In this document: in pieces, positions 1 through 64,000 of the stretch
How the letters are laid out: each line of letters opens with the position of its first letter
Position numbering within the stretch: the first letter of the stretch is position 1
NCBI RefSeq assembly: GCF_900104845.1
Contig: NZ_FNSR01000001.1
Coordinates: forward strand, 1,984,001-2,048,000
Origin: Paraburkholderia caballeronis
GTDB lineage: Bacteria; Pseudomonadota; Gammaproteobacteria; Burkholderiales; Burkholderiaceae
Direction of reading: 5' to 3'
Length of the DNA stretch: 64,000 nt
Position numbers and translations under genes: made by a program
The notes under the pieces: generated by a model
Seen by the model: only the letters and a program-made list of their open reading frames with translations
The model's database searches: none
What the model was told of the DNA's origin: nothing

Positions 1-678
1 TTCTGGCATTACACGCTGCTGAACACGCTGTACAACCAGGGCAAGCTGGAAGACGGCTTCATGATGGAGTTCCTCCATTCGCACAGCAACGTGATCTACC
101 AGCCGCCGGTCACGAAACCGTACTACAGCGGGATCAATCCGTATGCGCTCGGCTTCTCGATGATGAGCGACATCCGCCGCATCTGCGAGTCGCCGACCGA
201 AGAGGATCGCCGCTGGTTCCCGGAACTCGCGGGCAGCCCGTGGCTGAAGGCGCTGCACTACGCGATGCGCAACTTCAAGGACGAGAGCTTCATCGCGCAG
301 TATCTGTCGCCGCACCTGATCCGCGAGATGCGGCTCTTCTCGGTGCTCGACGACGACATGCGCGACGCGCTCGAAGTGTCCGCGATCCACGACGACAGCG
401 GTTATCAGTACGTGCGCCAGGCGCTGTCGCGTCAGTACGACATGCATCACCGCGAGCCGAACATCCAGGTGTGGTCGGTCAACATGCGCGGCGACCGCAG
501 CCTGACGCTGCGGCATTTCATGAGCGACAACCGCCATCTGTCCGGCGACACCGACGAAGTGCTGCGCCACATGGCGCGGCTGTGGCAGTTCGACGTGTAC
601 CTCGAAAGCGTCGACGAGAACGGTACGGTCAGGAAGCGTTATGACTGCCGTTACTCGCCGCCGCCGATCAAGGTATAG
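1..678 (+). CDS. spoVR: SpoVR family protein, C-terminal part (5' end outside window)
   Basis: The reading frame is open from base 1 and ends at TAG 676-678, so only the last 225 residues are present. The visible part has the aromatic-rich SpoVR/YcgB signature: FWHYTLLNTLYNQGKL at the very start, then EFLHSHSNVIYQP and GINPYALGFSMM. It ends with the usual charged tail. In Bacillus SpoVR affects spore cortex formation. In proteobacteria the homologue YcgB is a cytoplasmic, stress-linked protein, usually encoded downstream of a PrkA-like kinase and a YeaH-type protein; those genes would lie to the left, outside the window. A strong terminator follows 39 bp after the stop, so this is the end of its operon. 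The family call is firm; the biochemical role is unknown. Confidence 0.93.
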   Translation, partial: FWHYTLLNTLYNQGKLEDGFMMEFLHSHSNVIYQPPVTKPYYSGINPYALGFSMMSDIRRICESPTEEDRRWFPELAGSPWLKALHYAMRNFKDESFIAQYLSPHLIREMRLFSVLDDDMRDALEVSAIHDDSGYQYVRQALSRQYDMHHREPNIQVWSVNMRGDRSLTLRHFMSDNRHLSGDTDEVLRHMARLWQFDVYLESVDENGTVRKRYDCRYSPPPIKV

Positions 679-717
679 ATACCGGTTTTTACAGCGTTCC
701 TTTCAGCAGTTGCTTTC

Positions 718-743
718 GGCCAGCCTTCGGGCTGGCCTTTTTT
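718..743 (+). terminator. Rho-independent terminator after spoVR
   Basis: A perfect 8-bp stem (GGCCAGCC, loop TTCG, GGCTGGCC) is followed directly by six T residues. It sits 39 bp after the spoVR stop codon. Confidence 0.95.
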
Positions 744-853
744 ATGGCGGCCGGCAGCGTGGCCGGTATCGGCAGCCGTCGCACCGCGGGAGTGAAACCG
801 GATCGGTGTTTGCCCTGACGAGGTGCGCGGTTCCCTGAACCGGTGCGGCTGAT

Positions 854-870
854 ATATCATGCTTCGATAT
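854..870. promoter_or_regulatory. Candidate MarR-type operator upstream of the HPP-CBS gene
   Basis: The 17-bp element ATATCA-TGCTT-CGATAT is an inverted repeat with one mismatch. It has the same arms and 5-bp spacer as the perfect element at 2147-2163 in front of the marR gene. A shorter palindrome TGATATATCA (850-859) overlaps it. It lies 68-84 bp upstream of the GTG start at 938. The shared site suggests that the MarR protein at 2195 controls both transcription units; this is inference. Confidence 0.6.
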
Positions 871-937
871 ATTCACGTGCCGTGCATCTTTGCTCCGGAA
901 GACGCGGCACGCTTTTTATCGACAGCCGATACTCACC

Positions 938-2110
938 GTGCCCGATCCGATCCTCGACTGGTTTTCCCGTTTCCGTCCGTCGCAGACCCGCGTGCGCTGG
1001 CCCGAGCGCATGCGCGCGTGCGTCGGCGCCCTGGTTGGCATCGCGCTGACCGGCCTTGCAATGCGGTTCGCGCCGGGCGGCGGCGCGGCGATGCCGCTGC
1101 TGATCGCGCCGATGGGCGCGTCCGCCGTGCTGCTGTTCGGCGTGCCGGCGAGCCCGCTCGCGCAGCCGTGGTCGATTTTCGGCGGCAACCTGGTGTCGGC
1201 GTTCGTCGGCGTCACATGCGCGACGCTGATCGCGCAGCCGGTCGATGCGGCCGCCTGCGCGATCGCGCTTGCGATCGGCGCGATGTTCGCGCTGCGCTGC
1301 GTGCATCCGCCGTCCGGCGCGGTCGCGCTGACCGCGGTGCTCGGCGGCCCGTCGATCCACGCGCTCGGCTACGGGTTCGTGCTCGCGCCGGTCGGCGTGC
1401 AGACGCTGCTGCTGCTCGGCTCGGCGCTCGCGTATCACGCGGCGACCGGGCATCGTTATCCGCACGCGGCGGCCGCGTCGGCGCCCGACGCGCCGGCGGA
1501 CCGGCAAAAGCAGCCGCCGACGTTCACCCATGCCGATTTCGAAGCCGCATTGAGCGGCCGCGACGACTGGCTCGACATCGCGCCGGACGATCTCGAAGCG
1601 CTGCTGCGTGACCTGCAACGGCATGCGTACGTCCGTGCGTCGCAGGACGTGACCGCCGCCGACATCATGTCGCCGCCGGCCGCAACGGTGCCGGCTACCG
1701 CGTCCGCCGCCGACGCGTGGCAACTGCTGCATCGGCACGATGCCGACGCGCTGCCGGTCACCGACGCGGCGCGCCGCGTGGCGGGCGTCATCACGCGCGA
1801 CGGTCTGCACAGAGCGGGCTTCGCGCACGACGCCGCGCGTCCGCGCGGCCTCGGCCTGCGCCGGCCGGCGCGGCGCTTCGACCGGCGCGCAGCGGGCACG
1901 CCGGTCCATGCGCTGCTCGACGCCGCACATCCGACGATCCATCACGGACATCCGGTGGTCGATCTGCTCGCGCTGTTCGCGCGCGGCGCACACGCGCATC
2001 TGCCGGTGCTCGACGACGAAGGACGGCTTGCCGGCATCGTCACGCAGGCCGATCTGATCGCGGGCCTGCATCGGCAGACGCATCGCTACCGGCGGCAGCC
2101 GACCGCCTGA
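938..2110 (+). CDS. HPP family integral membrane protein with tandem CBS domains
   Basis: A 390-residue protein. The N-terminal half (about residues 20-165) is an HPP domain: hydrophobic helices, a segment with LLIAPMGASAVLLFG, and the family motif RCVHPPSGAVALTA. The C-terminal half carries two CBS motifs (about 225-280 and 320-380), each with the usual DIMS/PVxD and GIVTxxDL pattern. HPP proteins are inner-membrane proteins, and some have been linked to nitrite transport in plastids; CBS pairs normally bind adenine nucleotides. A channel or transporter gated by nucleotide is therefore likely, but the substrate is unknown. I prefer GTG 938 because the frame continues upstream to 890 without resembling the family. 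The palindrome at 854-870 links it to the marR-CLC unit. Confidence 0.85.
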   Translation: MPDPILDWFSRFRPSQTRVRWPERMRACVGALVGIALTGLAMRFAPGGGAAMPLLIAPMGASAVLLFGVPASPLAQPWSIFGGNLVSAFVGVTCATLIAQPVDAAACAIALAIGAMFALRCVHPPSGAVALTAVLGGPSIHALGYGFVLAPVGVQTLLLLGSALAYHAATGHRYPHAAAASAPDAPADRQKQPPTFTHADFEAALSGRDDWLDIAPDDLEALLRDLQRHAYVRASQDVTAADIMSPPAATVPATASAADAWQLLHRHDADALPVTDAARRVAGVITRDGLHRAGFAHDAARPRGLGLRRPARRFDRRAAGTPVHALLDAAHPTIHHGHPVVDLLALFARGAHAHLPVLDDEGRLAGIVTQADLIAGLHRQTHRYRRQPTA

Positions 2111-2146
2111 GCATCGGCCTTTACCCGCGCGAAGGTTCGCCCATTT

Positions 2147-2163
2147 ATATCAAATTATGATAT
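2147..2163. promoter_or_regulatory. Perfect 17-bp palindrome in front of marR (candidate autoregulatory operator)
   Basis: ATATCA-AATTA-TGATAT is a perfect inverted repeat in an AT-rich patch of a GC-rich region. It overlaps the first possible ATG of the frame (2162), which argues that translation really starts at ATG 2195. MarR regulators typically bind such 16-20 bp palindromes next to their own gene. Confidence 0.65.
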
Positions 2164-2194
2164 GTTTGCCGCTCGTCAAATCGAGCGTCGATTC

Positions 2195-2608
2195 ATGAGC
2201 AAACGTCACAGCGGCCTCGCGAAGGCCGATTTCGAGCAGTTGTCCGAGTTCCGCTACCAGATGCGCCGCTTCGAGCGTTTCTCGGAGCAGGCCGCGCAGG
2301 CCGAGGGCATCACGCCGCTGCAATACCTGTTGCTGCTGCACATCAAGGGATATCCGCAGCGCGAATGGGCGACGATCGGCGAACTGGCCGAGCGGCTGCA
2401 GGCGCAGCATCACGGCGTCGTGTCGCTGGTGTCGCGCTGCGAGGCGCTCGGGCTCGTCGAGCGCCGGCCGAGCGAGGTCGACCGCCGGCAGGTCGAGGTG
2501 CATCTGCTCGAACCCGGCGAGACGCTGCTCGCGAAACTCGCGCAGAAACATCGCGCGGAACTGAAGTCGCTGGCCGGCACGTTCCGCGTCCCGCAGATCG
2601 ATCGATAA
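2195..2608 (+). CDS. MarR family transcriptional regulator
   Basis: A 137-residue protein with the MarR winged-helix layout: a dimerisation helix (FRYQMRRFERFSEQAAQAEG), ITPLQYLLLLHI, a recognition helix region IGELAERLQAQHHGVVSLVSRCEALGL, and the wing VERRPSEVDRRQVEV. The frame opens at 2162, but that ATG lies inside the palindromic operator, so I chose 2195. The CLC channel gene starts 19 bp after its stop, so the two form one unit. MarR proteins are usually repressors released by a small ligand or by oxidation. Here it probably controls the CLC channel and, through the matching site at 854-870, the HPP-CBS protein. Confidence 0.9.
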   Translation: MSKRHSGLAKADFEQLSEFRYQMRRFERFSEQAAQAEGITPLQYLLLLHIKGYPQREWATIGELAERLQAQHHGVVSLVSRCEALGLVERRPSEVDRRQVEVHLLEPGETLLAKLAQKHRAELKSLAGTFRVPQIDR

Positions 2609-2627
2609 ACAAGGCCCGTCCATCGTC

Positions 2628-4436
2628 ATGCACGCCGCCCCGCACAAACGCGATTTTTCCGTCAACGCGAGACTGCCCGGCATCTGCGCGCTCGCCGCCG
2701 CGATCGGCGTGTTGAGCACGGCCGCCGCGTACGTGCTGCTGCACCTGATCCGCTTCTTCACGAACCTGTTTTTCTTCGGCAGCCTGTCGTTCGCGGACCG
2801 CTCGCCGGCCGGCCATGCGCTCGGCGCGTGGGTCGTGCTGGTGCCGGTCGCGGGCGGCCTGATCGTCGGGCTGATCGCGCGTTACGGGTCCGAGCGGATT
2901 CGCGGCCACGGCATTCCGGAGGCGATCGAGGCGATCCTGTTCGGCCGCAGCCGGATGTCGCCGAAGGTCGCGATCCTGAAGCCGCTCGCGTCCGGCATCG
3001 CGATCGGCAGCGGCGGGCCGTTCGGCGCGGAAGGGCCGATCATCATGACCGGTGGCGCGCTCGGTTCGCTCGTCGCGCAGTGCGTGCGGCTGTCGGCGGC
3101 CGAGCGCAAGACGCTGCTCGTCGCCGGCGCGGCGGCCGGGATGACCGCGGTGTTCGGCACGCCGGTCGCCGCGGTGCTGCTGGCGGTCGAACTGCTGCTG
3201 TTCGAATGGCGTCCGCGCAGCCTGATTCCGGTTGCGCTCGCCTGCGCGGTCGCCGGCTTCGCGCGCGGCGCCGGGTTCGGCACTGGCGTGCTGTTCCCGC
3301 TCGCGACCGCGCCGGTCATGCCGCTGTCGCTCGTGTCGTGCGTGATCGCCGGCCTGCTGTGCGGCGCGCTGGCGGCGGGGCTGTCGGGCGCGCTGTACAA
3401 GGTCGAGGATCTATTCGCGCGGCTGCCGGTGCACTGGATGTGGTGGCCGGCGATCGGCGGCCTCGCGGTCGGCATCGGCGGGTGGATCGAGCCGCGTGCG
3501 CTCGGCGTCGGTTACGACGTGATCGGCGATCTGCTGCATCTGCAACTCGGCTGGCAGACCGCAGCGGCGATCCTCGGCGTGAAGGCGGTGATCTGGGTGA
3601 TCGCGCTCGGCTCCGGCACGTCGGGCGGCGTGCTCGCGCCGCTGCTGATGCTCGGCGCGGGGCTCGGCGTGCTGACCGGCCACCTGCTGCCCGGCGGCGA
3701 GCCGCTGCTGTGGCCGCTCGTCTGCATGGCCGCGACGCTGGGCGCTACGCTCGGCGCGCCGCTGACCGCGATCGTCTTCGCGTTCGAACTCACGCACGAC
3801 GCGAACGCGCTGCTGCCGCTGCTCGCGGCGACGCTGGTCGCGCATGCGCTCTCGACGGTCGTGATGCGCCGCTCGATCATGACCGGGAAGATCGCGCGGC
3901 GCGGCCGCCATATCTATCGCGAGTATGGCGTCGATCCGCTGGAGCGGCATTACGTGGACGAAGTGATGACGCGCGACGTCGAGACGATCGACGCGTCGCT
4001 CACGGCGCAAGCCGCGCTGGCGAAACACTTCGATGCGACGCAGACGCATCGTGCGTATCCGGTCGTCGATGAAGCGGGCGCGGCGGTCGGCGTCGCGGAT
4101 CGCGCCTCGTTGATGGCGCTGGCGGCCGATGAGCGGTCGCAACATGCGCCGCTGCTGAATTCGCTGCACGTTCGCATGCCGGCGGTCGCGCTCGCCGACG
4201 AGACCTGCCGGCTCGTGGCGACGCGCCTTGCGGTGCATGGGCTCGAACGGCTGCCGGTCGTCGCGGACCGGCAGTCGATGCGGCTGACCGGCATCGTGTC
4301 GCGCAGCGATCTCGTGAAGCTGTCGCTCGCGCACTTCGACGACGAACATCGGCGCGAGCGTTTCAGGCGTGTGTTGCCGGCCGGCGGCGTTAAACGGCGA
4401 GGGCGGAAAGCGCGACGCGCGATGGCGGCGCGTTAG
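2628..4436 (+). CDS. CLC-type voltage-gated chloride channel/H+ antiporter with C-terminal CBS pair
   Basis: A 602-residue protein. Residues about 15-420 form the CLC membrane domain, with the selectivity-filter motifs GSGGPFGAEGP (near residue 125) and GSGTSGGVLAPLLMLGAGLG (near residue 328). The cytoplasmic C-terminus holds two CBS motifs (about 443-500 and 510-580), a layout seen in eukaryotic and some bacterial CLCs. CLC proteins move chloride, or exchange chloride for protons, across the inner membrane and help in acid resistance. The gene starts 19 bp after marR. The tail (RRGRKARRAMAAR) is strongly basic. Whether it is a channel or an exchanger cannot be read safely from the sequence. 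Confidence 0.93.
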   Translation: MHAAPHKRDFSVNARLPGICALAAAIGVLSTAAAYVLLHLIRFFTNLFFFGSLSFADRSPAGHALGAWVVLVPVAGGLIVGLIARYGSERIRGHGIPEAIEAILFGRSRMSPKVAILKPLASGIAIGSGGPFGAEGPIIMTGGALGSLVAQCVRLSAAERKTLLVAGAAAGMTAVFGTPVAAVLLAVELLLFEWRPRSLIPVALACAVAGFARGAGFGTGVLFPLATAPVMPLSLVSCVIAGLLCGALAAGLSGALYKVEDLFARLPVHWMWWPAIGGLAVGIGGWIEPRALGVGYDVIGDLLHLQLGWQTAAAILGVKAVIWVIALGSGTSGGVLAPLLMLGAGLGVLTGHLLPGGEPLLWPLVCMAATLGATLGAPLTAIVFAFELTHDANALLPLLAATLVAHALSTVVMRRSIMTGKIARRGRHIYREYGVDPLERHYVDEVMTRDVETIDASLTAQAALAKHFDATQTHRAYPVVDEAGAAVGVADRASLMALAADERSQHAPLLNSLHVRMPAVALADETCRLVATRLAVHGLERLPVVADRQSMRLTGIVSRSDLVKLSLAHFDDEHRRERFRRVLPAGGVKRRGRKARRAMAAR

Positions 4437-4672
4437 CGGTTCGGGCGAAGCATGACGACGTGCGCAGACACGCCGATCCTGCGGCTCGCTGCTTCGCTTG
4501 ACCGATGACCGACGCGGCGTCGTCCGCCGCCCTGACAGCTTCAACGACTCACCTGCCCATAAGCGAGCGACAGCCGCGTCGCCCCCGATCCCGCGCTACC
4601 GGCTACCATACGCGCTTGTCCATAAAAACGGGGGCACGCGGATGCGCGAGCCGAAAGGAACAGGAACGGCCG

Positions 4673-6349
4673 ATGGCGATTGAACTGCTCAGGGGCATAC
4701 GCCCGCTGACGCGCGCGTCGGCGCTGCGCGACGCGCTGGCCGGCGCAACGCTCGCATCGATGAACGTTCCGCAACTGCTCGGTTATGCGCGCATCGCCGG
4801 GATGCCGGCGGTCACGGGCCTCTACACCGGCTTCCTGCCGCTGATCGCGTTCGCGTTGTTCGGCGCGTCGCGCCACCTCGTCGTCGCGGCCGACTCGGCG
4901 ACCGCGACGATTCTCGCGGGCCGCCTGTCCTCGATGGCCGCGCCGTCGAGCGCCGAATACGTCGCGCTCGCGGGCGCGACCGCGCTGCTGACCGCCGGCC
5001 TGCTGCTGCTCGCGCGGATCTTCCGCCTCGGTTTCCTCGCGGACTTCCTGTCGCGCACGGTGCTGGTCGGTTTTCTCGCGGGCGTCGGCATGCAGGTCGG
5101 CATCGCGATGCTCGGCGACATGGCCGGCCTGTCGATCTCGTCGCCGCGCACGACCGAGCAGGTCAGGCAGATCGTGTCGCAACTGGGCGGCATCCACTGG
5201 CCGACGCTCGGCATCTCGGCGCTGGTCGCCGCATCGATCCTGATCTTCCGGCGCTACCGGCCGCACTGGCCCGTGCCGCTCGTCGCGGTGGTCGGCGGCA
5301 TCGTCGCGAGCAGCACGCTGCACTTCGCCGCGCACGGCATCGCGGTCATCGGGCCGGTCGCGGGCGGGCTGCCGTCGCTGCGCCTGCCGCTCGTGAACTG
5401 GACCCAGGTGCTCGATCTGCTGCCGGTCGCCGCGTCGTGTTTCGCGATCATCGTCGCGCAGAGCGCCGCGACGAGCCGCGCGTTCGCGGAGCGTTACCGC
5501 GAGCGCATCGACGACGACACGAACCTGCTCGGCCTCGCGGCCGCGAACGCGGCGGCGTCGCTGTCCGGCGCGTTCGTCGTGAACGGCAGTCTCACGCAGA
5601 CCGCGATGGCCGACCAGGCCGGCGCGCGCAGCCAGTTCGCGCAACTGACGTTCGCGGTCGTCGTGCTGGTGGTGCTGCTGTTCCTGAGCCGCTGGCTGCA
5701 ATACCTGCCGCATTGCGTGCTGGCGAGCGTCGTGTTCACGATCGCGTGCGGGCTCGTGCAAGGGCGCGCGCTGCTGGACATGCGGCACGAGAGTCCCGGC
5801 GAACTCGCGCTCGCGATCGTGACCGCGCTCGCGGTCGTGACGGTCGGCGTCGAGAACGGGATTCTGCTCGCGATCGCGCTGTCGCTGCTGCGGCACGTGC
5901 GGCATTCGTATCGTCCGCACACGATGATGCTCGCGCCCGGCGACGGGGGACGCTGGCTGCCGGTGCCCGCGCAGCCGGGCCGCGAGACCGCGCCGGGGCT
6001 GATCGTCTACCGGTTCGGCGCGGACCTGTTCTACGCGAACGATCACCTGTTCGTCGACGAGACGCACCGGCTGATCGGCGCGGCGCCGACGCCGGTGCGC
6101 TGGTTCGTCGTCGATGCGGCGGCGATCACCGACATCGACTATTCGGCCGGGCGCTCGGTCTGCGACCTGTGCGACGAGCTGGCGAAACGCGGCGTGCGCG
6201 TGATTTTCGCGCGCGTGAATCCTTATCTGCGCGCGGACATGGACCGGCACCGGATCACCCCGGTCGTGGGCGCGCAGAACCTGTTCGAGACGCTGCACGA
6301 AGCGTTGGCGGCGGTGCACCCGGATCTCGGCGCGCGCTCGGAGACGTGA
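4673..6349 (+). CDS. SulP family anion transporter with STAS domain
   Basis: A 558-residue protein. The membrane part starts with the SulP signature DALAGATLASMNVPQLLGYARIAGMPAVTGLYTG split over two helices, then about ten hydrophobic segments to residue 420. A STAS domain occupies about residues 445-540 (GLIVYRFGADLFYAN; DITDIDYSAG-type phosphorylation-loop region). SulP proteins carry sulfate, bicarbonate or other anions, often with Na+ or H+. The frame opens at 4505, but ATG 4673 is preceded by AAAGGAACAGG and begins directly at the family N-terminus. No carbonic anhydrase or sulfate gene lies next to it, so the substrate is open. Confidence 0.92.
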   Translation: MAIELLRGIRPLTRASALRDALAGATLASMNVPQLLGYARIAGMPAVTGLYTGFLPLIAFALFGASRHLVVAADSATATILAGRLSSMAAPSSAEYVALAGATALLTAGLLLLARIFRLGFLADFLSRTVLVGFLAGVGMQVGIAMLGDMAGLSISSPRTTEQVRQIVSQLGGIHWPTLGISALVAASILIFRRYRPHWPVPLVAVVGGIVASSTLHFAAHGIAVIGPVAGGLPSLRLPLVNWTQVLDLLPVAASCFAIIVAQSAATSRAFAERYRERIDDDTNLLGLAAANAAASLSGAFVVNGSLTQTAMADQAGARSQFAQLTFAVVVLVVLLFLSRWLQYLPHCVLASVVFTIACGLVQGRALLDMRHESPGELALAIVTALAVVTVGVENGILLAIALSLLRHVRHSYRPHTMMLAPGDGGRWLPVPAQPGRETAPGLIVYRFGADLFYANDHLFVDETHRLIGAAPTPVRWFVVDAAAITDIDYSAGRSVCDLCDELAKRGVRVIFARVNPYLRADMDRHRITPVVGAQNLFETLHEALAAVHPDLGARSET

Positions 6350-6764
6350 TGCGCGACGAAGAAGGCGGGTGCGGCAGCACTTGGTGAACGGGCTCGCGCG
6401 GCATCCCTCATCACGCAGCGTCAACCCGCAAGCCGTTTTCAAACCCCCACGCGCCGGGCCTCGTTCGCCCGCGATCACGGCGGCTTGTCTTATTGACGCC
6501 ACGACCGTCATCCGCGATCCTCGCGTTATTCAGCGTCCGCGCATAAGCGCGGTCCAGCGAGGAGATTCCGATGAGCGCGCAGTCCGCAAGATTCGCCGAA
6601 CCGTCGAGGTGCGACAGGCGCGGCAGCCGGCCGGGTTGCGCACCCGCCGGTTGCAGCAGCAACGATGGACGCGGCAGCCATCCATTGCCTCGCGTCGTGC
6701 AGGCCGCGTGGCCGCGCGGTTCACATGGCGCGTGGACTGCCTGCCATTCGAAAGCGGGGCCGAT
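6350..6764. other. Gene-poor stretch between the SulP and LacI genes
   Basis: About 415 bp without a convincing gene. A good-looking ribosome site (GAGGAGATTCCG) precedes ATG 6571, but the 68-codon frame there has no recognisable family, is rich in Arg, Cys and Pro, and runs into the lacI-type start. I saw no clear terminator or operator. Confidence 0.4.
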
Positions 6765-7802
6765 ATGGCGACATTGAAGGACGTCGCCGCGCTCGCGGGC
6801 GTCGGTCTGTCCACTGCGTCCCGCGCGATCTCCGGCAACGGCCCGGTGTCCGCCGACGCGGCCGCGCGCGTGCACGCCGCGATCGAGGCATTGAACTTCC
6901 GCCCGTCGTCGATCGGCCGCGCGATGGCGACGCAGTCGCTCGGCATCATCGGCATCTTCGTGCCGACGTTCTTCGGCTCGTATTACGGGACGATCCTGAA
7001 GGAGACCGACGCGGAACTGCGCAGCGTCGGCCGCCATGTCGTCGTCGCGACCGGTTATGGCGAACTGTCGCCGCGCGAGCAGGCGATCGAGGGGGTGCGT
7101 TTTCTGATCGGCCGCGACTGCGACGGCATCGCGGTCATCAGCCACGATCTGCGCGACGACGACCTTGCGATGCTGCACGGCCTGCATCCGCGAATGGTGT
7201 TCGTGAACCGCGCGTTCGCGCAGATAACGGAAGCGTCGTTCTGCGTCGATCACTTCGGCGGCGGCGTGCTGGCCGCGCGCACGCTGGTCGAGCACGGCCA
7301 TCGCGACATCGCGGTGATCGCCGGGCCGGACACGGCGACCGACAACGTCGACCGGATGAACGGCTTTTTCGCGGAACTGGAACGGCACGGCATTACGCGC
7401 GAGTCGGTGCCGTTCGTCGCGTCGGACTTCTCGCTCGAAGGCGGCTTCAGGTCCGTGCGCGTGCTGCTCGACATGCGGCGGCGCTTCACGGGTCTGTTCT
7501 GCGCGAACGACACGATGGCGGTCGGCGCGCTCGCGCAGTTGCAGCAGTCGGGCATCTCGGTGCCGCACGACCTGTCGGTGATCGGCTACGACGACGACTA
7601 TTCGGCCGCGTACACCGCACCCGCGCTGACGTCGGTGCATATCCCCACCGCCGAATTGACGCGCAACGCGGTGCGCTGGCTGCTGAACCAGTGCTATCGG
7701 ACCACGTGGTCGATCGAGCGGGACTTCCCGGTCAGCGTGACGATGCGCGCGTCGGTCGCGAAAGCGCCTGACGCGCGCGTATCGGAGCCCGCGACGAGAT
7801 AA
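6765..7802 (+). CDS. LacI family transcriptional regulator
   Basis: A 345-residue protein. Its N-terminus is a canonical LacI helix-turn-helix (MATLKDVAALAGVGLSTASR, residues 1-20, then the hinge up to about residue 55). The periplasmic-binding-protein-like core follows, with IGIFVPTFFGSYY, GLFCANDTMAVGAL and LSVIGYDDDYSAAYTAPALTSV. The frame extends 132 codons upstream without family similarity, so ATG 6765 is the start. The ribosome site is weak. Members sense a sugar or related effector. No sugar transporter or catabolic gene is adjacent, so the target and ligand are unknown. The next gene is convergent. Confidence 0.92.
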   Translation: MATLKDVAALAGVGLSTASRAISGNGPVSADAAARVHAAIEALNFRPSSIGRAMATQSLGIIGIFVPTFFGSYYGTILKETDAELRSVGRHVVVATGYGELSPREQAIEGVRFLIGRDCDGIAVISHDLRDDDLAMLHGLHPRMVFVNRAFAQITEASFCVDHFGGGVLAARTLVEHGHRDIAVIAGPDTATDNVDRMNGFFAELERHGITRESVPFVASDFSLEGGFRSVRVLLDMRRRFTGLFCANDTMAVGALAQLQQSGISVPHDLSVIGYDDDYSAAYTAPALTSVHIPTAELTRNAVRWLLNQCYRTTWSIERDFPVSVTMRASVAKAPDARVSEPATR

Positions 7803-7855
7803 AGCGAAGCGGGCGGCAACGGCAACGCGCCGCCGCCGCCCGCGTCATCGCGGTA

Positions 7856-9238
7856 TCAATGCGCCGGCTGCCATGTGCCGGTCAGCGACTTCAGGAACGC
7901 GACGATCGCATCGACGTCCGCATCCGACAACTGCGTGCCGACCTGATACTTCGCCATGTCGCGCACCGCGTCGCGCAGATCGGCGCGGCTGCCGTCGTGG
8001 AAATACGGCGCGGTCAGTTCGACGTTGCGCAGGCCCGGCGTCTTGAACGCATGACGGTCGAGCGGATCGTGCGTGACGCCCCAGCGGCCGTTGTCCGCAT
8101 CGGTCAGCCCGTTGCTGCGCGCGGCGAAGTAGTCGGCCGCGCGGCCCATCCGTTCGAACGACTGCCCGCCGAGGTTCTTGCCGACGTGGCACGTCGTGCA
8201 GCGGTTCGCCTTGAACAACTGGTAGCCGCGCACTTCCTCGCTGTTCAGCGCATGCGCGTCGCCGCGCAGGTAGGCGTCGAAGCGGCTCGGCGTCAGCAGG
8301 GTCTTTTCGAACTCGGCGATCGCGTCGGTGATGTTCGCGCCGGACCAGCCGTTCGGATACACCTTCGTGAACGCGGCGGTCAGCGCGTCGTCCTTCTTCA
8401 GCTTGCCGACGATCTGATCCCACGACGTGGACGCCATCTCGATCGGGTTCAGCGGCGGGCCGCCCGCCTGGTCCTGCAACGTGCCGGCGCGGCCGTCCCA
8501 GAACTGCATGTGGTTCAGCGCGGCGTTGAACACCGTCGGCGCGTTGATCACGCCGATCGTGCCGCCGACGCCCGGCGAGAGTTTTTTGTTGTCGACGCCG
8601 CCGGTGGACAGCGAATGGCAGCTTGCGCACGAGATCGAGTTGTCGGCGGACAGCCGCGGGTCGTGGAACAGTTGCAGCCCGAGCGCGACCTTGCGCGCGT
8701 TGGTCGGCAGCGATTTCGGCAGCGGCTGCACCGGCTCGTTCGCGAACTCGGGCGCGACGCCGTGCGTCCCGTAGGCGGTCTTGCGCTGCGACGCGATCCA
8801 GTCGAGCAGCGCGCTGCGGTCCGCGTCGGTCAGGCCGGTCGTCCAGTGCACCGAGCGGAACAGCGCCGGCGGCATCGAGCCGTCCTTCGCGACCGCTTCG
8901 AGCTTCGCGAGGTCGGCTTCGGGCGCGGGTTTGCCGTCCGCGAGCGCCGCATACAGCGTGTCGAGGCGGAAGTAGCGCAGGCCGGTTTGCACGTCGCGGT
9001 CGGACAGTTGCCGGATGCCGGGCAGCGCCGCATAACCGGGCAGCACGGCATTCGCCGAGTGGCAGTAGTAACACGCGTTGCGGTCGAGCACGTTGCGGAT
9101 GCGGGCCGCTTCGGGCGAAGCGGCGGGCAGCGCGGCGGCCGCTGCGGCGTAGTGGGTATCGTGGCGGTATGCGAGGCCGGAGACGGCCAGGTAGCCGAGC
9201 ACCACAGCGGCGATCAGCACGGTCAGGAGTTTTTTCAC
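7856..9238 (-). CDS. Tri-haem cytochrome c peroxidase (YhjA/MauG-like)
   Basis: A 460-residue protein with a GTG start preceded by AGGAACACAG. An N-terminal membrane anchor or signal (KKLLTVLIAAVVLGYLAVSG) is followed by three CXXCH haem-binding motifs at residues 56-60 (CYYCH), 204-208 (CASCH) and 347-351 (CTTCH). Ordinary bacterial cytochrome c peroxidases have two haems. The extra N-terminal haem matches the membrane-bound tri-haem type of E. coli YhjA, which takes electrons from the quinone pool to reduce H2O2 in the periplasm. The MauG/CCP core (DPRLSADNSISCASCH; PYFHDGS near the end) is intact. It stands alone, convergent with the LacI gene. Confidence 0.92.
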   Translation of the reverse strand: MKKLLTVLIAAVVLGYLAVSGLAYRHDTHYAAAAAALPAASPEAARIRNVLDRNACYYCHSANAVLPGYAALPGIRQLSDRDVQTGLRYFRLDTLYAALADGKPAPEADLAKLEAVAKDGSMPPALFRSVHWTTGLTDADRSALLDWIASQRKTAYGTHGVAPEFANEPVQPLPKSLPTNARKVALGLQLFHDPRLSADNSISCASCHSLSTGGVDNKKLSPGVGGTIGVINAPTVFNAALNHMQFWDGRAGTLQDQAGGPPLNPIEMASTSWDQIVGKLKKDDALTAAFTKVYPNGWSGANITDAIAEFEKTLLTPSRFDAYLRGDAHALNSEEVRGYQLFKANRCTTCHVGKNLGGQSFERMGRAADYFAARSNGLTDADNGRWGVTHDPLDRHAFKTPGLRNVELTAPYFHDGSRADLRDAVRDMAKYQVGTQLSDADVDAIVAFLKSLTGTWQPAH

Positions 9239-9493
9239 CTGTGTTCCTATCTTGATTTCTATCCGGATTCCTTAGCGGGGCGATCCGGACGGAAATCCGC
9301 AGGCTGAACGGGGCCGGCCGGATCAGGCGTCGATGCTACTGAATGCCGGCGAGCGCCTATTGCGGCGCATCAACAGGCGAGCGGGCGCCCGCGAAACATT
9401 CGCGTGTCCCTGGGCGTACGTCGAAGAAGAGCGCCGTCGCGCGTTCTTGCGCGTTCCCGCGCGGACGGCGTGCGGGTGAAGAAGGCGCGCGCG

Positions 9494-10075
9494 TTACGGC
9501 CTGGGCACGCGGCCCATCAGATAAAACTCGTCGTTCGGCCGCATCGAGATCGTGTTCGCGAGCCGGTTCGACAGCCCGAAAAACGCGGTGATCGCCGCGA
9601 TGTCCCATGCGTCCTCGTCGCTGAAACCCTGCGCGCGCAACGTGGCGAAGTCCGCGTCGTCGACGGACGCCGAATCGCGGCACACCTTCATCGCGAAGTC
9701 GAGCATCGCGCGCTGGCGCGGCGTGATGTCGGCCTTGCGGTAGTTGACCGCGACCTGGTCGGCGACGCGCGGCGCCTTCTCGTAGATGCGCAGGATCGCG
9801 CCGTGCGCGACGACGCAGTACAGGCAGTCGTTCGCGGCGCTGGTCGCGACGACGATCATCTCGCGCTCGCCCTTCGTGAGCCCGCTTTCCTTCAGCATCA
9901 GCGCGTCGTGATACGCGAAGAACGCGCGGAACTCGTCGGGCCGGTGCGCGAGCGCGAGCAACACGTTCGGCACGAAGCCGGCCTTGTCCTGCACTTCGAC
10001 GATGCGGCGGCGGATGTCGTCGGGCCACGCGGCGGGGTCCGGGACCGGATAACGGCTGATCGGCGGGGTGGTCAT
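9494..10075 (-). CDS. AhpD-like/carboxymuconolactone decarboxylase family peroxidase-related protein
   Basis: A 193-residue all-helical protein of the peroxidase-related branch of the CMD/AhpD superfamily. The catalytic-type motif C84-LY-C87-VVAH91 is complete, as in alkylhydroperoxidases that use a CXXC pair with a nearby His. ATG 10075 was chosen because GGGAGAC precedes it and the N-terminus ISRYPVPDPAAWPDD begins the family; the frame opens earlier at 10192. It lies behind the divergent PIG-L gene and near the cytochrome c peroxidase, which suggests a peroxide-related role, but its reductant is not encoded here. Confidence 0.88.
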   Translation of the reverse strand: MTTPPISRYPVPDPAAWPDDIRRRIVEVQDKAGFVPNVLLALAHRPDEFRAFFAYHDALMLKESGLTKGEREMIVVATSAANDCLYCVVAHGAILRIYEKAPRVADQVAVNYRKADITPRQRAMLDFAMKVCRDSASVDDADFATLRAQGFSDEDAWDIAAITAFFGLSNRLANTISMRPNDEFYLMGRVPRP

Positions 10076-10170
10076 AGAGGGTCTCCCTGGGTATCGTTTC
10101 GGGCGATTGTAGCGGGCAAGGCACGCGCCTTGCGCGGGCGGCCAGTTTGATCGCCCGACGGAACACGCCG

Positions 10171-10860
10171 ATGAACGGGACTCGCGCGCCATGCTTTGTC
10201 GTATCGCCGCATCTGGACGATGCGGTGTTCAGTTGCGGGATGCTGCTCGCGACGCATCCGGAATCGGTCGTCTGCACGGTGTTCGCGGGCGAGCCGCCGG
10301 GACGCCGCGAAACGCCGTGGGACCGCGCGTGCGGGTTCGCGGATTCGCGGCAGGCAATGCAGACGCGCTGGAACGAGGACCGTCGCGCGCTGGAGCATTG
10401 CGGCGCGCGTGCGGTGCATCTGCGTTTTCTCGATTCGCAGTATGCGCCGCTGCCCGCTGCGGACGACGTCGCGGCGGCAATAAGCGATGCCTGGCGGCGC
10501 AGCGGCCTTGCCACGCTCGTCGTGCCGCTCGGGCTTTATCACTCGGATCATCTGCTGACCGGCGACGCGTGCTGCCGGCTGCTGCGCAGCGGGCGGCCCG
10601 GCTCGTGCATCGCGTATGAGGACGCGCTGTATCGCACGCGGCCGGGGATCGTGCGCGACAGGCGCGACGCGCTCGCGCGGGCGGGCGTGACGATGTCGTC
10701 GCTGCCCGACGACGCGCTCGGCGCGCGAAGCGGCGGCGCGGCGGCGGCTGTCAAGCGTCGCGCGGTGCGCACGTATCGCACTCAACTGCGCGCGTTCAAC
10801 GACGCTTATCCGTACGATCTCGCGGAACCCGAGCGATTCTGGATACTGGCGGCGATGTAG
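10171..10860 (+). CDS. PIG-L (LmbE-like) family deacetylase
   Basis: A 229-residue protein with the metal-binding motif SPHLDDAVFSCG near the N-terminus. This variant of the family PHPDDE motif keeps the His-x-Asp-Asp core but lacks the usual Glu. The second metal or active-site region is LGLYHSDHLLTG (His near residue 133). PIG-L enzymes remove N-acetyl groups from GlcNAc-type substrates using zinc. The head-to-head neighbour is an AhpD-like gene and the tail-to-tail neighbour is a glycosyltransferase, so a role in glycan processing is possible. ATG 10171 is preferred over an upstream TTG at 10147. Confidence 0.82.
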   Translation: MNGTRAPCFVVSPHLDDAVFSCGMLLATHPESVVCTVFAGEPPGRRETPWDRACGFADSRQAMQTRWNEDRRALEHCGARAVHLRFLDSQYAPLPAADDVAAAISDAWRRSGLATLVVPLGLYHSDHLLTGDACCRLLRSGRPGSCIAYEDALYRTRPGIVRDRRDALARAGVTMSSLPDDALGARSGGAAAAVKRRAVRTYRTQLRAFNDAYPYDLAEPERFWILAAM

Positions 10861-10979
10861 CAGGCGGTGTTCGTCACACGGTGAGCGTGCAACGGTCGGG
10901 TCGGTCCGCAACGCCGAAATGCCGCAACGCGACGATAAAACGGCCAATGTCCCGCAGACCTCAAGCCGGTTCCCGCATC

Positions 10980-11900
10980 TCAACCGACCACTTTCGCTGT
11001 TTCTTCCTGCCGCGTCGTCGTCTCGCGGTGAGCGGCCATACGTTCCTTTTTCGCCACGATCCTGCGCATTTCGACGACCCGCGGATCGACGGCATGGCGT
11101 CGGCGCATCGCCCAGCCGATGCCCCGCAGCAGAGCGCCGGTGTCCGCGAGCAAATGGCCGCCGCGCGCGCTCGCGACACACGCCTCCAGCGTCGCCGCCG
11201 CAACGTCGCGCCACGGCAGCCGCAGCCAGGCGACGAGCGCCGCGTTGCGCGCGAGCAGCCGCTGGCGCAAGCCGCTGTCGCGCCGTGCCGACGGCCGATG
11301 CAGCACGGTCATCGCATCGCAATAGACGATCGCGTGGCCCGCATCGAGCAGGTCGAGCGCGACCAGTTCCTCCTCGCCGCCGATGAAGAGCCGAGGTTCA
11401 TATCCGCCGAGCGCGCGAAAGAGCGATGTGCGGAACACGCACGCGCCCGCCATGTAGCCGACGAGCGACGGCCCCGGCAGGTCGTGACGGTCGAGCGGAC
11501 TCGCGCGCATCGCATCGCAGGTCGGGTCCGGGTCGCGCGCGTCGCCGACCACCACGCGCGCGCTCAGCACCGCGACGCGCGGCCAGCGGTCGAGCAGCGC
11601 GACCGCGTGCGCGAGCGAGCCGGCCTGCCATTCCGTGTCGTCGTCGCTGAACGCGACGTAGTCGGTCGATGCGAGCGCCGCCGCGCGATTGCGGCCCGCC
11701 GCGCCCAGGTTCGTCGCGCAGCGCACGACGCGCACGGACGGAAAGCGTTCCGCGAGCGCAGCGGCGGTGCCGTCGGTCGAGCCGTTGTCCGCGACGATCA
11801 CCGGCACACGCTCCGGCAGCGATTGCAGATGCTCGACCGTGCGCAGCACTTCGCGGCGACGGTTGTGCGTGAGAACGACGACGGTGATGCGGGCCTTCAT
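10980..11900 (-). CDS. Family 2 glycosyltransferase
   Basis: A 306-residue protein with a GT-A fold. It has the nucleotide-sugar start ITVVVLTHNRRREVLRT, the motif VIVADNGSTDGT, the DXD-like metal site AFSDDDTEW (about residue 92) and an acceptor loop GGEEELVALDLLDAGH. It has no long membrane segment, so it is probably cytoplasmic or peripheral. The frame opens at 11957; ATG 11900 begins directly at the family N-terminus (MKARITVVVLTHN). It is isolated from the large glycan operon at 34-43 kb and convergent with the PIG-L gene. Donor and acceptor are unknown. Confidence 0.87.
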   Translation of the reverse strand: MKARITVVVLTHNRRREVLRTVEHLQSLPERVPVIVADNGSTDGTAAALAERFPSVRVVRCATNLGAAGRNRAAALASTDYVAFSDDDTEWQAGSLAHAVALLDRWPRVAVLSARVVVGDARDPDPTCDAMRASPLDRHDLPGPSLVGYMAGACVFRTSLFRALGGYEPRLFIGGEEELVALDLLDAGHAIVYCDAMTVLHRPSARRDSGLRQRLLARNAALVAWLRLPWRDVAAATLEACVASARGGHLLADTGALLRGIGWAMRRRHAVDPRVVEMRRIVAKKERMAAHRETTTRQEETAKVVG

Positions 11901-12013
11901 GCGCGGTCCTCCGGACGTGCGGCCCGCGACGCGCGGGCATTCGCGGCTGGTCCGCAAGGCGCGTTCCCGGCGCTGGCTTCAACGGGTCCGGGCGCGGCCG
12001 GCGCGACGTCCGC

Positions 12014-12027
12014 GGCACATCGATTGC
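12014..12027 (+). promoter_or_regulatory. Candidate sigma-54 promoter
   Basis: GGCACATCGATTGC: -24 GG and -12 GC with exactly 10 bp between, TTGC intact. It lies 95 bp upstream of the Gly-rich exported protein gene. Confidence 0.65.
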
Positions 12028-12121
12028 GAACGATGACGGGGCGCGGTGTGCGCCGTTCACGCGGCACGATACGGCCGCATCCGGCATTCGCAAACAGATT
12101 CACCTGCAAAGGAGAGCGACG

Positions 12122-12526
12122 ATGAGCAGATCGACGAAGACGACGAAGAGACTCGTGGCCTGTGCGTTCACGATGGCTTCGCTGGCCGTTTCGGGCGCGG
12201 TGTTCGCGCAGGGCGGCGGGGCGGGGGGCGGCGGCGGCGCGGGCGGTAGCGCCGGGGGCGGCGCGGGCGTGGGCGCCGGCGGCGGGACGGCCGGCGGCGC
12301 GGCGGGCCTGGGCGGCAACGGGGGCGCGACCGGCGGCGCGAACAGCAGCGGTTACGGCTCGCCGGGCGTGACCGGCACCGGCGGCGGCGTGGGGACCGGC
12401 ACCGGCGCGACGCCGAACGCCGCGCCCGGCATGCGCGCGGGTCCGTCGATGAATGACGGCACGATGGGTTCGCCGCGCCCGACTCCGCCGGCCGCCATGC
12501 CGTACAACAACGACAACGGCCAGTAG
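12122..12526 (+). CDS. Exported glycine-rich small protein
   Basis: A 134-residue protein. A clear Sec signal peptide (basic KTTKR, then a hydrophobic core and AVFA) probably ends near residue 29. The mature part is low-complexity: about 50 residues almost entirely Gly and Ala, then a Gly/Thr/Pro tail ending NNDNGQ. ATG 12122 follows AAAGGAGAGCGACG. I do not recognise a family. The composition resembles other small periplasmic or surface stress proteins, including the one at 32449, which also has a Gly run after its signal peptide and a sigma-54-like promoter. Confidence 0.75.
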   Translation: MSRSTKTTKRLVACAFTMASLAVSGAVFAQGGGAGGGGGAGGSAGGGAGVGAGGGTAGGAAGLGGNGGATGGANSSGYGSPGVTGTGGGVGTGTGATPNAAPGMRAGPSMNDGTMGSPRPTPPAAMPYNNDNGQ

Positions 12527-12675
12527 CCTGGTGCGGCGCAACGAATCGACGTCGGCGAAACCGCCGCGAACGGGCTCGCGCAAGACGCTCGTTGCCGCCG
12601 CGCCACCCCAACCGGACATGCCGCGCTTTCATGCGCGGCGTGCCGGTCCCGATCGAACGCCAATCCGTATCACCA

Positions 12676-12689
12676 GGCACCCGGTTTGC
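12676..12689 (+). promoter_or_regulatory. Candidate sigma-54 promoter
   Basis: GGCACCCGGTTTGC: near-consensus -24/-12 spacing and TTGC. It lies 69 bp upstream of the PfpI/DJ-1 gene. Confidence 0.7.
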
Positions 12690-12757
12690 TGACTGGGAAC
12701 CGGACATCGGCGGAGCGTGTATCCGCCCGCCGCAATCAAGGATGAGGAGGTAATGCA

Positions 12758-13315
12758 ATGGCTGCCAAGCTCGATAAATGCAGGGTCGCGATTCTGGCCG
12801 TGGACGGCTTCGAGGAAGCCGAACTGACCGAGCCGCATCGCGCGCTGACCGACGCCGGCGCGAAGGTCGATGTGATCTCGCAGAAGGACGGCGAGATCCA
12901 GGGGTTCCGTCACGTGGACAAGGGCAGCAAGGTGAAGGTCGATCGCACCTTCGGCAGCGCGCGCGCCGACGACTACGACGCGGTCGTGCTGCCGGGCGGC
13001 GTCGTCAACGGCGACGCAATCCGGCTGATCCCGGAGGCGCAGGCGTTCGTGAAGTCCGCGAACGCGGCGCACAAGCCGATCGCGGTGATCTGTCATGGCG
13101 GCTGGCTGCCGGTGTCGGCGGGCATCGTGAAGGGCCATACGATGACGAGCTGGCCGACGCTGCAGGACGACATCCGCAACGCGGGCGGCACGTGGGTCGA
13201 TCAGCGCGTCGTGCGCGACGGCAACTTCATCACGAGCCGCAAGCCGGACGACCTGCCGGCGTTCAATGCCGAACTGATCTCGTGTCTCGCGGCGCAGAGC
13301 GGGGCCGCAGCGTGA
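12758..13315 (+). CDS. DJ-1/PfpI family protein (general stress protein 18-like)
   Basis: A 185-residue single-domain protein. The nucleophile elbow is AVICHGGW with Cys112 followed by His113, and the partner acidic residue is in DGFEEAEL (Glu19/20). This gives the PfpI/YhbO/YfkM type. Family members act as cytoplasmic stress proteins, with reported deglycase, glyoxalase or chaperone activity; the exact reaction is debated. The next gene starts inside its stop codon (GTGA overlap at 13312-13315), so the two are translationally coupled. A sigma-54-like promoter precedes it. Confidence 0.92.
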   Translation: MAAKLDKCRVAILAVDGFEEAELTEPHRALTDAGAKVDVISQKDGEIQGFRHVDKGSKVKVDRTFGSARADDYDAVVLPGGVVNGDAIRLIPEAQAFVKSANAAHKPIAVICHGGWLPVSAGIVKGHTMTSWPTLQDDIRNAGGTWVDQRVVRDGNFITSRKPDDLPAFNAELISCLAAQSGAAA

Positions 13316-13653
13316 GCGCCGACGTGTCCACCGCGCGCGACGGACAGGACCGGGCCGGCGCGGGCAACGCCGCCGCGCCGCGCGTGACGTTTCCGGACGA
13401 GCCGCCGGTATTCGACGGCGCGAACATGCTGATGCGCTTCGTCGTCGATCTGGACGGCGAGCCGGTCGTCTGCGCGATCACCGCCGAGGCGCTCGAAGAC
13501 CACTTCGGCGCGGATTCCGCACTCGAAGCGGTGTTGTCCGCCGCGTTTGCGCGCGGCCGCGCGCGCATCTGCGCCGCCTGCGCCGAGGCGATCCGCGAGA
13601 CCGGCGGCAGCGTCGTGCTGCACAGCGGACGCTTCCGCGCGGCCAGCGGCTGA
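13312..13653 (+). CDS. DUF1488-like small protein
   Basis: A 113-residue protein starting at GTG 13312, which overlaps the previous stop by 4 bp. Residues about 25-110 fit the DUF1488 pattern (VTFPDEPPVFDGANMLMRF, then AITAEALEDHFGA). The first 24 residues are an Ala/Gly/Arg-rich extension. Two cysteines form ICAAC near residue 83. The function of the family is unknown. Coupling to the PfpI gene suggests co-expression under stress. Confidence 0.75.
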   Translation: MSADVSTARDGQDRAGAGNAAAPRVTFPDEPPVFDGANMLMRFVVDLDGEPVVCAITAEALEDHFGADSALEAVLSAAFARGRARICAACAEAIRETGGSVVLHSGRFRAASG

Positions 13654-13713
13654 AGCAGGACGGGCGACGCGCGTAGCGCAATGCGCTGCGCGTGCCGCCT
13701 GCAAGGAGGTCAT

Positions 13714-14301
13714 ATGTCTTTGATCGTGGCAGGACGCTTCACGACCTTCGACGACGCCGAGACGGCCATCGGCCGCCTGCGCTCGAACGGTTTCGTGGAC
13801 GAGGACATCTCGCTGTTCTACGTGAACCCGGGCGGCCAGCACGCCCGGTTTCCGGTCGGCGGCGACCGTTATGCGGACCCGCAGGCGCGCACGGCGTCGC
13901 TCGGCGCAGGCGCGGGCGTCGCGGCGGGCGCGCTGATCGGCATCGTCGTCGCGCTCGCGCTGTCGTATTTCCTCTTTCATACGCTGCTCGTGCTGGCGAT
14001 CGCGGCCGGGATCGGCGCCTATGTCGGCTCGCTCGCGGGCGCGATGTGGCAGACCCGCGGCGGCGGCCATCGTCCCACGCCGGACGCCGCGCACGAACCC
14101 GACGGCACGCCGCGCACGCGCGAATCCGGCGTGCTGCTGGCGGTGCACGTCAGTCCGCAGACCCAGCAGCGCGCGGCCGAACTGCTGCGCGACGCGGGCG
14201 GCATGGAGGTCGAGCGCGCATCGGGGCGCTGGCAGGATGGCCGCTGGGCCGACTTCGATCCGACCCGCACGCTCCAGCCGGTCGGCCGGATGAACGGCTA
14301 G
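13714..14301 (+). CDS. Membrane protein with glycine-zipper core (general stress protein 17M-like)
   Basis: A 195-residue protein with the ideal ribosome site AAGGAGG 5 bp before ATG 13714. Residues 1-45 (RFTTFDDAETAIGRLRSNGFVDEDISLFYVN) resemble the N-terminal fold of YflT-type stress proteins. Residues about 65-120 are a Gly/Ala-rich double hairpin (GAGAGVAAGALIGIVVA; AIAAGIGAYVGSLAGAMW), probably membrane-inserted. The C-terminus (VLLAVHVSPQTQQRAAELLRDAGG) is a second small alpha/beta unit. It follows the PfpI-DUF1488 pair by 60 bp. Its role is unknown beyond the stress-protein resemblance. Confidence 0.75.
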   Translation: MSLIVAGRFTTFDDAETAIGRLRSNGFVDEDISLFYVNPGGQHARFPVGGDRYADPQARTASLGAGAGVAAGALIGIVVALALSYFLFHTLLVLAIAAGIGAYVGSLAGAMWQTRGGGHRPTPDAAHEPDGTPRTRESGVLLAVHVSPQTQQRAAELLRDAGGMEVERASGRWQDGRWADFDPTRTLQPVGRMNG

Positions 14302-14428
14302 GCGGCATCGGTATCGGCATCGGCGCGCAGCCGCTTTGTCGAGCGGCCCGCGCCGGAAAGCGCCGCGCAGCAGGCAGTGAAAAAACGCAGTACGGCAAAC
14401 GGGCACGACCCGAAAACAGGAGGTAGTC

Positions 14429-14593
14429 ATGCTTCAATACGCAGCCATCTTTTTCGTGATCGCGATCATTGCCGCCGTGTTCGGCTTCGGCGGCATTGCG
14501 GCCGGCGCAGCGGCCATTGCGAAGGTGCTGTTCTTCATCTTCCTCGTGATCTTCCTCGTCACGCTGCTGCTCGGCGTCGTGCGGCGCGGTTAG
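14429..14593 (+). CDS. DUF1328 small membrane protein
   Basis: A 54-residue protein with two membrane helices: [21 protein letters not shown], then a short Ala-rich loop, then [18 protein letters not shown]. This is the DUF1328 (YtjA-like) pattern, complete at the usual family length. ATG 14429 is preceded by ACAGGAGGTAGTC. These proteins are often encoded near stress genes, and their function is unknown. The following 123 bp to ku contain a GC-rich hairpin (14643-14662) and a second one (14667-14679) running into TTTTCTTT, a possible weak terminator. Confidence 0.88.
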
Positions 14594-14716
14594 TGCGCGC
14601 GCCCCGTAACGGCGTAACGACCCGAACGACGGGCAGGACCGGCGCCGCGCAGCGGCGCGGCGTCGGACCCGGCCCGGGTTTTCTTTCGCGTGGGATTCGC
14701 CAGGAGGACTGACGCC

Positions 14717-15739
14717 ATGCCGCGGGCAATCTGGAAAGGCGCGATCAGCTTCGGCCTCGTGTACGTGCCGGTCGAGGTGTATCCGGCGACGCGCGCGACG
14801 CATACGTCGTTCAATCTGCTGGACCGCCGCTCGCTGGATCCGGTCGGCTACCGGCAGATCAACAAGCGGACCGGCAAGGAGGTCGCGCGCAAGGACATCG
14901 TGCGCGGCTACGAATACGAGAAGGATCGCTACGTCGTCGTGTCCGACGACGAGATCGCGGCGGCGAGCCCCGAATCGACGCAGACCGTCGATATCGTCAC
15001 GTTCGTCGAGGCCCCCGCCGTGTCGTTCCTGTATCTGGACACGCCGTATTACCTCGCGCCGGACCGGCGCGGCGACAAGGCGTATGCGCTGCTGCGCGAC
15101 GCGCTCGCCGCGAGCGGCAAGATCGGCATCGCGCAGGTCGTGCTGCACAGCAAGCAGCATCTCGCGGCGCTGGTGCCGGCCGGGCCGGTGCTCGCGCTGA
15201 ACACGCTGCGCTGGGCCGACGAGGTGAGGGCCGTGGACGAACTCGGCAAGCTGCCGGGCAGCGCGAAGGCGGCCGGCATCAGCGCGCGCGAGATGGAGAT
15301 GGCGCGCAAGCTGATCGACGACATGAGCGCTACGTGGGACCCGGCCGACTATCACGACACGTTCCACGACGAGATCCTCGCGCTGATCGACCGAAAGGTG
15401 CGCGAAGGCAAGACGACGGAAGTCGAGCCGGTCGAGACGCAGGCGCCGCAACGGCGCTCGGCGGATATCGTCGACCTGTCCGAACTGCTCAAGCGCAGTC
15501 TCGGCCAGCGGCGCGGCGGCGACGCGGCGAACGACGGCGCGCGCCGCAGTGCTCGCGAAGCCGCGTCCGATGAAGAAAGTCCGGATGACGATGCGAACGC
15601 GCCCGCCGCGAACGGCCGCAGTACGCGCCGCAGGACGAAGACGGCCACCCGCGGCGAGCCGCCGGACGCGCCCGCGTCGGCGTCCGCCGCGCGCAGCCGC
15701 AACGGCGGCACGCCGAAGCGCAGCCGCCGCGCCGCGTGA
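14717..15739 (+). CDS. ku: Non-homologous end joining protein Ku
   Basis: A 340-residue prokaryotic Ku. The core starts with the family motif AIWKGAISFGLVYVPVEVYPAT and includes RDDIVRGYEYEKDRYVVV-type and LLRDALAASGKIGIAQVV segments. The C-terminal 100 residues are a long, basic, low-complexity tail (NGRSTRRRTKTATRG; ending PKRSRRAA), as in Ku proteins with DNA-binding tails. ATG 14717 follows AGGAGGACT. Ku forms a homodimer that encircles DNA ends and recruits LigD, encoded 44 bp downstream. The pair is the complete two-component bacterial NHEJ system. Confidence 0.97.
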   Translation: MPRAIWKGAISFGLVYVPVEVYPATRATHTSFNLLDRRSLDPVGYRQINKRTGKEVARKDIVRGYEYEKDRYVVVSDDEIAAASPESTQTVDIVTFVEAPAVSFLYLDTPYYLAPDRRGDKAYALLRDALAASGKIGIAQVVLHSKQHLAALVPAGPVLALNTLRWADEVRAVDELGKLPGSAKAAGISAREMEMARKLIDDMSATWDPADYHDTFHDEILALIDRKVREGKTTEVEPVETQAPQRRSADIVDLSELLKRSLGQRRGGDAANDGARRSAREAASDEESPDDDANAPAANGRSTRRRTKTATRGEPPDAPASASAARSRNGGTPKRSRRAA

Positions 15740-15783
15740 AGGAAGGATGAGCGGTCCGCAGGGATTTTCGGGAGTCAGCGACG

Positions 15784-18558
15784 ATGAATCGCAAGCTCGA
15801 TACCTACCAGTCGATGCGCCGCTTCGGCGAGACGCCGGAGCCGCCCGGCGCGCGCGCCAAACGCGGCAGCGCGCGGGCCGCGCACGACCTTGCGTTCGTG
15901 ATCCAGCGCCACGACGCGCGGCGGCTGCATTACGACTTCCGGCTCGAACTGGACGGCACGTTGAAGTCGTGGGCCGTGCCGAAGGGGCCGAGTCTCGACC
16001 CGTCGGTGAAGCGTCTCGCGGTGCACGTCGAGGATCATCCGCTCGAATACGGATCGTTCGAAGGCGTGATTCCGGAAGGCAGCTACGGCGCGGGGACCGT
16101 CGAGATATGGGACCGCGGCACGTGGCGTCCGGTGGGGACGCTGCGCGACGCGCGCGAAGGTTACGAACGCGGCCGGCTGAAGTTCGAACTCGACGGCGAA
16201 AAGCTGCACGGCAGGTGGATGCTCGTGCGCAGCCGGATGGATGACACGAAGCAGGAGCAGTGGCTGTTGATCAAGGAGCGCGACGAGAACGCGGTGGGCC
16301 AGGACGAGTTCGACGTCGTCGCGGACGGCGGCCCGCCGGTCGGGCGCAGGCGCGACGGCGCGGCGAAGCGGCGGCCCGCGGGCGCGAAAATCTCGAACGC
16401 GTCGAACGCGTCGAACGCGTCGAACGCGTCGAACGTGTCGAAGGCGTCGAAGGCCGCGGGCAACGGCCGCGAGGCGGAGGCGAACGGCGCGGCGTCGGCC
16501 CACGTCGCGCAGGCCGGCGTCGCGGCGAGCACGCTGCCCGATCCGGCGGCGGCCGCATCGAAGCGGACCGCGCGCGGCAAGCATGCGAAGGAGGCCCCGC
16601 TGGCAGGCGCGGTGCGCGCCCCATTGCCGGCCACGCTCGCGCCCGAACTGGCGACGCCCGCCGATGCGCCGCCGGCTGGCGACGACTGGCTGTACGAACT
16701 GAAGTTCGACGGCTACCGCGTGCTCGCGCGCATCGAGCGGCGCGGCGGCAAGACCGACGTGCGGGTGCTGACGCGCGCCGGCAACGACTGGACCGACCGT
16801 TTCCGCGCGCAGGCCGACGCGCTGCGCGAACTCGACGTCGACTCCGCGTGGCTCGACGGCGAGGCGGTGGTGCTCGACGCGCACGGCGTGCCGGACTTCC
16901 AGGCGCTGCAGAACGCGTTCGACGCGAACCGGCCGCAGGACATCGTGTTTTATCTGTTCGACCTGCCGTACCTGAACGGCGACGATCTGCGCGGCGTGCC
17001 GCTCGAACAGCGGCGCGCGCGGCTGGGCGAACTGATGCAGGCGACGAAGAGCGACGCGCTGCGCTTCTCCGATGCGTTCGCCGGCGATCCATGGCAACTA
17101 CTCGAAGCGGCGTGCGAAGCCGGCCTCGAAGGGCTCGTCGCGAAACGGCGCGACAGCGACTACACGTCGACGCGCAGCAGCGCATGGCTGAAGCTGCGTT
17201 GCTCGCGCCGCCAGGAGTTCGTGATCGGCGGTTATACGGAGCCGTCCGGCAGCCGCATCGGTTTCGGCGCGCTGCTGGTCGGGGTGTACGACGGCGACGG
17301 ACAGTTGCAGTACGCGGGCCGCGTCGGCACCGGCTTCGACAACCGGCTGCTCGATTCGCTCGCGCGCGAACTGAACGCGCGCGAGAGCCGCAGGATGCCG
17401 TTCGCGCGCAAGCCGCCGGCCGATGCGCGCGCGCCAGTGCATTGGGTGAAGCCGGAACTCGTCGCCGAATGCCGGTTCAAGACGTGGACGAGCGACGGGA
17501 TCATCCGCCAGGCGTCGTTCGTCGGGCTGCGGCGCGACAAGCCCGCGAAGGAGATCATTCGCGAGCAGCAGGGGCCGGCGGTGAAGGGCCAGGGCAACGG
17601 CCGTGGTCACGCTACGCGCGAACAACCGAAACGGGCGCGAGCGTCGAATGCCTCGCCCAAAACCTCGAACGACACCCTCGCCGGCGTACGAATCTCGCAC
17701 CCGGACCGCGTGATCGACGCGGACAGCGGCACGCGCAAGCTCGACCTCGCGCGTTACTTCGAATGGGTCGCGCCATGGTTCCTGCCGCATCTGCAAAAGC
17801 GCCCGGTCGCGCTGGTGCGCGCGCCGGACGGCGTCGGCGGCGAACTGTTCTTCCAGAAGCACGCGACGCGTCTCGACGTGCCGAACGTCACGCAGCACGC
17901 GGGACTCGATCCGGGCCATCAGCCGCTGGTGACGATCGAGAACGTCGCGGCGCTCGTCGGCGCGGCGCAGATGGGCACGATCGAACTGCACACGTGGAAC
18001 GCGCTGGTGACGAGCATCGAGAAGCCGGACCGCATCGTGTTCGACCTCGATCCCGATCCGTCGCTCGGCTGGGACAGGATGATCGACGCCGCGCGGCTCA
18101 CGCGCGAACTGCTGCATGAACTCGGCTTCGAGTCGTGGTGCAAGACGAGCGGCGGCAAGGGGCTGCACGTGGTCGTGCCGCTCGCGCGCCATGCGGGCTG
18201 GGACGACGCGAAGGATTTCGCGCACGCGGTCGCCGACCACATGGCCGCGACGCTGCCGGACCGCTTCAGCGCGAAGATGGGGCCGCGCAATCGCGAGGGG
18301 CGCATCTTCGTCGACTATCTGCGCAACAACCGCGGCGCGAGCACGATCGCCGCGTATGCGCCGCGCGCGCGGCCGGGTCTCGGCGTGTCGGTGCCGATCG
18401 CGTGGGACGAACTCGACCGCACGACCGGCGGCGCGCAATGGACCGTCGCGAACCTGCGCGAACGGCTCGATGGGTTGCGCTCGGACCCGTGGGCCGGTTA
18501 TGCGCAGGCAAGGCAACGCATCACGGCGGCGGCGAAGCGGCGGCTGCGCGGCGCGTAG
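15784..18558 (+). CDS. ligD: Multidomain DNA ligase LigD (phosphoesterase-ligase-polymerase)
   Basis: A 924-residue protein in Pseudomonas-type domain order. Residues about 1-190: 3'-phosphoesterase (QRHDARRLHYDFRLELDG; DHPLEYGSFEGVIPEGSYG). About 190-280: linker. About 285-600: ATP-dependent ligase with catalytic Lys307 in ELKFDGYR and the OB region ending DGIIRQASFVGLR. About 633-915: archaeo-eukaryotic primase-like polymerase with metal ligands Asp754 and Asp756 in VFDLDPDP and the SGGKGLHVVVPL motif. It processes and seals double-strand breaks bound by Ku. The linker contains a 9-bp tandem repeat coding SNA units. Confidence 0.97.
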   Translation: MNRKLDTYQSMRRFGETPEPPGARAKRGSARAAHDLAFVIQRHDARRLHYDFRLELDGTLKSWAVPKGPSLDPSVKRLAVHVEDHPLEYGSFEGVIPEGSYGAGTVEIWDRGTWRPVGTLRDAREGYERGRLKFELDGEKLHGRWMLVRSRMDDTKQEQWLLIKERDENAVGQDEFDVVADGGPPVGRRRDGAAKRRPAGAKISNASNASNASNASNVSKASKAAGNGREAEANGAASAHVAQAGVAASTLPDPAAAASKRTARGKHAKEAPLAGAVRAPLPATLAPELATPADAPPAGDDWLYELKFDGYRVLARIERRGGKTDVRVLTRAGNDWTDRFRAQADALRELDVDSAWLDGEAVVLDAHGVPDFQALQNAFDANRPQDIVFYLFDLPYLNGDDLRGVPLEQRRARLGELMQATKSDALRFSDAFAGDPWQLLEAACEAGLEGLVAKRRDSDYTSTRSSAWLKLRCSRRQEFVIGGYTEPSGSRIGFGALLVGVYDGDGQLQYAGRVGTGFDNRLLDSLARELNARESRRMPFARKPPADARAPVHWVKPELVAECRFKTWTSDGIIRQASFVGLRRDKPAKEIIREQQGPAVKGQGNGRGHATREQPKRARASNASPKTSNDTLAGVRISHPDRVIDADSGTRKLDLARYFEWVAPWFLPHLQKRPVALVRAPDGVGGELFFQKHATRLDVPNVTQHAGLDPGHQPLVTIENVAALVGAAQMGTIELHTWNALVTSIEKPDRIVFDLDPDPSLGWDRMIDAARLTRELLHELGFESWCKTSGGKGLHVVVPLARHAGWDDAKDFAHAVADHMAATLPDRFSAKMGPRNREGRIFVDYLRNNRGASTIAAYAPRARPGLGVSVPIAWDELDRTTGGAQWTVANLRERLDGLRSDPWAGYAQARQRITAAAKRRLRGA
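16393..16455 (+). repeat. Seven tandem 9-bp units inside ligD linker
   Basis: Units are TCGAACGCG four times exactly, then TCGAACGTG, TCGAAGGCG and TCGAAGGCC. They code Ser-Asn-Ala/Val and Ser-Lys-Ala (residues 204-224). Because the unit is three codons, length changes stay in frame. Confidence 0.95.
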
Positions 18559-18609
18559 TAGCCGCCGCATCCGCGACTGCATCCGCGATTAAACAAACGG
18601 AGGACTACG

Positions 18610-18885
18610 ATGAACGACCGTCAACGACATCAACCCCAACCGCAGGCTGCCCGCCAGGCAGAGAAGCACGAAGGCAGGCATCCGCGCCACGAAGGCGACG
18701 AGCCGATCGCGCAGCGCGACGAACACGAGCCGCGCTCGGTCGGCAAGCAGGCGCATCACGACATCGAGCAAGGACAGAAGGACACCGACCGGCGCGGCGG
18801 CGACGAGTATCAGGAGCGCACGCAGAACGACCAGCACGCGAACCGCAATTCGCGCGGCGGGCAGAAGCCGCCCGAGCGACACTGA
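18610..18885 (+). CDS. Small hydrophilic protein, unknown function
   Basis: A 91-residue protein, extremely rich in Gln, Arg, His, Glu and Asp, with no hydrophobic segment and no predicted fold. It is probably disordered (for example EKHEGRHPRHEGDE; GQKDTDRRGGDEYQERTQND). ATG 18610 is preceded by ACGGAGGACTACG, a good ribosome site, and it lies 51 bp after ligD, so it may share that transcript. The composition resembles desiccation or stress hydrophilins, but I do not recognise a family. Confidence 0.7.
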   Translation: MNDRQRHQPQPQAARQAEKHEGRHPRHEGDEPIAQRDEHEPRSVGKQAHHDIEQGQKDTDRRGGDEYQERTQNDQHANRNSRGGQKPPERH

Positions 18886-18937
18886 CCAGCACTAACGGAC
18901 ACGCGCACGAGCCGCCGCGTCGATCGACACAAAAAGA

Positions 18938-18969
18938 GGCCGCTTCGGCAAAGACGAACCGAAGCGGCC
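18938..18969 (-). terminator. Rho-independent terminator for the PRC-barrel gene
   Basis: An 11-bp perfect stem (GGCCGCTTCGG / CCGAAGCGGCC) with a 10-nt loop. On the minus strand it is followed by CTCTTTTT. It lies downstream of the minus-strand gene at 19064. A second perfect 10-bp hairpin with a 3-nt loop (19002-19024) stands between them. Confidence 0.85.
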
Positions 18970-19063
18970 GACATGATCGACGCGGATTTCCCGTCCGACC
19001 TGCCCGGCGCGTATCGCGCCGGGCGCCACACAAACGCTGCGTTCTATCGCGTCACCGCACGAC

Positions 19064-19561
19064 TTACAGCTTCACGCCGCCGGCCTCGGGCGGTTCATAA
19101 CGGGGGTCCTCGCCGGGCAGCGCCGTGTCGGTGTCCCAGTACGGATCGCGGCCGTAATACTGATGCACGGAACTGGCCCAGGTCCGGTCCGCCATCGACG
19201 GCCAGTGGTCCTTGTCGAACCCCGGCGCATCCTTTACGCGCTCGGACGGCATGGCGAGCAGGAAGCACTTGCGGTTCGTATCGAGCGTCAGCGCGCTCCA
19301 TGGGATCGCGAGCAGCTTGTCGCCGATGCCGAGAAAACCGCCGCTCGACATCACCACGTACGCGACGCGCCCGGTCTGCACGTCGAGCATGATGTCCTTG
19401 ACCTTGCCGACTTCTTCGCCGTCCGAACTCAGCACGCGATCGCTGTCGAGCGTGCTCGCGGCCATCACGTCGGGGCCGGGGCCGGCTGCGGTTTCGCTTC
19501 CCTTGCCGACAATGCGTGCGCCATTGCCGGTCGGGCCGGAAGAAGGGATGGTGTTCGCCAT
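19064..19561 (-). CDS. PRC-barrel domain protein
   Basis: A 165-residue protein. The first 35 residues are flexible. Residues about 36-110 are a PRC barrel (STLDSDRVLSSDGEEVGKVKDIMLD, then GRVAYVVMSSGGFLGIGDKLLAIPW). The tail holds aromatic and acidic patches (DKDHWPSMADRTWASSVHQYYGRDPYWDTD). ATG 19561 follows AAGGAGTCC; the frame opens earlier at 19618. PRC barrels occur in RimM and photosynthetic reaction-centre H subunits; stand-alone forms are stress-associated proteins of unknown role. A strong sigma-54-like promoter precedes it and a terminator follows. Confidence 0.9.
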   Translation of the reverse strand: MANTIPSSGPTGNGARIVGKGSETAAGPGPDVMAASTLDSDRVLSSDGEEVGKVKDIMLDVQTGRVAYVVMSSGGFLGIGDKLLAIPWSALTLDTNRKCFLLAMPSERVKDAPGFDKDHWPSMADRTWASSVHQYYGRDPYWDTDTALPGEDPRYEPPEAGGVKL

Positions 19562-19614
19562 GATGGACTCCTTTAGGTGACGGGATGCCGTTGCATTCCC
19601 GATGCAGGGATTCA

Positions 19615-19628
19615 GCAATGGCCGTTCC
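19615..19628 (-). promoter_or_regulatory. Candidate sigma-54 promoter
   Basis: GGAACGGCCATTGC on the minus strand, identical to the site at 32220-32233. It lies 54 bp upstream of the PRC-barrel gene. Confidence 0.75.
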
Positions 19629-19739
19629 GCGAACGGTTCTCCTGTGGCGCGCGCCCGCGCCGCGCGGCGTTGAAAAAACTCCCGCGCGCGGTGCAGGCTT
19701 TGCAGGGGTGACGGCGCCGTGTCGCCGCCGCGTGGCGCT

Positions 19740-19943
19740 TCACGTTTTTCCGCCGCCGTCGATGCCCGCGCCGTTGCGCCAGACGTCCTTGCCCCGCTCG
19801 GACAGTTCGCCGCTGCTGTGCTGCGGGTCCGGCCCGGTGCCGTGGACGGCCATGTCGCCGCCGGGCGGCTCCTGAGCCTTCTGCTTTTCGCGCTTGCGCT
19901 GCGCGACGCGTTCGTCGTGCGAGCGGCCTGCGTAGTCGTTCAT
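19740..19943 (-). CDS. Small hydrophilic protein, unknown function
   Basis: A 67-residue protein, highly charged (DERVAQRKREKQKAQEPPGGD) with a Gly-rich end (WRNGAGIDGGGKT) and no membrane segment. ATG 19943 is preceded by GGAGAGCAACG. I recognise no family. Its size, composition and position between the PRC-barrel and TPP-enzyme genes fit the other small stress proteins of this island. Confidence 0.65.
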   Translation of the reverse strand: MNDYAGRSHDERVAQRKREKQKAQEPPGGDMAVHGTGPDPQHSSGELSERGKDVWRNGAGIDGGGKT

Positions 19944-20115
19944 CGTTGCTCTCCATCGCGGGACGGTTGGGTGGCGGTCGTGCGCAGTCGATGCCCGGCG
20001 CCGTCCCGCAGGCGGCGCGCGCGCAACCGGTATGGCGCCTGTCGTCGTAAGCGGCATGCGCCGCGCCTGCATCGGGAAGCGCGCATCCCGCGTGCCGCCT
20101 TTCGCCGCGCCGACG

Positions 20116-20129
20116 GGCGTGCCGATTGC
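20116..20129 (+). promoter_or_regulatory. Candidate sigma-54 promoter
   Basis: GGCGTGCCGATTGC: correct spacing and TTGC, but CGTG in place of CACG. It lies 75 bp upstream of the TPP-enzyme gene. Confidence 0.5.
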
Positions 20130-20203
20130 TGAAATCGCGGCGAGCGCAGCCGGCTCCAGTCCGACTGCATCCGGATTCAACCCTTGTTGCGGGAGACACG
20201 CAG

Positions 20204-21997
20204 ATGGCGACCACGGTCAGCGACTTCATCGTCGAACGGCTACATCAATGGGGCGTACGGCGCATGTTCGGCTACCCCGGCGACGGCATCAACGGCATGT
20301 TCGGCGCGTTGCAGCGCGGCGGCGGCAAGATCGAGTTCGTGCAGGCGCGGCACGAGGAAATGGCCGCGTTCATGGCGAGCGCGCACGCGAAATTCACCGG
20401 CGAACTCGGCGTCTGCATCGCGACGTCCGGCCCCGGCGCGGCGCATCTGCTGACCGGCCTCTACGATGCGCGGCTCGATCACATGCCGGTGCTCGCGATC
20501 GTCGGCCAGCAGGCGAGGGCGGCGCTCGGCGCGCACTACCAGCAGGAACTCGATCTCGTGTCGATGTTCAAGGACGTCGCGAGCGCGTACGTGCAGCAGG
20601 CGAGCGTGCCCGCGCAGGTGCGGCACCTCGTCGATCGCGCGGTGCGCATCGCGCTCGCGAGCCGCACCGTCACCGCGATCGTGCTGCCGAACGACCTTCA
20701 GGAACTGCCGTTCGAGCCGCCCGCGCGCAAGCACGGCACCGCGCATTCGGGCGTCGGTTATTCGCGGCCTGAAGTCGTGCCGCGCCGCGACGATCTGGAG
20801 CGCGCGGCCGAAGTGCTGAACGCGGGGCGGCGCGTCGCGATGCTGGTCGGCGCGGGCGCGCTGAACGCGACCGACGAAGTGATCGCGGTCGCGGACCGGC
20901 TCGGCGCGGGTGTCGCGAAGGCGCTGCTCGGCAAGGCCGCGGTGCCGGACGACCTGCCGTGGGTGACGGGCTCGATCGGCCTGCTCGGCACGAAACCGAC
21001 CGACGAGATGATGATGTCGTGCGACACGCTGCTGATGGTCGGCTCCGGTTTTCCATACTCGGAATTCCTGCCGAAAGAAGGCGACGCGCGCGGCGTGCAG
21101 ATCGACATCGACGCGGGCATGCTGAGCGTGCGCTACCCGATGGAGGTGAGCCTCGTCGGCGACAGCGCGGCGACGCTGCGCGCGCTGCTGCCGCTGCTCG
21201 AACAGAAGAGCGCCGAATCGTGGCGCGAGCGGATCGAACGCTGGAACGACCGCTGGCAGCGCACGCTGCACGAGCGCGCGCACGCGCCGACCGGCGGCGC
21301 GGTGAACCCGCAGCGGATCGTCACCGAACTGTCGTCGCGGCTGCCGGACGGCGCGATCGTCACCAGCGATTCCGGCTCGTGCGCGAACTGGTATGCGCGC
21401 GACCTGAAGATCCGGCGCGGCATGATGTGCTCGTTGTCCGGCGGCCTCGCGTCGATGGGCGCGGCGGTGCCTTATGCGATCGCCGCCAAGTTCGCGCATC
21501 CGTCGCGGCCGGTGATCGCGATCGTCGGCGACGGCGCGATGCAGATGAACAACATGGCCGAACTCATCACCGTCGCGAAGTACTGGAAGGACTGGACCGA
21601 CCCGCGCTGGATCTGCGTGGTGCTGAACAACCAGGACCTGAACCAGGTGACCTGGGAGCAGCGCGTGATGGAAGGCGACCCGAAGTTCGTCGCGTCGCAG
21701 CAGATCCCCGACGTGCCGTATCACCGCTTCGCGGAGATGATCGGGCTCGCGGGCCTGTACGTGGACGACGCGGAACAACTCGGGTCCGCGTGGGACGAGG
21801 CGCTCGCGGCGGTGCGGCCGGTCGTGATCGAGGTGAAGACCGATCCGGAAGTGCCGCCGCTGCCGCCGCACATCACGCTGGACCAGGCGAAGCATTTCGC
21901 GCAGACGCTGATGGAAGGCGACCCGGCCGAGCGCGGCGTGATCGCGAACACCGCGCGGCAGGTGCTGTCGAGCGTGCTGCCGGGAAAGAAGGATTGA
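20204..21997 (+). CDS. Thiamine diphosphate enzyme of the pyruvate oxidase/PoxB type
   Basis: A 597-residue protein with the three-domain ThDP layout. The N-terminal domain has the cofactor-activating Glu51 (FVQARHEEMAAFMA) and GPGAAHLLTGLYDA. The central domain (about 195-335) is of the FAD/nucleotide-binding type. The C-terminal ThDP site is GDGAMQMNNMAEL...LNNQDLNQVTWEQR. Closest by pattern are pyruvate:quinone oxidoreductase and related acetolactate-synthase-like enzymes. It probably decarboxylates a 2-oxoacid such as pyruvate, with membrane quinone as acceptor. ATG 20204 follows GGGAGACACGC. It has a candidate sigma-54 promoter. The substrate is not proven by the sequence. Confidence 0.88.
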   Translation: MATTVSDFIVERLHQWGVRRMFGYPGDGINGMFGALQRGGGKIEFVQARHEEMAAFMASAHAKFTGELGVCIATSGPGAAHLLTGLYDARLDHMPVLAIVGQQARAALGAHYQQELDLVSMFKDVASAYVQQASVPAQVRHLVDRAVRIALASRTVTAIVLPNDLQELPFEPPARKHGTAHSGVGYSRPEVVPRRDDLERAAEVLNAGRRVAMLVGAGALNATDEVIAVADRLGAGVAKALLGKAAVPDDLPWVTGSIGLLGTKPTDEMMMSCDTLLMVGSGFPYSEFLPKEGDARGVQIDIDAGMLSVRYPMEVSLVGDSAATLRALLPLLEQKSAESWRERIERWNDRWQRTLHERAHAPTGGAVNPQRIVTELSSRLPDGAIVTSDSGSCANWYARDLKIRRGMMCSLSGGLASMGAAVPYAIAAKFAHPSRPVIAIVGDGAMQMNNMAELITVAKYWKDWTDPRWICVVLNNQDLNQVTWEQRVMEGDPKFVASQQIPDVPYHRFAEMIGLAGLYVDDAEQLGSAWDEALAAVRPVVIEVKTDPEVPPLPPHITLDQAKHFAQTLMEGDPAERGVIANTARQVLSSVLPGKKD

Positions 21998-22049
21998 GCG
22001 CGCGGGCGGCGGGCCGCGCGGGCCCGCGCCGGTCGTGCCAGCAGCGCCG

Positions 22050-23714
22050 TTAGCGCGATGCCTGCCGCTGCGTGTCGCTCCATCCGCCGCCGAGCGCCTT
22101 GTACAGCGACACGAGATCGGTGCACACCTGCAACTGCGCCTGCTGCGCGTCGCGTTGCGCGCTGTTCAGTTGCCGCTCGGCGTCGAGCACGTCGAGGAAC
22201 GACACCATGCCGTGACGATAGCTGTCGCGCGCGAGTTCGTACGCGCGCTGCTGCGCGGCGGCCGACGCGTCGAGCGACGCGAGCCGCGCCTGGTCGGTGC
22301 GATACACGGCGAGCGCGTTTTCGACGTCGCGCAGCGCAACCAGCACGGTCTTGCGGTAGTCGATCGCGGCCTCGACCTCGCGCAGCTTCGTCAGCCGCAG
22401 ATTCGACACCAGCGCGCCGCCCTCGAAGATCGGCAGCGACACGCTCGGCCCCCACGACCAGAACAGATGCGACCAGCGCGCGAGATCGCCCGGCGTCGTC
22501 GCGCGCGTGCCGGCTTGCGCGCCGAGCGAGAGGTCCGGATAGAACTGCGCGACCGCGACGCCGACGCCGGCCGTCGCCGCGTGCAGCGACGCTTCCGCGC
22601 GGCGGATGTCCGGCCGCCGGCGCGCGAGCGTCGAAGGCAGGCCGACCGGCACGGCCGGCGGCGTCCGCGGCAGCGCGGCGGCCGGCGACAGTTGCGCGTC
22701 GAGCGCGCCCGGCGCTTCGCCGACCAGCACCGCGAGGCCGTTCAACGCCTGCGCGATCTGCTGGTCGTATTGCGGCAGCAGCGCCTCGGTCTGCGTGCGC
22801 TGCGCGTCGGAACGCTCGACGTTCAGTTCGCTTTCGAGCCCATGCCGCGCGCTGTTGCGCGCGAGTTCGACCACTTCGCGCTGCTGGTCGATCAGCGATT
22901 CCGCGATCGCGCGCAGCGCCTGCGCGCCGCGCAGTTGCAGATAGGTTTCCGCGACCTCCGCTTCGAGCGACACCTGGGCGTCGTGCTGCGTTTCGGCCGC
23001 GACGTCGGTCTGCGCATTCGCGGCCTCGACCGAGCGGCGCACGCGGCCGAACAGGTCGAGTTCCCACGATGCGTCGAAACCCGCCTGCCACAGATTGACC
23101 GGCGCGGTCAGCTGGTCGAGCGCGCTCGTCGCGCCGCGTTGCGCGGCCGCGCCCGCGCCGGGCGCGAAGCGGTTCAGCGGCGAATCGGGCGCGCCGAGCC
23201 GGTTCACGTCGTCGTACACGCCGTTCGATTCGAGCAAGCCCTTGATGCCCAACTGCTCACGCTCGTAACTCGCGCTCGCGCGCACGTTCGGCAAACCCTG
23301 CGCTGCGGTCTGCTGCACCTGCTCGCGCGCCTGCGCGATCCGCACGACCGCTTCGCGCAGATCCGGGTTGTCCGCGAGCGCGCGGTCGATCAGCGCGTCG
23401 AGCGTCGGGTCGCCGAAACTTTGCCACCAGCGCGGGTCGGGATCGGCTTCGGCGGCGGGTGTCGAAGGCGGCGTTTTCGCCGTTGCGTTCGCGTCGGCGC
23501 CGCGTTGCGGGTCGCGCCATGCGGCCGGCGCGTTCGCCTGCGGCGGTTTGAAGTCCGGGCCGACCGTGCAGGATGCGAGGGTTAATGCGGCCACGATGGC
23601 TGCGAGGCGAGTCGGGGCAATTCGACGGGTTCGTGGCGACGCGGCGAGACGGCCACCCGAAACGACCCGCAAGACAGGCAGCAAAGCAGGCAACGAAGCG
23701 AAAGCCTCCCGCAT
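22050..23714 (-). CDS. RND/MFS-type outer-membrane efflux lipoprotein (NodT family)
   Basis: A 554-residue TolC-like outer-membrane factor. A hydrophobic segment ends in the lipobox LASC (Cys at about residue 48), followed by TVGPDFKPP, the classic NodT start. Two outer-membrane-efflux repeats follow (about 95-300 and 310-535). The start ATG 23714 is supported by GGAGG 8 bp upstream, inside the end of the MFS gene (1-bp spacing between stop and start). It is the last gene of the emrA-emrB-nodT order and gives the pump an outer-membrane channel. Confidence 0.93.
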   Translation of the reverse strand: MREAFASLPALLPVLRVVSGGRLAASPRTRRIAPTRLAAIVAALTLASCTVGPDFKPPQANAPAAWRDPQRGADANATAKTPPSTPAAEADPDPRWWQSFGDPTLDALIDRALADNPDLREAVVRIAQAREQVQQTAAQGLPNVRASASYEREQLGIKGLLESNGVYDDVNRLGAPDSPLNRFAPGAGAAAQRGATSALDQLTAPVNLWQAGFDASWELDLFGRVRRSVEAANAQTDVAAETQHDAQVSLEAEVAETYLQLRGAQALRAIAESLIDQQREVVELARNSARHGLESELNVERSDAQRTQTEALLPQYDQQIAQALNGLAVLVGEAPGALDAQLSPAAALPRTPPAVPVGLPSTLARRRPDIRRAEASLHAATAGVGVAVAQFYPDLSLGAQAGTRATTPGDLARWSHLFWSWGPSVSLPIFEGGALVSNLRLTKLREVEAAIDYRKTVLVALRDVENALAVYRTDQARLASLDASAAAQQRAYELARDSYRHGMVSFLDVLDAERQLNSAQRDAQQAQLQVCTDLVSLYKALGGGWSDTQRQASR

Positions 23715-23715
23715 C

Positions 23716-25320
23716 TCAATGTCCTCCTGAGCCGCCGGCGGCCTTCACCGGCGCGAAGAAAAACGCGACCGGCACGAACACCGCGCAGAACACCGCGAGG
23801 ATGCCGAACACGTCGATATACGCGAGGATCGTCGCCTGCGACACGAAGGTCTCGTACAGATGCCCGTTCGCGGTCTGCATCGCCTGCGCGAGCGGCTGGC
23901 CGGTGAAGTCCGCGACCGCCTGCGCGCCGCGCTGCAACGCGTCCTGATAGTTCTGCGACAGCGGCGACAGATGATCGGACAGATGCGCCATCTGCGCCTG
24001 CGAGCGTTCGCGGATCAGCGCGGTCGACAGCGAAATGCCGATCGATCCGGACACGTTGCGGAACATCGTGAACAGCGCGGACGCGTCGTTGTTCAGCGCG
24101 GGCGGCACGCTCAGGTACGCGAGCGTCGTGACCGGCACGAACAGGAAGCCGATCGCGATCGACTGCGCGCTGCGCAGCTTCACGAGCGTCGCGTAATCGA
24201 CGTCCGGCACCAGCGTGCGCGCGTAGATCAGCGCGACGGTCAGCAGCACGAAGCCGGTCATCACGAGAAAACGCGTCTGGATATGCGGCATCAGCCGGCT
24301 GATGATGGGTATCTCCATCGTGATGAGCAGCGCGCCCGGCGACAGCACGAGGCCCGCGAGCGTCGCCGTGTAGCCGAGCTGCTGCTGCGCGAGCTGCGGC
24401 ACGATCACCGCGCTGCCGTACAGCACCGTCGCGAACGCGGAGATCATCACGCAGCCGAGCGCGAAGTTGCGGTCGCGCAGGCAGCGCAGATCGACGACCG
24501 GATGTTTTGCATACAGCAGCCGCAACGTCGCGCCGACGAGGCCGGCCACCGCGAGCGCCGCGAACGTGACGATGAACGGCGACGAGAACCAGTCGTCGTC
24601 CTCGCCGCGGTCGAGCATCACCTGCAGACAGCCGAGCCCGATCGCGATCAGCGCGATGCCGGGAAAATCGACCTCGCGCCAGTTCATCCGCTTCGACGTG
24701 ACCTCGCGGACCCACGGCGGGTCCTCGACCAGCTGCATCACCGCGAGCGTGGTCAGCACGCCGACCGGCACGTTCAGCAGGAACACCCAGCGCCACGTGA
24801 AGTTGTCGGTGATCCAGCCGCCGAGCGTCGGCCCGAGTACCGGCGCGACGACGATCGCGACCGCCGAGATCGAAAACGCGCGGCCGCGCTGGCTCGGCTC
24901 GAAGGTGTCGAGGATGATCGACTGCTGGTTCGGCTGCAGGCCGCCGCCGAAGAAGCCTTGCAGCACGCGGAACACGACCAGTTGCCCGAGGCTCGTCGCG
25001 ATCCCGCACAGGAACGAGCAGACCGTGAACGCGACGATGCACAGCAGGAAATAACGCTTGCGGCCGAGCACGCGGCCGAAGAACGCGGAGATCGGCAGCA
25101 CGATGCCGTTCGCGACGAGGTACGACGTCAGCGCCCACGTGGCCTCGTCGTAGCTCGCGGACATCGTGCCGGCGATGTGCGGCAGCGCGACGTTGACGAT
25201 CGTCGTGTCGAGCACTTCCATGAACGCGGCGAGCGTGACCGCCACCGCGATCAGCCAGGGATTCGCGGCGGGTCGCCAGTTCTTCGGGTTCTTCTGGCCG
25301 CCCGGGTGCGCGTCGCTCAT
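23716..25320 (-). CDS. emrB: DHA2 family (EmrB/QacA) drug efflux permease
   Basis: A 534-residue protein with about 14 membrane helices. Signature motifs are VALPHIAGTMSASYDEATWALTSYLVANG near the N-terminus (here given as two parts: motif D region VALPHIAGTM and TSYLVANGIV), RVLGRKRYFLLC (motif A region) and RVLQGFFGGGLQPNQQ. It uses the proton gradient to drive export with the membrane-fusion protein encoded directly upstream; its ATG follows that gene's TGA without a gap. Probable substrates are hydrophobic drugs or aromatic acids, but the sequence does not tell which. Confidence 0.95.
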   Translation of the reverse strand: MSDAHPGGQKNPKNWRPAANPWLIAVAVTLAAFMEVLDTTIVNVALPHIAGTMSASYDEATWALTSYLVANGIVLPISAFFGRVLGRKRYFLLCIVAFTVCSFLCGIATSLGQLVVFRVLQGFFGGGLQPNQQSIILDTFEPSQRGRAFSISAVAIVVAPVLGPTLGGWITDNFTWRWVFLLNVPVGVLTTLAVMQLVEDPPWVREVTSKRMNWREVDFPGIALIAIGLGCLQVMLDRGEDDDWFSSPFIVTFAALAVAGLVGATLRLLYAKHPVVDLRCLRDRNFALGCVMISAFATVLYGSAVIVPQLAQQQLGYTATLAGLVLSPGALLITMEIPIISRLMPHIQTRFLVMTGFVLLTVALIYARTLVPDVDYATLVKLRSAQSIAIGFLFVPVTTLAYLSVPPALNNDASALFTMFRNVSGSIGISLSTALIRERSQAQMAHLSDHLSPLSQNYQDALQRGAQAVADFTGQPLAQAMQTANGHLYETFVSQATILAYIDVFGILAVFCAVFVPVAFFFAPVKAAGGSGGH

Positions 25321-26529
25321 TCAGTGCCTCAAGTACACGGTCGGCTCGACCGACAGCCCGAGCGGCAACGGATGATCGGCGGGCATCCCGTCGTCGATCA
25401 CGATCTTCACCGGCACGCGCTGCACGATCTTCACGAAGTTGCCGGTCGCGTTCTCGGCCGGGAACGCGGAGAAGCGCGAGCCGCTGCCGAGCTGCACGCT
25501 GTCCACGTGGCCGTGCAGTTCGAGCTTCGGATAGGCGTCGACGCTGATCTTCACCTTGTCGCCGGCGCGCATCCGGTCCAGTTGCGACTCCTTGAAGTTC
25601 GCGGTGATCCACACTCGCGGCGTGACGATCGAGAACAGCGACGCGCCCGCCTGCAGGAAGCTGCCGTACTGCACGTTGCGGCGCGTGACCCAGCCGTCCG
25701 ACGGCGCGCGCACGTCGCACCAGCCGAGGTTCAGTTGCGCGGCGTCCAGTTGCGCCTCGGCCGCGCTGACCTGCTGGCGGCGCTCCTCGACGGCCGCGAC
25801 CGCCGCGCGAATCTGCTGCGGCACGAGGCTCGCCGTTTTCAGTTGCGCCTGCGCGTTCATCACGTCCGCGTGCGCGCTGCGCTGCTGCGCGTCGGCGGTG
25901 TCGACGTTCTGTTGCGACGTCGCGCGCTGATCGACCGAATGCTGCCGCTGGTACTCGGCCTGCGCGCGGGCGAACTGCGCGGTCGCGGTTTCGATCTGCG
26001 CGCGCGCCTGCTGGTATTGCGCGGGGAACTGCACCCGCGCGATGTCCAGTTGCGCCTGCGCGGCGTCGAGCTGCGCGAGCGCGAGGCCCAGTTGCGCGCG
26101 CGCCTGTTCGACCTGCGCCTCGTAATCGCGCCGGTCGATCTCGACCATCAACTGGCCCTTGTGCACGTACACGTTGTCGTCGATCGCGAGCTTGGCGACG
26201 TAACCCGACACCTTCGGCGCGATCGTGATCGCGTTGCCGTCGGTGTACGCGTCGTCGGTGCTCTGCTGGTTGCGCGTGGCGAGCCACCAGATCAGCGCGC
26301 CGATCGCGATCAGCACGACAACGACCGCGAGGACGATCAGCGGCTTCTTGCCGGGGCCGCGTGGCTTCCGGTCGTCATTGCCGTGCTGGTCGCTGTCGCC
26401 TTTCTGCCTGCCGTCGTCGCCGGTTTTCTTCGCCTCGCCGTTGCCGCCGCCGTGATGGGCCGCATGACGCGGGCCGCCGCGATGCCGGCGCGCCCACGCG
26501 CCGACCGACGTTGCCGCGCGCTCACGCAT
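25321..26529 (-). CDS. emrA: HlyD/EmrA family membrane fusion protein
   Basis: A 402-residue protein. A His/Gly/Lys-rich cytoplasmic head of about 65 residues precedes one membrane helix (PLIVLAVVVVLIAIGALIWW). Then come the lipoyl half-motif TDGNAITIAPKVSGYV, a very long Gln/Ala-rich coiled coil (about 140-265) and the second lipoyl half with NVQYGSFLQAGASLFSIV. This is the EmrA architecture. The start is uncertain: ATG 26529 has no good ribosome site and the frame stays open to 27057. The hydrophilic head is longer than in E. coli EmrA. Confidence 0.9.
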   Translation of the reverse strand: MRERAATSVGAWARRHRGGPRHAAHHGGGNGEAKKTGDDGRQKGDSDQHGNDDRKPRGPGKKPLIVLAVVVVLIAIGALIWWLATRNQQSTDDAYTDGNAITIAPKVSGYVAKLAIDDNVYVHKGQLMVEIDRRDYEAQVEQARAQLGLALAQLDAAQAQLDIARVQFPAQYQQARAQIETATAQFARAQAEYQRQHSVDQRATSQQNVDTADAQQRSAHADVMNAQAQLKTASLVPQQIRAAVAAVEERRQQVSAAEAQLDAAQLNLGWCDVRAPSDGWVTRRNVQYGSFLQAGASLFSIVTPRVWITANFKESQLDRMRAGDKVKISVDAYPKLELHGHVDSVQLGSGSRFSAFPAENATGNFVKIVQRVPVKIVIDDGMPADHPLPLGLSVEPTVYLRH

Positions 26530-26901
26530 GATGGCTGCCGCGTGGAAGCGCCGCGCGCACGCGGCGGCTCGGGTCGCGCCGCGCCGAATGCAGCGCGGCG
26601 GCAGGCGTATGAGCGAGCATCGAATGGCGGGCTTTCGGGGCCGAAAGCAGCGGGGACTCGCGATGACGCGATGCAGGAGGGAAGGTGTGCCTGTGCACGG
26701 GACGCTCCTTGATCGAACGAAAACGTCGTCCGGCCGTGTTGCCTGGAAAAAAACGGATGCACGGTCGAAGCGGATGCCGGTCAGCAAACCGCGTGCCGCC
26801 GTGCGCCGACGCGCGGCGGAACGCGCATCGTTCGCGGCACGCGAACTGCTGAAACGGTTGGCCGATGCTTCACCGACCCGCGATCCCTCCAGGAGGACAC
26901 C
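26530..26901. other. Divergent intergenic region between emrA and an acidic-protein gene
   Basis: About 370 bp. It holds the sigma-54-like site at 26836-26849 for the plus-strand gene. Promoter and true start of emrA should also lie here, but I cannot identify them. Confidence 0.4.
26836..26849 (+). promoter_or_regulatory. Candidate sigma-54 promoter
   Basis: GGCACGCGAACTGC: perfect -24 element GGCACG, -12 CTGC, 10-bp spacing. It lies 53 bp upstream of the acidic-protein gene. Confidence 0.7.
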
Positions 26902-27243
26902 ATGAGCACACTCGACCCCGACAACGATCTGCCGCAACCCGACGTGCCGGGCCGCGACACCGGCGCGCTCGGTCCCGGCGATTCGTCGGACAGCGGCAGC
27001 GACTTCGCCGGCGCGAAGCGCCACGACTTCGACCGCGACACCGAACTCGACAATCACGCGCTCGAAAGCGGCGAAGCGGAGGCGGCGAGCGACAGCGACC
27101 GCTCGGGCACCGGCGAACGCGCGGCGGCGGACGGCGACGAGAACCTGTCGCCGGATGCGGACGTGCTGCCGGACCGGATCGATTCGTTTCCGTCGGCGGA
27201 TGAAGCCGACGAAGCGGACGAAGCGGACGAGCGCGATGAATGA
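26902..27243 (+). CDS. Small acidic protein, unknown function
   Basis: A 113-residue, strongly acidic and probably disordered protein (many Asp, Glu, Ser, Gly). It ends in a repeat of Asp-Glu-Ala (EADEADEADERDE). The ribosome site CAGGAGGACACC directly precedes ATG 26902. It has no recognised domain, Cys or Trp. A near-consensus sigma-54 promoter lies upstream, so it belongs with the small stress proteins of this island. Confidence 0.72.
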   Translation: MSTLDPDNDLPQPDVPGRDTGALGPGDSSDSGSDFAGAKRHDFDRDTELDNHALESGEAEAASDSDRSGTGERAAADGDENLSPDADVLPDRIDSFPSADEADEADEADERDE

Positions 27244-27281
27244 GAAATGAGTAGCAACACGAGGACGAAAGCGCGGCGACA

Positions 27282-27295
27282 GGTACGACGGTTGC
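27282..27295 (+). promoter_or_regulatory. Candidate sigma-54 promoter
   Basis: GGTACGACGGTTGC: correct spacing, ACG and TTGC present. It lies 118 bp upstream of the next small gene. Confidence 0.65.
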
Positions 27296-27412
27296 GCACC
27301 CTGACGCTCGCTGCAAACGCAGCGGTTCCCGCGCGACCCGACGCGCGCGGTGCCGCGCAGTGCCGCGCAGTGCCGAATAACGACGGACGAAGCCCAACAG
27401 GCAGCGGAGGTG

Positions 27413-27655
27413 ATGAACGTGGAAACCCAGGTCAGCTATGGCGGCTGCACGATCCGGCCGATCGTGACGGCGACGGACGACGGCCGGTTCATCGCATCGG
27501 CGGTCGTCACCGGTCCGCACGCGCGCGACGGACAGACGCTCGGCGCGCAAGCCGATTTCGGCCGGCGCGAAGAAGCGGCCGATCGCGCCATCGAACTGGC
27601 GATCGTGGACATCGACCGCAGGCGGTCCGTCCCGGACGGGCAACGGGATCGCTGA
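27413..27655 (+). CDS. Small conserved-looking protein, unknown function
   Basis: An 80-residue protein with a compact alpha/beta look: VSYGGCTIRPIVTATDDGRF, then an Ala/Glu helix (RREEAADRAIELAIVDIDRR). GCGGAGG precedes both ATG 27413 (2 bp away) and GTG 27419 (8 bp away). By spacing GTG 27419 may be the true start; the difference is two residues. I do not recognise the family. A sigma-54-like promoter lies at 27282. Confidence 0.68.
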   Translation: MNVETQVSYGGCTIRPIVTATDDGRFIASAVVTGPHARDGQTLGAQADFGRREEAADRAIELAIVDIDRRRSVPDGQRDR

Positions 27656-27729
27656 CGCGCATCAATCTTTATTGAGCGCGCGACCGGCGGCCATCACGTT
27701 GTCACCGTGCGCACCTAAGCTCCCGGCTG

Positions 27730-27743
27730 GGTGACCGCTTTGC
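27730..27743 (+). promoter_or_regulatory. Weak candidate sigma-54 promoter
   Basis: GGTGACCGCTTTGC: right spacing and TTGCA at -12, but a poor -24 element. It lies 39 bp upstream of the gene at 27782. Confidence 0.4.
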
Positions 27744-27781
27744 AGTCGCCGGTCACGTCATTCTGTCTCTGGAGAAAAGTA

Positions 27782-28030
27782 ATGTTGAGCCCACACGAAT
27801 TCGCGACGCTGATGCTCGTGCGCAGCGCGCCGGACCAGGTGGACATGAATCGCGCGGAACTCGATACGCTGCTCGAACAGCAACTGGTCGCGCTCGAACA
27901 GCTTGCCGAGGGTTATCGCCGGTTTTCGGTGACGCGCAGCGGCGCATCGCTGCTGGACACGTTCAGTCGCCCGGACCGCGAGGACGCGATGAGCCGTGAC
28001 GCAGAGCCCGGCGCGGACGAACTCGCCTGA
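27782..28030 (+). CDS. Small helical protein, unknown function
   Basis: An 82-residue protein. It is mostly helical (HEFATLMLVRSAPDQVDMNR, then LDTLLEQQLVALEQLAEGYRRF) with a short C-terminal beta-type end (SVTRSGASLLDTFS). It resembles the recognition half of a winged-helix domain, but no DNA-binding call is justified. ATG 27782 follows TGGAGAAAAGTA. The minus-strand Pro-rich frame at 27913-28263 overlaps its 3' end. Confidence 0.68.
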   Translation: MLSPHEFATLMLVRSAPDQVDMNRAELDTLLEQQLVALEQLAEGYRRFSVTRSGASLLDTFSRPDREDAMSRDAEPGADELA

Positions 28031-28263
28031 CGGGCCTGGTCGCGCGGTAACGCCGCGCGGTGATGCCACCGCGCCGCCCGCTCCGGCGGCGCTTCCGAAG
28101 GCGGATCGCCTTCCGGTACAGGCGGCGGGTCATCGCCGGGTTGCGGGGGCGGTGGCTGATGAGGAGGGTCCGGCGGACCCTGCGGGTCTTCGGCAGGCAG
28201 ATGCTCGTCCAGTGCGGGGGCGAACGCATCACGTTCGCCGCTTTTCACCTCGATCGTCTCCAT
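27913..28263 (-). CDS. Possible proline-rich small protein
   Basis: A 116-residue frame. The ribosome site GGGAGAAGAGACG precedes ATG 28263. The first 60 residues (METIEVKSGERDAFAPALDE, then runs such as PPDPPHQPPPPQPGDDPPPVPE) look like a real low-complexity protein. The last 40 run antisense to the gene at 27782 and look less natural, so the true gene may have been shortened or frameshifted. It could be a non-gene. Confidence 0.4.
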   Translation of the reverse strand: METIEVKSGERDAFAPALDEHLPAEDPQGPPDPPHQPPPPQPGDDPPPVPEGDPPSEAPPERAARWHHRAALPRDQARQASSSAPGSASRLIASSRSGRLNVSSSDAPLRVTENRR

Positions 28264-28329
28264 CGTCTCTTCTCCCTCTGTTTCCCGGGCATGCGACGGC
28301 CGCACGCAGCAATGCGGCAATGCGGCCGC

Positions 28330-29049
28330 TCATCGCTCGACCGACCACGCCGCCGCTTCTCCCGCCTCGGTCACGAGCCGCGACAGTTCGCGCTCGACGC
28401 GTTCGTCGTCCGGCTTCGCGCGCCAGCGCACCTCGAACCGTTCCTCGACGCGCGCATCGTCGGTGGCGCGTGCCAGTCCGCGTCGCGCGATCCGGCAGCC
28501 ATGGGGCTTCAGCGACAACGCGAGCCGGGCGGCGACCGTATCGCGCGGATCGGCCCCCGCGCGATGCACGATCGTCAGCGATACCCGGCGGCCGCGCGGC
28601 AGCCAGCGTTCCACGCGCGAAAACGTCCGCAGCACGACCAGCCCGAGCACCGTGCCCGCGATCGCGAGCGCATATTGACCGCCGCCCGCGCATAACCCGA
28701 TCACCGTGACGAACCACATCGTCGCGGCGGTCGTCACGCCGCGCACGAGGCCTTCGCGATGCAGGATCGACCCCGCGCCGATGAACCCGACGCCGGACAG
28801 GATCCCGAGCGGCAACCGCATCAGGTCGAGCGACACGAACGAATCGGCCGGCTTGCCGTGCTGCGTGAGCAGCACGTTCACCTGCATCATCGCGATGCAT
28901 GCGGCGAGGCATACGAGCAGCGTCGTGCGCAGCCCGGCCGCGTTGCCGGACTCGCCGCGATTGAGCCCGATCAGGGTGCCCGCAACGGCCGCGATCGCGA
29001 GCCGCAGCGCGAAGTCGGGCCATGTGGGATCAAGCGGCATCGGGTCCAT
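28330..29049 (-). CDS. MgtC/SapB family membrane protein
   Basis: A 239-residue protein. The N-terminal 140 residues are the MgtC domain: LRLAIAAVAGTLIGLNRGE, then helices with LRLPLGILSGVGFIGAGSIL and VRGVTTAATMWFVTVIGLCAGGG, all near-canonical. The C-terminal about 90 residues are a soluble ACT-like domain (VSLTIVHRAGADPRDTVAARL). MgtC proteins act in Mg2+ limitation and acid stress and modulate F-ATPase in some pathogens. The upstream SDR gene ends 34 bp before it, so the two probably share the sigma-54-type promoter at 30032. Confidence 0.93.
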   Translation of the reverse strand: MDPMPLDPTWPDFALRLAIAAVAGTLIGLNRGESGNAAGLRTTLLVCLAACIAMMQVNVLLTQHGKPADSFVSLDLMRLPLGILSGVGFIGAGSILHREGLVRGVTTAATMWFVTVIGLCAGGGQYALAIAGTVLGLVVLRTFSRVERWLPRGRRVSLTIVHRAGADPRDTVAARLALSLKPHGCRIARRGLARATDDARVEERFEVRWRAKPDDERVERELSRLVTEAGEAAAWSVER

Positions 29050-29083
29050 GTGGTTCGCTTCGGCGGCGGATGCGGCGCGCCGC

Positions 29084-29947
29084 TTACAGGAACGGCTGGC
29101 CGCCCGTGACCGCGAGCGTCGCGCCGGACGTGTAGCTCGACTCGTCCGACGCGAGCAGCACATAGGCGGCCGCGAGTTCGGCCGGCTGGGCCGGCCGCTT
29201 CATCGGCACGGCCAGGCCGAATTCGCGCACGTCGTCGGCGGGCATCGTCGATGGGATCAGCGGCGTCCATACCGGCCCCGGCGCGACGCAGTTCGCGCGG
29301 ATGCCGCGTTCCGCGAGCAGTTGCGCGAGGCCGCCGGTGAAGTTCTGGATCGCGCCTTTCGTCGCCGCATACGCGAGCAGTGTCGGACGCGGCTTGTCCG
29401 CGTTCACCGAGGCGGTGTTCACGATCGCCGCGCCGGGTTTCATGTGCGGGACCGCCTCGCGCGTGATCCGGAACATCGCGCCGAGGTTCGTATCGAACGT
29501 GCGGTCCCATTCTTCGTCGGTGATCGACTCGATCGTGTCGTGCGTCATCTGGTACGCCGCGTTGTTGACCAGCACGTCGATGCGGCCGAACGCGGCGACG
29601 GTGTCCGCGACGATCGTCCGGCAATGCGCGCGGTCCGTGATGTCGCCGGCGATCAGCAGCGCGCGGCGGCCAGCCTCCTCGACGTAGTGCGCGGTTTCGC
29701 GGGCGTCGTCGTGCTCGTCCAGATACGCGATCGCGACGTCCGCGCCTTCGCGCGCGAACGCGATGCACACCGCGCGGCCGATCCCGCTGTCACCGCCGGT
29801 GACGAGCGCGATCTTGCCCGCGAGCCGGCCGGACCCGCGGTAGGTCCGTTCGCCGTGATCGGGCTGCGGATCGAGCGGCGCGGTGCGGCCGGGATGCTGA
29901 TGCTGCTGCTGTTCGGGAAACGGTGGAGCGGGGCGATGGGTGGACAT
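29084..29947 (-). CDS. Short-chain dehydrogenase/reductase (YhdF/YghA-like general stress type)
   Basis: A 287-residue SDR. A Pro/Gln/His-rich N-terminal extension (about 40 residues) precedes the Rossmann motif VTGGDSGIG. The structural NNAA motif is VLVNNAAYQM and the active site is Tyr-x-x-x-Lys in LLAYAATKGAIQNFTGG. The extended N-terminus and the GPVWTPLIP motif place it in the general-stress SDR group with E. coli YghA. ATG 29947 follows CAGGAGGCCCATC. The substrate is unknown; it likely uses NAD(P)H on small carbonyls. A near-perfect sigma-54 promoter and a 14-bp tandem repeat lie in its leader. Confidence 0.92.
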   Translation of the reverse strand: MSTHRPAPPFPEQQQHQHPGRTAPLDPQPDHGERTYRGSGRLAGKIALVTGGDSGIGRAVCIAFAREGADVAIAYLDEHDDARETAHYVEEAGRRALLIAGDITDRAHCRTIVADTVAAFGRIDVLVNNAAYQMTHDTIESITDEEWDRTFDTNLGAMFRITREAVPHMKPGAAIVNTASVNADKPRPTLLAYAATKGAIQNFTGGLAQLLAERGIRANCVAPGPVWTPLIPSTMPADDVREFGLAVPMKRPAQPAELAAAYVLLASDESSYTSGATLAVTGGQPFL

Positions 29948-29986
29948 GATGGGCCTCCTGGCGGTAGCGGTTCGATGAGGCGATGA

Positions 29987-30028
29987 GGTGGTGCAATGAA
30001 GGTGGTGCAATGAAGGTGGTGCAATGAA
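29987..30028. repeat. Three perfect 14-bp tandem repeats in the SDR leader
   Basis: The unit GGTGGTGCAATGAA occurs three times exactly (29987-30000, 30001-30014, 30015-30028), with a partial fourth. Read on the minus strand, each unit carries TTGCACC, the same bases as the -12 region of the adjacent sigma-54-like promoter at 30032. Confidence 0.95.
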
Positions 30029-30031
30029 GGT

Positions 30032-30045
30032 GCAAACCGCGTGCC
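30032..30045 (-). promoter_or_regulatory. Strong candidate sigma-54 promoter
   Basis: GGCACGCGGTTTGC followed by A: it matches the textbook GGCACG-N4-TTGCA exactly in the conserved positions. It lies 85 bp upstream of the SDR gene, with the tandem repeats at the expected transcription start. Confidence 0.8.
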
Positions 30046-30078
30046 GCCGCTATCGCAGGTGCAGGGCGCGCGGTCTCG

Positions 30079-30741
30079 TCATTCGCCGCCCGCGAGTTTC
30101 GCCGCGCGCCGCAGCGCGGCGACGAGATCGGCGCGCGCCCGTTCGCGCGCGTCGGGGTCCGGCGCGCGCAGCACGTACGACGGATGCCACGTCGCGACGA
30201 GCCGCCGGCCGCGCGCATCGCCGACGTGGCCGAAGTAGTCCTGCAACCGCGCGGCCGGCTGGTCGAGCACCGCGCGCAACGCGGTCACGCCGAGCGCGAC
30301 GATCACCGTTGCCCGCACCTTCGACAACTCGCGCTCGAACCAGTACGCGCACGCTTCGATCTCGCGCTGCGCGGGCGTCCGGTGCAGCCGCCGCTTGCCG
30401 CGCAGCGTCCACTTGAAGTGCTTCACGGCGTTTGTCACATAGACGTCCGACCGGCGGATGCCCGCGTCATGCAGCGCCGCGTCGAGCAGCGCGCCGGCCG
30501 GGCCGACGAACGGCTTGCCTTCGCGGTCCTCGCGGTCGCCCGGCTGCTCGCCGACCAGCATGATCGCCGCGTGCGTGGAGCCGATGCCCGGGACCGGCTG
30601 CGTCGCGTCGCGCCACAACGCGCAGCGGCGGCATTCGTCGAGCGTGTGCGGCGTCTGGTCCGGATCGACGTCGGGGTCGCGCGGTTTCGATGCGCCGCGT
30701 GCACCGCGCGTGCGTGCGGGCGAAGAAGGTTCGTGTGCCAT
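30079..30741 (-). CDS. udgX: UdgX-type uracil-DNA glycosylase superfamily protein
   Basis: A 220-residue protein of the Fe-S uracil-DNA glycosylase group. An early Cys pair (Cys37, Cys40 in DECRRCALW) fits cluster binding. Motif A is GEQPGDREDREGKPFVGPAG (from residue 64). The diagnostic insertion GKRRLH (His120) matches the KRRIH loop of UdgX, whose His forms a covalent bond with the deoxyribose after uracil removal. The HPS motif is in ATWHPSYVLR. So this is probably the suicide-type UdgX, not a family 4 enzyme. It follows the antiporter gene by 33 bp. Confidence 0.88.
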   Translation of the reverse strand: MAHEPSSPARTRGARGASKPRDPDVDPDQTPHTLDECRRCALWRDATQPVPGIGSTHAAIMLVGEQPGDREDREGKPFVGPAGALLDAALHDAGIRRSDVYVTNAVKHFKWTLRGKRRLHRTPAQREIEACAYWFERELSKVRATVIVALGVTALRAVLDQPAARLQDYFGHVGDARGRRLVATWHPSYVLRAPDPDARERARADLVAALRRAAKLAGGE

Positions 30742-30774
30742 GTTCGCTACTCCTGCGGCTGCCGCGCGGCGCGC

Positions 30775-32094
30775 TCAACGCTCGGACGCGCGCAGCCGCT
30801 GATACCAGCCCATCAGCGGCGCGGCCGAGACGCCGTGCACGACCACCGACGCGAGAATCACGCCGAGCGCCGGCGCGGCGAGGACCGCGATTTCGCCGCG
30901 CGGCGCGGCCTCGAAGGCATACGCGAGGTAATACACGGAGCCGATGCCGCGTATGCCGAACCAGCCGATGAGACGCCGCTGCGCGCGCGTCGCCGGCGAC
31001 CCCGCGAGCGCCACCACCACCGCGAACGGCCGGATCACGAGAAACAGCAGCGCGGCGAGCACGAAACTCGTCCACGCGAACACGTCCGCGCCGAGGCCGG
31101 CCAGCACGTTGCCCGCGACGGTCATCACCGCGGCCTCCGCGATCCGCTCCATCTCGATCGTGAAGCCGAGCACCGACTGCGCCATGTACGCGTGCGCCTT
31201 GTCCGGGTGCGATGCGGTCGCGGTGACGTCGGTCGAATCGATCGTGCCGACCACCTCGTCCGGCGGCCGCGCGCCGCTCGCGCGATGCTCGACGCGCCGC
31301 ATCGTGACGCCCGCCGCGAACACCGCGATGAACCCATAGGCGCCGACCAGCTGCGCGCAGCCGAACGACAGCGCGATCAGCCCGAGCGCGAAAAAACCTT
31401 CGAGGCCGAGCGCCTTTTCGTAGTGCGTGCGCAGGTAAGCGACCGTGTGCGTGGTGAGCCAGCCGAGCGCCGCGCCGATCGCGAGCGCCCCGACGATGCC
31501 CCACAGCGCATGCAGCGTGAACGTGGCGGCCGCGCCCGGCTCGTGCAACGAAGGGTCGTGCGCGGTCAACGCGAGGCCGAGCAGCGCGAACGGCATCGCG
31601 ATGCCGTCGTTCACGCCGCCCTCGGCGGACAGCGCGAAACGCACGAAATCGAGGTCGCCGGGGTTGCGCACCTGCACGTCGTGCGCGAGCACCGGGTCGG
31701 TCGGCGCGAGGATCGCCGCGAGCAGCAGCGCCGCGCCGAAGCCGACCGGCAGCAGCCACGCGGCCGCGAGCGCGAGCAGCGGCACCGTCACCAGCATCGC
31801 GACGATGCCGAGCCGCACCGGCAGCCGCCACAGCCGGTTGCCGAAGTCGACGCGCAGACGCAGCCCGATCGCGAACAGCGACACGAGCAAGGCGATCTCG
31901 GTCATCACGCGCAGCGTGTGCGCGTCGCGCGCCAGATCGATCTGCACGAAACCGACCACCGGCGCGCCGAGCGCGAAGCCGATCGCGAGGTAGAACATCG
32001 ACGCGCTGCACGGCAACTGCTTCAGCGTCGACGCGGCCAGCGCCATCACGACCAGCACCGCGCCGGTCAGCACGAACCACAGCGCCTCATGCAT
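30775..32094 (-). CDS. CPA1-type Na+(K+)/H+ antiporter
   Basis: A 439-residue protein with about 12 membrane helices. It has the conserved ion-binding motifs APTDPVLAHDVQV (about residue 130) and EGGVNDGIAMPF (Asn-Asp pair of CPA1 antiporters, about residue 157). It exchanges monovalent cations for protons at the inner membrane. ATG 32094 lacks its own ribosome site but lies inside the stop of a 30-codon leader frame (32087-32179) that has a good one, which suggests translational coupling. A longer start at 32142 is possible. A sigma-54-like promoter is at 32220. Confidence 0.9.
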   Translation of the reverse strand: MHEALWFVLTGAVLVVMALAASTLKQLPCSASMFYLAIGFALGAPVVGFVQIDLARDAHTLRVMTEIALLVSLFAIGLRLRVDFGNRLWRLPVRLGIVAMLVTVPLLALAAAWLLPVGFGAALLLAAILAPTDPVLAHDVQVRNPGDLDFVRFALSAEGGVNDGIAMPFALLGLALTAHDPSLHEPGAAATFTLHALWGIVGALAIGAALGWLTTHTVAYLRTHYEKALGLEGFFALGLIALSFGCAQLVGAYGFIAVFAAGVTMRRVEHRASGARPPDEVVGTIDSTDVTATASHPDKAHAYMAQSVLGFTIEMERIAEAAVMTVAGNVLAGLGADVFAWTSFVLAALLFLVIRPFAVVVALAGSPATRAQRRLIGWFGIRGIGSVYYLAYAFEAAPRGEIAVLAAPALGVILASVVVHGVSAAPLMGWYQRLRASER

Positions 32095-32179
32095 CGGCGG
32101 TGTGGCGCATGCGGAGCATCGTTCCGGACGACTGCGTTTCATGCCGTAGCGGCTGTTCGCGCGAGAGCGGGTTCATCAT
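32087..32179 (-). CDS. Possible 30-codon leader ORF coupled to the antiporter
   Basis: ATG 32179 follows CGGAGCCC. The frame codes 30 residues (starting MMNPLSREQPLRHE) and ends at TGA 32087-32089. That stop lies within the first codons of the antiporter gene (8-bp overlap, ATGCATGA). The antiporter start has no ribosome site of its own, so reading through this leader could deliver ribosomes to it. No family match is expected at this length. Confidence 0.45.
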   Translation of the reverse strand: MMNPLSREQPLRHETQSSGTMLRMRHTADA

Positions 32180-32219
32180 GGGCTCCGTTTGTTTTATTGA
32201 GTGTCGATGGTCCGATGCA

Positions 32220-32233
32220 GCAATGGCCGTTCC
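32220..32233 (-). promoter_or_regulatory. Candidate sigma-54 promoter (antiporter-udgX)
   Basis: GGAACGGCCATTGC, identical to the site of the PRC-barrel gene. It lies 41 bp upstream of the leader ORF and 126 bp upstream of the antiporter start. It is divergent from the site at 32353. Confidence 0.75.
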
Positions 32234-32352
32234 TTGCCCGTCTCGATGCGCGTTGGCGACGGTCGGCAGCTATTGCAACGCGGCTGGAATTCTTGCCGGC
32301 GTGTTTTCGCGGCGTGCCGCGCTGCAACGCGAACGATGAGTCGATCGCGCAG

Positions 32353-32366
32353 GGAACGGACATTGC
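32353..32366 (+). promoter_or_regulatory. Candidate sigma-54 promoter
   Basis: GGAACGGACATTGC: same -24 element and TTGC. It lies 83 bp upstream of the exported small protein gene and is divergent from 32220-32233. Confidence 0.7.
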
Positions 32367-32448
32367 TGAAGCTGTGCACAGGGATCGCGGCGTGGCCGCC
32401 GCGTCCTCGTTGAACACTTCGATGTTTTGACCAAAAGGAGCTTGACTG

Positions 32449-32757
32449 ATGAACACACGTACCACGCTGATAGCCGCATCGATGGCGGCCCTGCTGGCCG
32501 CAGCCGGTTCCGCGTTCGCCGCGGGGCCGGGCGGCGGCGGAGAGAACGAAAACGGCGCGACCGGCGCGGGCACCGGCGCCGATGCGAGCGGCGTCTACTC
32601 GCCGCCGACGCGAGGCATCGAGCAGGGCGCGACCGCCGAGGGCAGCACGAAGGGCGTGCGCACGTCGCATAAGCGCATGCATCACGCGAAGAAGCCGATG
32701 AACGACACGACGAACATGCCGGGCGCGGACGCGAGCAGCGACACGAAGGGGCAGTGA
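32449..32757 (+). CDS. Small exported protein
   Basis: A 102-residue protein. The Sec signal peptide (NTRTTLIAASMAALLAAAGS, cleavage probably after AFA at residue 24) is followed by a Gly run (GPGGGGENENGATGAG) and a His/Lys patch (SHKRMHHAKKPMN). The ribosome site AAAAGGAGCTTGACTG precedes the ATG. It resembles the exported Gly-rich protein at 12122 in layout. Its stop overlaps the next start (TGATG), so the three genes to 34378 are one operon under the sigma-54-like promoter at 32353. Confidence 0.8.
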   Translation: MNTRTTLIAASMAALLAAAGSAFAAGPGGGGENENGATGAGTGADASGVYSPPTRGIEQGATAEGSTKGVRTSHKRMHHAKKPMNDTTNMPGADASSDTKGQ

Positions 32758-33428
32758 TGAGGCCCGATGCCGCCGCGCATCGCGCGGGTCAGGCGGCCGG
32801 TTCGCTCGCGCATGAGGCGCGCGCGCCGCGCCGCCGCGATGGTCACGCGAGCCACGACAGCGAGCGCGTGCGCGCGTCGGCCGGCGCGGGTGTCGAATAT
32901 CAGTTGCTGCGCCTGCCCCCGAACGGCTGGGTGCCGAACAACCGCGCGCTGCCGGTGATCGTGTACCGGCGCGCGCTGTTGCCGGACATGGCCGATCCGG
33001 CGTCGCTCGCGGACGCGTTCGACGCGCGTTTCGCCGCGCACGGCTGGCCGCCGCAGTGGCGCGACTCGGTGTTCGATTACCACCATTTCCATTCGACCGC
33101 GCACGAGGTGCTCGCGGTGTTCGCCGGCCGCGCGGAACTGATCGTCGGCGGACCGGGCGGCCACGCGCTGCGCGTGTCGGCCGGCGACGCGCTGCTGTTG
33201 CCCGCCGGCACCGGCCATTGCCTTGTGTCGCGCGCCCCCGGTTTCCAGGTGACGGCCGGTTATCCGGCCGGCCAGCAATGGGACATTCGCCGCGAGGCGC
33301 TGACGCCGGAAGAAGCGAGCGCGATGGAAGCGTTGCCGTTTCCGCGCAGCGATCCGTTGTGCGGCGACCATGGGCCGTTACTGGACCATTGGCTCGCAGG
33401 CGGCGAAGCCAGTCGGAGAGACCTGTGA
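32757..33428 (+). CDS. Cupin-fold protein (YjlB-like)
   Basis: A 223-residue protein. The first 45 residues are a polar extension. The cupin core has FDYHHFHSTAHEVLAVFAGRA (metal-ligand His cluster and Glu) and SAGDALLLPAGTGHCLV (second cupin motif with His). YjlB-type cupins are soluble and of unknown reaction. ATG 32757 overlaps the previous stop by one base, and the following gene starts at GTG 33425 inside this stop, so translation is coupled on both sides. The partner quinone oxidoreductase hints at detoxification of reactive organic compounds. Confidence 0.83.
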   Translation: MRPDAAAHRAGQAAGSLAHEARAPRRRDGHASHDSERVRASAGAGVEYQLLRLPPNGWVPNNRALPVIVYRRALLPDMADPASLADAFDARFAAHGWPPQWRDSVFDYHHFHSTAHEVLAVFAGRAELIVGGPGGHALRVSAGDALLLPAGTGHCLVSRAPGFQVTAGYPAGQQWDIRREALTPEEASAMEALPFPRSDPLCGDHGPLLDHWLAGGEASRRDL

Positions 33429-34378
33429 CAGACGATATCGAAGCGATGATGAGCGCGTGGCGCATCGACCGTTTCGGCGGCCCGGATGCGCTGCGCAATG
33501 AAACGATTCCGGCGCCGCGCCCGGCGCGCGGCGAAGTGCTGCTGAAGGTGCAGTCGGCCGGGCTCAATCCGGTGGACCTCAAAACCCGCGAAGGGCGTTA
33601 TCCGCTGATCCGCGCGGACGCGTTGCCGTTCACGCTGGGCCGCGACGTCGCGGGTGTCGTCGCGCAATGCGGCGAAGGCGTCGAAGGATGGGCGCGCGGC
33701 GTGACCGCCTATGCGTTCGTCGGCCAGGGGCAGGGTGCGTTCGCGGATTACGTGGCCGTGAGCGCGGCTGCGCTGTCGAAGCCGCCGGCAACGTTGTCGC
33801 TCGCCGACGCGGGCGCGGTGCCGCTCGCCGCGCTGACCGCGTGGCAGGGGCTGTTCGACCACGGCAAGCTGGAGCGCGGCGAGCGCGTGCTGATCCACGG
33901 CGCGAGCGGCGGGGTCGGCCAGTTCGCGGTGCAGTTCGCGCGCGAATGCGGCGCGCACGTGTACGCGACCGGCTCCGGCGAATCGCTCAATCTGCTGAAG
34001 GCGCTCGGCGCGGCCCACACGATCGACTACCGGAAGGACCGCTTCGAGGACGTCGCGAAGGACATCGATCTCGTGTACGACCTGATCGGCGGCGATACGC
34101 AGCAGCGTTCGTGGAGCGTGCTCAGGCCGGGCGGCGCGCTGGTGTCGACGCTGAACGAGCCGTCGCAGGTCGAGGCGTCGAAGCACGGCGCGCGTGCGAC
34201 CCGCTACACCGCGCGGCCGGACGGCGGGCAACTGGCCCGCATCGCGCAGTGGATCGACCGCCGCGCGGTGCGCGTCGAGATCGTCGCGCGTTATCCGTTC
34301 GCGCGGCTGCCCGATGCGTTCGAGCGGCTCGCGCAAGGGCATCTGCGCGGCAAGGTCGTCGTGACGCGCGACGCGTAA
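33425..34378 (+). CDS. NADPH-dependent quinone oxidoreductase-like (zinc-free MDR family)
   Basis: A 317-residue medium-chain dehydrogenase/reductase. It begins AWRIDRFGGPDALR and has the GroES-like domain (VQSAGLNPVDLKTREG) and the Rossmann motif HGASGGVGQFAVQFAREC, but no zinc-binding Cys cluster, as in quinone reductases. It probably reduces quinones or enones with NADPH in the cytoplasm. GTG 33425 is preceded by CGGAGAGACCT and overlaps the cupin stop (GTGA). An alternative ATG at 33446 or 33449 would shorten it by 7-8 residues. Confidence 0.9.
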   Translation: MTDDIEAMMSAWRIDRFGGPDALRNETIPAPRPARGEVLLKVQSAGLNPVDLKTREGRYPLIRADALPFTLGRDVAGVVAQCGEGVEGWARGVTAYAFVGQGQGAFADYVAVSAAALSKPPATLSLADAGAVPLAALTAWQGLFDHGKLERGERVLIHGASGGVGQFAVQFARECGAHVYATGSGESLNLLKALGAAHTIDYRKDRFEDVAKDIDLVYDLIGGDTQQRSWSVLRPGGALVSTLNEPSQVEASKHGARATRYTARPDGGQLARIAQWIDRRAVRVEIVARYPFARLPDAFERLAQGHLRGKVVVTRDA

Positions 34379-34389
34379 CGGCGGCGCGA

Positions 34390-35388
34390 TTATTTGGCCA
34401 GATCTGCGGCCATCCCGAATTCATCGCCCAGTTCATCCGCCGCCAGCGCGCGGCGGAAATAATCGATCGTCGAGCGCAGGCCGTCGTCCAGCGCCGTGTG
34501 CGGCCGCCAGCCGAGCAGCCGTTCCGCGCGCTCGATCGCCGGTTTGCGATGCCACGGATCGTCCACCGGCAGCGGCCGGAATTCGACCGGCGACGGCGAG
34601 CCGGTCAGCTCGACGATCCGCTTCGCGATGTCGAGCATCGTGATCTCGTGCGGATTGCCGAGGTTCACCGGGCCGCCGGGATCGGCCGGCGCGTTCATCA
34701 GCCGGATCATTCCGTCGATCAGGTCGTCCACGTAGCAGAAGCAGCGCGTCTGCGAACCGTCGCCGTATACGGTCAGCGGCTCGCCGCCGAGCGCCTGCAT
34801 CACGAAGTTCGACACGACGCGGCCATCGCGCGGATGCATCCGCGGCCCATAGGTGTTGAAGATCCGCGCGATCCGCACGTCGAGGCCATGCTGCCGCCGG
34901 TAGTCGGTGCACAGCGTCTCCGCGCAGCGTTTGCCCTCGTCGTAGCATGAACGCGGGCCGATCGGGTTCACGTGTCCCCAGTAGTCCTCGGTTTGCGGAT
35001 GAACCCGCGCGTCGCCGTACACCTCGCTGGTGGACGCCTGCAACAGCTTCGCCTTCACGCGCTTCGCGAGGCCGAGCATGTTGATCGCGCCGTGCACGCT
35101 GGTCTTGGTCGTCTGCACCGGATCGAACTGGTAGTGGATCGGCGACGCGGGACACGCGAGGTTGTAGATCTCGTCGATTTCGACATACAGCGGAAACGTT
35201 ACATCGTGCCGCATCAGTTCGAAGTTCGCGTTGTCGAGCAGGTGCGCGACGTTGCGCTTGGTGCCGGTGTAGAAGTTGTCCACGCACAGCACGTCGTGCC
35301 CCTGCGCGACGAGCCGCTCGCACAGGTGCGAGCCGAGAAAACCAGCGCCGCCGGTGACGAGAATGCGTTTGCGGATCAGTTCCTTCAT
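34390..35388 (-). CDS. NAD-dependent UDP-glucuronate decarboxylase-like epimerase/dehydratase
   Basis: A 332-residue extended SDR, full length for UDP-xylose synthases. The NAD site is [11 protein letters not shown] (Gly13-Gly19). The catalytic residues are Thr120 and Tyr149-xxx-Lys153 in CYDEGKR. The stretch [19 protein letters not shown] is typical of UDP-glucuronate decarboxylases. The product would be UDP-xylose for the glycan assembled by the operon. It is the last of eight minus-strand genes. A dTDP-glucose dehydratase-type role is less likely. Confidence 0.9.
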
Positions 35389-35436
35389 GGTGGAAGTCCT
35401 GGGTCGGGTTCGGTTCGTCGGTACGCGTTTTTCCGT

Positions 35437-36396
35437 TCACGCGCAGACCGCGTGCAGCGCATCGTTCCAGTCGTACACGAAGCGGTCGATGTGGAAACGT
35501 TCCAGCGCGGTGCGCCGCGCGGCGTCGCCGAGCCGGCGCGCTTCGGTCGGGTCGTCGATCAGCACGCGCATCGCGTCGACGAGGCGGTCGAGCCGCGTAT
35601 CGACGATGCCGTTGTCGCCGTTACGGATCACGCTCGCGAGTTCCGTGGTGGCGAGGCCGACGATCGGCATGCCGATCGTCATCGCCTCGACGATCGCGAG
35701 GCCGAGGCTCGTCCAGCGGATCGGGTTGAAGAAGAACCGGTAGCGTGCGGTGAACGCCGCGAGCGCGAGGTTCGAAATCTCGCCGATGCCGCCGGCGCTT
35801 TGCGCGTCCATCCCGACCAGATCGAGCGGCACACGCTCGCGCAGGTCAGCGAACACGTCCGCGCCGAGCCGCCGCCCGCGTTCGCGCAGGTGGTTGACGA
35901 CGACGATCCCGCGCGGCACGTCGCCGGCATAACGGACGCCGTCGGGCACGACGACGCCGTGTTCGATCACGCGGGTCGGCGTCGCGCCGCTGTCCCACAT
36001 CAACTGGTTGAAGTGCGTGACGTGCACGAGCAGCGTGTCGCGGTCGTCCACCCAGTGGCGCTGCGCGAACGGCGCTTCCTGTGGGGGATCGTGCTCGATG
36101 TACACGCGCGGCAGCCGGCGCTGCGCGTCGCTGAGCAGCGTGTGACGATCCGCGTCCCAGTGGCTGCGATGCTGATAGACGATCGCGTCGAACTCGCGCG
36201 ACGCGATCTCCGACGCATCGACCTCGTGCACGTTCGCCCCCCACGGCAGCACGCCGGCGCGGCCCGCGTAACCGGGCGGCCGGCCCGGTTTCGCGACGAC
36301 GTAGAAGTCGTGCGGCGCCTGCGTCAGGTAGTACAGGTAGTTGCCGTGCACGTGCCAGGTGAGCACGCGCAGCGGGCGGGCGTCGCGCATCAGCAT
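35437..36396 (-). CDS. GT4-type glycosyltransferase
   Basis: A 319-residue GT-B protein. The N-terminal half is RVLTWHVHGNYLYYLTQAPH, typical of short surface-glycan transferases. The C-terminal donor site is FFNPIRWTSLGLAIVEAMTIGMPIVGLATTE, with the conserved E-x7-E-like Glu in LAIVEAM. It has no membrane segment. ATG 36396 follows CACGGAGGAAACC and overlaps the end of the previous gene by 7 bp. The donor sugar is not deducible. Confidence 0.85.
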   Translation of the reverse strand: MLMRDARPLRVLTWHVHGNYLYYLTQAPHDFYVVAKPGRPPGYAGRAGVLPWGANVHEVDASEIASREFDAIVYQHRSHWDADRHTLLSDAQRRLPRVYIEHDPPQEAPFAQRHWVDDRDTLLVHVTHFNQLMWDSGATPTRVIEHGVVVPDGVRYAGDVPRGIVVVNHLRERGRRLGADVFADLRERVPLDLVGMDAQSAGGIGEISNLALAAFTARYRFFFNPIRWTSLGLAIVEAMTIGMPIVGLATTELASVIRNGDNGIVDTRLDRLVDAMRVLIDDPTEARRLGDAARRTALERFHIDRFVYDWNDALHAVCA

Positions 36397-37532
36397 CGCG
36401 GGTTTCCTCCGTGGGATCGGGGTTCGTCGCGTCGGGCACGGGAAAGCGCCGTGAACGCGGGCATGGCCGCGCGTTCGAGTTGCGCGCGCGCTGCGTCGAT
36501 CACGTGCGCGACGCCGACGTTCAGCGCGCACGGATGCCCGTACGGGCAGTCGCGGAACATGCATGGCCGGCACGCGGGCCAGTCCGCCAGCACGCGGTGG
36601 CGGTCGTGGTCGAGCGGCGCCCAGCGGCGCGTGTCGCTGCCGGACGCGACCACGACGCTGCGCGTATGCATCGCGGCGGCGACGTGCGACAGGCCGGTGT
36701 CGTTGCAGACGACCAGCCGCGCATGCGATACGAGCGCCGCGAGTCCCCCGAGCGACGTTTCGCCGGCGAGGTGGCGCGCGGGCTGCGTCATCTCGCCGAT
36801 CACGCCCGCGGTCAGTTCGATCTCGCCGGCCGTGCCGGTCACCGCGATCTGCCAGCCTTCGAGCGCGAGTTCGTCCGCGACCGCCGCGAAGCGTTCGGCG
36901 GGCCAGCGCCGCGACGGCAACTGCGCGCCCGGATGCACGAGCACCAGCCGCTCTGGATGCAGCCCGTGACGCGCGACGAGCCGCGCGTAGTCGTCGAGGT
37001 CCGCGCCGGTCAGCGGGAACGACAGCGCCGCGTCGCGCGCGTCGATGCCCATCGCGGTCAGCAGCGCGTTGTAGCGCTCGGGCTCGGGCAGGTCGTCCGG
37101 CCACGCGATGAAACAGCCTTCCGGCGGCGTTTCGTCCGGCTGCGAAAAACCCGCGAGCGCACGCGCGCCGAATCGCGCGACGAGTCCGTTCGCGATGCCG
37201 CCGCTGCCGTGCAACTGGATCGCGAGATCGAAACGCCGCGCGCGCATCGCGTCGATGAACGCGGGCAGGCCCGATTCGTCCTCGGGCTGCTCGGGGAAAC
37301 CGCGCGCGCCAGGAAAGACTTCGAACGCGTCGATCAGCGTCGCGTAACGCGCCGCGAACGCACGCGCCCACGGCAGCCCGATCAGCGTGACGTGCGCAGC
37401 CGGCAGCGCGGCGCGCAGCGCGCGCAACGCGGGGATGCAGCACAGCAGGTCGCCGAGTTGCAGCGCGCGAAAGATCGCGATGCGGCGCGGCGCAACGGTG
37501 TCGATGAAGGTCGTCATCGCAGGCGCGCTCAT
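36390..37532 (-). CDS. GT9 (heptosyltransferase-like) glycosyltransferase
   Basis: A 380-residue GT9 family protein. The N-terminal motif is RIAIFRALQLGDLLCCIPALRALRAALP. The donor domain has LVHPGAQLPSRRWPAERFA and VVCNDTGLSHVAAAMHTRSV. The C-terminus includes a Cys cluster (CRPCMFRDCPYGHPC) common in the family. GT9 enzymes add heptose or related sugars in the cytoplasm. ATG 37532 overlaps the previous stop (ATGA). It is one of two GT9 genes in the operon, so a heptose-like residue in the glycan is plausible. Confidence 0.9.
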   Translation of the reverse strand: MSAPAMTTFIDTVAPRRIAIFRALQLGDLLCCIPALRALRAALPAAHVTLIGLPWARAFAARYATLIDAFEVFPGARGFPEQPEDESGLPAFIDAMRARRFDLAIQLHGSGGIANGLVARFGARALAGFSQPDETPPEGCFIAWPDDLPEPERYNALLTAMGIDARDAALSFPLTGADLDDYARLVARHGLHPERLVLVHPGAQLPSRRWPAERFAAVADELALEGWQIAVTGTAGEIELTAGVIGEMTQPARHLAGETSLGGLAALVSHARLVVCNDTGLSHVAAAMHTRSVVVASGSDTRRWAPLDHDRHRVLADWPACRPCMFRDCPYGHPCALNVGVAHVIDAARAQLERAAMPAFTALSRARRDEPRSHGGNPRC

Positions 37533-38602
37533 AAGAACCACACGCGATAACGGACGGCTCCGTTGAGCCGCCAGAAGATCGACAGAAACGGAATCCATAG
37601 GGACGTCCACGCCATTTCCGCGACGTGCGCGACGCTTCTGCGCGTGCCGCGCAGCCGTCGCACGCAAAAACCCGCGGTCAGCACGAGCCACACGGCGAGC
37701 GCGCCGAGCGCGACGTCGACGCGGTCGAACAGCAGCGCGACGAGACCCCACAGCGCCGCGCACAGGATCGCGTAATAGAGCAGCGGCGGCCCGGACGAGA
37801 TCCGCTGCCGGTACAGTTGCGGATGCTTGCGAAACAGCAGCGCGTCATAGCGGCTCTTTTTCTGCTGCGCGAGACTCACGCCCCAGCGCGCGGGCCGCAC
37901 CGGATGCACGACGAGCGCATCGTCGGCGCGCACGACTTCGGCCCCGGCGCGCAGCAGCGTGAACTGAAGGTCCGAGTCCTCGCGCCACGCGGCGGTGAAG
38001 CGTTCGTCGAAACCGCCGGTCTGCACGAGCAGCGTGCGGCGCACGAACGCGTTCGCGGTCGCGAATTCCGCATGCGCAAGGCCGCTCGCATCGAGTTCGT
38101 AGTCGGTCGGTTGTTCGTCGAGCGGCACGACGATCCGGCCCGCCGCCGCGTCCGCGCGGTCGAGCGCGGCGACGCCCGCGCGCAGCCAGTCGGCCGCCGG
38201 CTGGGTGTCGTCGTCGGTGAACGCGATCAGCGGCGCGCGCGCCGCGCGCCAGCCGGCATTCCGCGCGCCGGCCGGCCCCTGGGTCGCGGTCACCGCGACG
38301 TAGCGGAGCGCGACACCGCGCGGCCGATGCTCGGCCGCGAACGCGTCCACGGTCGCGCGCGTCGCATCGTCCGGGCCGTCGTCGCAGACGACGATCTCGT
38401 AGCGCGACGGCTCGAAGTCCTGCCGGACGAGCGCGTCGAGACAGGTGCGCAGCAGGTCGGGCCGCCGCCACGTCGGCACCACGACCGACACGTCCAGATG
38501 CGCGAGCAGCGCGCCCGGATAACCGTCGTTCACCGGCTCGCTCGCGCCGATCGTGCGCGGCTCGCGCGCTTCGACGTCGGCGGGTCGCACGGCGGGCCTC
38601 AT
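37529..38602 (-). CDS. GT2 glycosyltransferase with C-terminal membrane segments
   Basis: A 357-residue protein. A GT-A domain (VSVVVPTWRRPDLLRTCLDAL; AFTDDDTQPAADW metal site; GFDERFTAAWREDSDLQFTL acceptor or catalytic motif) is followed by two to three hydrophobic segments (LLYYAILCAALWGLVALLF; ALGALAVWLVLTAGF). It is therefore anchored at the inner membrane. It overlaps both neighbours by ATGA, inside a tightly coupled stretch of the operon. Confidence 0.9.
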   Translation of the reverse strand: MRPAVRPADVEAREPRTIGASEPVNDGYPGALLAHLDVSVVVPTWRRPDLLRTCLDALVRQDFEPSRYEIVVCDDGPDDATRATVDAFAAEHRPRGVALRYVAVTATQGPAGARNAGWRAARAPLIAFTDDDTQPAADWLRAGVAALDRADAAAGRIVVPLDEQPTDYELDASGLAHAEFATANAFVRRTLLVQTGGFDERFTAAWREDSDLQFTLLRAGAEVVRADDALVVHPVRPARWGVSLAQQKKSRYDALLFRKHPQLYRQRISSGPPLLYYAILCAALWGLVALLFDRVDVALGALAVWLVLTAGFCVRRLRGTRRSVAHVAEMAWTSLWIPFLSIFWRLNGAVRYRVWFL

Positions 38603-40353
38603 GCCGTTGCGTGCGGCTTGCGCACGAGAAACGGGCCGATCACGAGCGCGTCGAGCGGCGAAGTCCAGAACGATTCGAGCGCGTCGCGCGGCGAATTCAC
38701 CATCGGCTCGCCGCGCGTGTTGAACGACGTGTTCACCAGCACCGGCACGCCGGTGCGCGCATGGAACGCGGCAATCAGGTCGTAATACAGCGGATGCTGC
38801 GCGCGGTTCACGGTCTGCACGCGCGCGGTGCCGTCCACGTGGCGCACGGCCGGAATCCGCGCGGCCTTGTCGGGCTGCACGTCGAACACGAACAGCATGA
38901 ACGGCGCGCGGCCCCCGTCGACGAACCAGTCGGCCGCATGCTCTTCGAGCACGACCGGCGCGACCGGGCGGAAGTCCTCGCGGTCCTTGATCTCGTTGAG
39001 CTTCGCCTGCATGCCCGGATCGACTGGCGACGCGAGGATCGAACGTGCGCCGAGCGCGCGCGGGCCGAATTCGGTGCGCCCCTGGTACCAGCCGATCACG
39101 TGGCCGTCCGCGAGCAGCCCGGCGGTCTGGTTCGCGATGTCGGCGAGCCGCGTGTACGGCGTCTTCGACCACTTCAGGAACGCTTCGATTTCCTCGTCGC
39201 CGTACTCGGGGCCGAGGTACGCGTGATCCATCGTCCAGTGCCGCGCCGGCTTGCGGTCCGGCGCGGCGTCGGCGCGCTGCCGGTAATCGATCCACAGCGC
39301 CGCGCCGAGCGCGGTGCCGGCGTCGCCGGCCGCGGGCTGCACCCACACGTCGTCGAACGGCCCGTGATCGCGGATGAACGAGTTCATCACGCAGTTCAGC
39401 GCGACGCCGCCGGCCATGCACAGCTTGTCGAGGCCGGTGCGCTGGTGCAGCCAGTGCGCGAGTTCGAGCACCGTCTCTTCGAGCACGCGTTGCAGCGAAC
39501 ACGCGATGTCGAAGTGCCGCTGTTCCAGCGGGCCGCCGCGTTCGCGCGGAGGACCGAAGCGCGCGATCAGTTGCGGCTCCGCGACCGTGTAATGGCCGTT
39601 GCCGCGGTAGCGGACGATCTCGCGGAACGCGTCCGCATAAAGCGGTTTCCCGTACGACGCGAGCGCCATCACCTTGTACTCGTCCGACGAGTGCAGAAAA
39701 CCGAGCCAGTCGGTCACCTGTTCGTACAGCAGCCCGAGCGAATGCGGCAGCTCCACCTGGGTGAGCCGTTTATAGTCGCCGTTCGCGAACCGGCCGAGGC
39801 TCGTCGTCACGCCTTCGCCGCGGCCGTCCATCGTCAGCACTGCCGCTGCGTCGAACGGGCTCGCGAGAAACGCGCTCGCCTCGTGCGCGAGATGGTGCTC
39901 GACGAAGTGCCATTCGAAGCCGCGCTCGCGATCCACTCCCGCGAAGCGCTTGCGCAGATGATGCGGCGCGCCGTCGAGCAGTTGCGCTTTCGCGTTCACC
40001 ACATAGGTGAGAAACAGCGGGTCCCACGGCGAGCCGTTCGGCTGCGCCTTCGCGCGCGCCGGATCGAACGGTAGCGAGACCGTCGCCGGCGGCTTGCCGG
40101 ACGGCATGCCGGGGAACAGCGACGGGTCGTACGAGTACGCGACGTGATCGACGTCCGCGAGCGTGATGCCGGCGGCCTTCAGGCAGTAGTCGATCGCGTC
40201 GAACGGCAGTTGCCACGCGGAAAACGGCACCGGCCGCTTCGCGTGCTTCACGTGCGTGAAGCGTTCGTCCTCGGCGGCCGCGAGCACGACGCCGTCGCGC
40301 ATCAGCGCGGCCGCGCTGTCGTGATAGACCGCATTGATTCCGAGCGTGTACAT
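38599..40353 (-). CDS. NodU/CmcH family O-carbamoyltransferase
   Basis: A 584-residue protein. The N-terminal Kae1/YgjD-like domain begins YTLGINAVYHDSAAALMRDG and includes the metal/ATP motif VEHHLAHEASAFLASPF (HxxxH). The YrdC-like C-terminus has QGRTEFGPRALGARSIL and VLVNTSFNTRGEP. These enzymes transfer carbamoyl from carbamoyl phosphate, through carbamoyl-adenylate, to a sugar hydroxyl. In this operon the acceptor should be the surface glycan. The start could also be 40365 or 40371; ATG 40353 fits the family N-terminus. Confidence 0.93.
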   Translation of the reverse strand: MYTLGINAVYHDSAAALMRDGVVLAAAEDERFTHVKHAKRPVPFSAWQLPFDAIDYCLKAAGITLADVDHVAYSYDPSLFPGMPSGKPPATVSLPFDPARAKAQPNGSPWDPLFLTYVVNAKAQLLDGAPHHLRKRFAGVDRERGFEWHFVEHHLAHEASAFLASPFDAAAVLTMDGRGEGVTTSLGRFANGDYKRLTQVELPHSLGLLYEQVTDWLGFLHSSDEYKVMALASYGKPLYADAFREIVRYRGNGHYTVAEPQLIARFGPPRERGGPLEQRHFDIACSLQRVLEETVLELAHWLHQRTGLDKLCMAGGVALNCVMNSFIRDHGPFDDVWVQPAAGDAGTALGAALWIDYRQRADAAPDRKPARHWTMDHAYLGPEYGDEEIEAFLKWSKTPYTRLADIANQTAGLLADGHVIGWYQGRTEFGPRALGARSILASPVDPGMQAKLNEIKDREDFRPVAPVVLEEHAADWFVDGGRAPFMLFVFDVQPDKAARIPAVRHVDGTARVQTVNRAQHPLYYDLIAAFHARTGVPVLVNTSFNTRGEPMVNSPRDALESFWTSPLDALVIGPFLVRKPHATA

Positions 40354-40419
40354 GGGCGTTCCCATCCTCATCGTGGTTGAGCGGCGCGGGGCGGCGTCGT
40401 CATGTGTCGTCGTGCGTGT

Positions 40420-41646
40420 TCAGGCCGGCCGTTCGTCCGCGGTCGTCGCGAGCGGCGGTTCGGGCTCATGATCCTCGCTGGGTTCGTCGTCGCGCGGCAG
40501 GCCCGGTTGCAGCAGATCGAGCGCGGCTTGCGCGACGGCTTCCGGCTCGATGCCGAGCAGGCACAGGTGATGACCGGCCGGGCATTCGCCGCGATAACAC
40601 CAGCGGCACGCGACGTCGCGATACAGCAGCCGGTGCGGCGTTTGCCATGGCGTGTGCTGCGGGTTCGTCAGCGCGTAGAGATCGACGACGGGCGTGCAAA
40701 GCGCCGCCGCGATATGGACCGGGCCGCTGTTGTTCGCGATCAGCAGCGCGGCGGATTCGATCAGCGCGACGAATTCGCCGAGCGCGAACGCACCGGCGAG
40801 ATCGATCACGGATGCGCGGGTGGCCGGCTGCACCGCGTCGAGCACGCCGCGCGTCAGCGCCGCTTCGCCGGCGCTGCCGGTCAGCAGCACGCGGCAGCCG
40901 CTCGCGCGGATCAGCGCATCGAGCGCGAGCGCGTAACGTTCCGGCGGATAACGGCGCGACGCAGCAGTCGCGCCCGGATGCAGCACGACGTAGCGTTCGC
41001 CGCGCGCGATGCCGAGCGTCGCGAGCCGCGCGCGCAACGCGTCGCGATCGGCGTCGTGCACCGCGATCCGCAAACGCGGATCGTCCGTTTCCGCGCCGAC
41101 TTCGCGCACCAGCGCGAGTTGCCGTTCCACCTCGTGACGCACGCCCGCATGCGGCTCCGGCTCGACGACCCAATGCGTGAGCAGCGCATATGGATTCTCG
41201 CGGCAATGCGCGAGCCGGCGCGGAATGCCGGCCTCGTAGCACAGCGTCGCGGCGGGCAGCGGGTTCTGGCTGTACACGGTGAAGATCGCGGCCGCGTCGA
41301 AGCGCGCATCGCGCAGACGTTCGACCAGCGCCGCATGATCGCGCGGGGTTCCGCGCGGCGCTGGGTTCACCCACGGCGCGTCGTATTCGATCAGGTCGTC
41401 CACGTCGGCGAGAAACGGCGCTACGGCCGCGCCGGCCGGCGACGTGAGCAGCGTGAGGTTACGGCCCGGCGCGGATGCGCGCAGCGCGCGCAACGCGGGC
41501 GTCGTCATCAGCACGTCGCCGAGATGATCGACGCGGATGCACAGAATCCGCTTCACGTCCGCGCCCCACGGCTCGGACAGCGGAGTCGCGCGGCGCGTGC
41601 TGGCGTGGGCGACGGCCGGCGCGATCGCGAACGGCGTCGTGTTCAT
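40420..41646 (-). CDS. GT9 (heptosyltransferase-like) glycosyltransferase
   Basis: A 408-residue GT9 protein. It has the motif RILCIRVDHLGDVLMTTPALRALRASAP (near residue 33, after a 30-residue extension), the donor site YVVLHPGATAASRRYPPERYA and LLIANNSGPVHIAAALCTPVVDL. A Cys pair (CRWCYRGECPAGHH) lies near the end. This is the classic heptosyltransferase fold. Its ATG overlaps the end of the HAD phosphatase gene (ATGA). Together with that enzyme it argues for heptose in the glycan. Confidence 0.92.
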   Translation of the reverse strand: MNTTPFAIAPAVAHASTRRATPLSEPWGADVKRILCIRVDHLGDVLMTTPALRALRASAPGRNLTLLTSPAGAAVAPFLADVDDLIEYDAPWVNPAPRGTPRDHAALVERLRDARFDAAAIFTVYSQNPLPAATLCYEAGIPRRLAHCRENPYALLTHWVVEPEPHAGVRHEVERQLALVREVGAETDDPRLRIAVHDADRDALRARLATLGIARGERYVVLHPGATAASRRYPPERYALALDALIRASGCRVLLTGSAGEAALTRGVLDAVQPATRASVIDLAGAFALGEFVALIESAALLIANNSGPVHIAAALCTPVVDLYALTNPQHTPWQTPHRLLYRDVACRWCYRGECPAGHHLCLLGIEPEAVAQAALDLLQPGLPRDDEPSEDHEPEPPLATTADERPA

Positions 41647-42290
41647 CGCGGGACCGCACGGGTCTGCGCGAACGGCCGGCCCGACGCGCGCGGATGCTCG
41701 TAGTCGAACGTGTCCGCGATCATCTGCGCCGCGTCGCGCAGGTTAGTGACGATCGCATACGGCACGCGTTCGGGCGCGGACTGCCATTCGGTCTCGTTGC
41801 CGCAATCCGCGAGGATCGTGCGGCAACCCGCGCGCTGGCCGGCTTCGACGTCGTCGAGAATGTCTCCCACCATCCAGCTCGACGCGAGTTCGACGCCGTG
41901 CTCGTGCGCGGCGCGCAGCAGCAGACCGGGCGCGGGCTTGCGGCAATCGCATGCGCGCGCATACGGATGCACGCTGCCGTGCGGATGATGCGGGCACGCA
42001 TAGAAGCCGGACAGCGTCGCGCCGCACGACGCGAACATCGCGTGCAGTTCGGCTTCGACGCGTTCGAGCGCGTCGTGCGGAAAGCGGCCGAGCGCGACGC
42101 CGCTCTGGTTGCTGACGACGAAGAGGCGCAGCGGATAACGCGCGAGCAGCGCGAGCGCGTCGGCCGCGCCGCGCGCGAAGCGCATTTGTGCGGGATCGAC
42201 GTTGTACGGCACGTCGTCGAGCAGCGTGCCGTCCTTGTCGAAGAACACCGCGGGCCGCGACGGCGCGAGAGAGGGCAACGAATCGAACAT
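41643..42290 (-). CDS. HAD-IIIA phosphatase, heptose-1,7-bisphosphate 7-phosphatase-like (GmhB-like)
   Basis: A 215-residue HAD enzyme. Motif I is VFFDKDGTLLDD (the second residue of the pair is Lys-Asp, with the nucleophile Asp in FDKDGT). Motif II is VVSNQSGVALG. The zinc-binding loop CPHHPHG...CDCRKP is the GmhB hallmark. Motif IV is MVGDILDDVEAG. It probably supplies the heptose 1-phosphate precursor for ADP- or GDP-heptose. A chromosomal core-LPS gmhB probably exists elsewhere, so this could be a glycan-specific copy. Confidence 0.9.
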   Translation of the reverse strand: MFDSLPSLAPSRPAVFFDKDGTLLDDVPYNVDPAQMRFARGAADALALLARYPLRLFVVSNQSGVALGRFPHDALERVEAELHAMFASCGATLSGFYACPHHPHGSVHPYARACDCRKPAPGLLLRAAHEHGVELASSWMVGDILDDVEAGQRAGCRTILADCGNETEWQSAPERVPYAIVTNLRDAAQMIADTFDYEHPRASGRPFAQTRAVPR

Positions 42291-42309
42291 GGTGGCGGGC
42301 GCTCCGTGG

Positions 42310-43602
42310 TCAGCCGAACGCGCGCAGCGTCGCGCCGCCCGCCGCCGCGACGCGCGGCTCGCGGTCCGGGTCCGCGCGCGGCGGCGCGAGTTGCAGGTAG
42401 ACGTCCTCCAGTTCGCGCGCGATGCCGCGCCACGTGAAGTGCGCGTTCGCGCGTGCGCGGCCCGCTTCGCCCATCTGTTGCGCGCGCGCCGGATCGCGGC
42501 TCAGGTGTTCGAGGCGCTGCGCGAGCGCGTCCGGGTCGCGCGGCGGCACCAGAAAACCGGTCTCGCCGTGGCGCACCGTATGGCGAATCCCGCCGACGTC
42601 CGAGCCGATCACCGGCGTCGCGCACGCCATGGCCTCGACCGGCGTGATGCCGAACGGCTCGTACCACGGCGTCGTCACGAACACGTCGGCCGCGCTGTAG
42701 TAGTAGCGCAGCAGTGCGCGGTCGCGGCGGCCGACGAACGTCACCTGGTCGTCGATCCCGCCGCGATGCGCGACGCCGCGCAGCCGCGCGATCTCCGGCG
42801 TCGCGATCTCGTTCGGCGTTTCCGCGTCGCCGCCGACCACGTACAGCTGCGCGCGCGTGCCATAACGACGGCGCAGCGCGCCGATGCCGGCCACCACGTT
42901 GTCGATGCCCTTGCGCGGCACGAGGCGGCCCAGTTGCAGCACGATGAACGCGTCGCGCGGCCAGCCGAGCGCGTCGCGCGCATCGTGGCGCGCGACCGGA
43001 TGGAACTCGCCGGGATCGAACCCGCATGCGACGAGCGAGATCCGCGCCGGGTCCGCGCGATACAGCTCGACCAGATCGCTTTCATCGGCCGGGCATTCGG
43101 CGATCACGCGATCCGCGCGGCGCACGAGTTCGTCCTCAATTGCGAAACGCTCGTCCGGAAAGCCGTCGTCCGCGCCCTGGTGCAGCCGGCGCACGCGGCC
43201 GAGCGCATGGAACGTCATCACGAGCGGCACCTTCAGCGTGTCCTTCACCTTCAGCGCGGCGAGGCCCGACATGAAGAAGTTCGCGTGGATCACGTCGTAC
43301 GGGCGGCGCTCCTTGCGGCAGAAGCCGACCAGAAACTCCGCGAACGCGGGCATGTACGGCAGCAGCCGTTCCTTCGGCAACTGCATCGGCGGACCGGCGG
43401 GGACGTGGATCACGCGCACGCCGTCCATGTCCGAGACCAGCGGCAGCAGCGCACGGTCGCGCCGCGTGAACACGTCCACCTGATGCCCGGCGCGCAGCAA
43501 CTGGCGCGCGACGTGAGCGACGTACACGTTCTGTCCGCCGGTATCGACGCCGCCCGCGACGGCGAGCGGCGACGCATGTTCACTGACGAGGGCGATCTTC
43601 AT
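42310..43602 (-). CDS. GT4 glycosyltransferase (sucrose-phosphate-synthase/MshA-like)
   Basis: A 430-residue GT-B enzyme. It begins KIALVSEHASPLAVAGGVDTGGQNVYVAHVAR (given here as the start KIALVSEHASPLA and the loop GGVDTGGQNVYV), the acceptor-domain signature of this subgroup. The donor domain has LGRLVPRKGIDNVV and the Glu motif YEPFGITPVEAMACATPVIGS. It is the first gene of the eight-gene glycan operon. ATG 43602 follows AAGGAAATCCGCA. A strong sigma-54-like promoter lies 69 bp upstream. Confidence 0.9.
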   Translation of the reverse strand: MKIALVSEHASPLAVAGGVDTGGQNVYVAHVARQLLRAGHQVDVFTRRDRALLPLVSDMDGVRVIHVPAGPPMQLPKERLLPYMPAFAEFLVGFCRKERRPYDVIHANFFMSGLAALKVKDTLKVPLVMTFHALGRVRRLHQGADDGFPDERFAIEDELVRRADRVIAECPADESDLVELYRADPARISLVACGFDPGEFHPVARHDARDALGWPRDAFIVLQLGRLVPRKGIDNVVAGIGALRRRYGTRAQLYVVGGDAETPNEIATPEIARLRGVAHRGGIDDQVTFVGRRDRALLRYYYSAADVFVTTPWYEPFGITPVEAMACATPVIGSDVGGIRHTVRHGETGFLVPPRDPDALAQRLEHLSRDPARAQQMGEAGRARANAHFTWRGIARELEDVYLQLAPPRADPDREPRVAAAGGATLRAFG

Positions 43603-43670
43603 TGCGGATTTCCTTCACGAGAGGCGCTAAAGAGGGATGGCGTCCGGTGACGACACGTGCGAAGCGTTCA

Positions 43671-43684
43671 GCAGTTGGTGTGCC
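43671..43684 (-). promoter_or_regulatory. Candidate sigma-54 promoter of the glycan operon
   Basis: GGCACACCAACTGC, preceded by T (TGGCACA): consensus -24 element, CTGC at -12. It lies 69 bp upstream of the first glycosyltransferase gene. Confidence 0.72.
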
Positions 43685-43801
43685 ACCCCCCGCGAAGCCG
43701 CGCGCGGCGCGGTGATGCGGGGTTTGGCGAAGGTCGGGATGACTGCCGGATGCGGATCGCGTGCGCGGCAGAGGCCAGCCGCCGCTGTGGCATTCCCTGT
43801 T

Positions 43802-43820
43802 TTTACATGGCGCTTGTAAA
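43802..43820. promoter_or_regulatory. Palindrome TTTACA-N7-TGTAAA (candidate operator)
   Basis: A perfect 6-bp inverted repeat with a 7-bp spacer, AT-rich in a GC-rich intergenic region between divergent units. It could bind a dimeric activator or repressor; no specific regulator is deduced. Confidence 0.5.
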
Positions 43821-43879
43821 TACGCGGGACGTGGGCCGCTTTTCGTGAACACGCCCGACGATTAGCGCGGTCGCGACCG

Positions 43880-43893
43880 GGCGCGCGCCTTGC
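43880..43893 (+). promoter_or_regulatory. Weak candidate sigma-54 promoter of the ABC fusion gene
   Basis: GGCGCGCGCCTTGC: spacing and TTGC fit, but the GC-rich context makes a chance match likely. It lies 38 bp upstream of the start codon. Confidence 0.35.
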
Positions 43894-43930
43894 CTGCGAC
43901 GTCGAGCGCCAGACCTCGGGGGACGCGCCG

Positions 43931-46624
43931 ATGACCGCTGCAACCGAACGGAACGCACAACGCTTCGTGAGGCGACGCCTCGCGCGCGATCTCGCGCAGG
44001 CGTTGTGGTTGCATCGCGGCGCGACGTTCGCGGCCGCCGCGCTGATGATCGTCGGCCGGCTGTGCGCCGTCGCGGTGCCGATCGCGCTGAAGCATCTGGT
44101 GGACGGGCTCTCGCACGTGCCGGTGCAGGTCGTCGTGCCGGTGTTCGTCGTGCTCGCGTATGCGCTGCTGCGGTTTCTCGGCGACGCGTTGAGCGAGGCG
44201 CGCGACGTCGCGTTCAGCATCGTCACGCAGCGCGCGGTCGCGTCGTTTCGCGAACGCACGTTCGCGCACCTGCACCGGCTCGGCGCGCGTTTTCATGCGG
44301 GGCGCGAGACCGGCGCGATCGTGCGCGACGTGCAGAAAGGCTCGGACGGCATCGGCTTCCTGCTCGGCACCGCGCTGTTCGCGGTGCTGCCGACGCTGCT
44401 CGAAATCGGCGTCGTCGTCGCGATCGTCGCGGGCCGTTATTCGTCGGCGTTCACGCTGGTGATCGGCCTGACCTTCGTCTGTTACGCGATCCACACGTCG
44501 ATCTTCGCGCGGCGGCGGCTCGTGTTCCAGCGCGAGGTGAACCGGCTCGAAGCGCAGGCGGACAGCCGGCTCGTCGACAGCCTGCTGAATCAGGACACCG
44601 TGAAGTATTTTTCGAGCGAGCCGCACGAAGTGGAGCGGCTGCGCGGCGTGCTCGACCGCTGGGTCGACGCGCGGCTCGCGAACCAGCGCGCGCTGACCGC
44701 GCTGCACGTCGGCCAGAGCGCGGTGATCGCGGCCGGCATCGCGGCGACGATGCTGTTCGCGGTGCAGTACGTCGGCACCGGGCAGATGACGGTCGGCGAC
44801 CTGGTGCTGGTGAACGCGTACATCATCCAGGTGTGCGCGCCGCTGAACACGCTGGGCTTCGTGTTTCGCGAGGCGAACGACGCGCTGGTCGACATCGAAA
44901 GAATGTTCGGGATCCTGTCGGTGCGCGGCACGGCCGGCGAGGACGTCGACGTGCCGGACGCAAAACCGCTCGCCGTCGCGCGCGGCGAGGTGGCGTTCCG
45001 GCACGTCGATTTCGGCTACGATCCGGAGCGGCTGGTGCTGCGCGACATCGACTTCACCGCCGCGCCGGGCTGCACGCTCGCGGTGGTCGGCGGCAGCGGC
45101 TCCGGCAAATCGACGCTGATGAAGCTGCTGTTCCGTTTCTACCGGCCGTTGCAGGGCGCGATCGAGATCGACGGCCAGGACCTCGCGACGCTCACGCAGA
45201 AGAGCCTGCGCGACGCGATCGGCATCGTGCCGCAGGATACCGTGCTGTTCAACGACACGATCGCGTACAACATCGCGTACGGCCGCCCGGACGCGACGCG
45301 CGCGGACGTCGTGCGCGCGGCGCGCGCCGCGCAACTGGACGAGCTGATCGAGCGGCTGCCGGACCACTACGACACGCGCGTCGGCGAGCGCGGCGTGCGG
45401 CTGTCGGGCGGCGAGCGGCAGCGGATCGCGATCGCGCGCGCGATCCTGAAAGACCCGCGGATCATGGTGTTCGACGAGGCGACCTCGGCGCTCGACACGC
45501 GCTCGGAGCGCGCCATCCAGCGCGAACTGACGCGGCTCGCGCAGGGGCGCACGACGATCGTGATCGCGCATCGGCTGTCGACCGTCGTCGATGCGCACCG
45601 CATTCTCGTGATGGAGCATGGGCGCATCGTCGAGCAGGGCACGCACGACGAACTGCTCGCGCGCGACGGCGTGTACGCGAAGATGTGGGCGATGCAGTGG
45701 CAGCAGGGCGACCTCGAACACGCGGAGCGGCGGCTCGCGGCGCGGCCGGTCGAGGCGGCCGCGTTCGTCGCGCGGATCGAGGATCGGCTGCGCGACGACG
45801 CGGCGGCGGCCGGCGTCACGCTCGCGATGACCGCGCCGGACGATCTGCCGTGCGTCGTCGCGGACGCGGACGCGTTGCAGCAGGGGCTGCTGCAACTGGT
45901 GTCGAACGAGATCGCGTGTGCGCCGCGCGGCGGCCGCATCGAGATCGACGTGCGCCGCGAAGCGAATCACGCGCTGATCCGCGTGGCCGGCGGCGGCGGG
46001 CAACCCGCGCCGCTCGACGAACGCACGGCCGCCGCCATCGAGGCCGCGCTGCGCGATGCGGGCGCCACGTTCACGCTCGATCCGGACGGCCCGCGCATCG
46101 GTTATGCGGTCGTGCTGCCGGTGCTCGCGGTCGCGACGGCGGCGGACCGGACGCCGCCCGCGCCGCGCGCGCTCGACGGCGTGGCGGTGATGGTGCTCGA
46201 CGACCAGGAGGAAACGCGCGATGCGCTCGATGCGCTGCTGTCGCTGCACGGCGCGACGGTGAGCGTCGCGGCGTCGGGCGAGCAGAGCCTCGCGCGGTTG
46301 CGCGAGACGCCGCGCGCCGCGTGGCCCGACGTGCTGTTATGCGATCTGGTGCTGGCCGACGACGAGGACGGCCGCGACGTGCTGGCCGCGATCCGCGTGC
46401 TGGAATCGCAACGAGAGCAGTCGCTGGCCGACCGGGGCGGGACGGCGCGCCTGCCCGCGATCGCGCTGACCGGTTATGCGGACGACGCGCGGCCGGGCGG
46501 CTCGCGGCCCGAACTCGACGCGCAGTTCGCGCGTCATCTGCGCAAGCCGGTGCCGCCGGACACGCTGATCGAAGCGATCCTCGCCGCCGCGCGCCGGCCG
46601 GTCAGGACGCCGCGCATCCTATGA
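43931..46624 (+). CDS. ABC exporter (ATM1-like) fused to a reduced HATPase region and a receiver domain
   Basis: An 897-residue single frame. Residues about 25-315 form a six-helix exporter membrane domain of the ABCB7/HMT1/Atm1 type. About 348-590 is a complete ABC ATPase: Walker A GGSGSGKST (387-395), signature LSGGE (491-495), Walker B IMVFDE (511-516), H-loop His547. Residues about 605-735 resemble a histidine-kinase ATPase: N-box-like LVSNEIACAPRGGRIEID (Asn659, Glu660), but the G1 box reads VAGGGGQP without its Asp, so ATP binding is doubtful, and no HisKA His box is seen. About 750-885 is a full receiver: Asp757/758, phospho-acceptor Asp805, Thr847, Lys872. The linked order is exporter, degenerate sensor-kinase tail, receiver. 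It begins divergently from the glycan operon. Confidence 0.9.
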   Translation: MTAATERNAQRFVRRRLARDLAQALWLHRGATFAAAALMIVGRLCAVAVPIALKHLVDGLSHVPVQVVVPVFVVLAYALLRFLGDALSEARDVAFSIVTQRAVASFRERTFAHLHRLGARFHAGRETGAIVRDVQKGSDGIGFLLGTALFAVLPTLLEIGVVVAIVAGRYSSAFTLVIGLTFVCYAIHTSIFARRRLVFQREVNRLEAQADSRLVDSLLNQDTVKYFSSEPHEVERLRGVLDRWVDARLANQRALTALHVGQSAVIAAGIAATMLFAVQYVGTGQMTVGDLVLVNAYIIQVCAPLNTLGFVFREANDALVDIERMFGILSVRGTAGEDVDVPDAKPLAVARGEVAFRHVDFGYDPERLVLRDIDFTAAPGCTLAVVGGSGSGKSTLMKLLFRFYRPLQGAIEIDGQDLATLTQKSLRDAIGIVPQDTVLFNDTIAYNIAYGRPDATRADVVRAARAAQLDELIERLPDHYDTRVGERGVRLSGGERQRIAIARAILKDPRIMVFDEATSALDTRSERAIQRELTRLAQGRTTIVIAHRLSTVVDAHRILVMEHGRIVEQGTHDELLARDGVYAKMWAMQWQQGDLEHAERRLAARPVEAAAFVARIEDRLRDDAAAAGVTLAMTAPDDLPCVVADADALQQGLLQLVSNEIACAPRGGRIEIDVRREANHALIRVAGGGGQPAPLDERTAAAIEAALRDAGATFTLDPDGPRIGYAVVLPVLAVATAADRTPPAPRALDGVAVMVLDDQEETRDALDALLSLHGATVSVAASGEQSLARLRETPRAAWPDVLLCDLVLADDEDGRDVLAAIRVLESQREQSLADRGGTARLPAIALTGYADDARPGGSRPELDAQFARHLRKPVPPDTLIEAILAAARRPVRTPRIL

Positions 46625-46849
46625 CGCGGGGTCGAGATGCAGCACGCTCGCGACGAGCGCGCACCCGAGACAAGGCCGGTGATCGATAGCGCGCTCTCCC
46701 GCGCGCGATGGCGTCCAGGCAGAATGGTCACGAGGTTCTCCCGAGACGGTGCGATGCCGGTGCGAAACCGGCGGGATACGGCCGGATACGGCCGGAGCCG
46801 CCTCACGCATGCCGTGCGCGAGCAGTCGTCCGCCATGGCGGTCCCCCGC

Positions 46850-47170
46850 TCACAGCGCGCGGCAGGCCTCGGCGCACGCCCGGCACGCCTCGCTGCAAGT
46901 CTTGCAGTGCGCGGCCGGATGGCGCGAGCATTCGTCCGCGCAGCGTCCGCACAACCGCGCGCACAGTTCCGCATAGTCGGTCGCGAATTCGCTGTCGCGC
47001 GCGAGCGCGTCGGACAGCAGCCGGCACATCGCCGCGCAGTCCGCGTCGAGACGGATGCATTTTTCCATCTCGTCGATCCGCTTCAGAGCAAGGCATGCGG
47101 ACGCGCACTGCACGCACGCCGCCGCACAGCGGTCCGCCGCTTCGCGGCAACGGTGTTGAAGTTCGTTCAT
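46850..47170 (-). CDS. Cys-rich four-helix-bundle copper-binding protein (Csp/DUF326-like)
   Basis: A 106-residue protein with 17 cysteines, mostly as CxxxC and CxxC along four predicted helices (for example CAAACVQCASAC and CKTCSEACRACAEAC). This is the copper storage protein pattern, where Cys thiolates line a helical bundle and hold many Cu(I) ions. It has no Tat or Sec signal, so it should be the cytosolic Csp3 type. ATG 47170 follows GGACCGCATC. A sigma-54-like promoter lies at 47210. It follows the ABC fusion gene tail-to-tail. Confidence 0.9.
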   Translation of the reverse strand: MNELQHRCREAADRCAAACVQCASACLALKRIDEMEKCIRLDADCAAMCRLLSDALARDSEFATDYAELCARLCGRCADECSRHPAAHCKTCSEACRACAEACRAL

Positions 47171-47209
47171 GATGCGGTCCTCGCTGCGGAGATGACGGCA
47201 ACGCGACGT

Positions 47210-47223
47210 GCATCGGCCGTTCC
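47210..47223 (-). promoter_or_regulatory. Candidate sigma-54 promoter (copper protein)
   Basis: GGAACGGCCGATGC: -24 element as in the other GGAACG sites, ATGC at -12. It lies 40 bp upstream of the Csp-like gene. Confidence 0.62.
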
Positions 47224-47291
47224 CGCACCGGACGCGCGGCTTCGACGCCCGGTCGCCAACAAGCAGCGGAACGGAAGCGGGGGACCGCGCG

Positions 47292-47642
47292 TTACGCGGT
47301 CACGAGCCGGTCGATGATTTCGAGCAGTTGCGCCACCGCGAACGGTTTGCGCAGGAAGCCGGCCGTCTGCACGTCGGGCGGCGGCGTGACGAGCGCCGAT
47401 ACGAGCACGACCGGCACACCCGCTAGCGTCCGGTCGTCCCGCATCGCGCGGGACAGATCCATCCCGTCCATCTCGGGCATCATGCAGTCGGACACGACCA
47501 CGTCGGGCCGTTCCGCCCTCGCGGTGCGCAGCGCGGCCGCGCCGTTCGCCGCCGTTGTTACCCGATATCCTTCCTGTCCGACCAGTTCCTTCAGCGCGCA
47601 CAACGCATTGGTATCGTCGTCCACCAGCAGTACGGTTGCCAT
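47292..47642 (-). CDS. Single-domain response regulator
   Basis: A 116-residue CheY-like receiver. Acidic pocket Asp8-Asp10 (LLVDDDTNA), phospho-acceptor Asp52 (VVVSDCMMPEMDG), Ser82 in place of the usual Thr, and Lys99 in FLRKPF. It has no output domain. ATG 47642 follows TTGGGGAGCAATTGC. The frame extends upstream to 47882 with low-complexity sequence, so a longer form is possible but less likely. Its kinase is not adjacent; the receiver-bearing ABC fusion is 700 bp away and could share a phosphorelay. Confidence 0.9.
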   Translation of the reverse strand: MATVLLVDDDTNALCALKELVGQEGYRVTTAANGAAALRTARAERPDVVVSDCMMPEMDGMDLSRAMRDDRTLAGVPVVLVSALVTPPPDVQTAGFLRKPFAVAQLLEIIDRLVTA

Positions 47643-47790
47643 GCAATTGCTCCCCAAGGCGGCCTTGTGGGCGGCCGCATCCGCGCGGAACCTCGGTTCC
47701 GGCGGCGCGCGGTCGCCTGGCGAGGCGCCGCGCGGTTGTCCCGGCTCCACGCGCGACGATGCGTTTTGCGTGGCCATTGGCTGGTAGCCA

Positions 47791-47804
47791 GCAAGCGCCG
47801 TACC
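47791..47804 (-). promoter_or_regulatory. Candidate sigma-54 promoter (response regulator)
   Basis: GGTACGGCGCTTGC: ACG and TTGC in place, 10-bp spacing. It lies 149 bp upstream of the receiver gene. Confidence 0.62.
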
Positions 47805-47878
47805 CGGGGGCCGTCGCCGCTGCGGCGCATGGCGGGGCGCGTAATAGCCCGCCTTCCGGCGGCGATCGGTCGGCGTGC

Positions 47879-48232
47879 TCATGGCTTGCGTCCGAAAGCG
47901 ATCCGCAGTTGCCGCTTCGCGCGTTGCAGCGTGTCGCGCCGCTCCTTCGGCAGATTGCGGCCCGCGCGGTTCACGTAGAAATTCAGCATCGACATCGCGG
48001 ACTGGAACGGCGTGCCTTTGCGCCGGCGGCTGTGCGTGGACGAGCGTTTCAGCGACGCGGCGATCTCGCCCGCGTTGCCGCTGCGGAAGATGTCGCGTTC
48101 GATGTCCATCGCGTCGCTGCGTTCGGTCACGCCGTGCGACCAGCGATTCGTGGCCGCCGCGCGGTTCGAACTGTTGCGGCGGCGATGGTGCGCGGACGGG
48201 CCGCGATGGGATTGGGTAGTTGTTGCGGTCAT
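47879..48232 (-). CDS. DUF3175-like protein
   Basis: A 117-residue basic protein. Residues about 28-115 match the DUF3175 pattern: NRWSHGVTERSDAMDIERDIF, then SLKRSSTHSRRRKGTPFQSAMSML and NRAGRNLPKERRDTLQRAK. The first 27 residues are Ser/Thr/His/Arg-rich. ATG 48232 follows CAGGAGGCCGACACC. The function is unknown; the basic helical pattern could suit nucleic-acid binding. It lies among stress-linked small genes. Confidence 0.82.
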   Translation of the reverse strand: MTATTTQSHRGPSAHHRRRNSSNRAAATNRWSHGVTERSDAMDIERDIFRSGNAGEIAASLKRSSTHSRRRKGTPFQSAMSMLNFYVNRAGRNLPKERRDTLQRAKRQLRIAFGRKP

Positions 48233-48323
48233 GGTGTCGGCCTCCTGTCCGGATTGGCGTTATTGGGGGAGCGGGGTAGAGCGAGAAGTGGCGCTGCCCG
48301 CGAGTGCGGACGGCTCGACGCTG

Positions 48324-48530
48324 CTAGCGCAGCCGCGCGATGTCCTTCGACACGTCAGCGGGCGTCTCGTAGCGATGCGACGGCAGTTTGCCGAGCAACT
48401 CGACGATCGATTCGTCCGCGTGATGCTGGCGCGCGGTATCGACGAGGCTGTCGCGGGTCGCCGGATAATCGACGCCGCCAAGCGCCTTCTGGATCTCGAC
48501 CGGGGTGGGTTGATGCGAAGGTTGGGTCAT
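48324..48530 (-). CDS. DUF2795-like small protein
   Basis: A 68-residue protein. It has the DUF2795 core IQKALGGVDYPATRDSLVDTARQHHAD, then LLGKLPSHRYETPADVSKDI. ATG 48530 follows TGGAGGCCATC. It is a paralogue of the protein at 54363 (shared VxYPAxRDxLxDxAR pattern). These small helical proteins resemble a degenerate helix-turn-helix repeat; their role is unknown. It sits 37 bp after the CBS gene and may be co-transcribed with it. Confidence 0.85.
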   Translation of the reverse strand: MTQPSHQPTPVEIQKALGGVDYPATRDSLVDTARQHHADESIVELLGKLPSHRYETPADVSKDIARLR

Positions 48531-48567
48531 GATGGCCTCCATGGAAAGATGAGAGAAAAACGGCGTG

Positions 48568-49017
48568 TCAGCGCGGCTGCGAAACAGATCCAGAAACAGG
48601 TTGAGAAACGCCTTCGAGCGTGTTCGCGACCTCGTCGCGCGACGCTCCGTCCGCGCGGGTCGCGATGTCGCCGAGCGACAGCGTGCCGACCAGTTCGCGC
48701 GCGTCGTTGACGACCGGCACGCGGCGCACCTGCGCGTCGGCCATCCGTTGCTGAACGAGATCGACGTCGTCGTCCTCGCAGCACCATTCGACGGCGGCGG
48801 TCGCGACTTCCTCGACGGCCGTATCGGGCGCCGCGCGGACCGCCAGCGCGCGCACGGCGAGGTCGCGATCGGTCACCATGCCGACCATCCGCCGGCCGTC
48901 GCAGACCGGCAGCGCGCCGATGTCGTAGCGCGCCATCAGGCCGGCCGCTTCGCGAATGGTCGTTGACGGCGCGACGTGCACGACGTCGCGGGACATGATT
49001 TCGCGTACGTGGATCAT
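48568..49017 (-). CDS. CBS-domain pair protein
   Basis: A 149-residue stand-alone CBS pair: MIHVREIMSRDVVHVAPSTT...MVGMVTDRDLAVRAL (CBS1, about 1-65) and VQQRMADAQVRRVPVVNDARELVGTLSLGDIATRA (CBS2, about 85-125); a Ser/Gln/Pro tail follows. It lacks an attached catalytic domain and probably senses adenine nucleotides for an unknown partner. ATG 49017 follows AAGGGAGGACCGC. A sigma-54-like promoter lies at 49065. Confidence 0.92.
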   Translation of the reverse strand: MIHVREIMSRDVVHVAPSTTIREAAGLMARYDIGALPVCDGRRMVGMVTDRDLAVRALAVRAAPDTAVEEVATAAVEWCCEDDDVDLVQQRMADAQVRRVPVVNDARELVGTLSLGDIATRADGASRDEVANTLEGVSQPVSGSVSQPR

Positions 49018-49484
49018 GCGGTCCTCCCTTTTCAGTGACAGTGGAACAGCGCACTTTCGTCGAAGCACCGACCGTTCCGCGGACGCTTCTTGCTCCCTTC
49101 TTGCCGCACGGGCATGGACGTTGCAACCAGTCTGGCGTCGACGACTTCGGAAGCTAGGGATGAAAGCCGCTACGATCGCCATCACGCGTCGCTGCGGCCC
49201 GTTGCTGATCGTCGCGACGATCGCCCCGGGGCGCGATGGGCGGTGCGGGCGCGCGGACAACACGTCCGGCATGAGCGTCCCGGCGCGAGCGGCTGACCGG
49301 CCCGGCCGTCACGCCGGCCCCCGCGCCGCCGACGGACGCGAGCCAGTAGCCGCCGTAGCAACCACGACGAACAACTCGCGCGAAGCCGGCGACCGGTAAC
49401 GAACGAAACCGGCTTTACACGATTTACAGCGCCGCAGGAAGTGGGACGAACCGTTCGACGAACGCGGCGCGGGAGAACCGAACG
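49018..49484. other. Divergent intergenic region, CBS gene / gene at 49485
   Basis: About 470 bp without a gene. The minus-strand sigma-54-like site (49065-49078) is the only clear element. The plus-strand half shows no convincing promoter. Confidence 0.45.
49065..49078 (-). promoter_or_regulatory. Candidate sigma-54 promoter (CBS gene)
   Basis: GGAACGGTCGGTGC: GGAACG at -24, GTGC at -12. It lies 48 bp upstream of the CBS gene. Confidence 0.58.
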
Positions 49485-49826
49485 ATGACCTTACGTTTCA
49501 CTACCGGGTCCGCGTCGCGGGGCAGCGCGCCGCGCGGCACTTCGCGGACGCACTATCAGGTGAACATCTGCGGCGGCGATTTCGAGCACGTGAAGGCGTG
49601 TTTCCGGCGCTGGAAGGAAGAGCCGCTCGTGTACTGGAGCAGCCACCGGATGTTCGAGGGCAAGGAAGAAGTGCGGCCCGTCACGGACCGCGTGATCGGC
49701 GACGGCGAGGTCGCGCAGGCGATGCTGCGCGAGATGTGCGACCCGCACGCGCCGTATGCGCTGGCCGCCGAAGTGCGCGCGGACGGACGCGACATGTGGC
49801 TCGTGATGGCGGCGTACGAGGACTGA
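49485..49826 (+). CDS. Hypothetical protein
   Basis: A 113-residue protein. The first 25 residues are Ser/Arg/Thr-rich; the rest looks like a compact alpha/beta domain (HYQVNICGGDFEHVKACFRRW, then VIGDGEVAQAMLREMCDP and AAEVRADGRDMWLVMAAYED). GGGAGAACCGAACG precedes the ATG, and the protein-like composition on this strand supports a real gene. I do not recognise the family. It is convergent with the topoisomerase gene. Confidence 0.7.
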   Translation: MTLRFTTGSASRGSAPRGTSRTHYQVNICGGDFEHVKACFRRWKEEPLVYWSSHRMFEGKEEVRPVTDRVIGDGEVAQAMLREMCDPHAPYALAAEVRADGRDMWLVMAAYED

Positions 49827-49841
49827 GACGGCGTGCCGCGC

Positions 49842-51095
49842 TCAACGGTCCGGCGTGCACGCCGAGAGCAGCGTCGCGAGCCTGCGTTCCGCGATGCTGA
49901 GGCCCGCGCTGCGCACCCGGCAGCGCAGCGCGGGCAATTGGCCCGCCGCAAACGCTTCGATGATCGCCGGATGGATATAGCTGGCGCGGCAGACGGCTGG
50001 CGTATTGCGTAACAGGGCGGCCACTTCGCGCGCGACCTGCACGACCGCGCTGCGCGCCGCGCGTGCGCTGCGCGGCGGCTCGGCCGCGCGCAGCCGTTCC
50101 AGCGCGATCGCGCTCGCCGCCCACGTGCGATAGTCCTTCGCGGTGAACGCGTCGCCGCCGGCCGCATGCAGATAGGCGTTCACGTCAGCGGCGCTGATCT
50201 TGTGGACGCCGTTGGCGTCGACATAACGAAACAGCGCGCGCCCGCGATGTTCCGCGCAGCCGCGGATCACGCGCACGACGTCGGGGTCGTCGACCGGCAC
50301 TTCATGGCTGATCCCGTGTTTGCCGTTGAAGCACAGCGTCAGCCGCTGGCCGTCCGTGCGCAGGTGGCGTTTGCACAGCGTCGTCAGCCCGTACGACGCG
50401 TTCTCCCGCACGTATTCCTCGTTGCCGATGCGTACCAGCGTGCTGTCGAGCAGCCTGACGATCGCGGCGGCGACCTTGTCGCGCGGCAGGCCGCGTTGGC
50501 GCAGATCGGCGGCGACGCGCGCGCGGATGCGCGGCAGCGCCCGCGCGAAGCCGGCGAGTTTCGCGAACTTGTCGCGGTCGCGCGCGTCGCGCCAGCGCGG
50601 ATGGTAGCGATACTGCTTGCGGCCGCGCGCATCGCGGCCGGTCGCCTGAAGATGGCCCAGTTCGTCGGCGCAGATCCATACGTCGGTGTACGCGGGCGGG
50701 ATCGCGAGCGAGTCGATGCGCGCGATCGTCTCCGCGTCGCGGATGCGGCGGCCGTCGGTGTCGAAGTACGCGAAGCGATCGCCTTGCGGGCGGCGCGTGT
50801 AACCCGGCGTCAGGTCGCTGCTGCGGCGTAGCGCGCGAGCGCGGGGCGCTGCTTTTTCCGCGAGAAAGGGCGGCGGGACCGCCGAACGCGTGGCTGCGAG
50901 TTTGGCATGCCGGGCACGCGGCTCCACGCCTGCGGACGCAGCGCCTCGTTCCGGCTTGCGGCGCGCGGAACCGTTCGATCGTTCCATCGCGGCCGGTTTT
51001 TTCTGCCGCCCCACGCGGACCGTTCGTTTTGCCGGCGCATCCGCATCGTCCGCGGGGGCGGACGGTCCGGGAGGCGGTGACGTGTCGATCCGCAT
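49842..51095 (-). CDS. DNA topoisomerase IB
   Basis: A 417-residue protein. After a basic, Ala/Pro/Arg-rich N-terminal extension of about 90 residues comes the poxvirus-type topoisomerase IB core: DLTPGYTRRPQGDRFAYFD, AIPPAYTDVWICADELGHLQATGRDARGRKQYRYH (given as two motifs AIPPAYTDVWIC and QATGRDARGRKQYRYH), LGLLD-type catalytic Arg region VRIGNEEYVREN, and the catalytic Tyr373 in CRASYIHPAII. The enzyme relaxes supercoils through a 3'-phosphotyrosine intermediate. It is downstream of rpoN and the DUF3564-like gene on the same strand. ATG 51095 has only a weak ribosome site. Confidence 0.93.
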   Translation of the reverse strand: MRIDTSPPPGPSAPADDADAPAKRTVRVGRQKKPAAMERSNGSARRKPERGAASAGVEPRARHAKLAATRSAVPPPFLAEKAAPRARALRRSSDLTPGYTRRPQGDRFAYFDTDGRRIRDAETIARIDSLAIPPAYTDVWICADELGHLQATGRDARGRKQYRYHPRWRDARDRDKFAKLAGFARALPRIRARVAADLRQRGLPRDKVAAAIVRLLDSTLVRIGNEEYVRENASYGLTTLCKRHLRTDGQRLTLCFNGKHGISHEVPVDDPDVVRVIRGCAEHRGRALFRYVDANGVHKISAADVNAYLHAAGGDAFTAKDYRTWAASAIALERLRAAEPPRSARAARSAVVQVAREVAALLRNTPAVCRASYIHPAIIEAFAAGQLPALRCRVRSAGLSIAERRLATLLSACTPDR

Positions 51096-51109
51096 CGCCG
51101 TCGCGCCGC

Positions 51110-51508
51110 TCAGCGGCGTTCGTCGTGGCCGGCCAGCGGCGCGCCGCCGCGCGGCGGCCGGGCGCGGCCGGTTCGCAGCTCCGCGGCCGTGCGTTCGACC
51201 GCGCGCAGATGCCACGCGCCGCTCACGCTGAATCCGCGCGTCAGCGAGAACCACGTCGCCGCGCCATGGATCGACCGCAACTGCTCGTGCGCGTCGATCG
51301 CGAAACCGCCGAGCGTCAGCAGCGCGGTCGCGTCGGCATCGATCAGCAGCGTCGCGTTGCCGGTGTCCAGAATCTCGCCGTGCGCCGGCAGCGCGATGCC
51401 CGCGCACGCCTGTCGCGACCATGCACGCCGCGTCGTGTCGAGCCACACGACCGCGTAGTCGTGGCACGCGGTGGGATCGACGCTGTTGACCAGAATGGAC
51501 ACACGCAT
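51110..51508 (-). CDS. DUF3564-like protein
   Basis: A 132-residue protein. The start VSILVNSVDPTACHDYAVVWLDTTRRAWSRQ is laid out like the Burkholderia-type DUF3564 family (a beta-rich domain), and the rest (GEILDTGNATLLIDADATALLTLGGF) continues it. An Arg/Gly-rich tail follows. GGTGGAGGTCTT precedes ATG 51508. The function is unknown. It lies between rpoN and topoisomerase IB, all on the minus strand. The family assignment is from memory of the pattern. Confidence 0.72.
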   Translation of the reverse strand: MRVSILVNSVDPTACHDYAVVWLDTTRRAWSRQACAGIALPAHGEILDTGNATLLIDADATALLTLGGFAIDAHEQLRSIHGAATWFSLTRGFSVSGAWHLRAVERTAAELRTGRARPPRGGAPLAGHDERR

Positions 51509-51576
51509 AAGACCTCCACCATGCGGCTCGAACGGAGAAAAGGGCGGCGCACGGATGCGGGCCGGCTACAACCAGC

Positions 51577-53055
51577 TTACTGCCTGCGCAGCTCGGCGGG
51601 CGGCACTTTCATCGATTGCCGGTATTTCGTGACCGTACGCCGCGCGACGACTACGCCCTGTTCCGCGAGCATCCGCGTGAGCACGACGTCGGACAGCGGC
51701 TCGCGCCGGTCCTCGGCCGCGATCATCTCGGTGATCAGCGCGCGCACCGCGGCGGCCGAGCAGGTGCCGCCGCTCTGCGTCTCCAGTTCGCGCGGGAAAA
51801 ACCGCTTGAATTCGAAGGTGCCGCGCGGCGTCGCCATGTACTTGTTGCCGGTCGCGCGCGAGATCGTCGATTCGTGCAGCCCGAGTTCGTCCGCGACGTC
51901 GCGTAGTTGCAGCGGCCGCAGCGCGATTTCGCCGTACTGGAAAAACGCCTTCTGTCGCGCGACGATGCATTCGCCGACCCGCAGGATCGTCTGGCAGCGC
52001 TTGTGCGCGTTCCGGATCAGCCAGCGCGCCTCCTGCAACTGCTGCGCGAGCGGCGAGCGCGCGCCGTCGCCGGACTGCGCGTACAGCTCCGCATACAGCG
52101 AATGGATGCGCGCGCGCGGCATCACGGCCGGGTTGATCGCGACGACGAGCCGGTTGCGCACCTGCCGCACGATCACGTCCGGAATCACGTAACCGCCGTC
52201 CGTGCGCCCGTATTCGTTGCCGGGGCGCGGGTCGAGCCGGCGCACGAGCGCGGTCGCGACGCGCAGCGCCTCCGGGTCGCAGCCGAGGTGGCGTTGCAGC
52301 TCGCCGTGCTCGCGGCGCGCGAGCCGTTCGAGATGATGGGTGACCATCTCGCGCGCGAGATCGCGGCCGGGCGTCGACGCGGGCAGTGCGTCGAGTTGCA
52401 GCGCGAGGCATTCGCCGAGCGAGCGCGCGCCGATGCCGGGGCGGTCGAGCGACTGCACGACGCGCAGCGCGACGCGCAGTTCCGCTTCGGTCAGCGGCGG
52501 CATCATGTCGGCGACCGGCGCGAGGTCCGCGAGGTCCTGGCGCAGATAACCGTCGTCGTCGAGCGCCTCGATCACGACGCTCGCCGCCACGCGGTCGCGG
52601 CCCTGCAGGCGCGACAGCCGCAGCGATGCGTGCAGTTGCTCGTGCAGCGTCAGTTGCGCGCTGGTCCAGTCGGCGGGGTCGGCTGCGAAATCGTCGTTGT
52701 CGCGCGTGCCCGACGGCGATCCGGACGGGCGCAGCGGCATGTCCGCCGGCTCCGCGTAACCGCCGTCGTCGGGCAAGGCGTCGGACAGCGTGTCGGACGC
52801 ATCGCGGGTCAGCGCGCCGTCGTCGGTCGCCGGCTCGGCGGCGGTGTCGGACGGCGGCGCGGCGGATTCGCCCGGGCCGGCTGCTTCGTCCTGCGAAGGA
52901 GGCGCGTATTCGAGGAACGGATTCGTTTCGAGCGCTTCGCGCAGTTCCTGCTGGAATTCAAGGGCCGACAACTGCAACAGGCGCACCGCCTGTTGCAGTC
53001 GCGGCGTGAGCGCGAGGTGCTGCCGGGTGTGCAACGCGAGGGTCGGGGGCGGCAT
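51577..53055 (-). CDS. rpoN: RNA polymerase sigma-54 factor (probably a second copy, rpoN2)
   Basis: A 492-residue protein. Region I is intact: LALHTRQHLALTPRLQQAVRLLQLSALEFQQEL (Gln/Leu-rich activator-response region, shown as its two halves HTRQHLALTPRLQQAVRLLQ and LSALEFQQELREALETNPFL). An acidic Region II follows (about 50-130). The core-binding domain, the helix-turn-helix (LRDVADELGLHESTISRATGNKY) and the RpoN box ARRTVTKYR (471-479) are complete. The usual housekeeping neighbours (lptB, hpf, ptsN) are absent, which suggests an additional copy. A sigma-54-type promoter lies 49 bp upstream, so it may regulate itself. ATG 53055 follows AAGGACCGTC. Confidence 0.95.
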   Translation of the reverse strand: MPPPTLALHTRQHLALTPRLQQAVRLLQLSALEFQQELREALETNPFLEYAPPSQDEAAGPGESAAPPSDTAAEPATDDGALTRDASDTLSDALPDDGGYAEPADMPLRPSGSPSGTRDNDDFAADPADWTSAQLTLHEQLHASLRLSRLQGRDRVAASVVIEALDDDGYLRQDLADLAPVADMMPPLTEAELRVALRVVQSLDRPGIGARSLGECLALQLDALPASTPGRDLAREMVTHHLERLARREHGELQRHLGCDPEALRVATALVRRLDPRPGNEYGRTDGGYVIPDVIVRQVRNRLVVAINPAVMPRARIHSLYAELYAQSGDGARSPLAQQLQEARWLIRNAHKRCQTILRVGECIVARQKAFFQYGEIALRPLQLRDVADELGLHESTISRATGNKYMATPRGTFEFKRFFPRELETQSGGTCSAAAVRALITEMIAAEDRREPLSDVVLTRMLAEQGVVVARRTVTKYRQSMKVPPAELRRQ

Positions 53056-53103
53056 GACGGTCCTTGCCAGGGTTCGGTTTATCGGAGGAGTGGGCCAGTT
53101 CAA

Positions 53104-53117
53104 GCAACGGCCGTTCC
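53104..53117 (-). promoter_or_regulatory. Candidate sigma-54 promoter of rpoN
   Basis: GGAACGGCCGTTGC: GGAACG at -24 and TTGC at -12. It lies 49 bp upstream of the sigma-54 gene itself and is divergent from the site at 53172. Confidence 0.72.
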
Positions 53118-53171
53118 TGTTTGCGCGTGCGGACGCTGCTTGTGGCCGGTGGTTGTCGCCGGGCGGCACGG

Positions 53172-53185
53172 GGAACGGCCGATGC
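53172..53185 (+). promoter_or_regulatory. Orphan candidate sigma-54 promoter
   Basis: GGAACGGCCGATGC, identical to the copper-protein site at 47210. It points right, antisense into the decayed oxidase gene, with no plus-strand gene before 54830. Confidence 0.5.
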
Positions 53186-53275
53186 TCGAACGCAGGCCGC
53201 CTCGCGCGGCCCGCGGTACGCGCCTTACCGGTATCGCTAGAAAAATGGAAGCGTCGAAGCGAAAGCGGGCCCGCG

Positions 53276-54031
53276 TCAGCGATGAATCGCATCGCGCAGC
53301 CGCGCGACCTTGGCGGCGGACACGGGTGGCGCGTCGTTGCCCCATGCGCCGCGCACGAAGTTGATCGTCTATGCGAGCCGGTCGCGAAAGCCTGGCATCC
53401 TTTGCGGCGAGTCGTCGCGGCTTGCGCTGCCTTCGATCACGATCCGCAGCGCGCTGGCCGGATCGCTCGCGAGCACAAGCGCGCGGCCCGCCAGCGCCGA
53501 CATCCAGAACGCGTGCACGACTCCGCGCTGTCGAGTTCGACCGCGACCGGCACGCCGACCGGGAGGGGGATTTCATGCGCGGTATCGAACGCCGCACCCT
53601 TGGGGGCCGGCGTTGTCCGGCTACGCCGCTTTCCACCATCAGTCGTTCGAGGTCACGCGCAGCATGAACGCCGCGCGCTGCGGCGGCTGCGCGATGGCCG
53701 CCAGCACGCGCAGCATCGCGACGAGCGCGCCGAACAGCAGCACGGTCGAGATCACGGTGCCGATGCCGACGATCGCGTTGGCCGTGCGTGCGCCGTCGTC
53801 GGCATCGCTCGCGGGACGCCTGTGCATCAGCGCGATCGCAAGCAGCGCCGCGATCACGATGCAGACCAGCACGCCCAGCGCCGCGAGGCCCGAGTCGAGG
53901 GCGCGCACCGGCTGCGCGACCGGGCCGTCGTCAGGCAGGGAGTCCGCGAGTCGCGTGTCGGCGCGACCTGCGCAGGAGGCTGCGGCGAGCGTGGCCGCCG
54001 TGGCGGGGAGGACTGCCGCGCGGCGCTTCAT
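53276..54031 (-). pseudogene. Decayed cytochrome c oxidase subunit II gene with fused cytochrome c tail
   Basis: The first 130 codons (54031-53639) look like a CoxB start: signal/lipobox (LAAASCAGRAD), two membrane helices, then AFMLRVTSND. A TGA then interrupts the frame where the WWW motif should be (next codons WWKAA, then TAG, PDNAG). After a frameshift the conserved HEIPLPVGVPVAVELDSA appears (TANEIxLPVGxPV of subunit II). A second frameshift leads to VVHAFWMSALAG (VxHSFWxPxLAG). Sequence then jumps, at the LAG motif, to the end of a cytochrome c domain: DPASALRIVIEGSASRDD, QRMPGFRDRLA, a TAG, then INFVRGAWGNDAPPVS. At least three stops, two shifts and an internal deletion make it non-functional. 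No subunit I gene is nearby. Confidence 0.82.
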
Positions 54032-54064
54032 CGCCGCTCGGTCCGCTTCGGGGCCCCGCGCCGT

Positions 54065-54304
54065 TCAGGGCTCGTGCGCGAGATCGGGTTCGAGCGTGGC
54101 CGCGATTTCCTCGGCCATCCGCGCGGCCTGATCGAGCGCGTCGGCCTCGCGCGGCACGCTCGTGCTGCCTTTCGCGGTCGATACGAGGCGGTCGGACGCG
54201 CCGCGTTCGACCACGTTCACGCACCAGAAGAACCCGCCGTCCGCGGCTTCGATCGCGCTCGGCAGAATCAGGAAATGACCTTTCAGAATGCGCTGGGTTC
54301 TCAT
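54065..54304 (-). CDS. Small hypothetical protein
   Basis: A 79-residue protein. It starts MRTQRILKGHFLILPSAIEA, has a beta-type middle (DGGFFWCVNVVERG) and ends in an acidic helix (DALDQAARMAEEIAATLEPD). The ribosome site is weak (AGCGAGCAATACG). The composition is protein-like, and I recognise no family. It lies between the DUF2795-like gene and the oxidase pseudogene, same strand. Confidence 0.6.
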   Translation of the reverse strand: MRTQRILKGHFLILPSAIEAADGGFFWCVNVVERGASDRLVSTAKGSTSVPREADALDQAARMAEEIAATLEPDLAHEP

Positions 54305-54362
54305 CGTATTGCTCGCTTTCGTCGCTTTCGTAGCAGTTTGCGTGGAGCGCGCGGCTCCGGAT

Positions 54363-54617
54363 TCACGCGTGGGCGGCGATCGATGCCGACACCTCGTTGA
54401 AGCTGCCGAACGATTCGTCCGGCAGCGTGCGCAGCGCATCGACAACGTCGGCGGGCGCGTCGTGCTCGCGCGCGCTGTCGATCAGCGTGTCGCGGCGGGC
54501 AGGGTACGACACGTCGTCGATGGCCTGCTGCACGCGCTGCTTCAATGCGTCGAGCGCGGCGTCGTTCGGCGGACGCTGGCCGGATGAGCCGGCGGCGGGC
54601 GCGGGAGTGGAGGGCAT
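54363..54617 (-). CDS. DUF2795-like small protein
   Basis: An 84-residue protein. A Pro/Ala/Ser-rich start of about 25 residues is followed by the DUF2795 core: LKQRVQQAIDDVSYPARRDT, LIDSAREHDAPADVVDALRTLP. It is a paralogue of the protein at 48324. ATG 54617 follows GAGGTGAATCCG; a GTG at 54626 would add three residues. A sigma-54-like promoter lies at 54667. The function is unknown. Confidence 0.83.
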   Translation of the reverse strand: MPSTPAPAAGSSGQRPPNDAALDALKQRVQQAIDDVSYPARRDTLIDSAREHDAPADVVDALRTLPDESFGSFNEVSASIAAHA

Positions 54618-54666
54618 CGGATTCACCTCGGTAGCGGTCGGCGCGGATGCGCCGCTTTCGCGTGCA

Positions 54667-54680
54667 GCAGGCCGCGTGCC
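54667..54680 (-). promoter_or_regulatory. Candidate sigma-54 promoter (DUF2795 gene)
   Basis: GGCACGCGGCCTGC: perfect GGCACG, CTGC at -12. It lies 50 bp upstream of the gene and is divergent from 54727-54740. Confidence 0.7.
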
Positions 54681-54726
54681 CGAATGGCCTTAATGACGAT
54701 GGGCGAAGCGGTCCGCTTCATCGCAC

Positions 54727-54740
54727 GGCACGTCGATTGC
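54727..54740 (+). promoter_or_regulatory. Strong candidate sigma-54 promoter (DUF4142 gene)
   Basis: GGCACGTCGATTGC: full GGCACG-N4-TTGC match. It lies 90 bp upstream of the DUF4142 gene. Confidence 0.78.
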
Positions 54741-54829
54741 GAAATGAAAGGCATCGCGCGACACACAGGCATCGAGCCGAACGCGCGCGATGGACCCGGA
54801 TCAACCCGGAAAACGAACGGAGGACCGCA

Positions 54830-55372
54830 ATGAAAATGACCACAGCCGTGTGCGTGTGCGCGCTCGTCGCCGCTCCCGCGCTTCACGCGCAGACCGCGAC
54901 GACCGAGGCCGCGTCGACGACCGCCGCGAACCCGCTGCCCGCCGCCGATCGCGACTTCGTGCAGGCAGCGTCGATGGCGTCGTCGACCGAGATCGATGCG
55001 GCGAAACTCGCCGCCAAAAACACCGACAACAAGGACGTGAGGTCGTTCGCGCGCAAGATGATGCTCGATCACGCGAAGCTTACCGTGCAGTTGAAGATGG
55101 CGGCGCCGCACGGCGTGCAGGTGCCGAAGGACAATTCGGACCCGGCGGTGCTCGATGCGTTGAGGCCGTTGAAGGGGGCGCAGTTCGATCAGGCTTACGT
55201 GCAGAAGGTGGGCCTCGACGGACACAAGGAGGCGATCGCCGCGTTCGAAAAGGAAATCGCCGAAGGGCAGGATGCGTCGCTGAAGAAGGCGGCGACCGGC
55301 GCGTTGCCGACCATCAAGGAGCACTATCAGATGGCGCAGCAGCTTGCGCAGAAGGTCGGGGTGGGGCAGTAG
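54830..55372 (+). CDS. DUF4142 family exported protein
   Basis: A 180-residue protein. The signal peptide (KMTTAVCVCALVAAPALHAQ, cut near residue 21) is followed by a ferritin-like four-helix domain of the DUF4142 type: DRDFVQAASMASSTEIDAAKLA, DVRSFARKMMLDHAKLTVQL, then FDQAYVQKVGLDGHKEAIAAFEKE (His in LDGHKEAI and MLDHAKL conserved in the family). It is periplasmic and its role unknown, though often stress- or envelope-linked. ATG 54830 follows CGGAGGACCGCA. It has one of the best sigma-54-type promoters in the window. Confidence 0.92.
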   Translation: MKMTTAVCVCALVAAPALHAQTATTEAASTTAANPLPAADRDFVQAASMASSTEIDAAKLAAKNTDNKDVRSFARKMMLDHAKLTVQLKMAAPHGVQVPKDNSDPAVLDALRPLKGAQFDQAYVQKVGLDGHKEAIAAFEKEIAEGQDASLKKAATGALPTIKEHYQMAQQLAQKVGVGQ

Positions 55373-55501
55373 GGCGCTACGCGTCGAAAGGGGGCGTGCG
55401 GGTTGCGTGATCTGCGTGCCGCGCGAGTTCGCTTCTTCTTCGCTTCGAACGGGCGGTGATCGTTTCGCGTGGGCGCTGGCGGGAAGCGGTCGAAGGGTAC
55501 G

Positions 55502-56731
55502 TCACGCGACTCGCACCGAGCGCCGCCCGTTCGTCGTCGCCGGCCGCGGTTCCGCCTCGCACGCGAAAATCGTTTCATCGAGCGCATTCACCGACGGTCT
55601 GCCGAGCAGCGCCATCGTGCGCGCAAGTTCATCGGCGAGAATCGCCAGCGCGCGCGCCGCGCCGTCCTCGCCTGCCGCCGCCAGCCCATAAAGCGCCGCG
55701 CGCCCGACCAGCACCGCATCCGCGCCGAGCGCGAGCGCCTGCGCGATGTCGCTGCCGCGCCGGATGCCGCCATCCATCAACAGCGCGATACGGCCTTTCG
55801 CGAAACTCGCGACCTCGGGCAGCAGGTCGAGCGGCGAGCCGACGAGGTCCAGTTGACGCCCGCCGTGATTCGACAGCACGACGCCGTCCACGCCGGCATC
55901 GATCGCGCGGCGCACGTCGTCCGCCGCCAGCAGGCCCTTCACGATCAGCAGGCGCGGCCAGCGTTCGCGCAGCCACGCGAGGTCGTTCCAGTTCAGCGAC
56001 GCGTCCATCCGCTCGCGCAGCCAGTGCGCGGTTTGCGGCGCGGACATGCGGGTGCCGGTGAACGCCTCGACGTTGACGAAACGCGGACCGCGCCCGCGCC
56101 GCCAGATATCCGCGAGCCAGCGCGGATGCGCGAGCGTTTCGATCCGGCTCGGCCAGCCGAGCACCGCCGGACGCACGTAGTGACGCCGGTCCCATTCGCG
56201 GTTGCCGTACACGGGGCCGTCCACCGTCAGGACCAATGCCGAACAGTGAGCGGCGAGCGCGCGGTCGATCAGATGCAGGACGAAATCGCGGTCGCGCAGC
56301 ACGTACAACTGCATCCAGTGCGGGGTGTGGAGTCGCGCGGCGACCGCGTCGATCGTCGCCATCGACACCATGCTTTGCGCGAACGGCACGCCGGCTTGCG
56401 AGGCGGCCGCCGCGAGCCGCAGGTCGCCCTGATCGGTAAGCAGGCCGTTCAGCCCGGTCGGCGCGACGACGAGCGGCAGCGGCAGCGTCTGGCCGAACAG
56501 CGTCGTCGACAGGTTCACGGCGCTCACGTCGACGAGCGCGCGCGGCGCCAGCGTGCGCTGCGAGAACGCGTCGCGGTTGCGCGCGAGCGTGACCTCGCGT
56601 TCCGCGCCGCCTTCCAGATACTCGGCGACGAACGCCGGCAGCCGCCGGTGCGCGGCGCGGCGCAGATCTTCGATCGCAACGGCGCGCTCGACGCGTCGGC
56701 CCGCGTAGTGCGTTCGGGACGTCGGCCACAT
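55502..56731 (-). CDS. FMN-dependent alpha-hydroxy-acid dehydrogenase (LldD/mandelate dehydrogenase-like)
   Basis: A 409-residue TIM-barrel flavoenzyme. It has the FMN/substrate regions FVAEYLEGGAERE (Tyr of the hydroxyacid site), VVAPTGLNGLL, QLYVLRDRDF and LTVDGPVYGNREWD. The catalytic Lys265 is in LIVKGLLAADD, and the His289/Arg292 pair in LSNHGGRQLD. It oxidises an L-2-hydroxyacid to the 2-oxoacid. LTVDGPVYGNREWD differs from the usual LTVDVPVxGxRERD, so the substrate may be unusual. It is divergent from the class II aldolase with operator-like repeats between. Confidence 0.92.
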   Translation of the reverse strand: MWPTSRTHYAGRRVERAVAIEDLRRAAHRRLPAFVAEYLEGGAEREVTLARNRDAFSQRTLAPRALVDVSAVNLSTTLFGQTLPLPLVVAPTGLNGLLTDQGDLRLAAAASQAGVPFAQSMVSMATIDAVAARLHTPHWMQLYVLRDRDFVLHLIDRALAAHCSALVLTVDGPVYGNREWDRRHYVRPAVLGWPSRIETLAHPRWLADIWRRGRGPRFVNVEAFTGTRMSAPQTAHWLRERMDASLNWNDLAWLRERWPRLLIVKGLLAADDVRRAIDAGVDGVVLSNHGGRQLDLVGSPLDLLPEVASFAKGRIALLMDGGIRRGSDIAQALALGADAVLVGRAALYGLAAAGEDGAARALAILADELARTMALLGRPSVNALDETIFACEAEPRPATTNGRRSVRVA

Positions 56732-56749
56732 ACAGGGGACCCATAAAGA

Positions 56750-56760
56750 GAATTCAGAAT
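56750..56760. promoter_or_regulatory. Partial copy of the catabolic-cluster operator
   Basis: GAATTCAGAAT, the right 11 bases of the 18-bp site found at 56855, 61383 and 62006. It lies 19 bp upstream of the FMN dehydrogenase start, where a repressor could block transcription. Confidence 0.55.
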
Positions 56761-56815
56761 TAAAAGTATCGCCGTAGCGACCATCGTGTCAAGGAAACAA
56801 AACTACCTTGAAAGA

Positions 56816-56833
56816 ACGGAAATTTTGTTCCGT
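56816..56833. promoter_or_regulatory. Inverted repeat ACGGAA-N6-TTCCGT
   Basis: A perfect 6-bp inverted repeat in the divergent FMN dehydrogenase/aldolase region, distinct from the GAATTC-type sites. It resembles operators of IclR-type regulators in general form; the binder is unknown. Confidence 0.45.
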
Positions 56834-56854
56834 GGACAGCCGGACGAATTGTCG

Positions 56855-56872
56855 ATAATCTGAATTCAGAAT
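56855..56872. promoter_or_regulatory. Catabolic-cluster operator, copy 1
   Basis: ATAATCTGAATTCAGAAT. The core TCTGAATTCAGA (56859-56870) is a perfect palindrome, and the symmetry extends to 56852-56877 (26 bp) with a single mismatched pair. It lies 18 bp upstream of the class II aldolase start. Confidence 0.75.
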
Positions 56873-56890
56873 ATCGAAAAGGAGGCTGGA

Positions 56891-57679
56891 ATGGACCCCA
56901 TGCAGCGGCACGAAATACAGCGGCGCGGTTCGCGCGCGCCGGATTGCAGCGAAGCGGAATGGGCCGCGCGCGTGAAGCTCGCCGCGACCTACCGCGTGTT
57001 CTTCATGCTCGGCTGGCACGAACTGATCTTCAACCACATCACGCTGCGCGTGCCGGATGCGCAGGACCAGTTGCTGATCAACCCGTTCGGCCTCGCTTAC
57101 GACGAGGTGACGGCGTCGAATCTCGTGAAGATCGATTTTTCCGGGAAGATCCTCGACGGCAGTCCGTGGCCGGTGAATCCGGCGGGCCTCACGATCCACA
57201 GCGCCGTGCATGCGAACGTGCCGGACGCGCATTGCGTGATGCACATCCATACGACGGCGAGCGTCGCGGTCGCGTGCATGGAGGACGGGCTGGAGGACAA
57301 CAACATCTATTCGTCGCAGCTTCACGACATGATCGCGTATCACGCGTTCGAAGGCACGACGGTCCACGACGACGAGAAGGGGCGGATGGTCGCGTCGCTC
57401 GGCGACAAGCGGCTGATGATCCTGCGCAACCACGGTCTGCTCGCGCACGGCGCGACGCTCGGCCATGCGTTCGTGCTGCTGTGGACGCTCAATCGCGCGT
57501 GCGAGATCCAGCTCGCGACGCATTCGATGCGCGGCAACACGCTGCGGGTCGATCCGCGCATCAGCGAACGGTCCACGCGCGACGCGCTGCAGTACGATCC
57601 GCGTTTCGGCGCGGGCGAGCAGGTGCTCGACGCGCTGATCCGGCGGCTGGACCGGACCGACACGCGTTATCGCGAGTAG
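56891..57679 (+). CDS. Class II aldolase/adducin family protein
   Basis: A 262-residue protein. The metal site appears as His118 and His120 (VMHIHTTASV), a later His181 (LRNHGLLAHG) and the N-terminal NPFGLAYDEVTASNL region. The usual catalytic Glu (in LHxxxYxxRPD-type motifs) is replaced by LTIHSAVHANVPDAH, so activity could be as aldolase, decarboxylase or epimerase-like. ATG 56891 follows AAGGAGGCTGGA. Placed beside two hydroxyacid dehydrogenases and an HpaI-type aldolase, it likely cleaves or rearranges a small hydroxy-oxoacid. Confidence 0.88.
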   Translation: MDPMQRHEIQRRGSRAPDCSEAEWAARVKLAATYRVFFMLGWHELIFNHITLRVPDAQDQLLINPFGLAYDEVTASNLVKIDFSGKILDGSPWPVNPAGLTIHSAVHANVPDAHCVMHIHTTASVAVACMEDGLEDNNIYSSQLHDMIAYHAFEGTTVHDDEKGRMVASLGDKRLMILRNHGLLAHGATLGHAFVLLWTLNRACEIQLATHSMRGNTLRVDPRISERSTRDALQYDPRFGAGEQVLDALIRRLDRTDTRYRE

Positions 57680-57745
57680 CGGCGGCCCGACGCGCTTTCA
57701 CGCCGCTTCCGCGCGTAGCCCGCCGCGCCCGACAGGCGCGGCGGG

Positions 57746-58672
57746 TTACGCGCGTTCAGCGAACATCTCGATCAACGTGTTGCGCAACCAGCGAATGCCC
57801 GCATCGCTCGCGAAACGCACGTGCGTATGCACACTCACGTCGATCGGCGGCAGGTCGAGCGGCAGCTTCAGCAGCCTGAACGCGCGCGCCCGGTTGAAAC
57901 GTTCGGCGATGCTGCGCGGAAAGATCACCGCGAGGTCGGTCTGCCGGACGATCTCCGGGGCGACCGTGAAATGCGGCAGCCGCAGCACGATATCGCGCAC
58001 GAGGCCCGCGTCCGCGAGCCACCGTTCGATCAGCCGGTGGCCGGTCGCGTCGGTGCTCGCATACACGTAGCGCAGCCCCGCGAGATCCTCCTTCGTCAGT
58101 TTGCGTCCCGCGAGCGGATGCCCGCTGCGGAGCAGGCATACGTGCTCGTCGTCGAACAGCGGATCGCTCACGCAGCCGTCGTCGAGTCCCGGCACGTAAC
58201 CGAGCGCGAGATCGAGTTCGCCCGCGCGCATCGCCGCGCCGACGGATTCCGCGGGCATCGGCACGATCTCGAAGCGGATGCCCGGCGCGCTTTGGTCGAG
58301 CGCCGCGAGCAGCGGCGGCAGAAAAAAGAACTCCGACATATCCGACATCGACACGCGAAACACGCGCGACGCGCTCGCCGCGTCGAAGCGGCCGTGCGCC
58401 TGCATCGCCTGCGTGATGATGCCGAACGCTTCGTCGAGCGGGCCGTGCAGCCGCACGGCCGCTTCGGTCGGCACCATCGTCTGCGGCGTGCGCACGAACA
58501 GCGGGTCGTCGAACTGCACGCGCAGGCGGCGCAGCGCGTGGCTTACCGCGGGCTGCGTGAGGCCGAGCCGTTCGCCGGCGGCGGTGAGGCTGCGCAGATC
58601 CCAGATCGCGAGGAACACGCGCAGCAGGTTCAGATCGGGCAGGCCGCTATTCGTGTGGTTCATGGCGTTCAT
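57746..58672 (-). CDS. LysR family transcriptional regulator
   Basis: A 308-residue protein. The N-terminal helix-turn-helix is LPDLNLLRVFLAIWDLRSLT...RLGLTQPAVSHALRRLRVQFDDPLFVR, near-canonical. The substrate-binding domain follows (about 100-300; EIVPMPAESVGAAMRAGELDLALGYV). ATG 58672 is preferred: an earlier ATG at 58705 lies in the inverted repeat at 58688, and 58663 is another option. LysR proteins usually activate the divergent gene, here the monooxygenase, in response to a pathway intermediate. Confidence 0.93.
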   Translation of the reverse strand: MNAMNHTNSGLPDLNLLRVFLAIWDLRSLTAAGERLGLTQPAVSHALRRLRVQFDDPLFVRTPQTMVPTEAAVRLHGPLDEAFGIITQAMQAHGRFDAASASRVFRVSMSDMSEFFFLPPLLAALDQSAPGIRFEIVPMPAESVGAAMRAGELDLALGYVPGLDDGCVSDPLFDDEHVCLLRSGHPLAGRKLTKEDLAGLRYVYASTDATGHRLIERWLADAGLVRDIVLRLPHFTVAPEIVRQTDLAVIFPRSIAERFNRARAFRLLKLPLDLPPIDVSVHTHVRFASDAGIRWLRNTLIEMFAERA

Positions 58673-58687
58673 TAATGGTGCGAATTT

Positions 58688-58705
58688 GACGCGACGTTGC
58701 GTCAC
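58688..58705. promoter_or_regulatory. Candidate LysR-type binding site TGACGC-N6-GCGTCA
   Basis: A perfect inverted repeat between the divergent LysR and monooxygenase genes, in the usual place for a LysR recognition site. It has a T/A-flanked dyad rather than the strict T-N11-A. Confidence 0.5.
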
Positions 58706-58787
58706 TTCTATCGTGAGTCCATCCCCGGCCGCGCATGGTTTTACGCGGCCGCCTTCCAGCCGGAACGCGTTTTATGGAGTCCCGCCG

Positions 58788-59987
58788 ATGAATCTCCTCG
58801 ATGCTCGACCCGCTGCCTTGCAGACGAACGAGCCGATGCCCGCCGTCGTTGCCGACGCACTCGATCTCGACACGGTGATAGCCGAGATCGCCGCGCGCCG
58901 CGACGAATTCGATGCGCTGTCCCACGTGCCGCGCGACATGATCGCGAAAATGAAGCGCGCCCGCATCTTCCGCGCGAGCACGCCGAAGCGTTTCGGCGGC
59001 GATGCGCTGCCCCCGGCCGAGTTCCTGCGGGTGCTGGAGCGGATCGCGGTGGCGGACGGTTCGGCCGCGTGGGTGGCGGCGTTCGGTTCCGCGAACGTCT
59101 ATCTTGCCGCGTTGCCGCTCGACACGCAGCGCGAGATCTACGCGGGCGGGCCGGACCAGGTGTTCGCGGGCGGGCTTTATCCGCTGCAGCCGGCGGCGGC
59201 CGAGCCGGGCGGCTGGCGCGTCAGCGGCCAGTGGCATTTCGCGAGCGGCTGCAAGGGCGCGGACTGGATCGGCGTCGGCATCGGCGGCACGCCGCCGGGC
59301 GGCGCGGGACCGAACGCGGGCAAGCCGCTGACGGCCGTGTTTCCGGCGGCGGAGGTCGAGATCGTCGACAACTGGAACGTGGTCGGCATGCAGGGCACCG
59401 GCAGCCACGACCTGCGCTTGCACGACCGGTTCGTCGCGGACGCGTGGACGTTCGTGCGCGGCGGCAGCGCGCTCGTCGACGAGCCGCTGTACCGCTATCC
59501 GGCCGTGTCGTACCAGGCCGAGGTTCACGCGGCCGTGAACGTCGGGCTCGCGCGCGCCGCGCTCGACCTGCTTGCCGGGATGGCGGGCGGCGCGAAAACG
59601 ACGACCGGCGCGCCGCGTCTCGCCGACCGCGCGTATTTCCGCATCGAACTCGGCAAGGCCGAAGCGCAGTGGCGCAGCGCGCGCGCGTTTTTCTACGAGG
59701 CGTCCGAAAGCGCATGGGACACCATCGTCGCCGGCGATCCGCTGCCGGCCGCCGACGCGAGCCTGCTGCGGCTCAGCGCGACCCACGCGGCGCAGGTGTC
59801 GGCGGACGTGGTGCAGCTCGCGTACCGGCTGGCGGGCATCGCCGCGATCTATCGCGAGCACCGGATGCAGCGGCTGGTGCGCGACGCGATGGTCGTCACG
59901 CAGCACGCGTTCCTCGGCGAGGCGACCTATGACGGCGCGGGCGCGATCTTCGCCGGCATCGCGCCGACCATCACGCCGTATCCGTAA
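58788..59987 (+). CDS. Acyl-CoA dehydrogenase-fold flavin-dependent monooxygenase (oxygenase component)
   Basis: A 399-residue protein of the group D two-component monooxygenase/acyl-CoA dehydrogenase fold (HsaA, HpaB/C2 type). N-terminal helices (AEIAARRDEFDALSHVPRDMIAKMKRARIFR) are followed by FGSANVYLAALPLD, GWRVSGQWHFASGCKGADWI (beta domain) and the C-terminal helical bundle ending EHRMQRLVRDAMVVTQHAFLGE. It uses reduced FMN/FAD and O2 to hydroxylate an aromatic or similar substrate. The flavin reductase is encoded 15 bp downstream. ATG 58788 follows TATGGAGTCCCGCC. The substrate is unknown. Confidence 0.88.
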   Translation: MNLLDARPAALQTNEPMPAVVADALDLDTVIAEIAARRDEFDALSHVPRDMIAKMKRARIFRASTPKRFGGDALPPAEFLRVLERIAVADGSAAWVAAFGSANVYLAALPLDTQREIYAGGPDQVFAGGLYPLQPAAAEPGGWRVSGQWHFASGCKGADWIGVGIGGTPPGGAGPNAGKPLTAVFPAAEVEIVDNWNVVGMQGTGSHDLRLHDRFVADAWTFVRGGSALVDEPLYRYPAVSYQAEVHAAVNVGLARAALDLLAGMAGGAKTTTGAPRLADRAYFRIELGKAEAQWRSARAFFYEASESAWDTIVAGDPLPAADASLLRLSATHAAQVSADVVQLAYRLAGIAAIYREHRMQRLVRDAMVVTQHAFLGEATYDGAGAIFAGIAPTITPYP

Positions 59988-60002
59988 GCGATGGAGTCCG
60001 TC

Positions 60003-60524
60003 ATGCCTACCTCTGGGCGCACGCTGTTTCGCGACGCGATGGCGCATCTGTCGGCGGCCGTCAACGTCGTCACGACCGACGGCCCGCATGGCCGCGGCGG
60101 CATCACCGCGAGCGCGGTCTGCTCGGTGACCGACTCGCCGCCGACGATGCTCGCGTGCATCAACCGGTCGAGCGCGCTGCACGACGTGCTGGCGGGCAAC
60201 GGCGCGGTCTGCATCAACGTGCTGCCCGCCGACCGTCAGGAACTGGCGCGCCATTTCGCGGGACTCACGGGGCTGCCGATGGGCGAGCGTTTCGACGCGG
60301 GCGGGCAGTGCTGGCGCGCGGGGCGTCTCGGCGTGCCGGTGCTGGTCGATGCGCTTGCAAGCATCGAAGGGCGGATCGTCGAGATGAAGGGCGTCGGCTC
60401 GCATTCGGTGATGTTCGTCGAGGTCGAGCACATCGCGCTGCGCGGCGACGGCGACGGGCTGATCTATTTCGGCCGCAATTTTCATCGGCTGCCGCGAACC
60501 GTGCAGCCGTCCGCCGCTGGTTGA
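60003..60524 (+). CDS. Flavin reductase (HpaC-like)
   Basis: A 173-residue protein with a flavin reductase split-barrel fold: LFRDAMAHLSAAVNVVTTDGPHG, GITASAVCSVTDSPPTMLACI, AVCINVLPADRQELARHFAG. It reduces FMN or FAD with NADH and hands it to the oxygenase upstream. ATG 60003 has GGAG 6 bp away; an earlier ATG at 59991 is possible. It is the second gene of the two-component monooxygenase pair. A hairpin with a T-run follows at 60532. Confidence 0.92.
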   Translation: MPTSGRTLFRDAMAHLSAAVNVVTTDGPHGRGGITASAVCSVTDSPPTMLACINRSSALHDVLAGNGAVCINVLPADRQELARHFAGLTGLPMGERFDAGGQCWRAGRLGVPVLVDALASIEGRIVEMKGVGSHSVMFVEVEHIALRGDGDGLIYFGRNFHRLPRTVQPSAAG

Positions 60525-60531
60525 GGATGAG

Positions 60532-60559
60532 GCCGCACCGTGGTCCGGCGCGGCTTTTT
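60532..60559 (+). terminator. Possible rho-independent terminator after the flavin reductase gene
   Basis: A GCCGC/GCGGC stem (60532-60536, 60550-60554) with further inner pairing is followed by five T residues. Confidence 0.55.
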
Positions 60560-60604
60560 CGCTGTTTCTCCGCGGGTTTCTCTACGGACCGAACGCGCGG
60601 CCCG

Positions 60605-61315
60605 TCAAAACGCCTGCGAGACGCTGAGCATCGGAAAGTGCAGCGTCTCGCCGCCGAACGGCGGAAAGTGCTGGAAGTCCTCGCGCATCGTTTGCCGGAC
60701 CGGCGACGCGAGCGCGTGCTGCAGCGCCTGCGGCGAGTCGAACACGACCTTGTTCCGCTGCATCGCGTTCGAGCGTCGACCCGGTAGCGTGCCGCGATAG
60801 TCGACGCGCGTATAGATCTCGATTTCCCGGATGCCCGGGAAGCGTCCCATGATCGGCGGATGGTGATCGAGGTAATGCGCGAGCCACGCGTTGAAGTCGT
60901 CGGCCGGTCCTTCATAGCTGACCAGATACGTGCAGCGCGAACCGCCATTCTCGTGCGGCGCCGGTTCCGGCGTCGGGAAGCGGCGCACCGCCATCGCCTG
61001 GTGCGTGAGCGTTGCGCCCGCGAGCGCGGGAAACCGCGCGGCGTCCGTGAACGCATGCGCGGCGCCGCCGTCGCGCAGCACGTCTTCCAGTTTGTTCAGG
61101 TCGTCGAAATAGAACTGCAGCGCGCAGCGCGGCGGCGCGCCGTCGTGCAGATAAGGGTCGCGCGTGCCGCCCGGCACCGGCGTATGAACGACGACGCGCC
61201 GCAGGCCGGCCATCGTCGCCGCGACGTCGGTAATTGCCGCGTGATCGATTGCGGCCGCGTCATCCGGCGGCGACGACGCGCGGGGTGGGGCGATCAGAAA
61301 GAGACAGACGTCCAT
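60605..61315 (-). CDS. EthD-like dimeric alpha-beta barrel protein
   Basis: A 236-residue protein. The C-terminal half has an EthD-type pattern: TYLVSYEGPADDFNAWLAHYLDHHPPIMGRFPGIREIEIYTRV (seen as SYEGPADDFNAWLAHYL and HHPPIMGRFPGIREIEIY), with the aromatic/His-rich strand-helix unit repeated more weakly in the N-terminal half (VVVHTPVPGG...LQFYFDDLNKLEDVL). EthD-like proteins take part in some ether- and aromatic-degradation routes with poorly defined roles. ATG 61315 begins the recognisable part; the frame opens at 61384. It is divergent from the SRPBCC gene, with an operator copy between. Confidence 0.72.
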   Translation of the reverse strand: MDVCLFLIAPPRASSPPDDAAAIDHAAITDVAATMAGLRRVVVHTPVPGGTRDPYLHDGAPPRCALQFYFDDLNKLEDVLRDGGAAHAFTDAARFPALAGATLTHQAMAVRRFPTPEPAPHENGGSRCTYLVSYEGPADDFNAWLAHYLDHHPPIMGRFPGIREIEIYTRVDYRGTLPGRRSNAMQRNKVVFDSPQALQHALASPVRQTMREDFQHFPPFGGETLHFPMLSVSQAF

Positions 61316-61382
61316 GAGCGCGATCCGTTTTCGGGGTGGGCGCGGCGCAGGCGATAACGCTTGACGCTGCATTCCGGCCATC

Positions 61383-61400
61383 ATAATCTGAATTCAGAAT
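61383..61400. promoter_or_regulatory. Catabolic-cluster operator, copy 2
   Basis: ATAATCTGAATTCAGAAT, identical to copies 1 and 3. It lies between the divergent EthD-like gene (start 61315) and the SRPBCC gene (start 61493). Confidence 0.75.
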
Positions 61401-61492
61401 GTTGCAAAAAAGATCGACGCGGTACGCAACGAGTGCCGAACGCATCGTGGCGCGGCCGCTTTTTTTTCTCACTCCACAAAAGGGATACCCTC

Positions 61493-61960
61493 GTGATCGA
61501 CGCGCATTGTCATAGCAGCAGCATTCTGGTCCGGACCGACGCGGCGCGCGCGTTCCGGCTGATGGCCGACGGCGGGCGGCAGGGCCGCTGGGCGCTCGGC
61601 AGCTGGCGTCGCCGCCAGGTCGATGTCAACACGTTCGTCGGCGAATCGATGTTCACCGGCGCGGCGACGTGGGTGCGCCTGCATGCGGACCCGGAGCGCC
61701 TGACGGTCGATTACGAAGTGGCCGCGAGCGAAGGCGCGCTGCGCTTTCGCAATGCCGCGCGCGTGATCGACGGACCGGCGCTGGGGCACCCGGCGGGCAC
61801 GGCGGTCGTCACGCTGTTCACGTGGCGGCTCGCGGACCAGAGCGACGACGCGTGGGCGCAGATCGGCTCGACGCACGAGACGGAGATGTTCCTGATCCGC
61901 GCGCTGCTCGAATCGGGCCGCGACGGCGAGGATGACGATGACGGCGACGGCGAAGCATGA
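61493..61960 (+). CDS. SRPBCC (START-like) family protein
   Basis: A 155-residue protein. The start GTG 61493 is supported by AAAGGGATACCC. The fold begins VIDAHCHSSSILVRTDAARAF and continues through a typical helix-grip sequence (LMADGGRQGRWALGSWRRRQ; ADPERLTVDYEVAASEGALRF) to an acidic tail (DGEDDDDGDGEA). SRPBCC domains bind hydrophobic ligands or act as small hydrolases, decarboxylases or cyclases; no catalytic residues can be assigned. Its place next to EthD-like and aldolase genes suggests handling of a pathway intermediate. Confidence 0.75.
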   Translation: MIDAHCHSSSILVRTDAARAFRLMADGGRQGRWALGSWRRRQVDVNTFVGESMFTGAATWVRLHADPERLTVDYEVAASEGALRFRNAARVIDGPALGHPAGTAVVTLFTWRLADQSDDAWAQIGSTHETEMFLIRALLESGRDGEDDDDGDGEA

Positions 61961-62005
61961 CGGGCCGGTGGGGGCGAAATCGCTTGACGCTAAATTTGAA
62001 ACCCA

Positions 62006-62023
62006 ATAATCTGAATTCAGAAT
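62006..62023. promoter_or_regulatory. Catabolic-cluster operator, copy 3
   Basis: ATAATCTGAATTCAGAAT, identical to copies 1 and 2. It lies 70 bp upstream of the HpaI-type aldolase gene. Confidence 0.75.
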
Positions 62024-62092
62024 TTTTTGTGACGTGCCGATCGAGGCACGCTACCCGTTCAGATCGTCGACCGTCGTCCAGCCACCTATCCG

Positions 62093-62857
62093 ATGCAAAA
62101 CAGTCCTGAAGTTCACGACCTGCCGAATCCCAAGACCTTGCACGCTCTGTTCGCCGCCCGGCGGCGTCTGTCGTGCGCGTGGTTTTCGGTCGGCAGCGCG
62201 ACCCTGTTCGAGATCGGCGTCGCCGCGCGGCCCGACCTCGCGGTGATCGATCGCCAGCACGGCCTGTGGGACCGCGCGTCGATGGAAGCCGCGATCGGGC
62301 TCGCACGTTATCAACTGCCGGTCGTCGTGCGGGTTGCCGAGAATTCCGCGCATGCGATCGCCGAGGCGCTCGATGCGGGCGCGGCGTCCGTGCTCGTGCC
62401 GCTCGTCGAAAGCGCGGAAGAGGCGAAGCGCGCCGTCTCGCACGGGCGTTATCCGCCGTTCGGCGCGCGCTCGGGCGGCGGCGTGCGGCCGTTGCTCGCC
62501 GGCCCCGCGGCGATGAAGGCCGACGGCGAACGCGTGTCGATCGGCGTGATGATCGAGACGGTGGCGGGCGTCGAGCAGGTCGAGTCGATTGCGGCGGTGG
62601 AAGGTCTCGGTTATCTGTTCGTCGGCACCGGCGACCTCGCGCTGTCGCGCGGCGACGCGCCCGGCGCGATCGCGCGCGACTGCGAACGCATCCTCGCCGC
62701 CGCGCACGCTCGCGGTCTGCCGTGCGGGATCTTCACCGGCGACGAGGCCGATGCGCGCGCGCAACTGGCGCACGGCTTCGACTTCGCGGTCGCGGCCAAC
62801 GACATCGACGTGGTGCGCGGCGGTTTCGAGCGCGCGGTCGCCGCGCTGCGCGCATGA
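62093..62857 (+). CDS. HpcH/HpaI family aldolase
   Basis: A 254-residue class II pyruvate-aldolase-type TIM barrel. The family DxEH region appears as VIDRQHGLWD (catalytic His; the preceding residues differ from the usual DMEH). Metal-ligand motifs are MIETVAGVEQVES (Glu) and FVGTGDLALS (Asp). It probably splits a hydroxy-oxoacid into pyruvate and an aldehyde. The DRQH variant and shorter length than HpaI leave the exact substrate open. It precedes the FAD dehydrogenase gene by 10 bp, so the two form one unit under operator copy 3. Confidence 0.88.
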   Translation: MQNSPEVHDLPNPKTLHALFAARRRLSCAWFSVGSATLFEIGVAARPDLAVIDRQHGLWDRASMEAAIGLARYQLPVVVRVAENSAHAIAEALDAGAASVLVPLVESAEEAKRAVSHGRYPPFGARSGGGVRPLLAGPAAMKADGERVSIGVMIETVAGVEQVESIAAVEGLGYLFVGTGDLALSRGDAPGAIARDCERILAAAHARGLPCGIFTGDEADARAQLAHGFDFAVAANDIDVVRGGFERAVAALRA

Positions 62858-62867
62858 GGGGCGAACG

Positions 62868-64000
62868 ATGAGCGAAGTTTCCAGCGGCGCGGTTCCGGCG
62901 GCGCAAGGTTCGCCGGCCGACCTCGTCAGGCAGTTGCTCGACGCGCTCGGCGCGGACCTCGTGACGGCCGGCGCCGACCTCGGCACGCGCCGCCACTGCG
63001 ACTGGAGCGGCACGCCGGGCGCGGACCCGGTCGCGCTGATCCGGCCGCGCTCGACCGCCGACGTGTCGCGCGCGCTTGCGCTGTGCCACCGGCTCGGCCA
63101 GCCGGTCGTGATCCAGGGCGGGCTGACCGGCCTCGCGGGCGGCGCGAACCTGCGCGGCGGGGAAGTGGCGTTGAGCCTCGAACGGATGAGCGCGATCGAG
63201 GAGGTCGATCCGGTGTCCGGCACGATCACCGTGCAGGCGGGCGCGATCCTGCAACGCGTGCAGGAGGCCGCCGACGCGGCCGGCATGATGTTTCCGCTCG
63301 ATCTGGGCGCGCGCGGCAGCTGCACGATCGGCGGCAACCTCGCGACGAACGCGGGCGGCAACCGCGTGATCCGCTACGGGATGGCGCGCGAGCAGGTGCT
63401 CGGCATCGAGGCCGTGCTCGCGGACGGCACCGTGATCGGCGACATGCACAAGATGGTGAAGAACAACAGCGGCTACGACCTGAAGCAGTTGCTGGTCGGC
63501 AGCGAAGGCACGCTCGCGGTCATCACGCGGGCGACGCTGAAGCTCGCGCCGCGCCCGGCCGGGCTGCTGACCGCGTGGTGCGGGCTGCCCGACTATGCGT
63601 CGGTCACGCGGCTGCTGCACTACGCGCGCGCGCATCTGTCCGGCGGCGTGTCGGCGTTCGAGGTGATGTGGCCGAGTTATTACGACTACGTGCTCGAACA
63701 CGTGCGCGGGCTGCGCGCGCCGCTCGACACGCGCCATGCGTATTACGTGCTGCTCGAAAGCCCGGCGTCGGACGCGGAGCGCGACGCCGCCGGCTTCGAG
63801 GACGTGCTGGGCGAGATGCTCTCGGAAGGCGTGGTCGAGAACGCCTCGATCGCCAGCTCGAACGCGGACGCCGCGCGTTTCTGGGCGGTGCGCGACGCGC
63901 CGGCCGAGTTCCCGGTGCTGATGCCGGGGCTGATCGGCTTCGACATCGGTTTTTCGACCGCCGACATCGGCGCGGTCGCCGCGCAGTGCGAAACGATGCT
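62868..64000 (+). CDS. FAD-binding 2-hydroxyacid dehydrogenase (GlcD/D-2-hydroxyglutarate type), truncated by window end
   Basis: The first 377 codons of a FAD-linked oxidase; no stop before base 64000. The FAD-binding half is clear: ALIRPRSTADVSRALALCHRLGQPVVIQGG, then GLAGGANLRGGEVALSL (PCMH-type fold), DLGARGSCTIGGNLATNAGGNRVIRYGMAREQVLG (shown as GGNLATNAGGNRVIRYG) and LKQLLVGSEGTLAVITRATL. The catalytic/cap half follows. It oxidises a D-2-hydroxyacid to a 2-oxoacid with an electron acceptor that is not encoded here. ATG 62868 lies 10 bp after the aldolase stop. Its role may be the D-hydroxyacid counterpart of the FMN enzyme at 55502. Confidence 0.9.
   Translation, partial: MSEVSSGAVPAAQGSPADLVRQLLDALGADLVTAGADLGTRRHCDWSGTPGADPVALIRPRSTADVSRALALCHRLGQPVVIQGGLTGLAGGANLRGGEVALSLERMSAIEEVDPVSGTITVQAGAILQRVQEAADAAGMMFPLDLGARGSCTIGGNLATNAGGNRVIRYGMAREQVLGIEAVLADGTVIGDMHKMVKNNSGYDLKQLLVGSEGTLAVITRATLKLAPRPAGLLTAWCGLPDYASVTRLLHYARAHLSGGVSAFEVMWPSYYDYVLEHVRGLRAPLDTRHAYYVLLESPASDAERDAAGFEDVLGEMLSEGVVENASIASSNADAARFWAVRDAPAEFPVLMPGLIGFDIGFSTADIGAVAAQCETM

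Follow-up and report, generated by a model that had tools for sequence, protein, structure and literature searches.

The locus raises the question of whether the many sites resembling sigma-54 promoters that precede its stress and surface genes, one of them an rpoN gene, are real promoters of a single regulon and, if so, which sigma factor reads them. The window, i.e. the whole stretch of 64,000 nucleotides that was analysed, represents 0.9% of a 7.1 Mb genome of the genus Paraburkholderia (P. caballeronis). We consider it probable that these sites are genuine -24/-12 promoters and together make up a conserved sigma-54 stress and surface-glycan regulon built around RpoN2, based on their spacing, conservation and gene content, which are evident in the sequences themselves.

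Sigma-54-type sites in the window

The motif GGNACG-N5-TGC occurs 22 times in the window, compared to a mean of 5.44 in 100 shuffles (largest 12). At a score of at least 20, a sense-upstream site with the true spacing is found at 17 of the 61 called genes, compared to 2, 2, 4, and 0 genes when the spacing is altered by -2, -1, +1, and +2, respectively; antisense upstream sites number 9 at the true spacing versus 3, 1, 1, and 1 at the wrong ones. The density described in an earlier note on this DNA is thus reproduced, and neither shuffles nor wrong spacings show it at good scores. Two of these 17 genes (9494 and 19740, both minus) are absent from our list of 20 sites (Table 1), and the scan misses some listed sites because of called gene starts. 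A weaker candidate at 20096 (-) was excluded from the list.

The window sites keep the ten-base distance between GG and GC, with low wrong-spacing controls, and 19 of the 20 precede an ORF on the same strand with a plausible ribosome site and a start 51-162 bases past the GG. Site 53172 (+) is the sole exception, in agreement with the single discordant orientation reported before, and the 14-mer GGAACGGCCATTGC indeed has two copies, one upstream of the PRC-barrel gene (19628 -) and the other upstream of the antiporter-UdgX genes (32233 -). The limits given for the region, 12014-54740, do enclose sites but do not confine them, as others occur at 10120-11967 and beyond the region. Among 16 sites examined in 15 stretches outside the window, seven were judged to lie upstream of a plausible stress-type gene. 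Single sites such as 12014 and 27282, compared in their own genome only, could be due to chance.

Three patterns were counted in the own genome only: GGMACGN5TGCTKNA (13 sites, 6 in the window; reversed-pattern control 7), GGMACGN4TTGCT (19 sites, 5 in the window; control 7), and GGAACGGN4TGC (39 sites, 8 in the window; control 80), and their concentration in the window is partly circular because the patterns were picked after the window had been seen. This circularity does not affect the tests of families and spacing made in other genomes.

Table 1 Features of the window. Fractions give loci or promoters with a sigma-54-type site.
Feature	Position	Strand	Comparison
Sigma-54-type site, PIG-L-like gene (start 10171)	10120..10133	+	6/6 anchored homologue loci beside relatives' glycan operon
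Sigma-54-type site, glycosyltransferase gene (start 11900)	11954..11967	-	6/8 anchored homologue loci
Sigma-54-type site, small ORF 12122-12526	12014..12027	+	own genome
Sigma-54-type site, PfpI/DJ-1 gene 12758-13315	12676..12689	+	34/34 relatives
Sigma-54-type site, PRC-barrel gene (start 19561)	19615..19628	-	34/36 relatives
Sigma-54-type site, 58-codon ORF and HlyD-MFS-OEP efflux genes	26784..26797	-	
Sigma-54-type site, small protein 26902-27243 (no Pfam match)	26836..26849	+	
Sigma-54-type site, small ORF 27413-27655	27282..27295	+	own genome
Sigma-54-type site, SDR-MgtC genes (start 29947)	30032..30045	-	B. multivorans SDR gene likewise
Sigma-54-type site, 30-codon leader ORF, antiporter, UdgX	32220..32233	-	0/16 relatives' antiporter genes
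Sigma-54-type site, small exported protein 32449-32757	32353..32366	+	
Sigma-54-type site, glycan operon (first gene 42310-43602)	43671..43684	-	30/30 orthologous promoters, own included
Palindromic candidate enhancer GTTTTTACATGGCGCTTGTAAATAC	43799..43823	.	between divergent glycan and ABC promoters
Weaker sigma-54-type site, ABC transporter with receiver domain (43931-46624)	43880..43893	+	4/4 anchored relatives
Sigma-54-type site, DUF326 (Csp-like) gene (start 47170)	47210..47223	-	
Sigma-54-type site, receiver-domain gene (start 47642)	47791..47804	-	B. multivorans receiver gene likewise
Sigma-54-type site, CBS-domain gene (start 49017), then DUF2795, DUF3175	49065..49078	-	
Third rpoN gene, RpoN2-like (start taken at 53055; Sigma54 AID, CBD, DBD)	51577..53055	-	
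Sigma-54-type site, window rpoN gene	53104..53117	-	genus rpoN2 promoters 72/80
Divergent sigma-54-type site, no gene found behind	53172..53185	+	relatives' divergent BON gene: 50/66
Sigma-54-type site, second DUF2795 gene (start 54617)	54667..54680	-	
Sigma-54-type site, exported protein 54830-55372	54727..54740	+	

Conservation of the sites in relatives

Relatives within the genus carry sites upstream of rpoN2 (72 of 80 loci, which contain close relatives and are not independent), PfpI (34/34), PRC-barrel (34/36), DUF2383 (32/38), and BON (50/66) genes, with low counts at wrong spacings. Over 38 gene families around RpoN2, the mean fraction of genes with a sense site is 0.195 at the true spacing versus 0.042, 0.047, 0.035, and 0.030 at the wrong ones and 0.093 in antisense, and five families have a site in at least 70% of their members, compared to 1, 0, 0, and 0 at wrong spacings and 1 in antisense. 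Alignment of the promoters on the GG leaves the -24/-12 bases as the main conserved columns, the conserved unit being GG-N10-GC, mostly with a TTGC end, and no second element at a fixed distance is common to the families. Before counting, 14 paralogue loci (L319-L332) were dropped; for four genes, an anchor could be placed in 4-8 of 20 loci.

Not every island gene follows this pattern. No conserved site of their own was found in genus relatives for DUF3175 (0/23), the antiporter (0/16), and orf13681 (1/32), TopoIB has a site in only 19 of 30, and wrong spacings are sometimes filled (13/18 at spacing -2 in one family, 8/19 at each of two wrong spacings for an epimerase gene). The homologous family of the 26902-27243 protein shows a sense site in 14 of 25 cases and an antisense one in 22 of 25. 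Homologues of the PIG-L-like gene are 40-44% identical and those of the glycosyltransferase 57-62%.

Burkholderia multivorans has a similar gene set around rpoN2, 18 of the 48 window queries matching proteins of that region. There, sites precede 14 of 32 genes, with none at wrong spacings; in B. pyrrocinia they precede 8 of 24, and wrong spacings give 0-2 across both species (two cut features were dropped per species, leaving 32/34 and 24/26 scored). The CBS genes of both Burkholderia are likewise preceded by a sigma-54-type site, their PRC-barrel genes have none at the cut-off used, and the exported protein 54830-55372 shares 44% identity across 140 residues with a B. multivorans DUF4142 protein. 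The exact-spacing conservation in other genomes, along with the spacing control in the window, bears out the earlier proposal of a dispersed sigma-54 regulon of stress and surface character that includes an rpoN gene.

Candidate enhancer and activator

The glycan operon has a site in all 30 promoters scored, own included, with 3-5 at wrong spacings (cut-off 19.5; best 30 of 48 close glycan-operon matches). The nearby palindrome, a candidate enhancer of this operon on sequence grounds, scores at least 10 of 12 in 25 of the 30 promoters versus 8 of 600 shuffles, and a related element is present before rpoN2/BON. Such candidates are limited to the glycan operon and rpoN2; across the 20 own-genome promoters no common enhancer emerged, dyads and k-mers being not above shuffles. 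Allowing one mismatch, the genome contains 14 forward matches to the palindrome (13 beyond the glycan copy) versus 20 for the reversed control; among 11 of the 13 extra copies inspected, ten have no site and one has a site at the borderline (19.5), more than 300 bases away from an ORF start. A TTACA-type match in B. multivorans was rejected as an enhancer, as it appears by eye to be a hairpin between two converging genes.

None of the 20 PF00158 matches of the genome is located in the window, as had been stated for bEBPs. The idea that a bEBP is encoded beside RpoN2 was discarded, as bEBP genes were found at 2 of 83 loci (the queries came from nine of the 20 bEBP loci matched). The B. pyrrocinia rpoN2 gene does have two annotated sigma-54 regulators at a distance of about 10 kb.

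The three rpoN genes and the base before GG

The window gene had been taken for a second rpoN; the genome carries three, and this is the third copy, related to the genus-wide RpoN2 but divergent from it. Its product has the activator-interacting, core-binding, and DNA-binding domains (PF00309, PF04963, and PF04552, all above cut-off) and is 45% identical to its own genome's RpoN1 and 69% to the C2 copy. In a tree of 118 proteins, kept after identical, short, or stop-containing proteins had been dropped, it groups with RpoN2 rather than RpoN1, its long branch lying next to an RpoN2 group of 31 members (joint-group support 0.947). The RpoN box reads ARRTVTKYRQ in the window and C2 copies and ARRTVAKYRE in the own RpoN1; among 171 boxes, a count that takes in duplicates and RpoN1 loci, 69 are ARRTVAKYRH, 60 ARRTVTKYRQ, 26 ARRTVAKYRE, and 16 other variants.

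A T precedes the GG at 1 of the 20 window sites and at 10 of 180 regulon promoters from five families, versus 71 of 76 promoters of rpoN2 itself. Tentatively, and with more doubt than belief, we consider that in Burkholderia-type bacteria a dedicated second sigma-54 runs a general stress response with its own promoter grammar. RpoN1 would read TGG at the rpoN2 promoter, whereas RpoN2, with an RpoN box that in most cases has H or Q and not E at its end, would read promoters avoiding T, so that one base would set two sigma-54 tiers apart; the third copy, belonging to the target class, would close a self-amplifying loop in the P. caballeronis genome. The idea that the divergent window copy has a promoter type of its own was rejected, as GGAACG occurs at the PRC-barrel genes of relatives as well.

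Which factor reads the promoters

The promoters might be real and yet have RpoN1 as their main reader, with RpoN2 and the window copy as side branches or targets, a reading that we regard as unlikely. The catalase gene katE bears on this. In the genus, katE has a site at 25 of 26 loci (wrong spacings 1-3), the single miss being the own locus, whose site sits further upstream; four catalase loci without a KatE anchor (L233-L236) were dropped. In genus g15, where one rpoN and no RpoN2 was found per genome, sites occur at 12 of 12 loci (wrong spacings 1-4), and in genus g23, likewise with one rpoN, at 1 of 4. An earlier T-weighted score over a wider stretch gave 19/26 in the genus (wrong spacings 0-3) and 6/16 in the two genera without RpoN2 (0-5). 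The g15 loci speak against dependence on RpoN2 only, and RpoN1 may serve such promoters. Moreover, in Ralstonia rpoN2 expression requires RpoN1 (PMC4371752), and the rpoN2 mutant showed no specific phenotype, the authors of the Ralstonia study describing a role for rpoN2 that 'remains enigmatic'. Nevertheless, in B. pseudomallei, which has two RpoN, katE expression was undetected at 48-72 h in the rpoN2 mutant, although the study mentions a prior report of RpoS control of KatE (PMC4745423); this supports RpoN2 control of nearby stress genes for katE only. The near absence of T before GG in the regulon promoters, compared to the rpoN2 promoter, also argues against RpoN1 as their main reader.

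It is very improbable that the motif belongs to another factor, such as an ECF sigma that recognizes GGAAC as its -35 element. EcfG-type promoters combine GGAAC with a CGTT-type -10 at 16-18 bases, and both the eight GGAACGG matches of the window and the stress-like gene content would fit. However, a search for GGAAC-N14-20-CGTT gave five window matches, only one of them at a listed site, and the conserved unit is GG-N10-GC with no second fixed element.

An origin of the sites as chance matches, chosen by eye in DNA with a GC content near 70%, is rejected for the whole set and has almost no probability left: at a low cut-off the window shows no higher density than Markov sequence (79.7 versus 75-86 per 100 kb) and holds 33 true-spacing sites anywhere versus 13-23 at wrong spacings, but at cut-off 21 it has 23.4 versus 5-9 per 100 kb, and the exact-spacing sense-upstream excess is found both in the window and in relatives.

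Proposed regulon and comparison with known systems

In the regulon that we favor, built around RpoN2 as the second sigma-54 of Burkholderia-type bacteria, we infer transcription from the sites, the order from RpoN1 to RpoN2, RpoN2 as main reader, and an activator. The rpoN2 gene would itself be expressed from a sigma-54 promoter, in the first instance probably through RpoN1. RpoN2 would then act at the stress promoters, every one of which would need an activator encoded elsewhere in the genome. The predicted members are PfpI/DJ-1, PRC-barrel, BON, DUF2383, DUF892, and CBS proteins, the catalase KatE, and a trehalase, along with the glycan operon, the ABC transporter that goes with it and, in the P. 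caballeronis genome, the antiporter-UdgX operon; the third, divergent RpoN2-type gene would lie inside the stress island under the same promoter class as its targets. The conserved arrangement in related species of these soil bacteria suggests a role for RpoN2 and provides a conserved target list, testable promoter by promoter. No published description of such a regulon appears among the titles and abstract starts of the full-text matches listed.

The sites resemble sigma-54 (RpoN) -24/-12 promoters in the exact GG-N10-GC and in the GGCACG/GGAACG and TTGC cores, but mostly lack the T of the usual TGGCACG consensus. The gene content resembles a general stress response: the enteric RpoS regulon also includes katE, trehalose metabolism, BON/OsmY-like, DUF892/YciF-like, and PfpI-like members, whereas here the promoters are of the sigma-54 type, which requires an ATP-driven activator. 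This raises the question of why a stress programme of RpoS-like content would rely on a sigma factor whose promoters are silent without such an activator; sigma-54 control would make the response switch-like and imply an activator yet to be found.

Additional RpoN factors are known elsewhere. RpoNp of Bradyrhizobium DOA9, likened here by description, is an extra RpoN in another bacterial class, for which the authors of the study suggest a stress role (PMC13207237). Rhodobacter sphaeroides also has several RpoNs, with promoter preferences reported to differ at -11 (PMC3162934), whereas the difference here would be in the base before GG. RpoN2 of Ralstonia solanacearum and B. pseudomallei is likewise a second sigma-54, with katE dependence in B. 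pseudomallei, and in GMI1000 the rpoN2 gene too is preceded by a sigma-54 site, there at 63 bases. The excerpts of those papers name katE and predicted single targets, to which the present analysis adds the conserved island and the third copy.

Gene content and sigma-54-type sites of the window

The genome of P. caballeronis comprises 7,115,141 bases in three contigs, and the window (C1:1984001-2048000) has a GC content of about 70%. Pfam confirms PfpI/DJ-1, DUF1328, Ku, LigD, PRC-barrel, UdgX, topoisomerase IB, an HlyD-MFS-OEP efflux set, MgtC, an antiporter, the glycan operon, a receiver-domain ABC transporter, and SDR, DUF326 (a Csp-like protein), receiver, DUF3175, CBS, sigma-54 and two DUF2795 proteins. 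The DUF4142 gene of the earlier note gives no Pfam match as ORF 54790-55410; read in another frame, 54830-55372, it shares 44% identity with an annotated DUF4142 protein across 140 residues. The ABC exporter carries a C-terminal response-regulator receiver domain within the same ORF, and homologues of it adjoin the glycan operon in 19 of the 20 relatives inspected.

Coordinates of rpoN genes and other features (window positions unless a contig is named)
Feature	Position	Strand	Remark
Window rpoN	51577-53055	-	third rpoN of the genome
rpoN1-like gene	C1:3547505		45% identical to window copy
C2 rpoN copy	contig C2		69% identical to window copy
RpoN2-like genes of G117, another genus member	C1:3868629, C2:3409720		two of three matches; both share 65% identity with window copy
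Divergent site	53172-53185	+	no gene found behind it
ABC exporter	43931-46624	+
Leader ORF, 30 codons	32087-32179	-	between sigma-54 site and antiporter; end overlaps possible antiporter start at 32094
CCTTCATTGCACCA-type short tandem repeats	about 29985-30032	-	immediately after -12 element of site 30045 (-)
Small protein	26902-27243	+	no Pfam match; 25 genus loci have homologues (59-72% identity) near rpoN2
DUF4142, ORF	54790-55410
DUF4142, other frame	54830-55372

The density of GG-N10-GC sites noticed earlier holds up, the loose motif occurring 22 times in the window versus 5.4 in shuffles. In a stricter control, which retains both half-sites and varies the spacing alone, sense sites at the true spacing precede 17 of the 61 called genes, compared with 2, 2, 4, and 0 at the wrong spacings (two or one shorter, one or two longer); antisense sites at the true spacing precede 9. 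Three patterns searched in the whole genome place 6/13, 8/39, and 5/19 of their matches in the window, a concentration that is partly circular because the patterns were derived from it. The window is ordinary at a permissive score and unusual at higher cut-offs. The case for the sites rests on their position, spacing, and conservation.

Conservation within the genus

A further 143 of the genomes searched belong to the same genus. The named relatives found via the window RpoN are Paraburkholderia, partly filed as Burkholderia sp.; genes were called with a simple script and clustered across their 80 loci around rpoN2, the window, and two additional loci. Among the 38 families present in at least 10 loci, 5 carry a correctly spaced sense site in 70% of loci or more, compared with 1, 0, 0, and 0 at the wrong spacings and 1 in antisense. 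In relatives only, sites precede rpoN2 (72/80), BON (50/66), DUF2383 (32/38), PRC-barrel (34/36), PfpI (34/34), and TopoIB (19/30) genes, and are rare or absent before the antiporter (0/16), DUF3175 (0/23), and orf13681 (1/32); these loci include close relatives, so that the counts are not independent events. When promoters are aligned on GG, the conserved columns are chiefly the -24/-12 bases, with additional ones just upstream for rpoN2 and some downstream for DUF2383.

For the glycan operon, 30/30 promoters carry a site (our own included; the best 30 of 48 close matches), with 3-5 at wrong spacings. Its partner genes in relatives also have sites (glycosyltransferase 6/8, PIG-L 6/6, DUF892 4/5, ABC transporter 4/4), with none at wrong spacings. 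Two genes internal to the operon show 0/19 and 2/19 at the true spacing; for one of them, two of the wrong spacings each give 8/19. The divergent site of the window, lying where many relatives have a BON gene, may be a remnant or may serve an RNA.

Three rpoN genes and an island shared with Burkholderia

The rpoN of the window had been taken for a second copy; the genome in fact has three, and two or more RpoN matches occur in 141/144 genus genomes (our own included). In a tree of 118 RpoN sequences, the C2 copy falls within an RpoN2 group of 31 members, beside which the window copy forms a long branch (joint-group support 0.947). Upstream of the C2 copy the arrangement is the one usual in the genus: TGGCATG-N4-TTGCG precedes the matched frame by 44 bases, and a divergent site precedes it by about 260. 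The window rpoN promoter, AGGAACGGCCGTTGCT, resembles target-gene promoters.

On a Burkholderia multivorans plasmid, rpoN2 lies among SDR, DUF2795, DUF4142, DUF892, UdgX, receiver, PRC-barrel, CBS, DUF1328, Ku, LigD, antiporter, DUF3175, PfpI, and treY genes, and 18/48 window queries match 17 proteins of this region. Sites precede 14/32 genes scored there (none at the four wrong spacings) and 8/24 in B. pyrrocinia (0, 2, 0, and 0). Both have sites at DUF3175 and CBS, and a PRC-barrel gene without one. The shared gene set is thus an old island around RpoN2, whose individual members gain and lose promoters.

katE and the sigma factor reading the sites

Beyond the window, members in the same genome include katE, a trehalase, a Ysc84-domain protein, a glycine-zipper protein, DUF3005, a cupin, and a protein scoring just below the DUF3022 cut-off. 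In the genus, katE has a site in 25/26 loci (wrong spacings 1-3; 19/26 under the first scoring). The P. caballeronis katE is 74-75% identical to katE of g23, a genus with one rpoN found per genome, versus 60-68% to the long katE genes found in its own genus, a hint of transfer.

Position, the presence of the island in two genera, and a B. pseudomallei rpoN2 mutant in which katE expression went undetected (PMC4745423) favor RpoN2 as reader of the sites; the same paper mentions that RpoS control had been reported earlier. Against RpoN2 alone, katE has a site in 12/12 loci of g15, another genus with one rpoN found per genome (wrong spacings 1-4), and in 1/4 of g23. We therefore hold a graded view: judged from sequence, the sites are almost certainly real promoters, a conserved regulon very likely lies behind them, and RpoN2 as main reader is likely but unproved. 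None of the papers listed by full-text searches describes an RpoN2 stress regulon in this group, to judge by their titles and abstract openings.

Candidate enhancer and a possible one-base promoter grammar

A genome-wide profile search agrees that the window encodes no bEBP (AAA+ activator). The divergent promoters of the glycan and ABC genes flank a candidate enhancer, GTTTTTACATGGCGCTTGTAAATAC, which is the sole perfect occurrence of TTTACA-N7-TGTAAA in the genome. A similar palindrome (score at least 10 of 12) is found 109-150 bases upstream in 25/30 glycan promoters, versus 8/600 shuffles. The stretch separating rpoN2 from the divergent BON gene holds a related element that ends in TTGTAAAAA, and one of this type also precedes rpoN2 in two Burkholderia loci. 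No shared enhancer was found for the remaining promoters among 20 of this genome.

With the first base left out of the score, promoters of rpoN2 itself have T before GG in 71/76 cases, those of five other families in 10/180, and the coding background in 476/2728; since orthologues are not independent, this amounts by family to one T class versus five non-T classes. Only the glycan promoter has T among the 20 window sites, and it is mixed in relatives; katE has T in 4/25 cases in the genus and 5/12 in g15. The RpoN box is mostly ARRTVAKYRH or ARRTVTKYRQ in RpoN2 proteins and ARRTVAKYRE in RpoN1. Together, the T/non-T split and the RpoN-box difference offer a lead for a two-tier cascade, which would be in line with Ralstonia, where rpoN2 depends on rpoN1 (PMC4371752).
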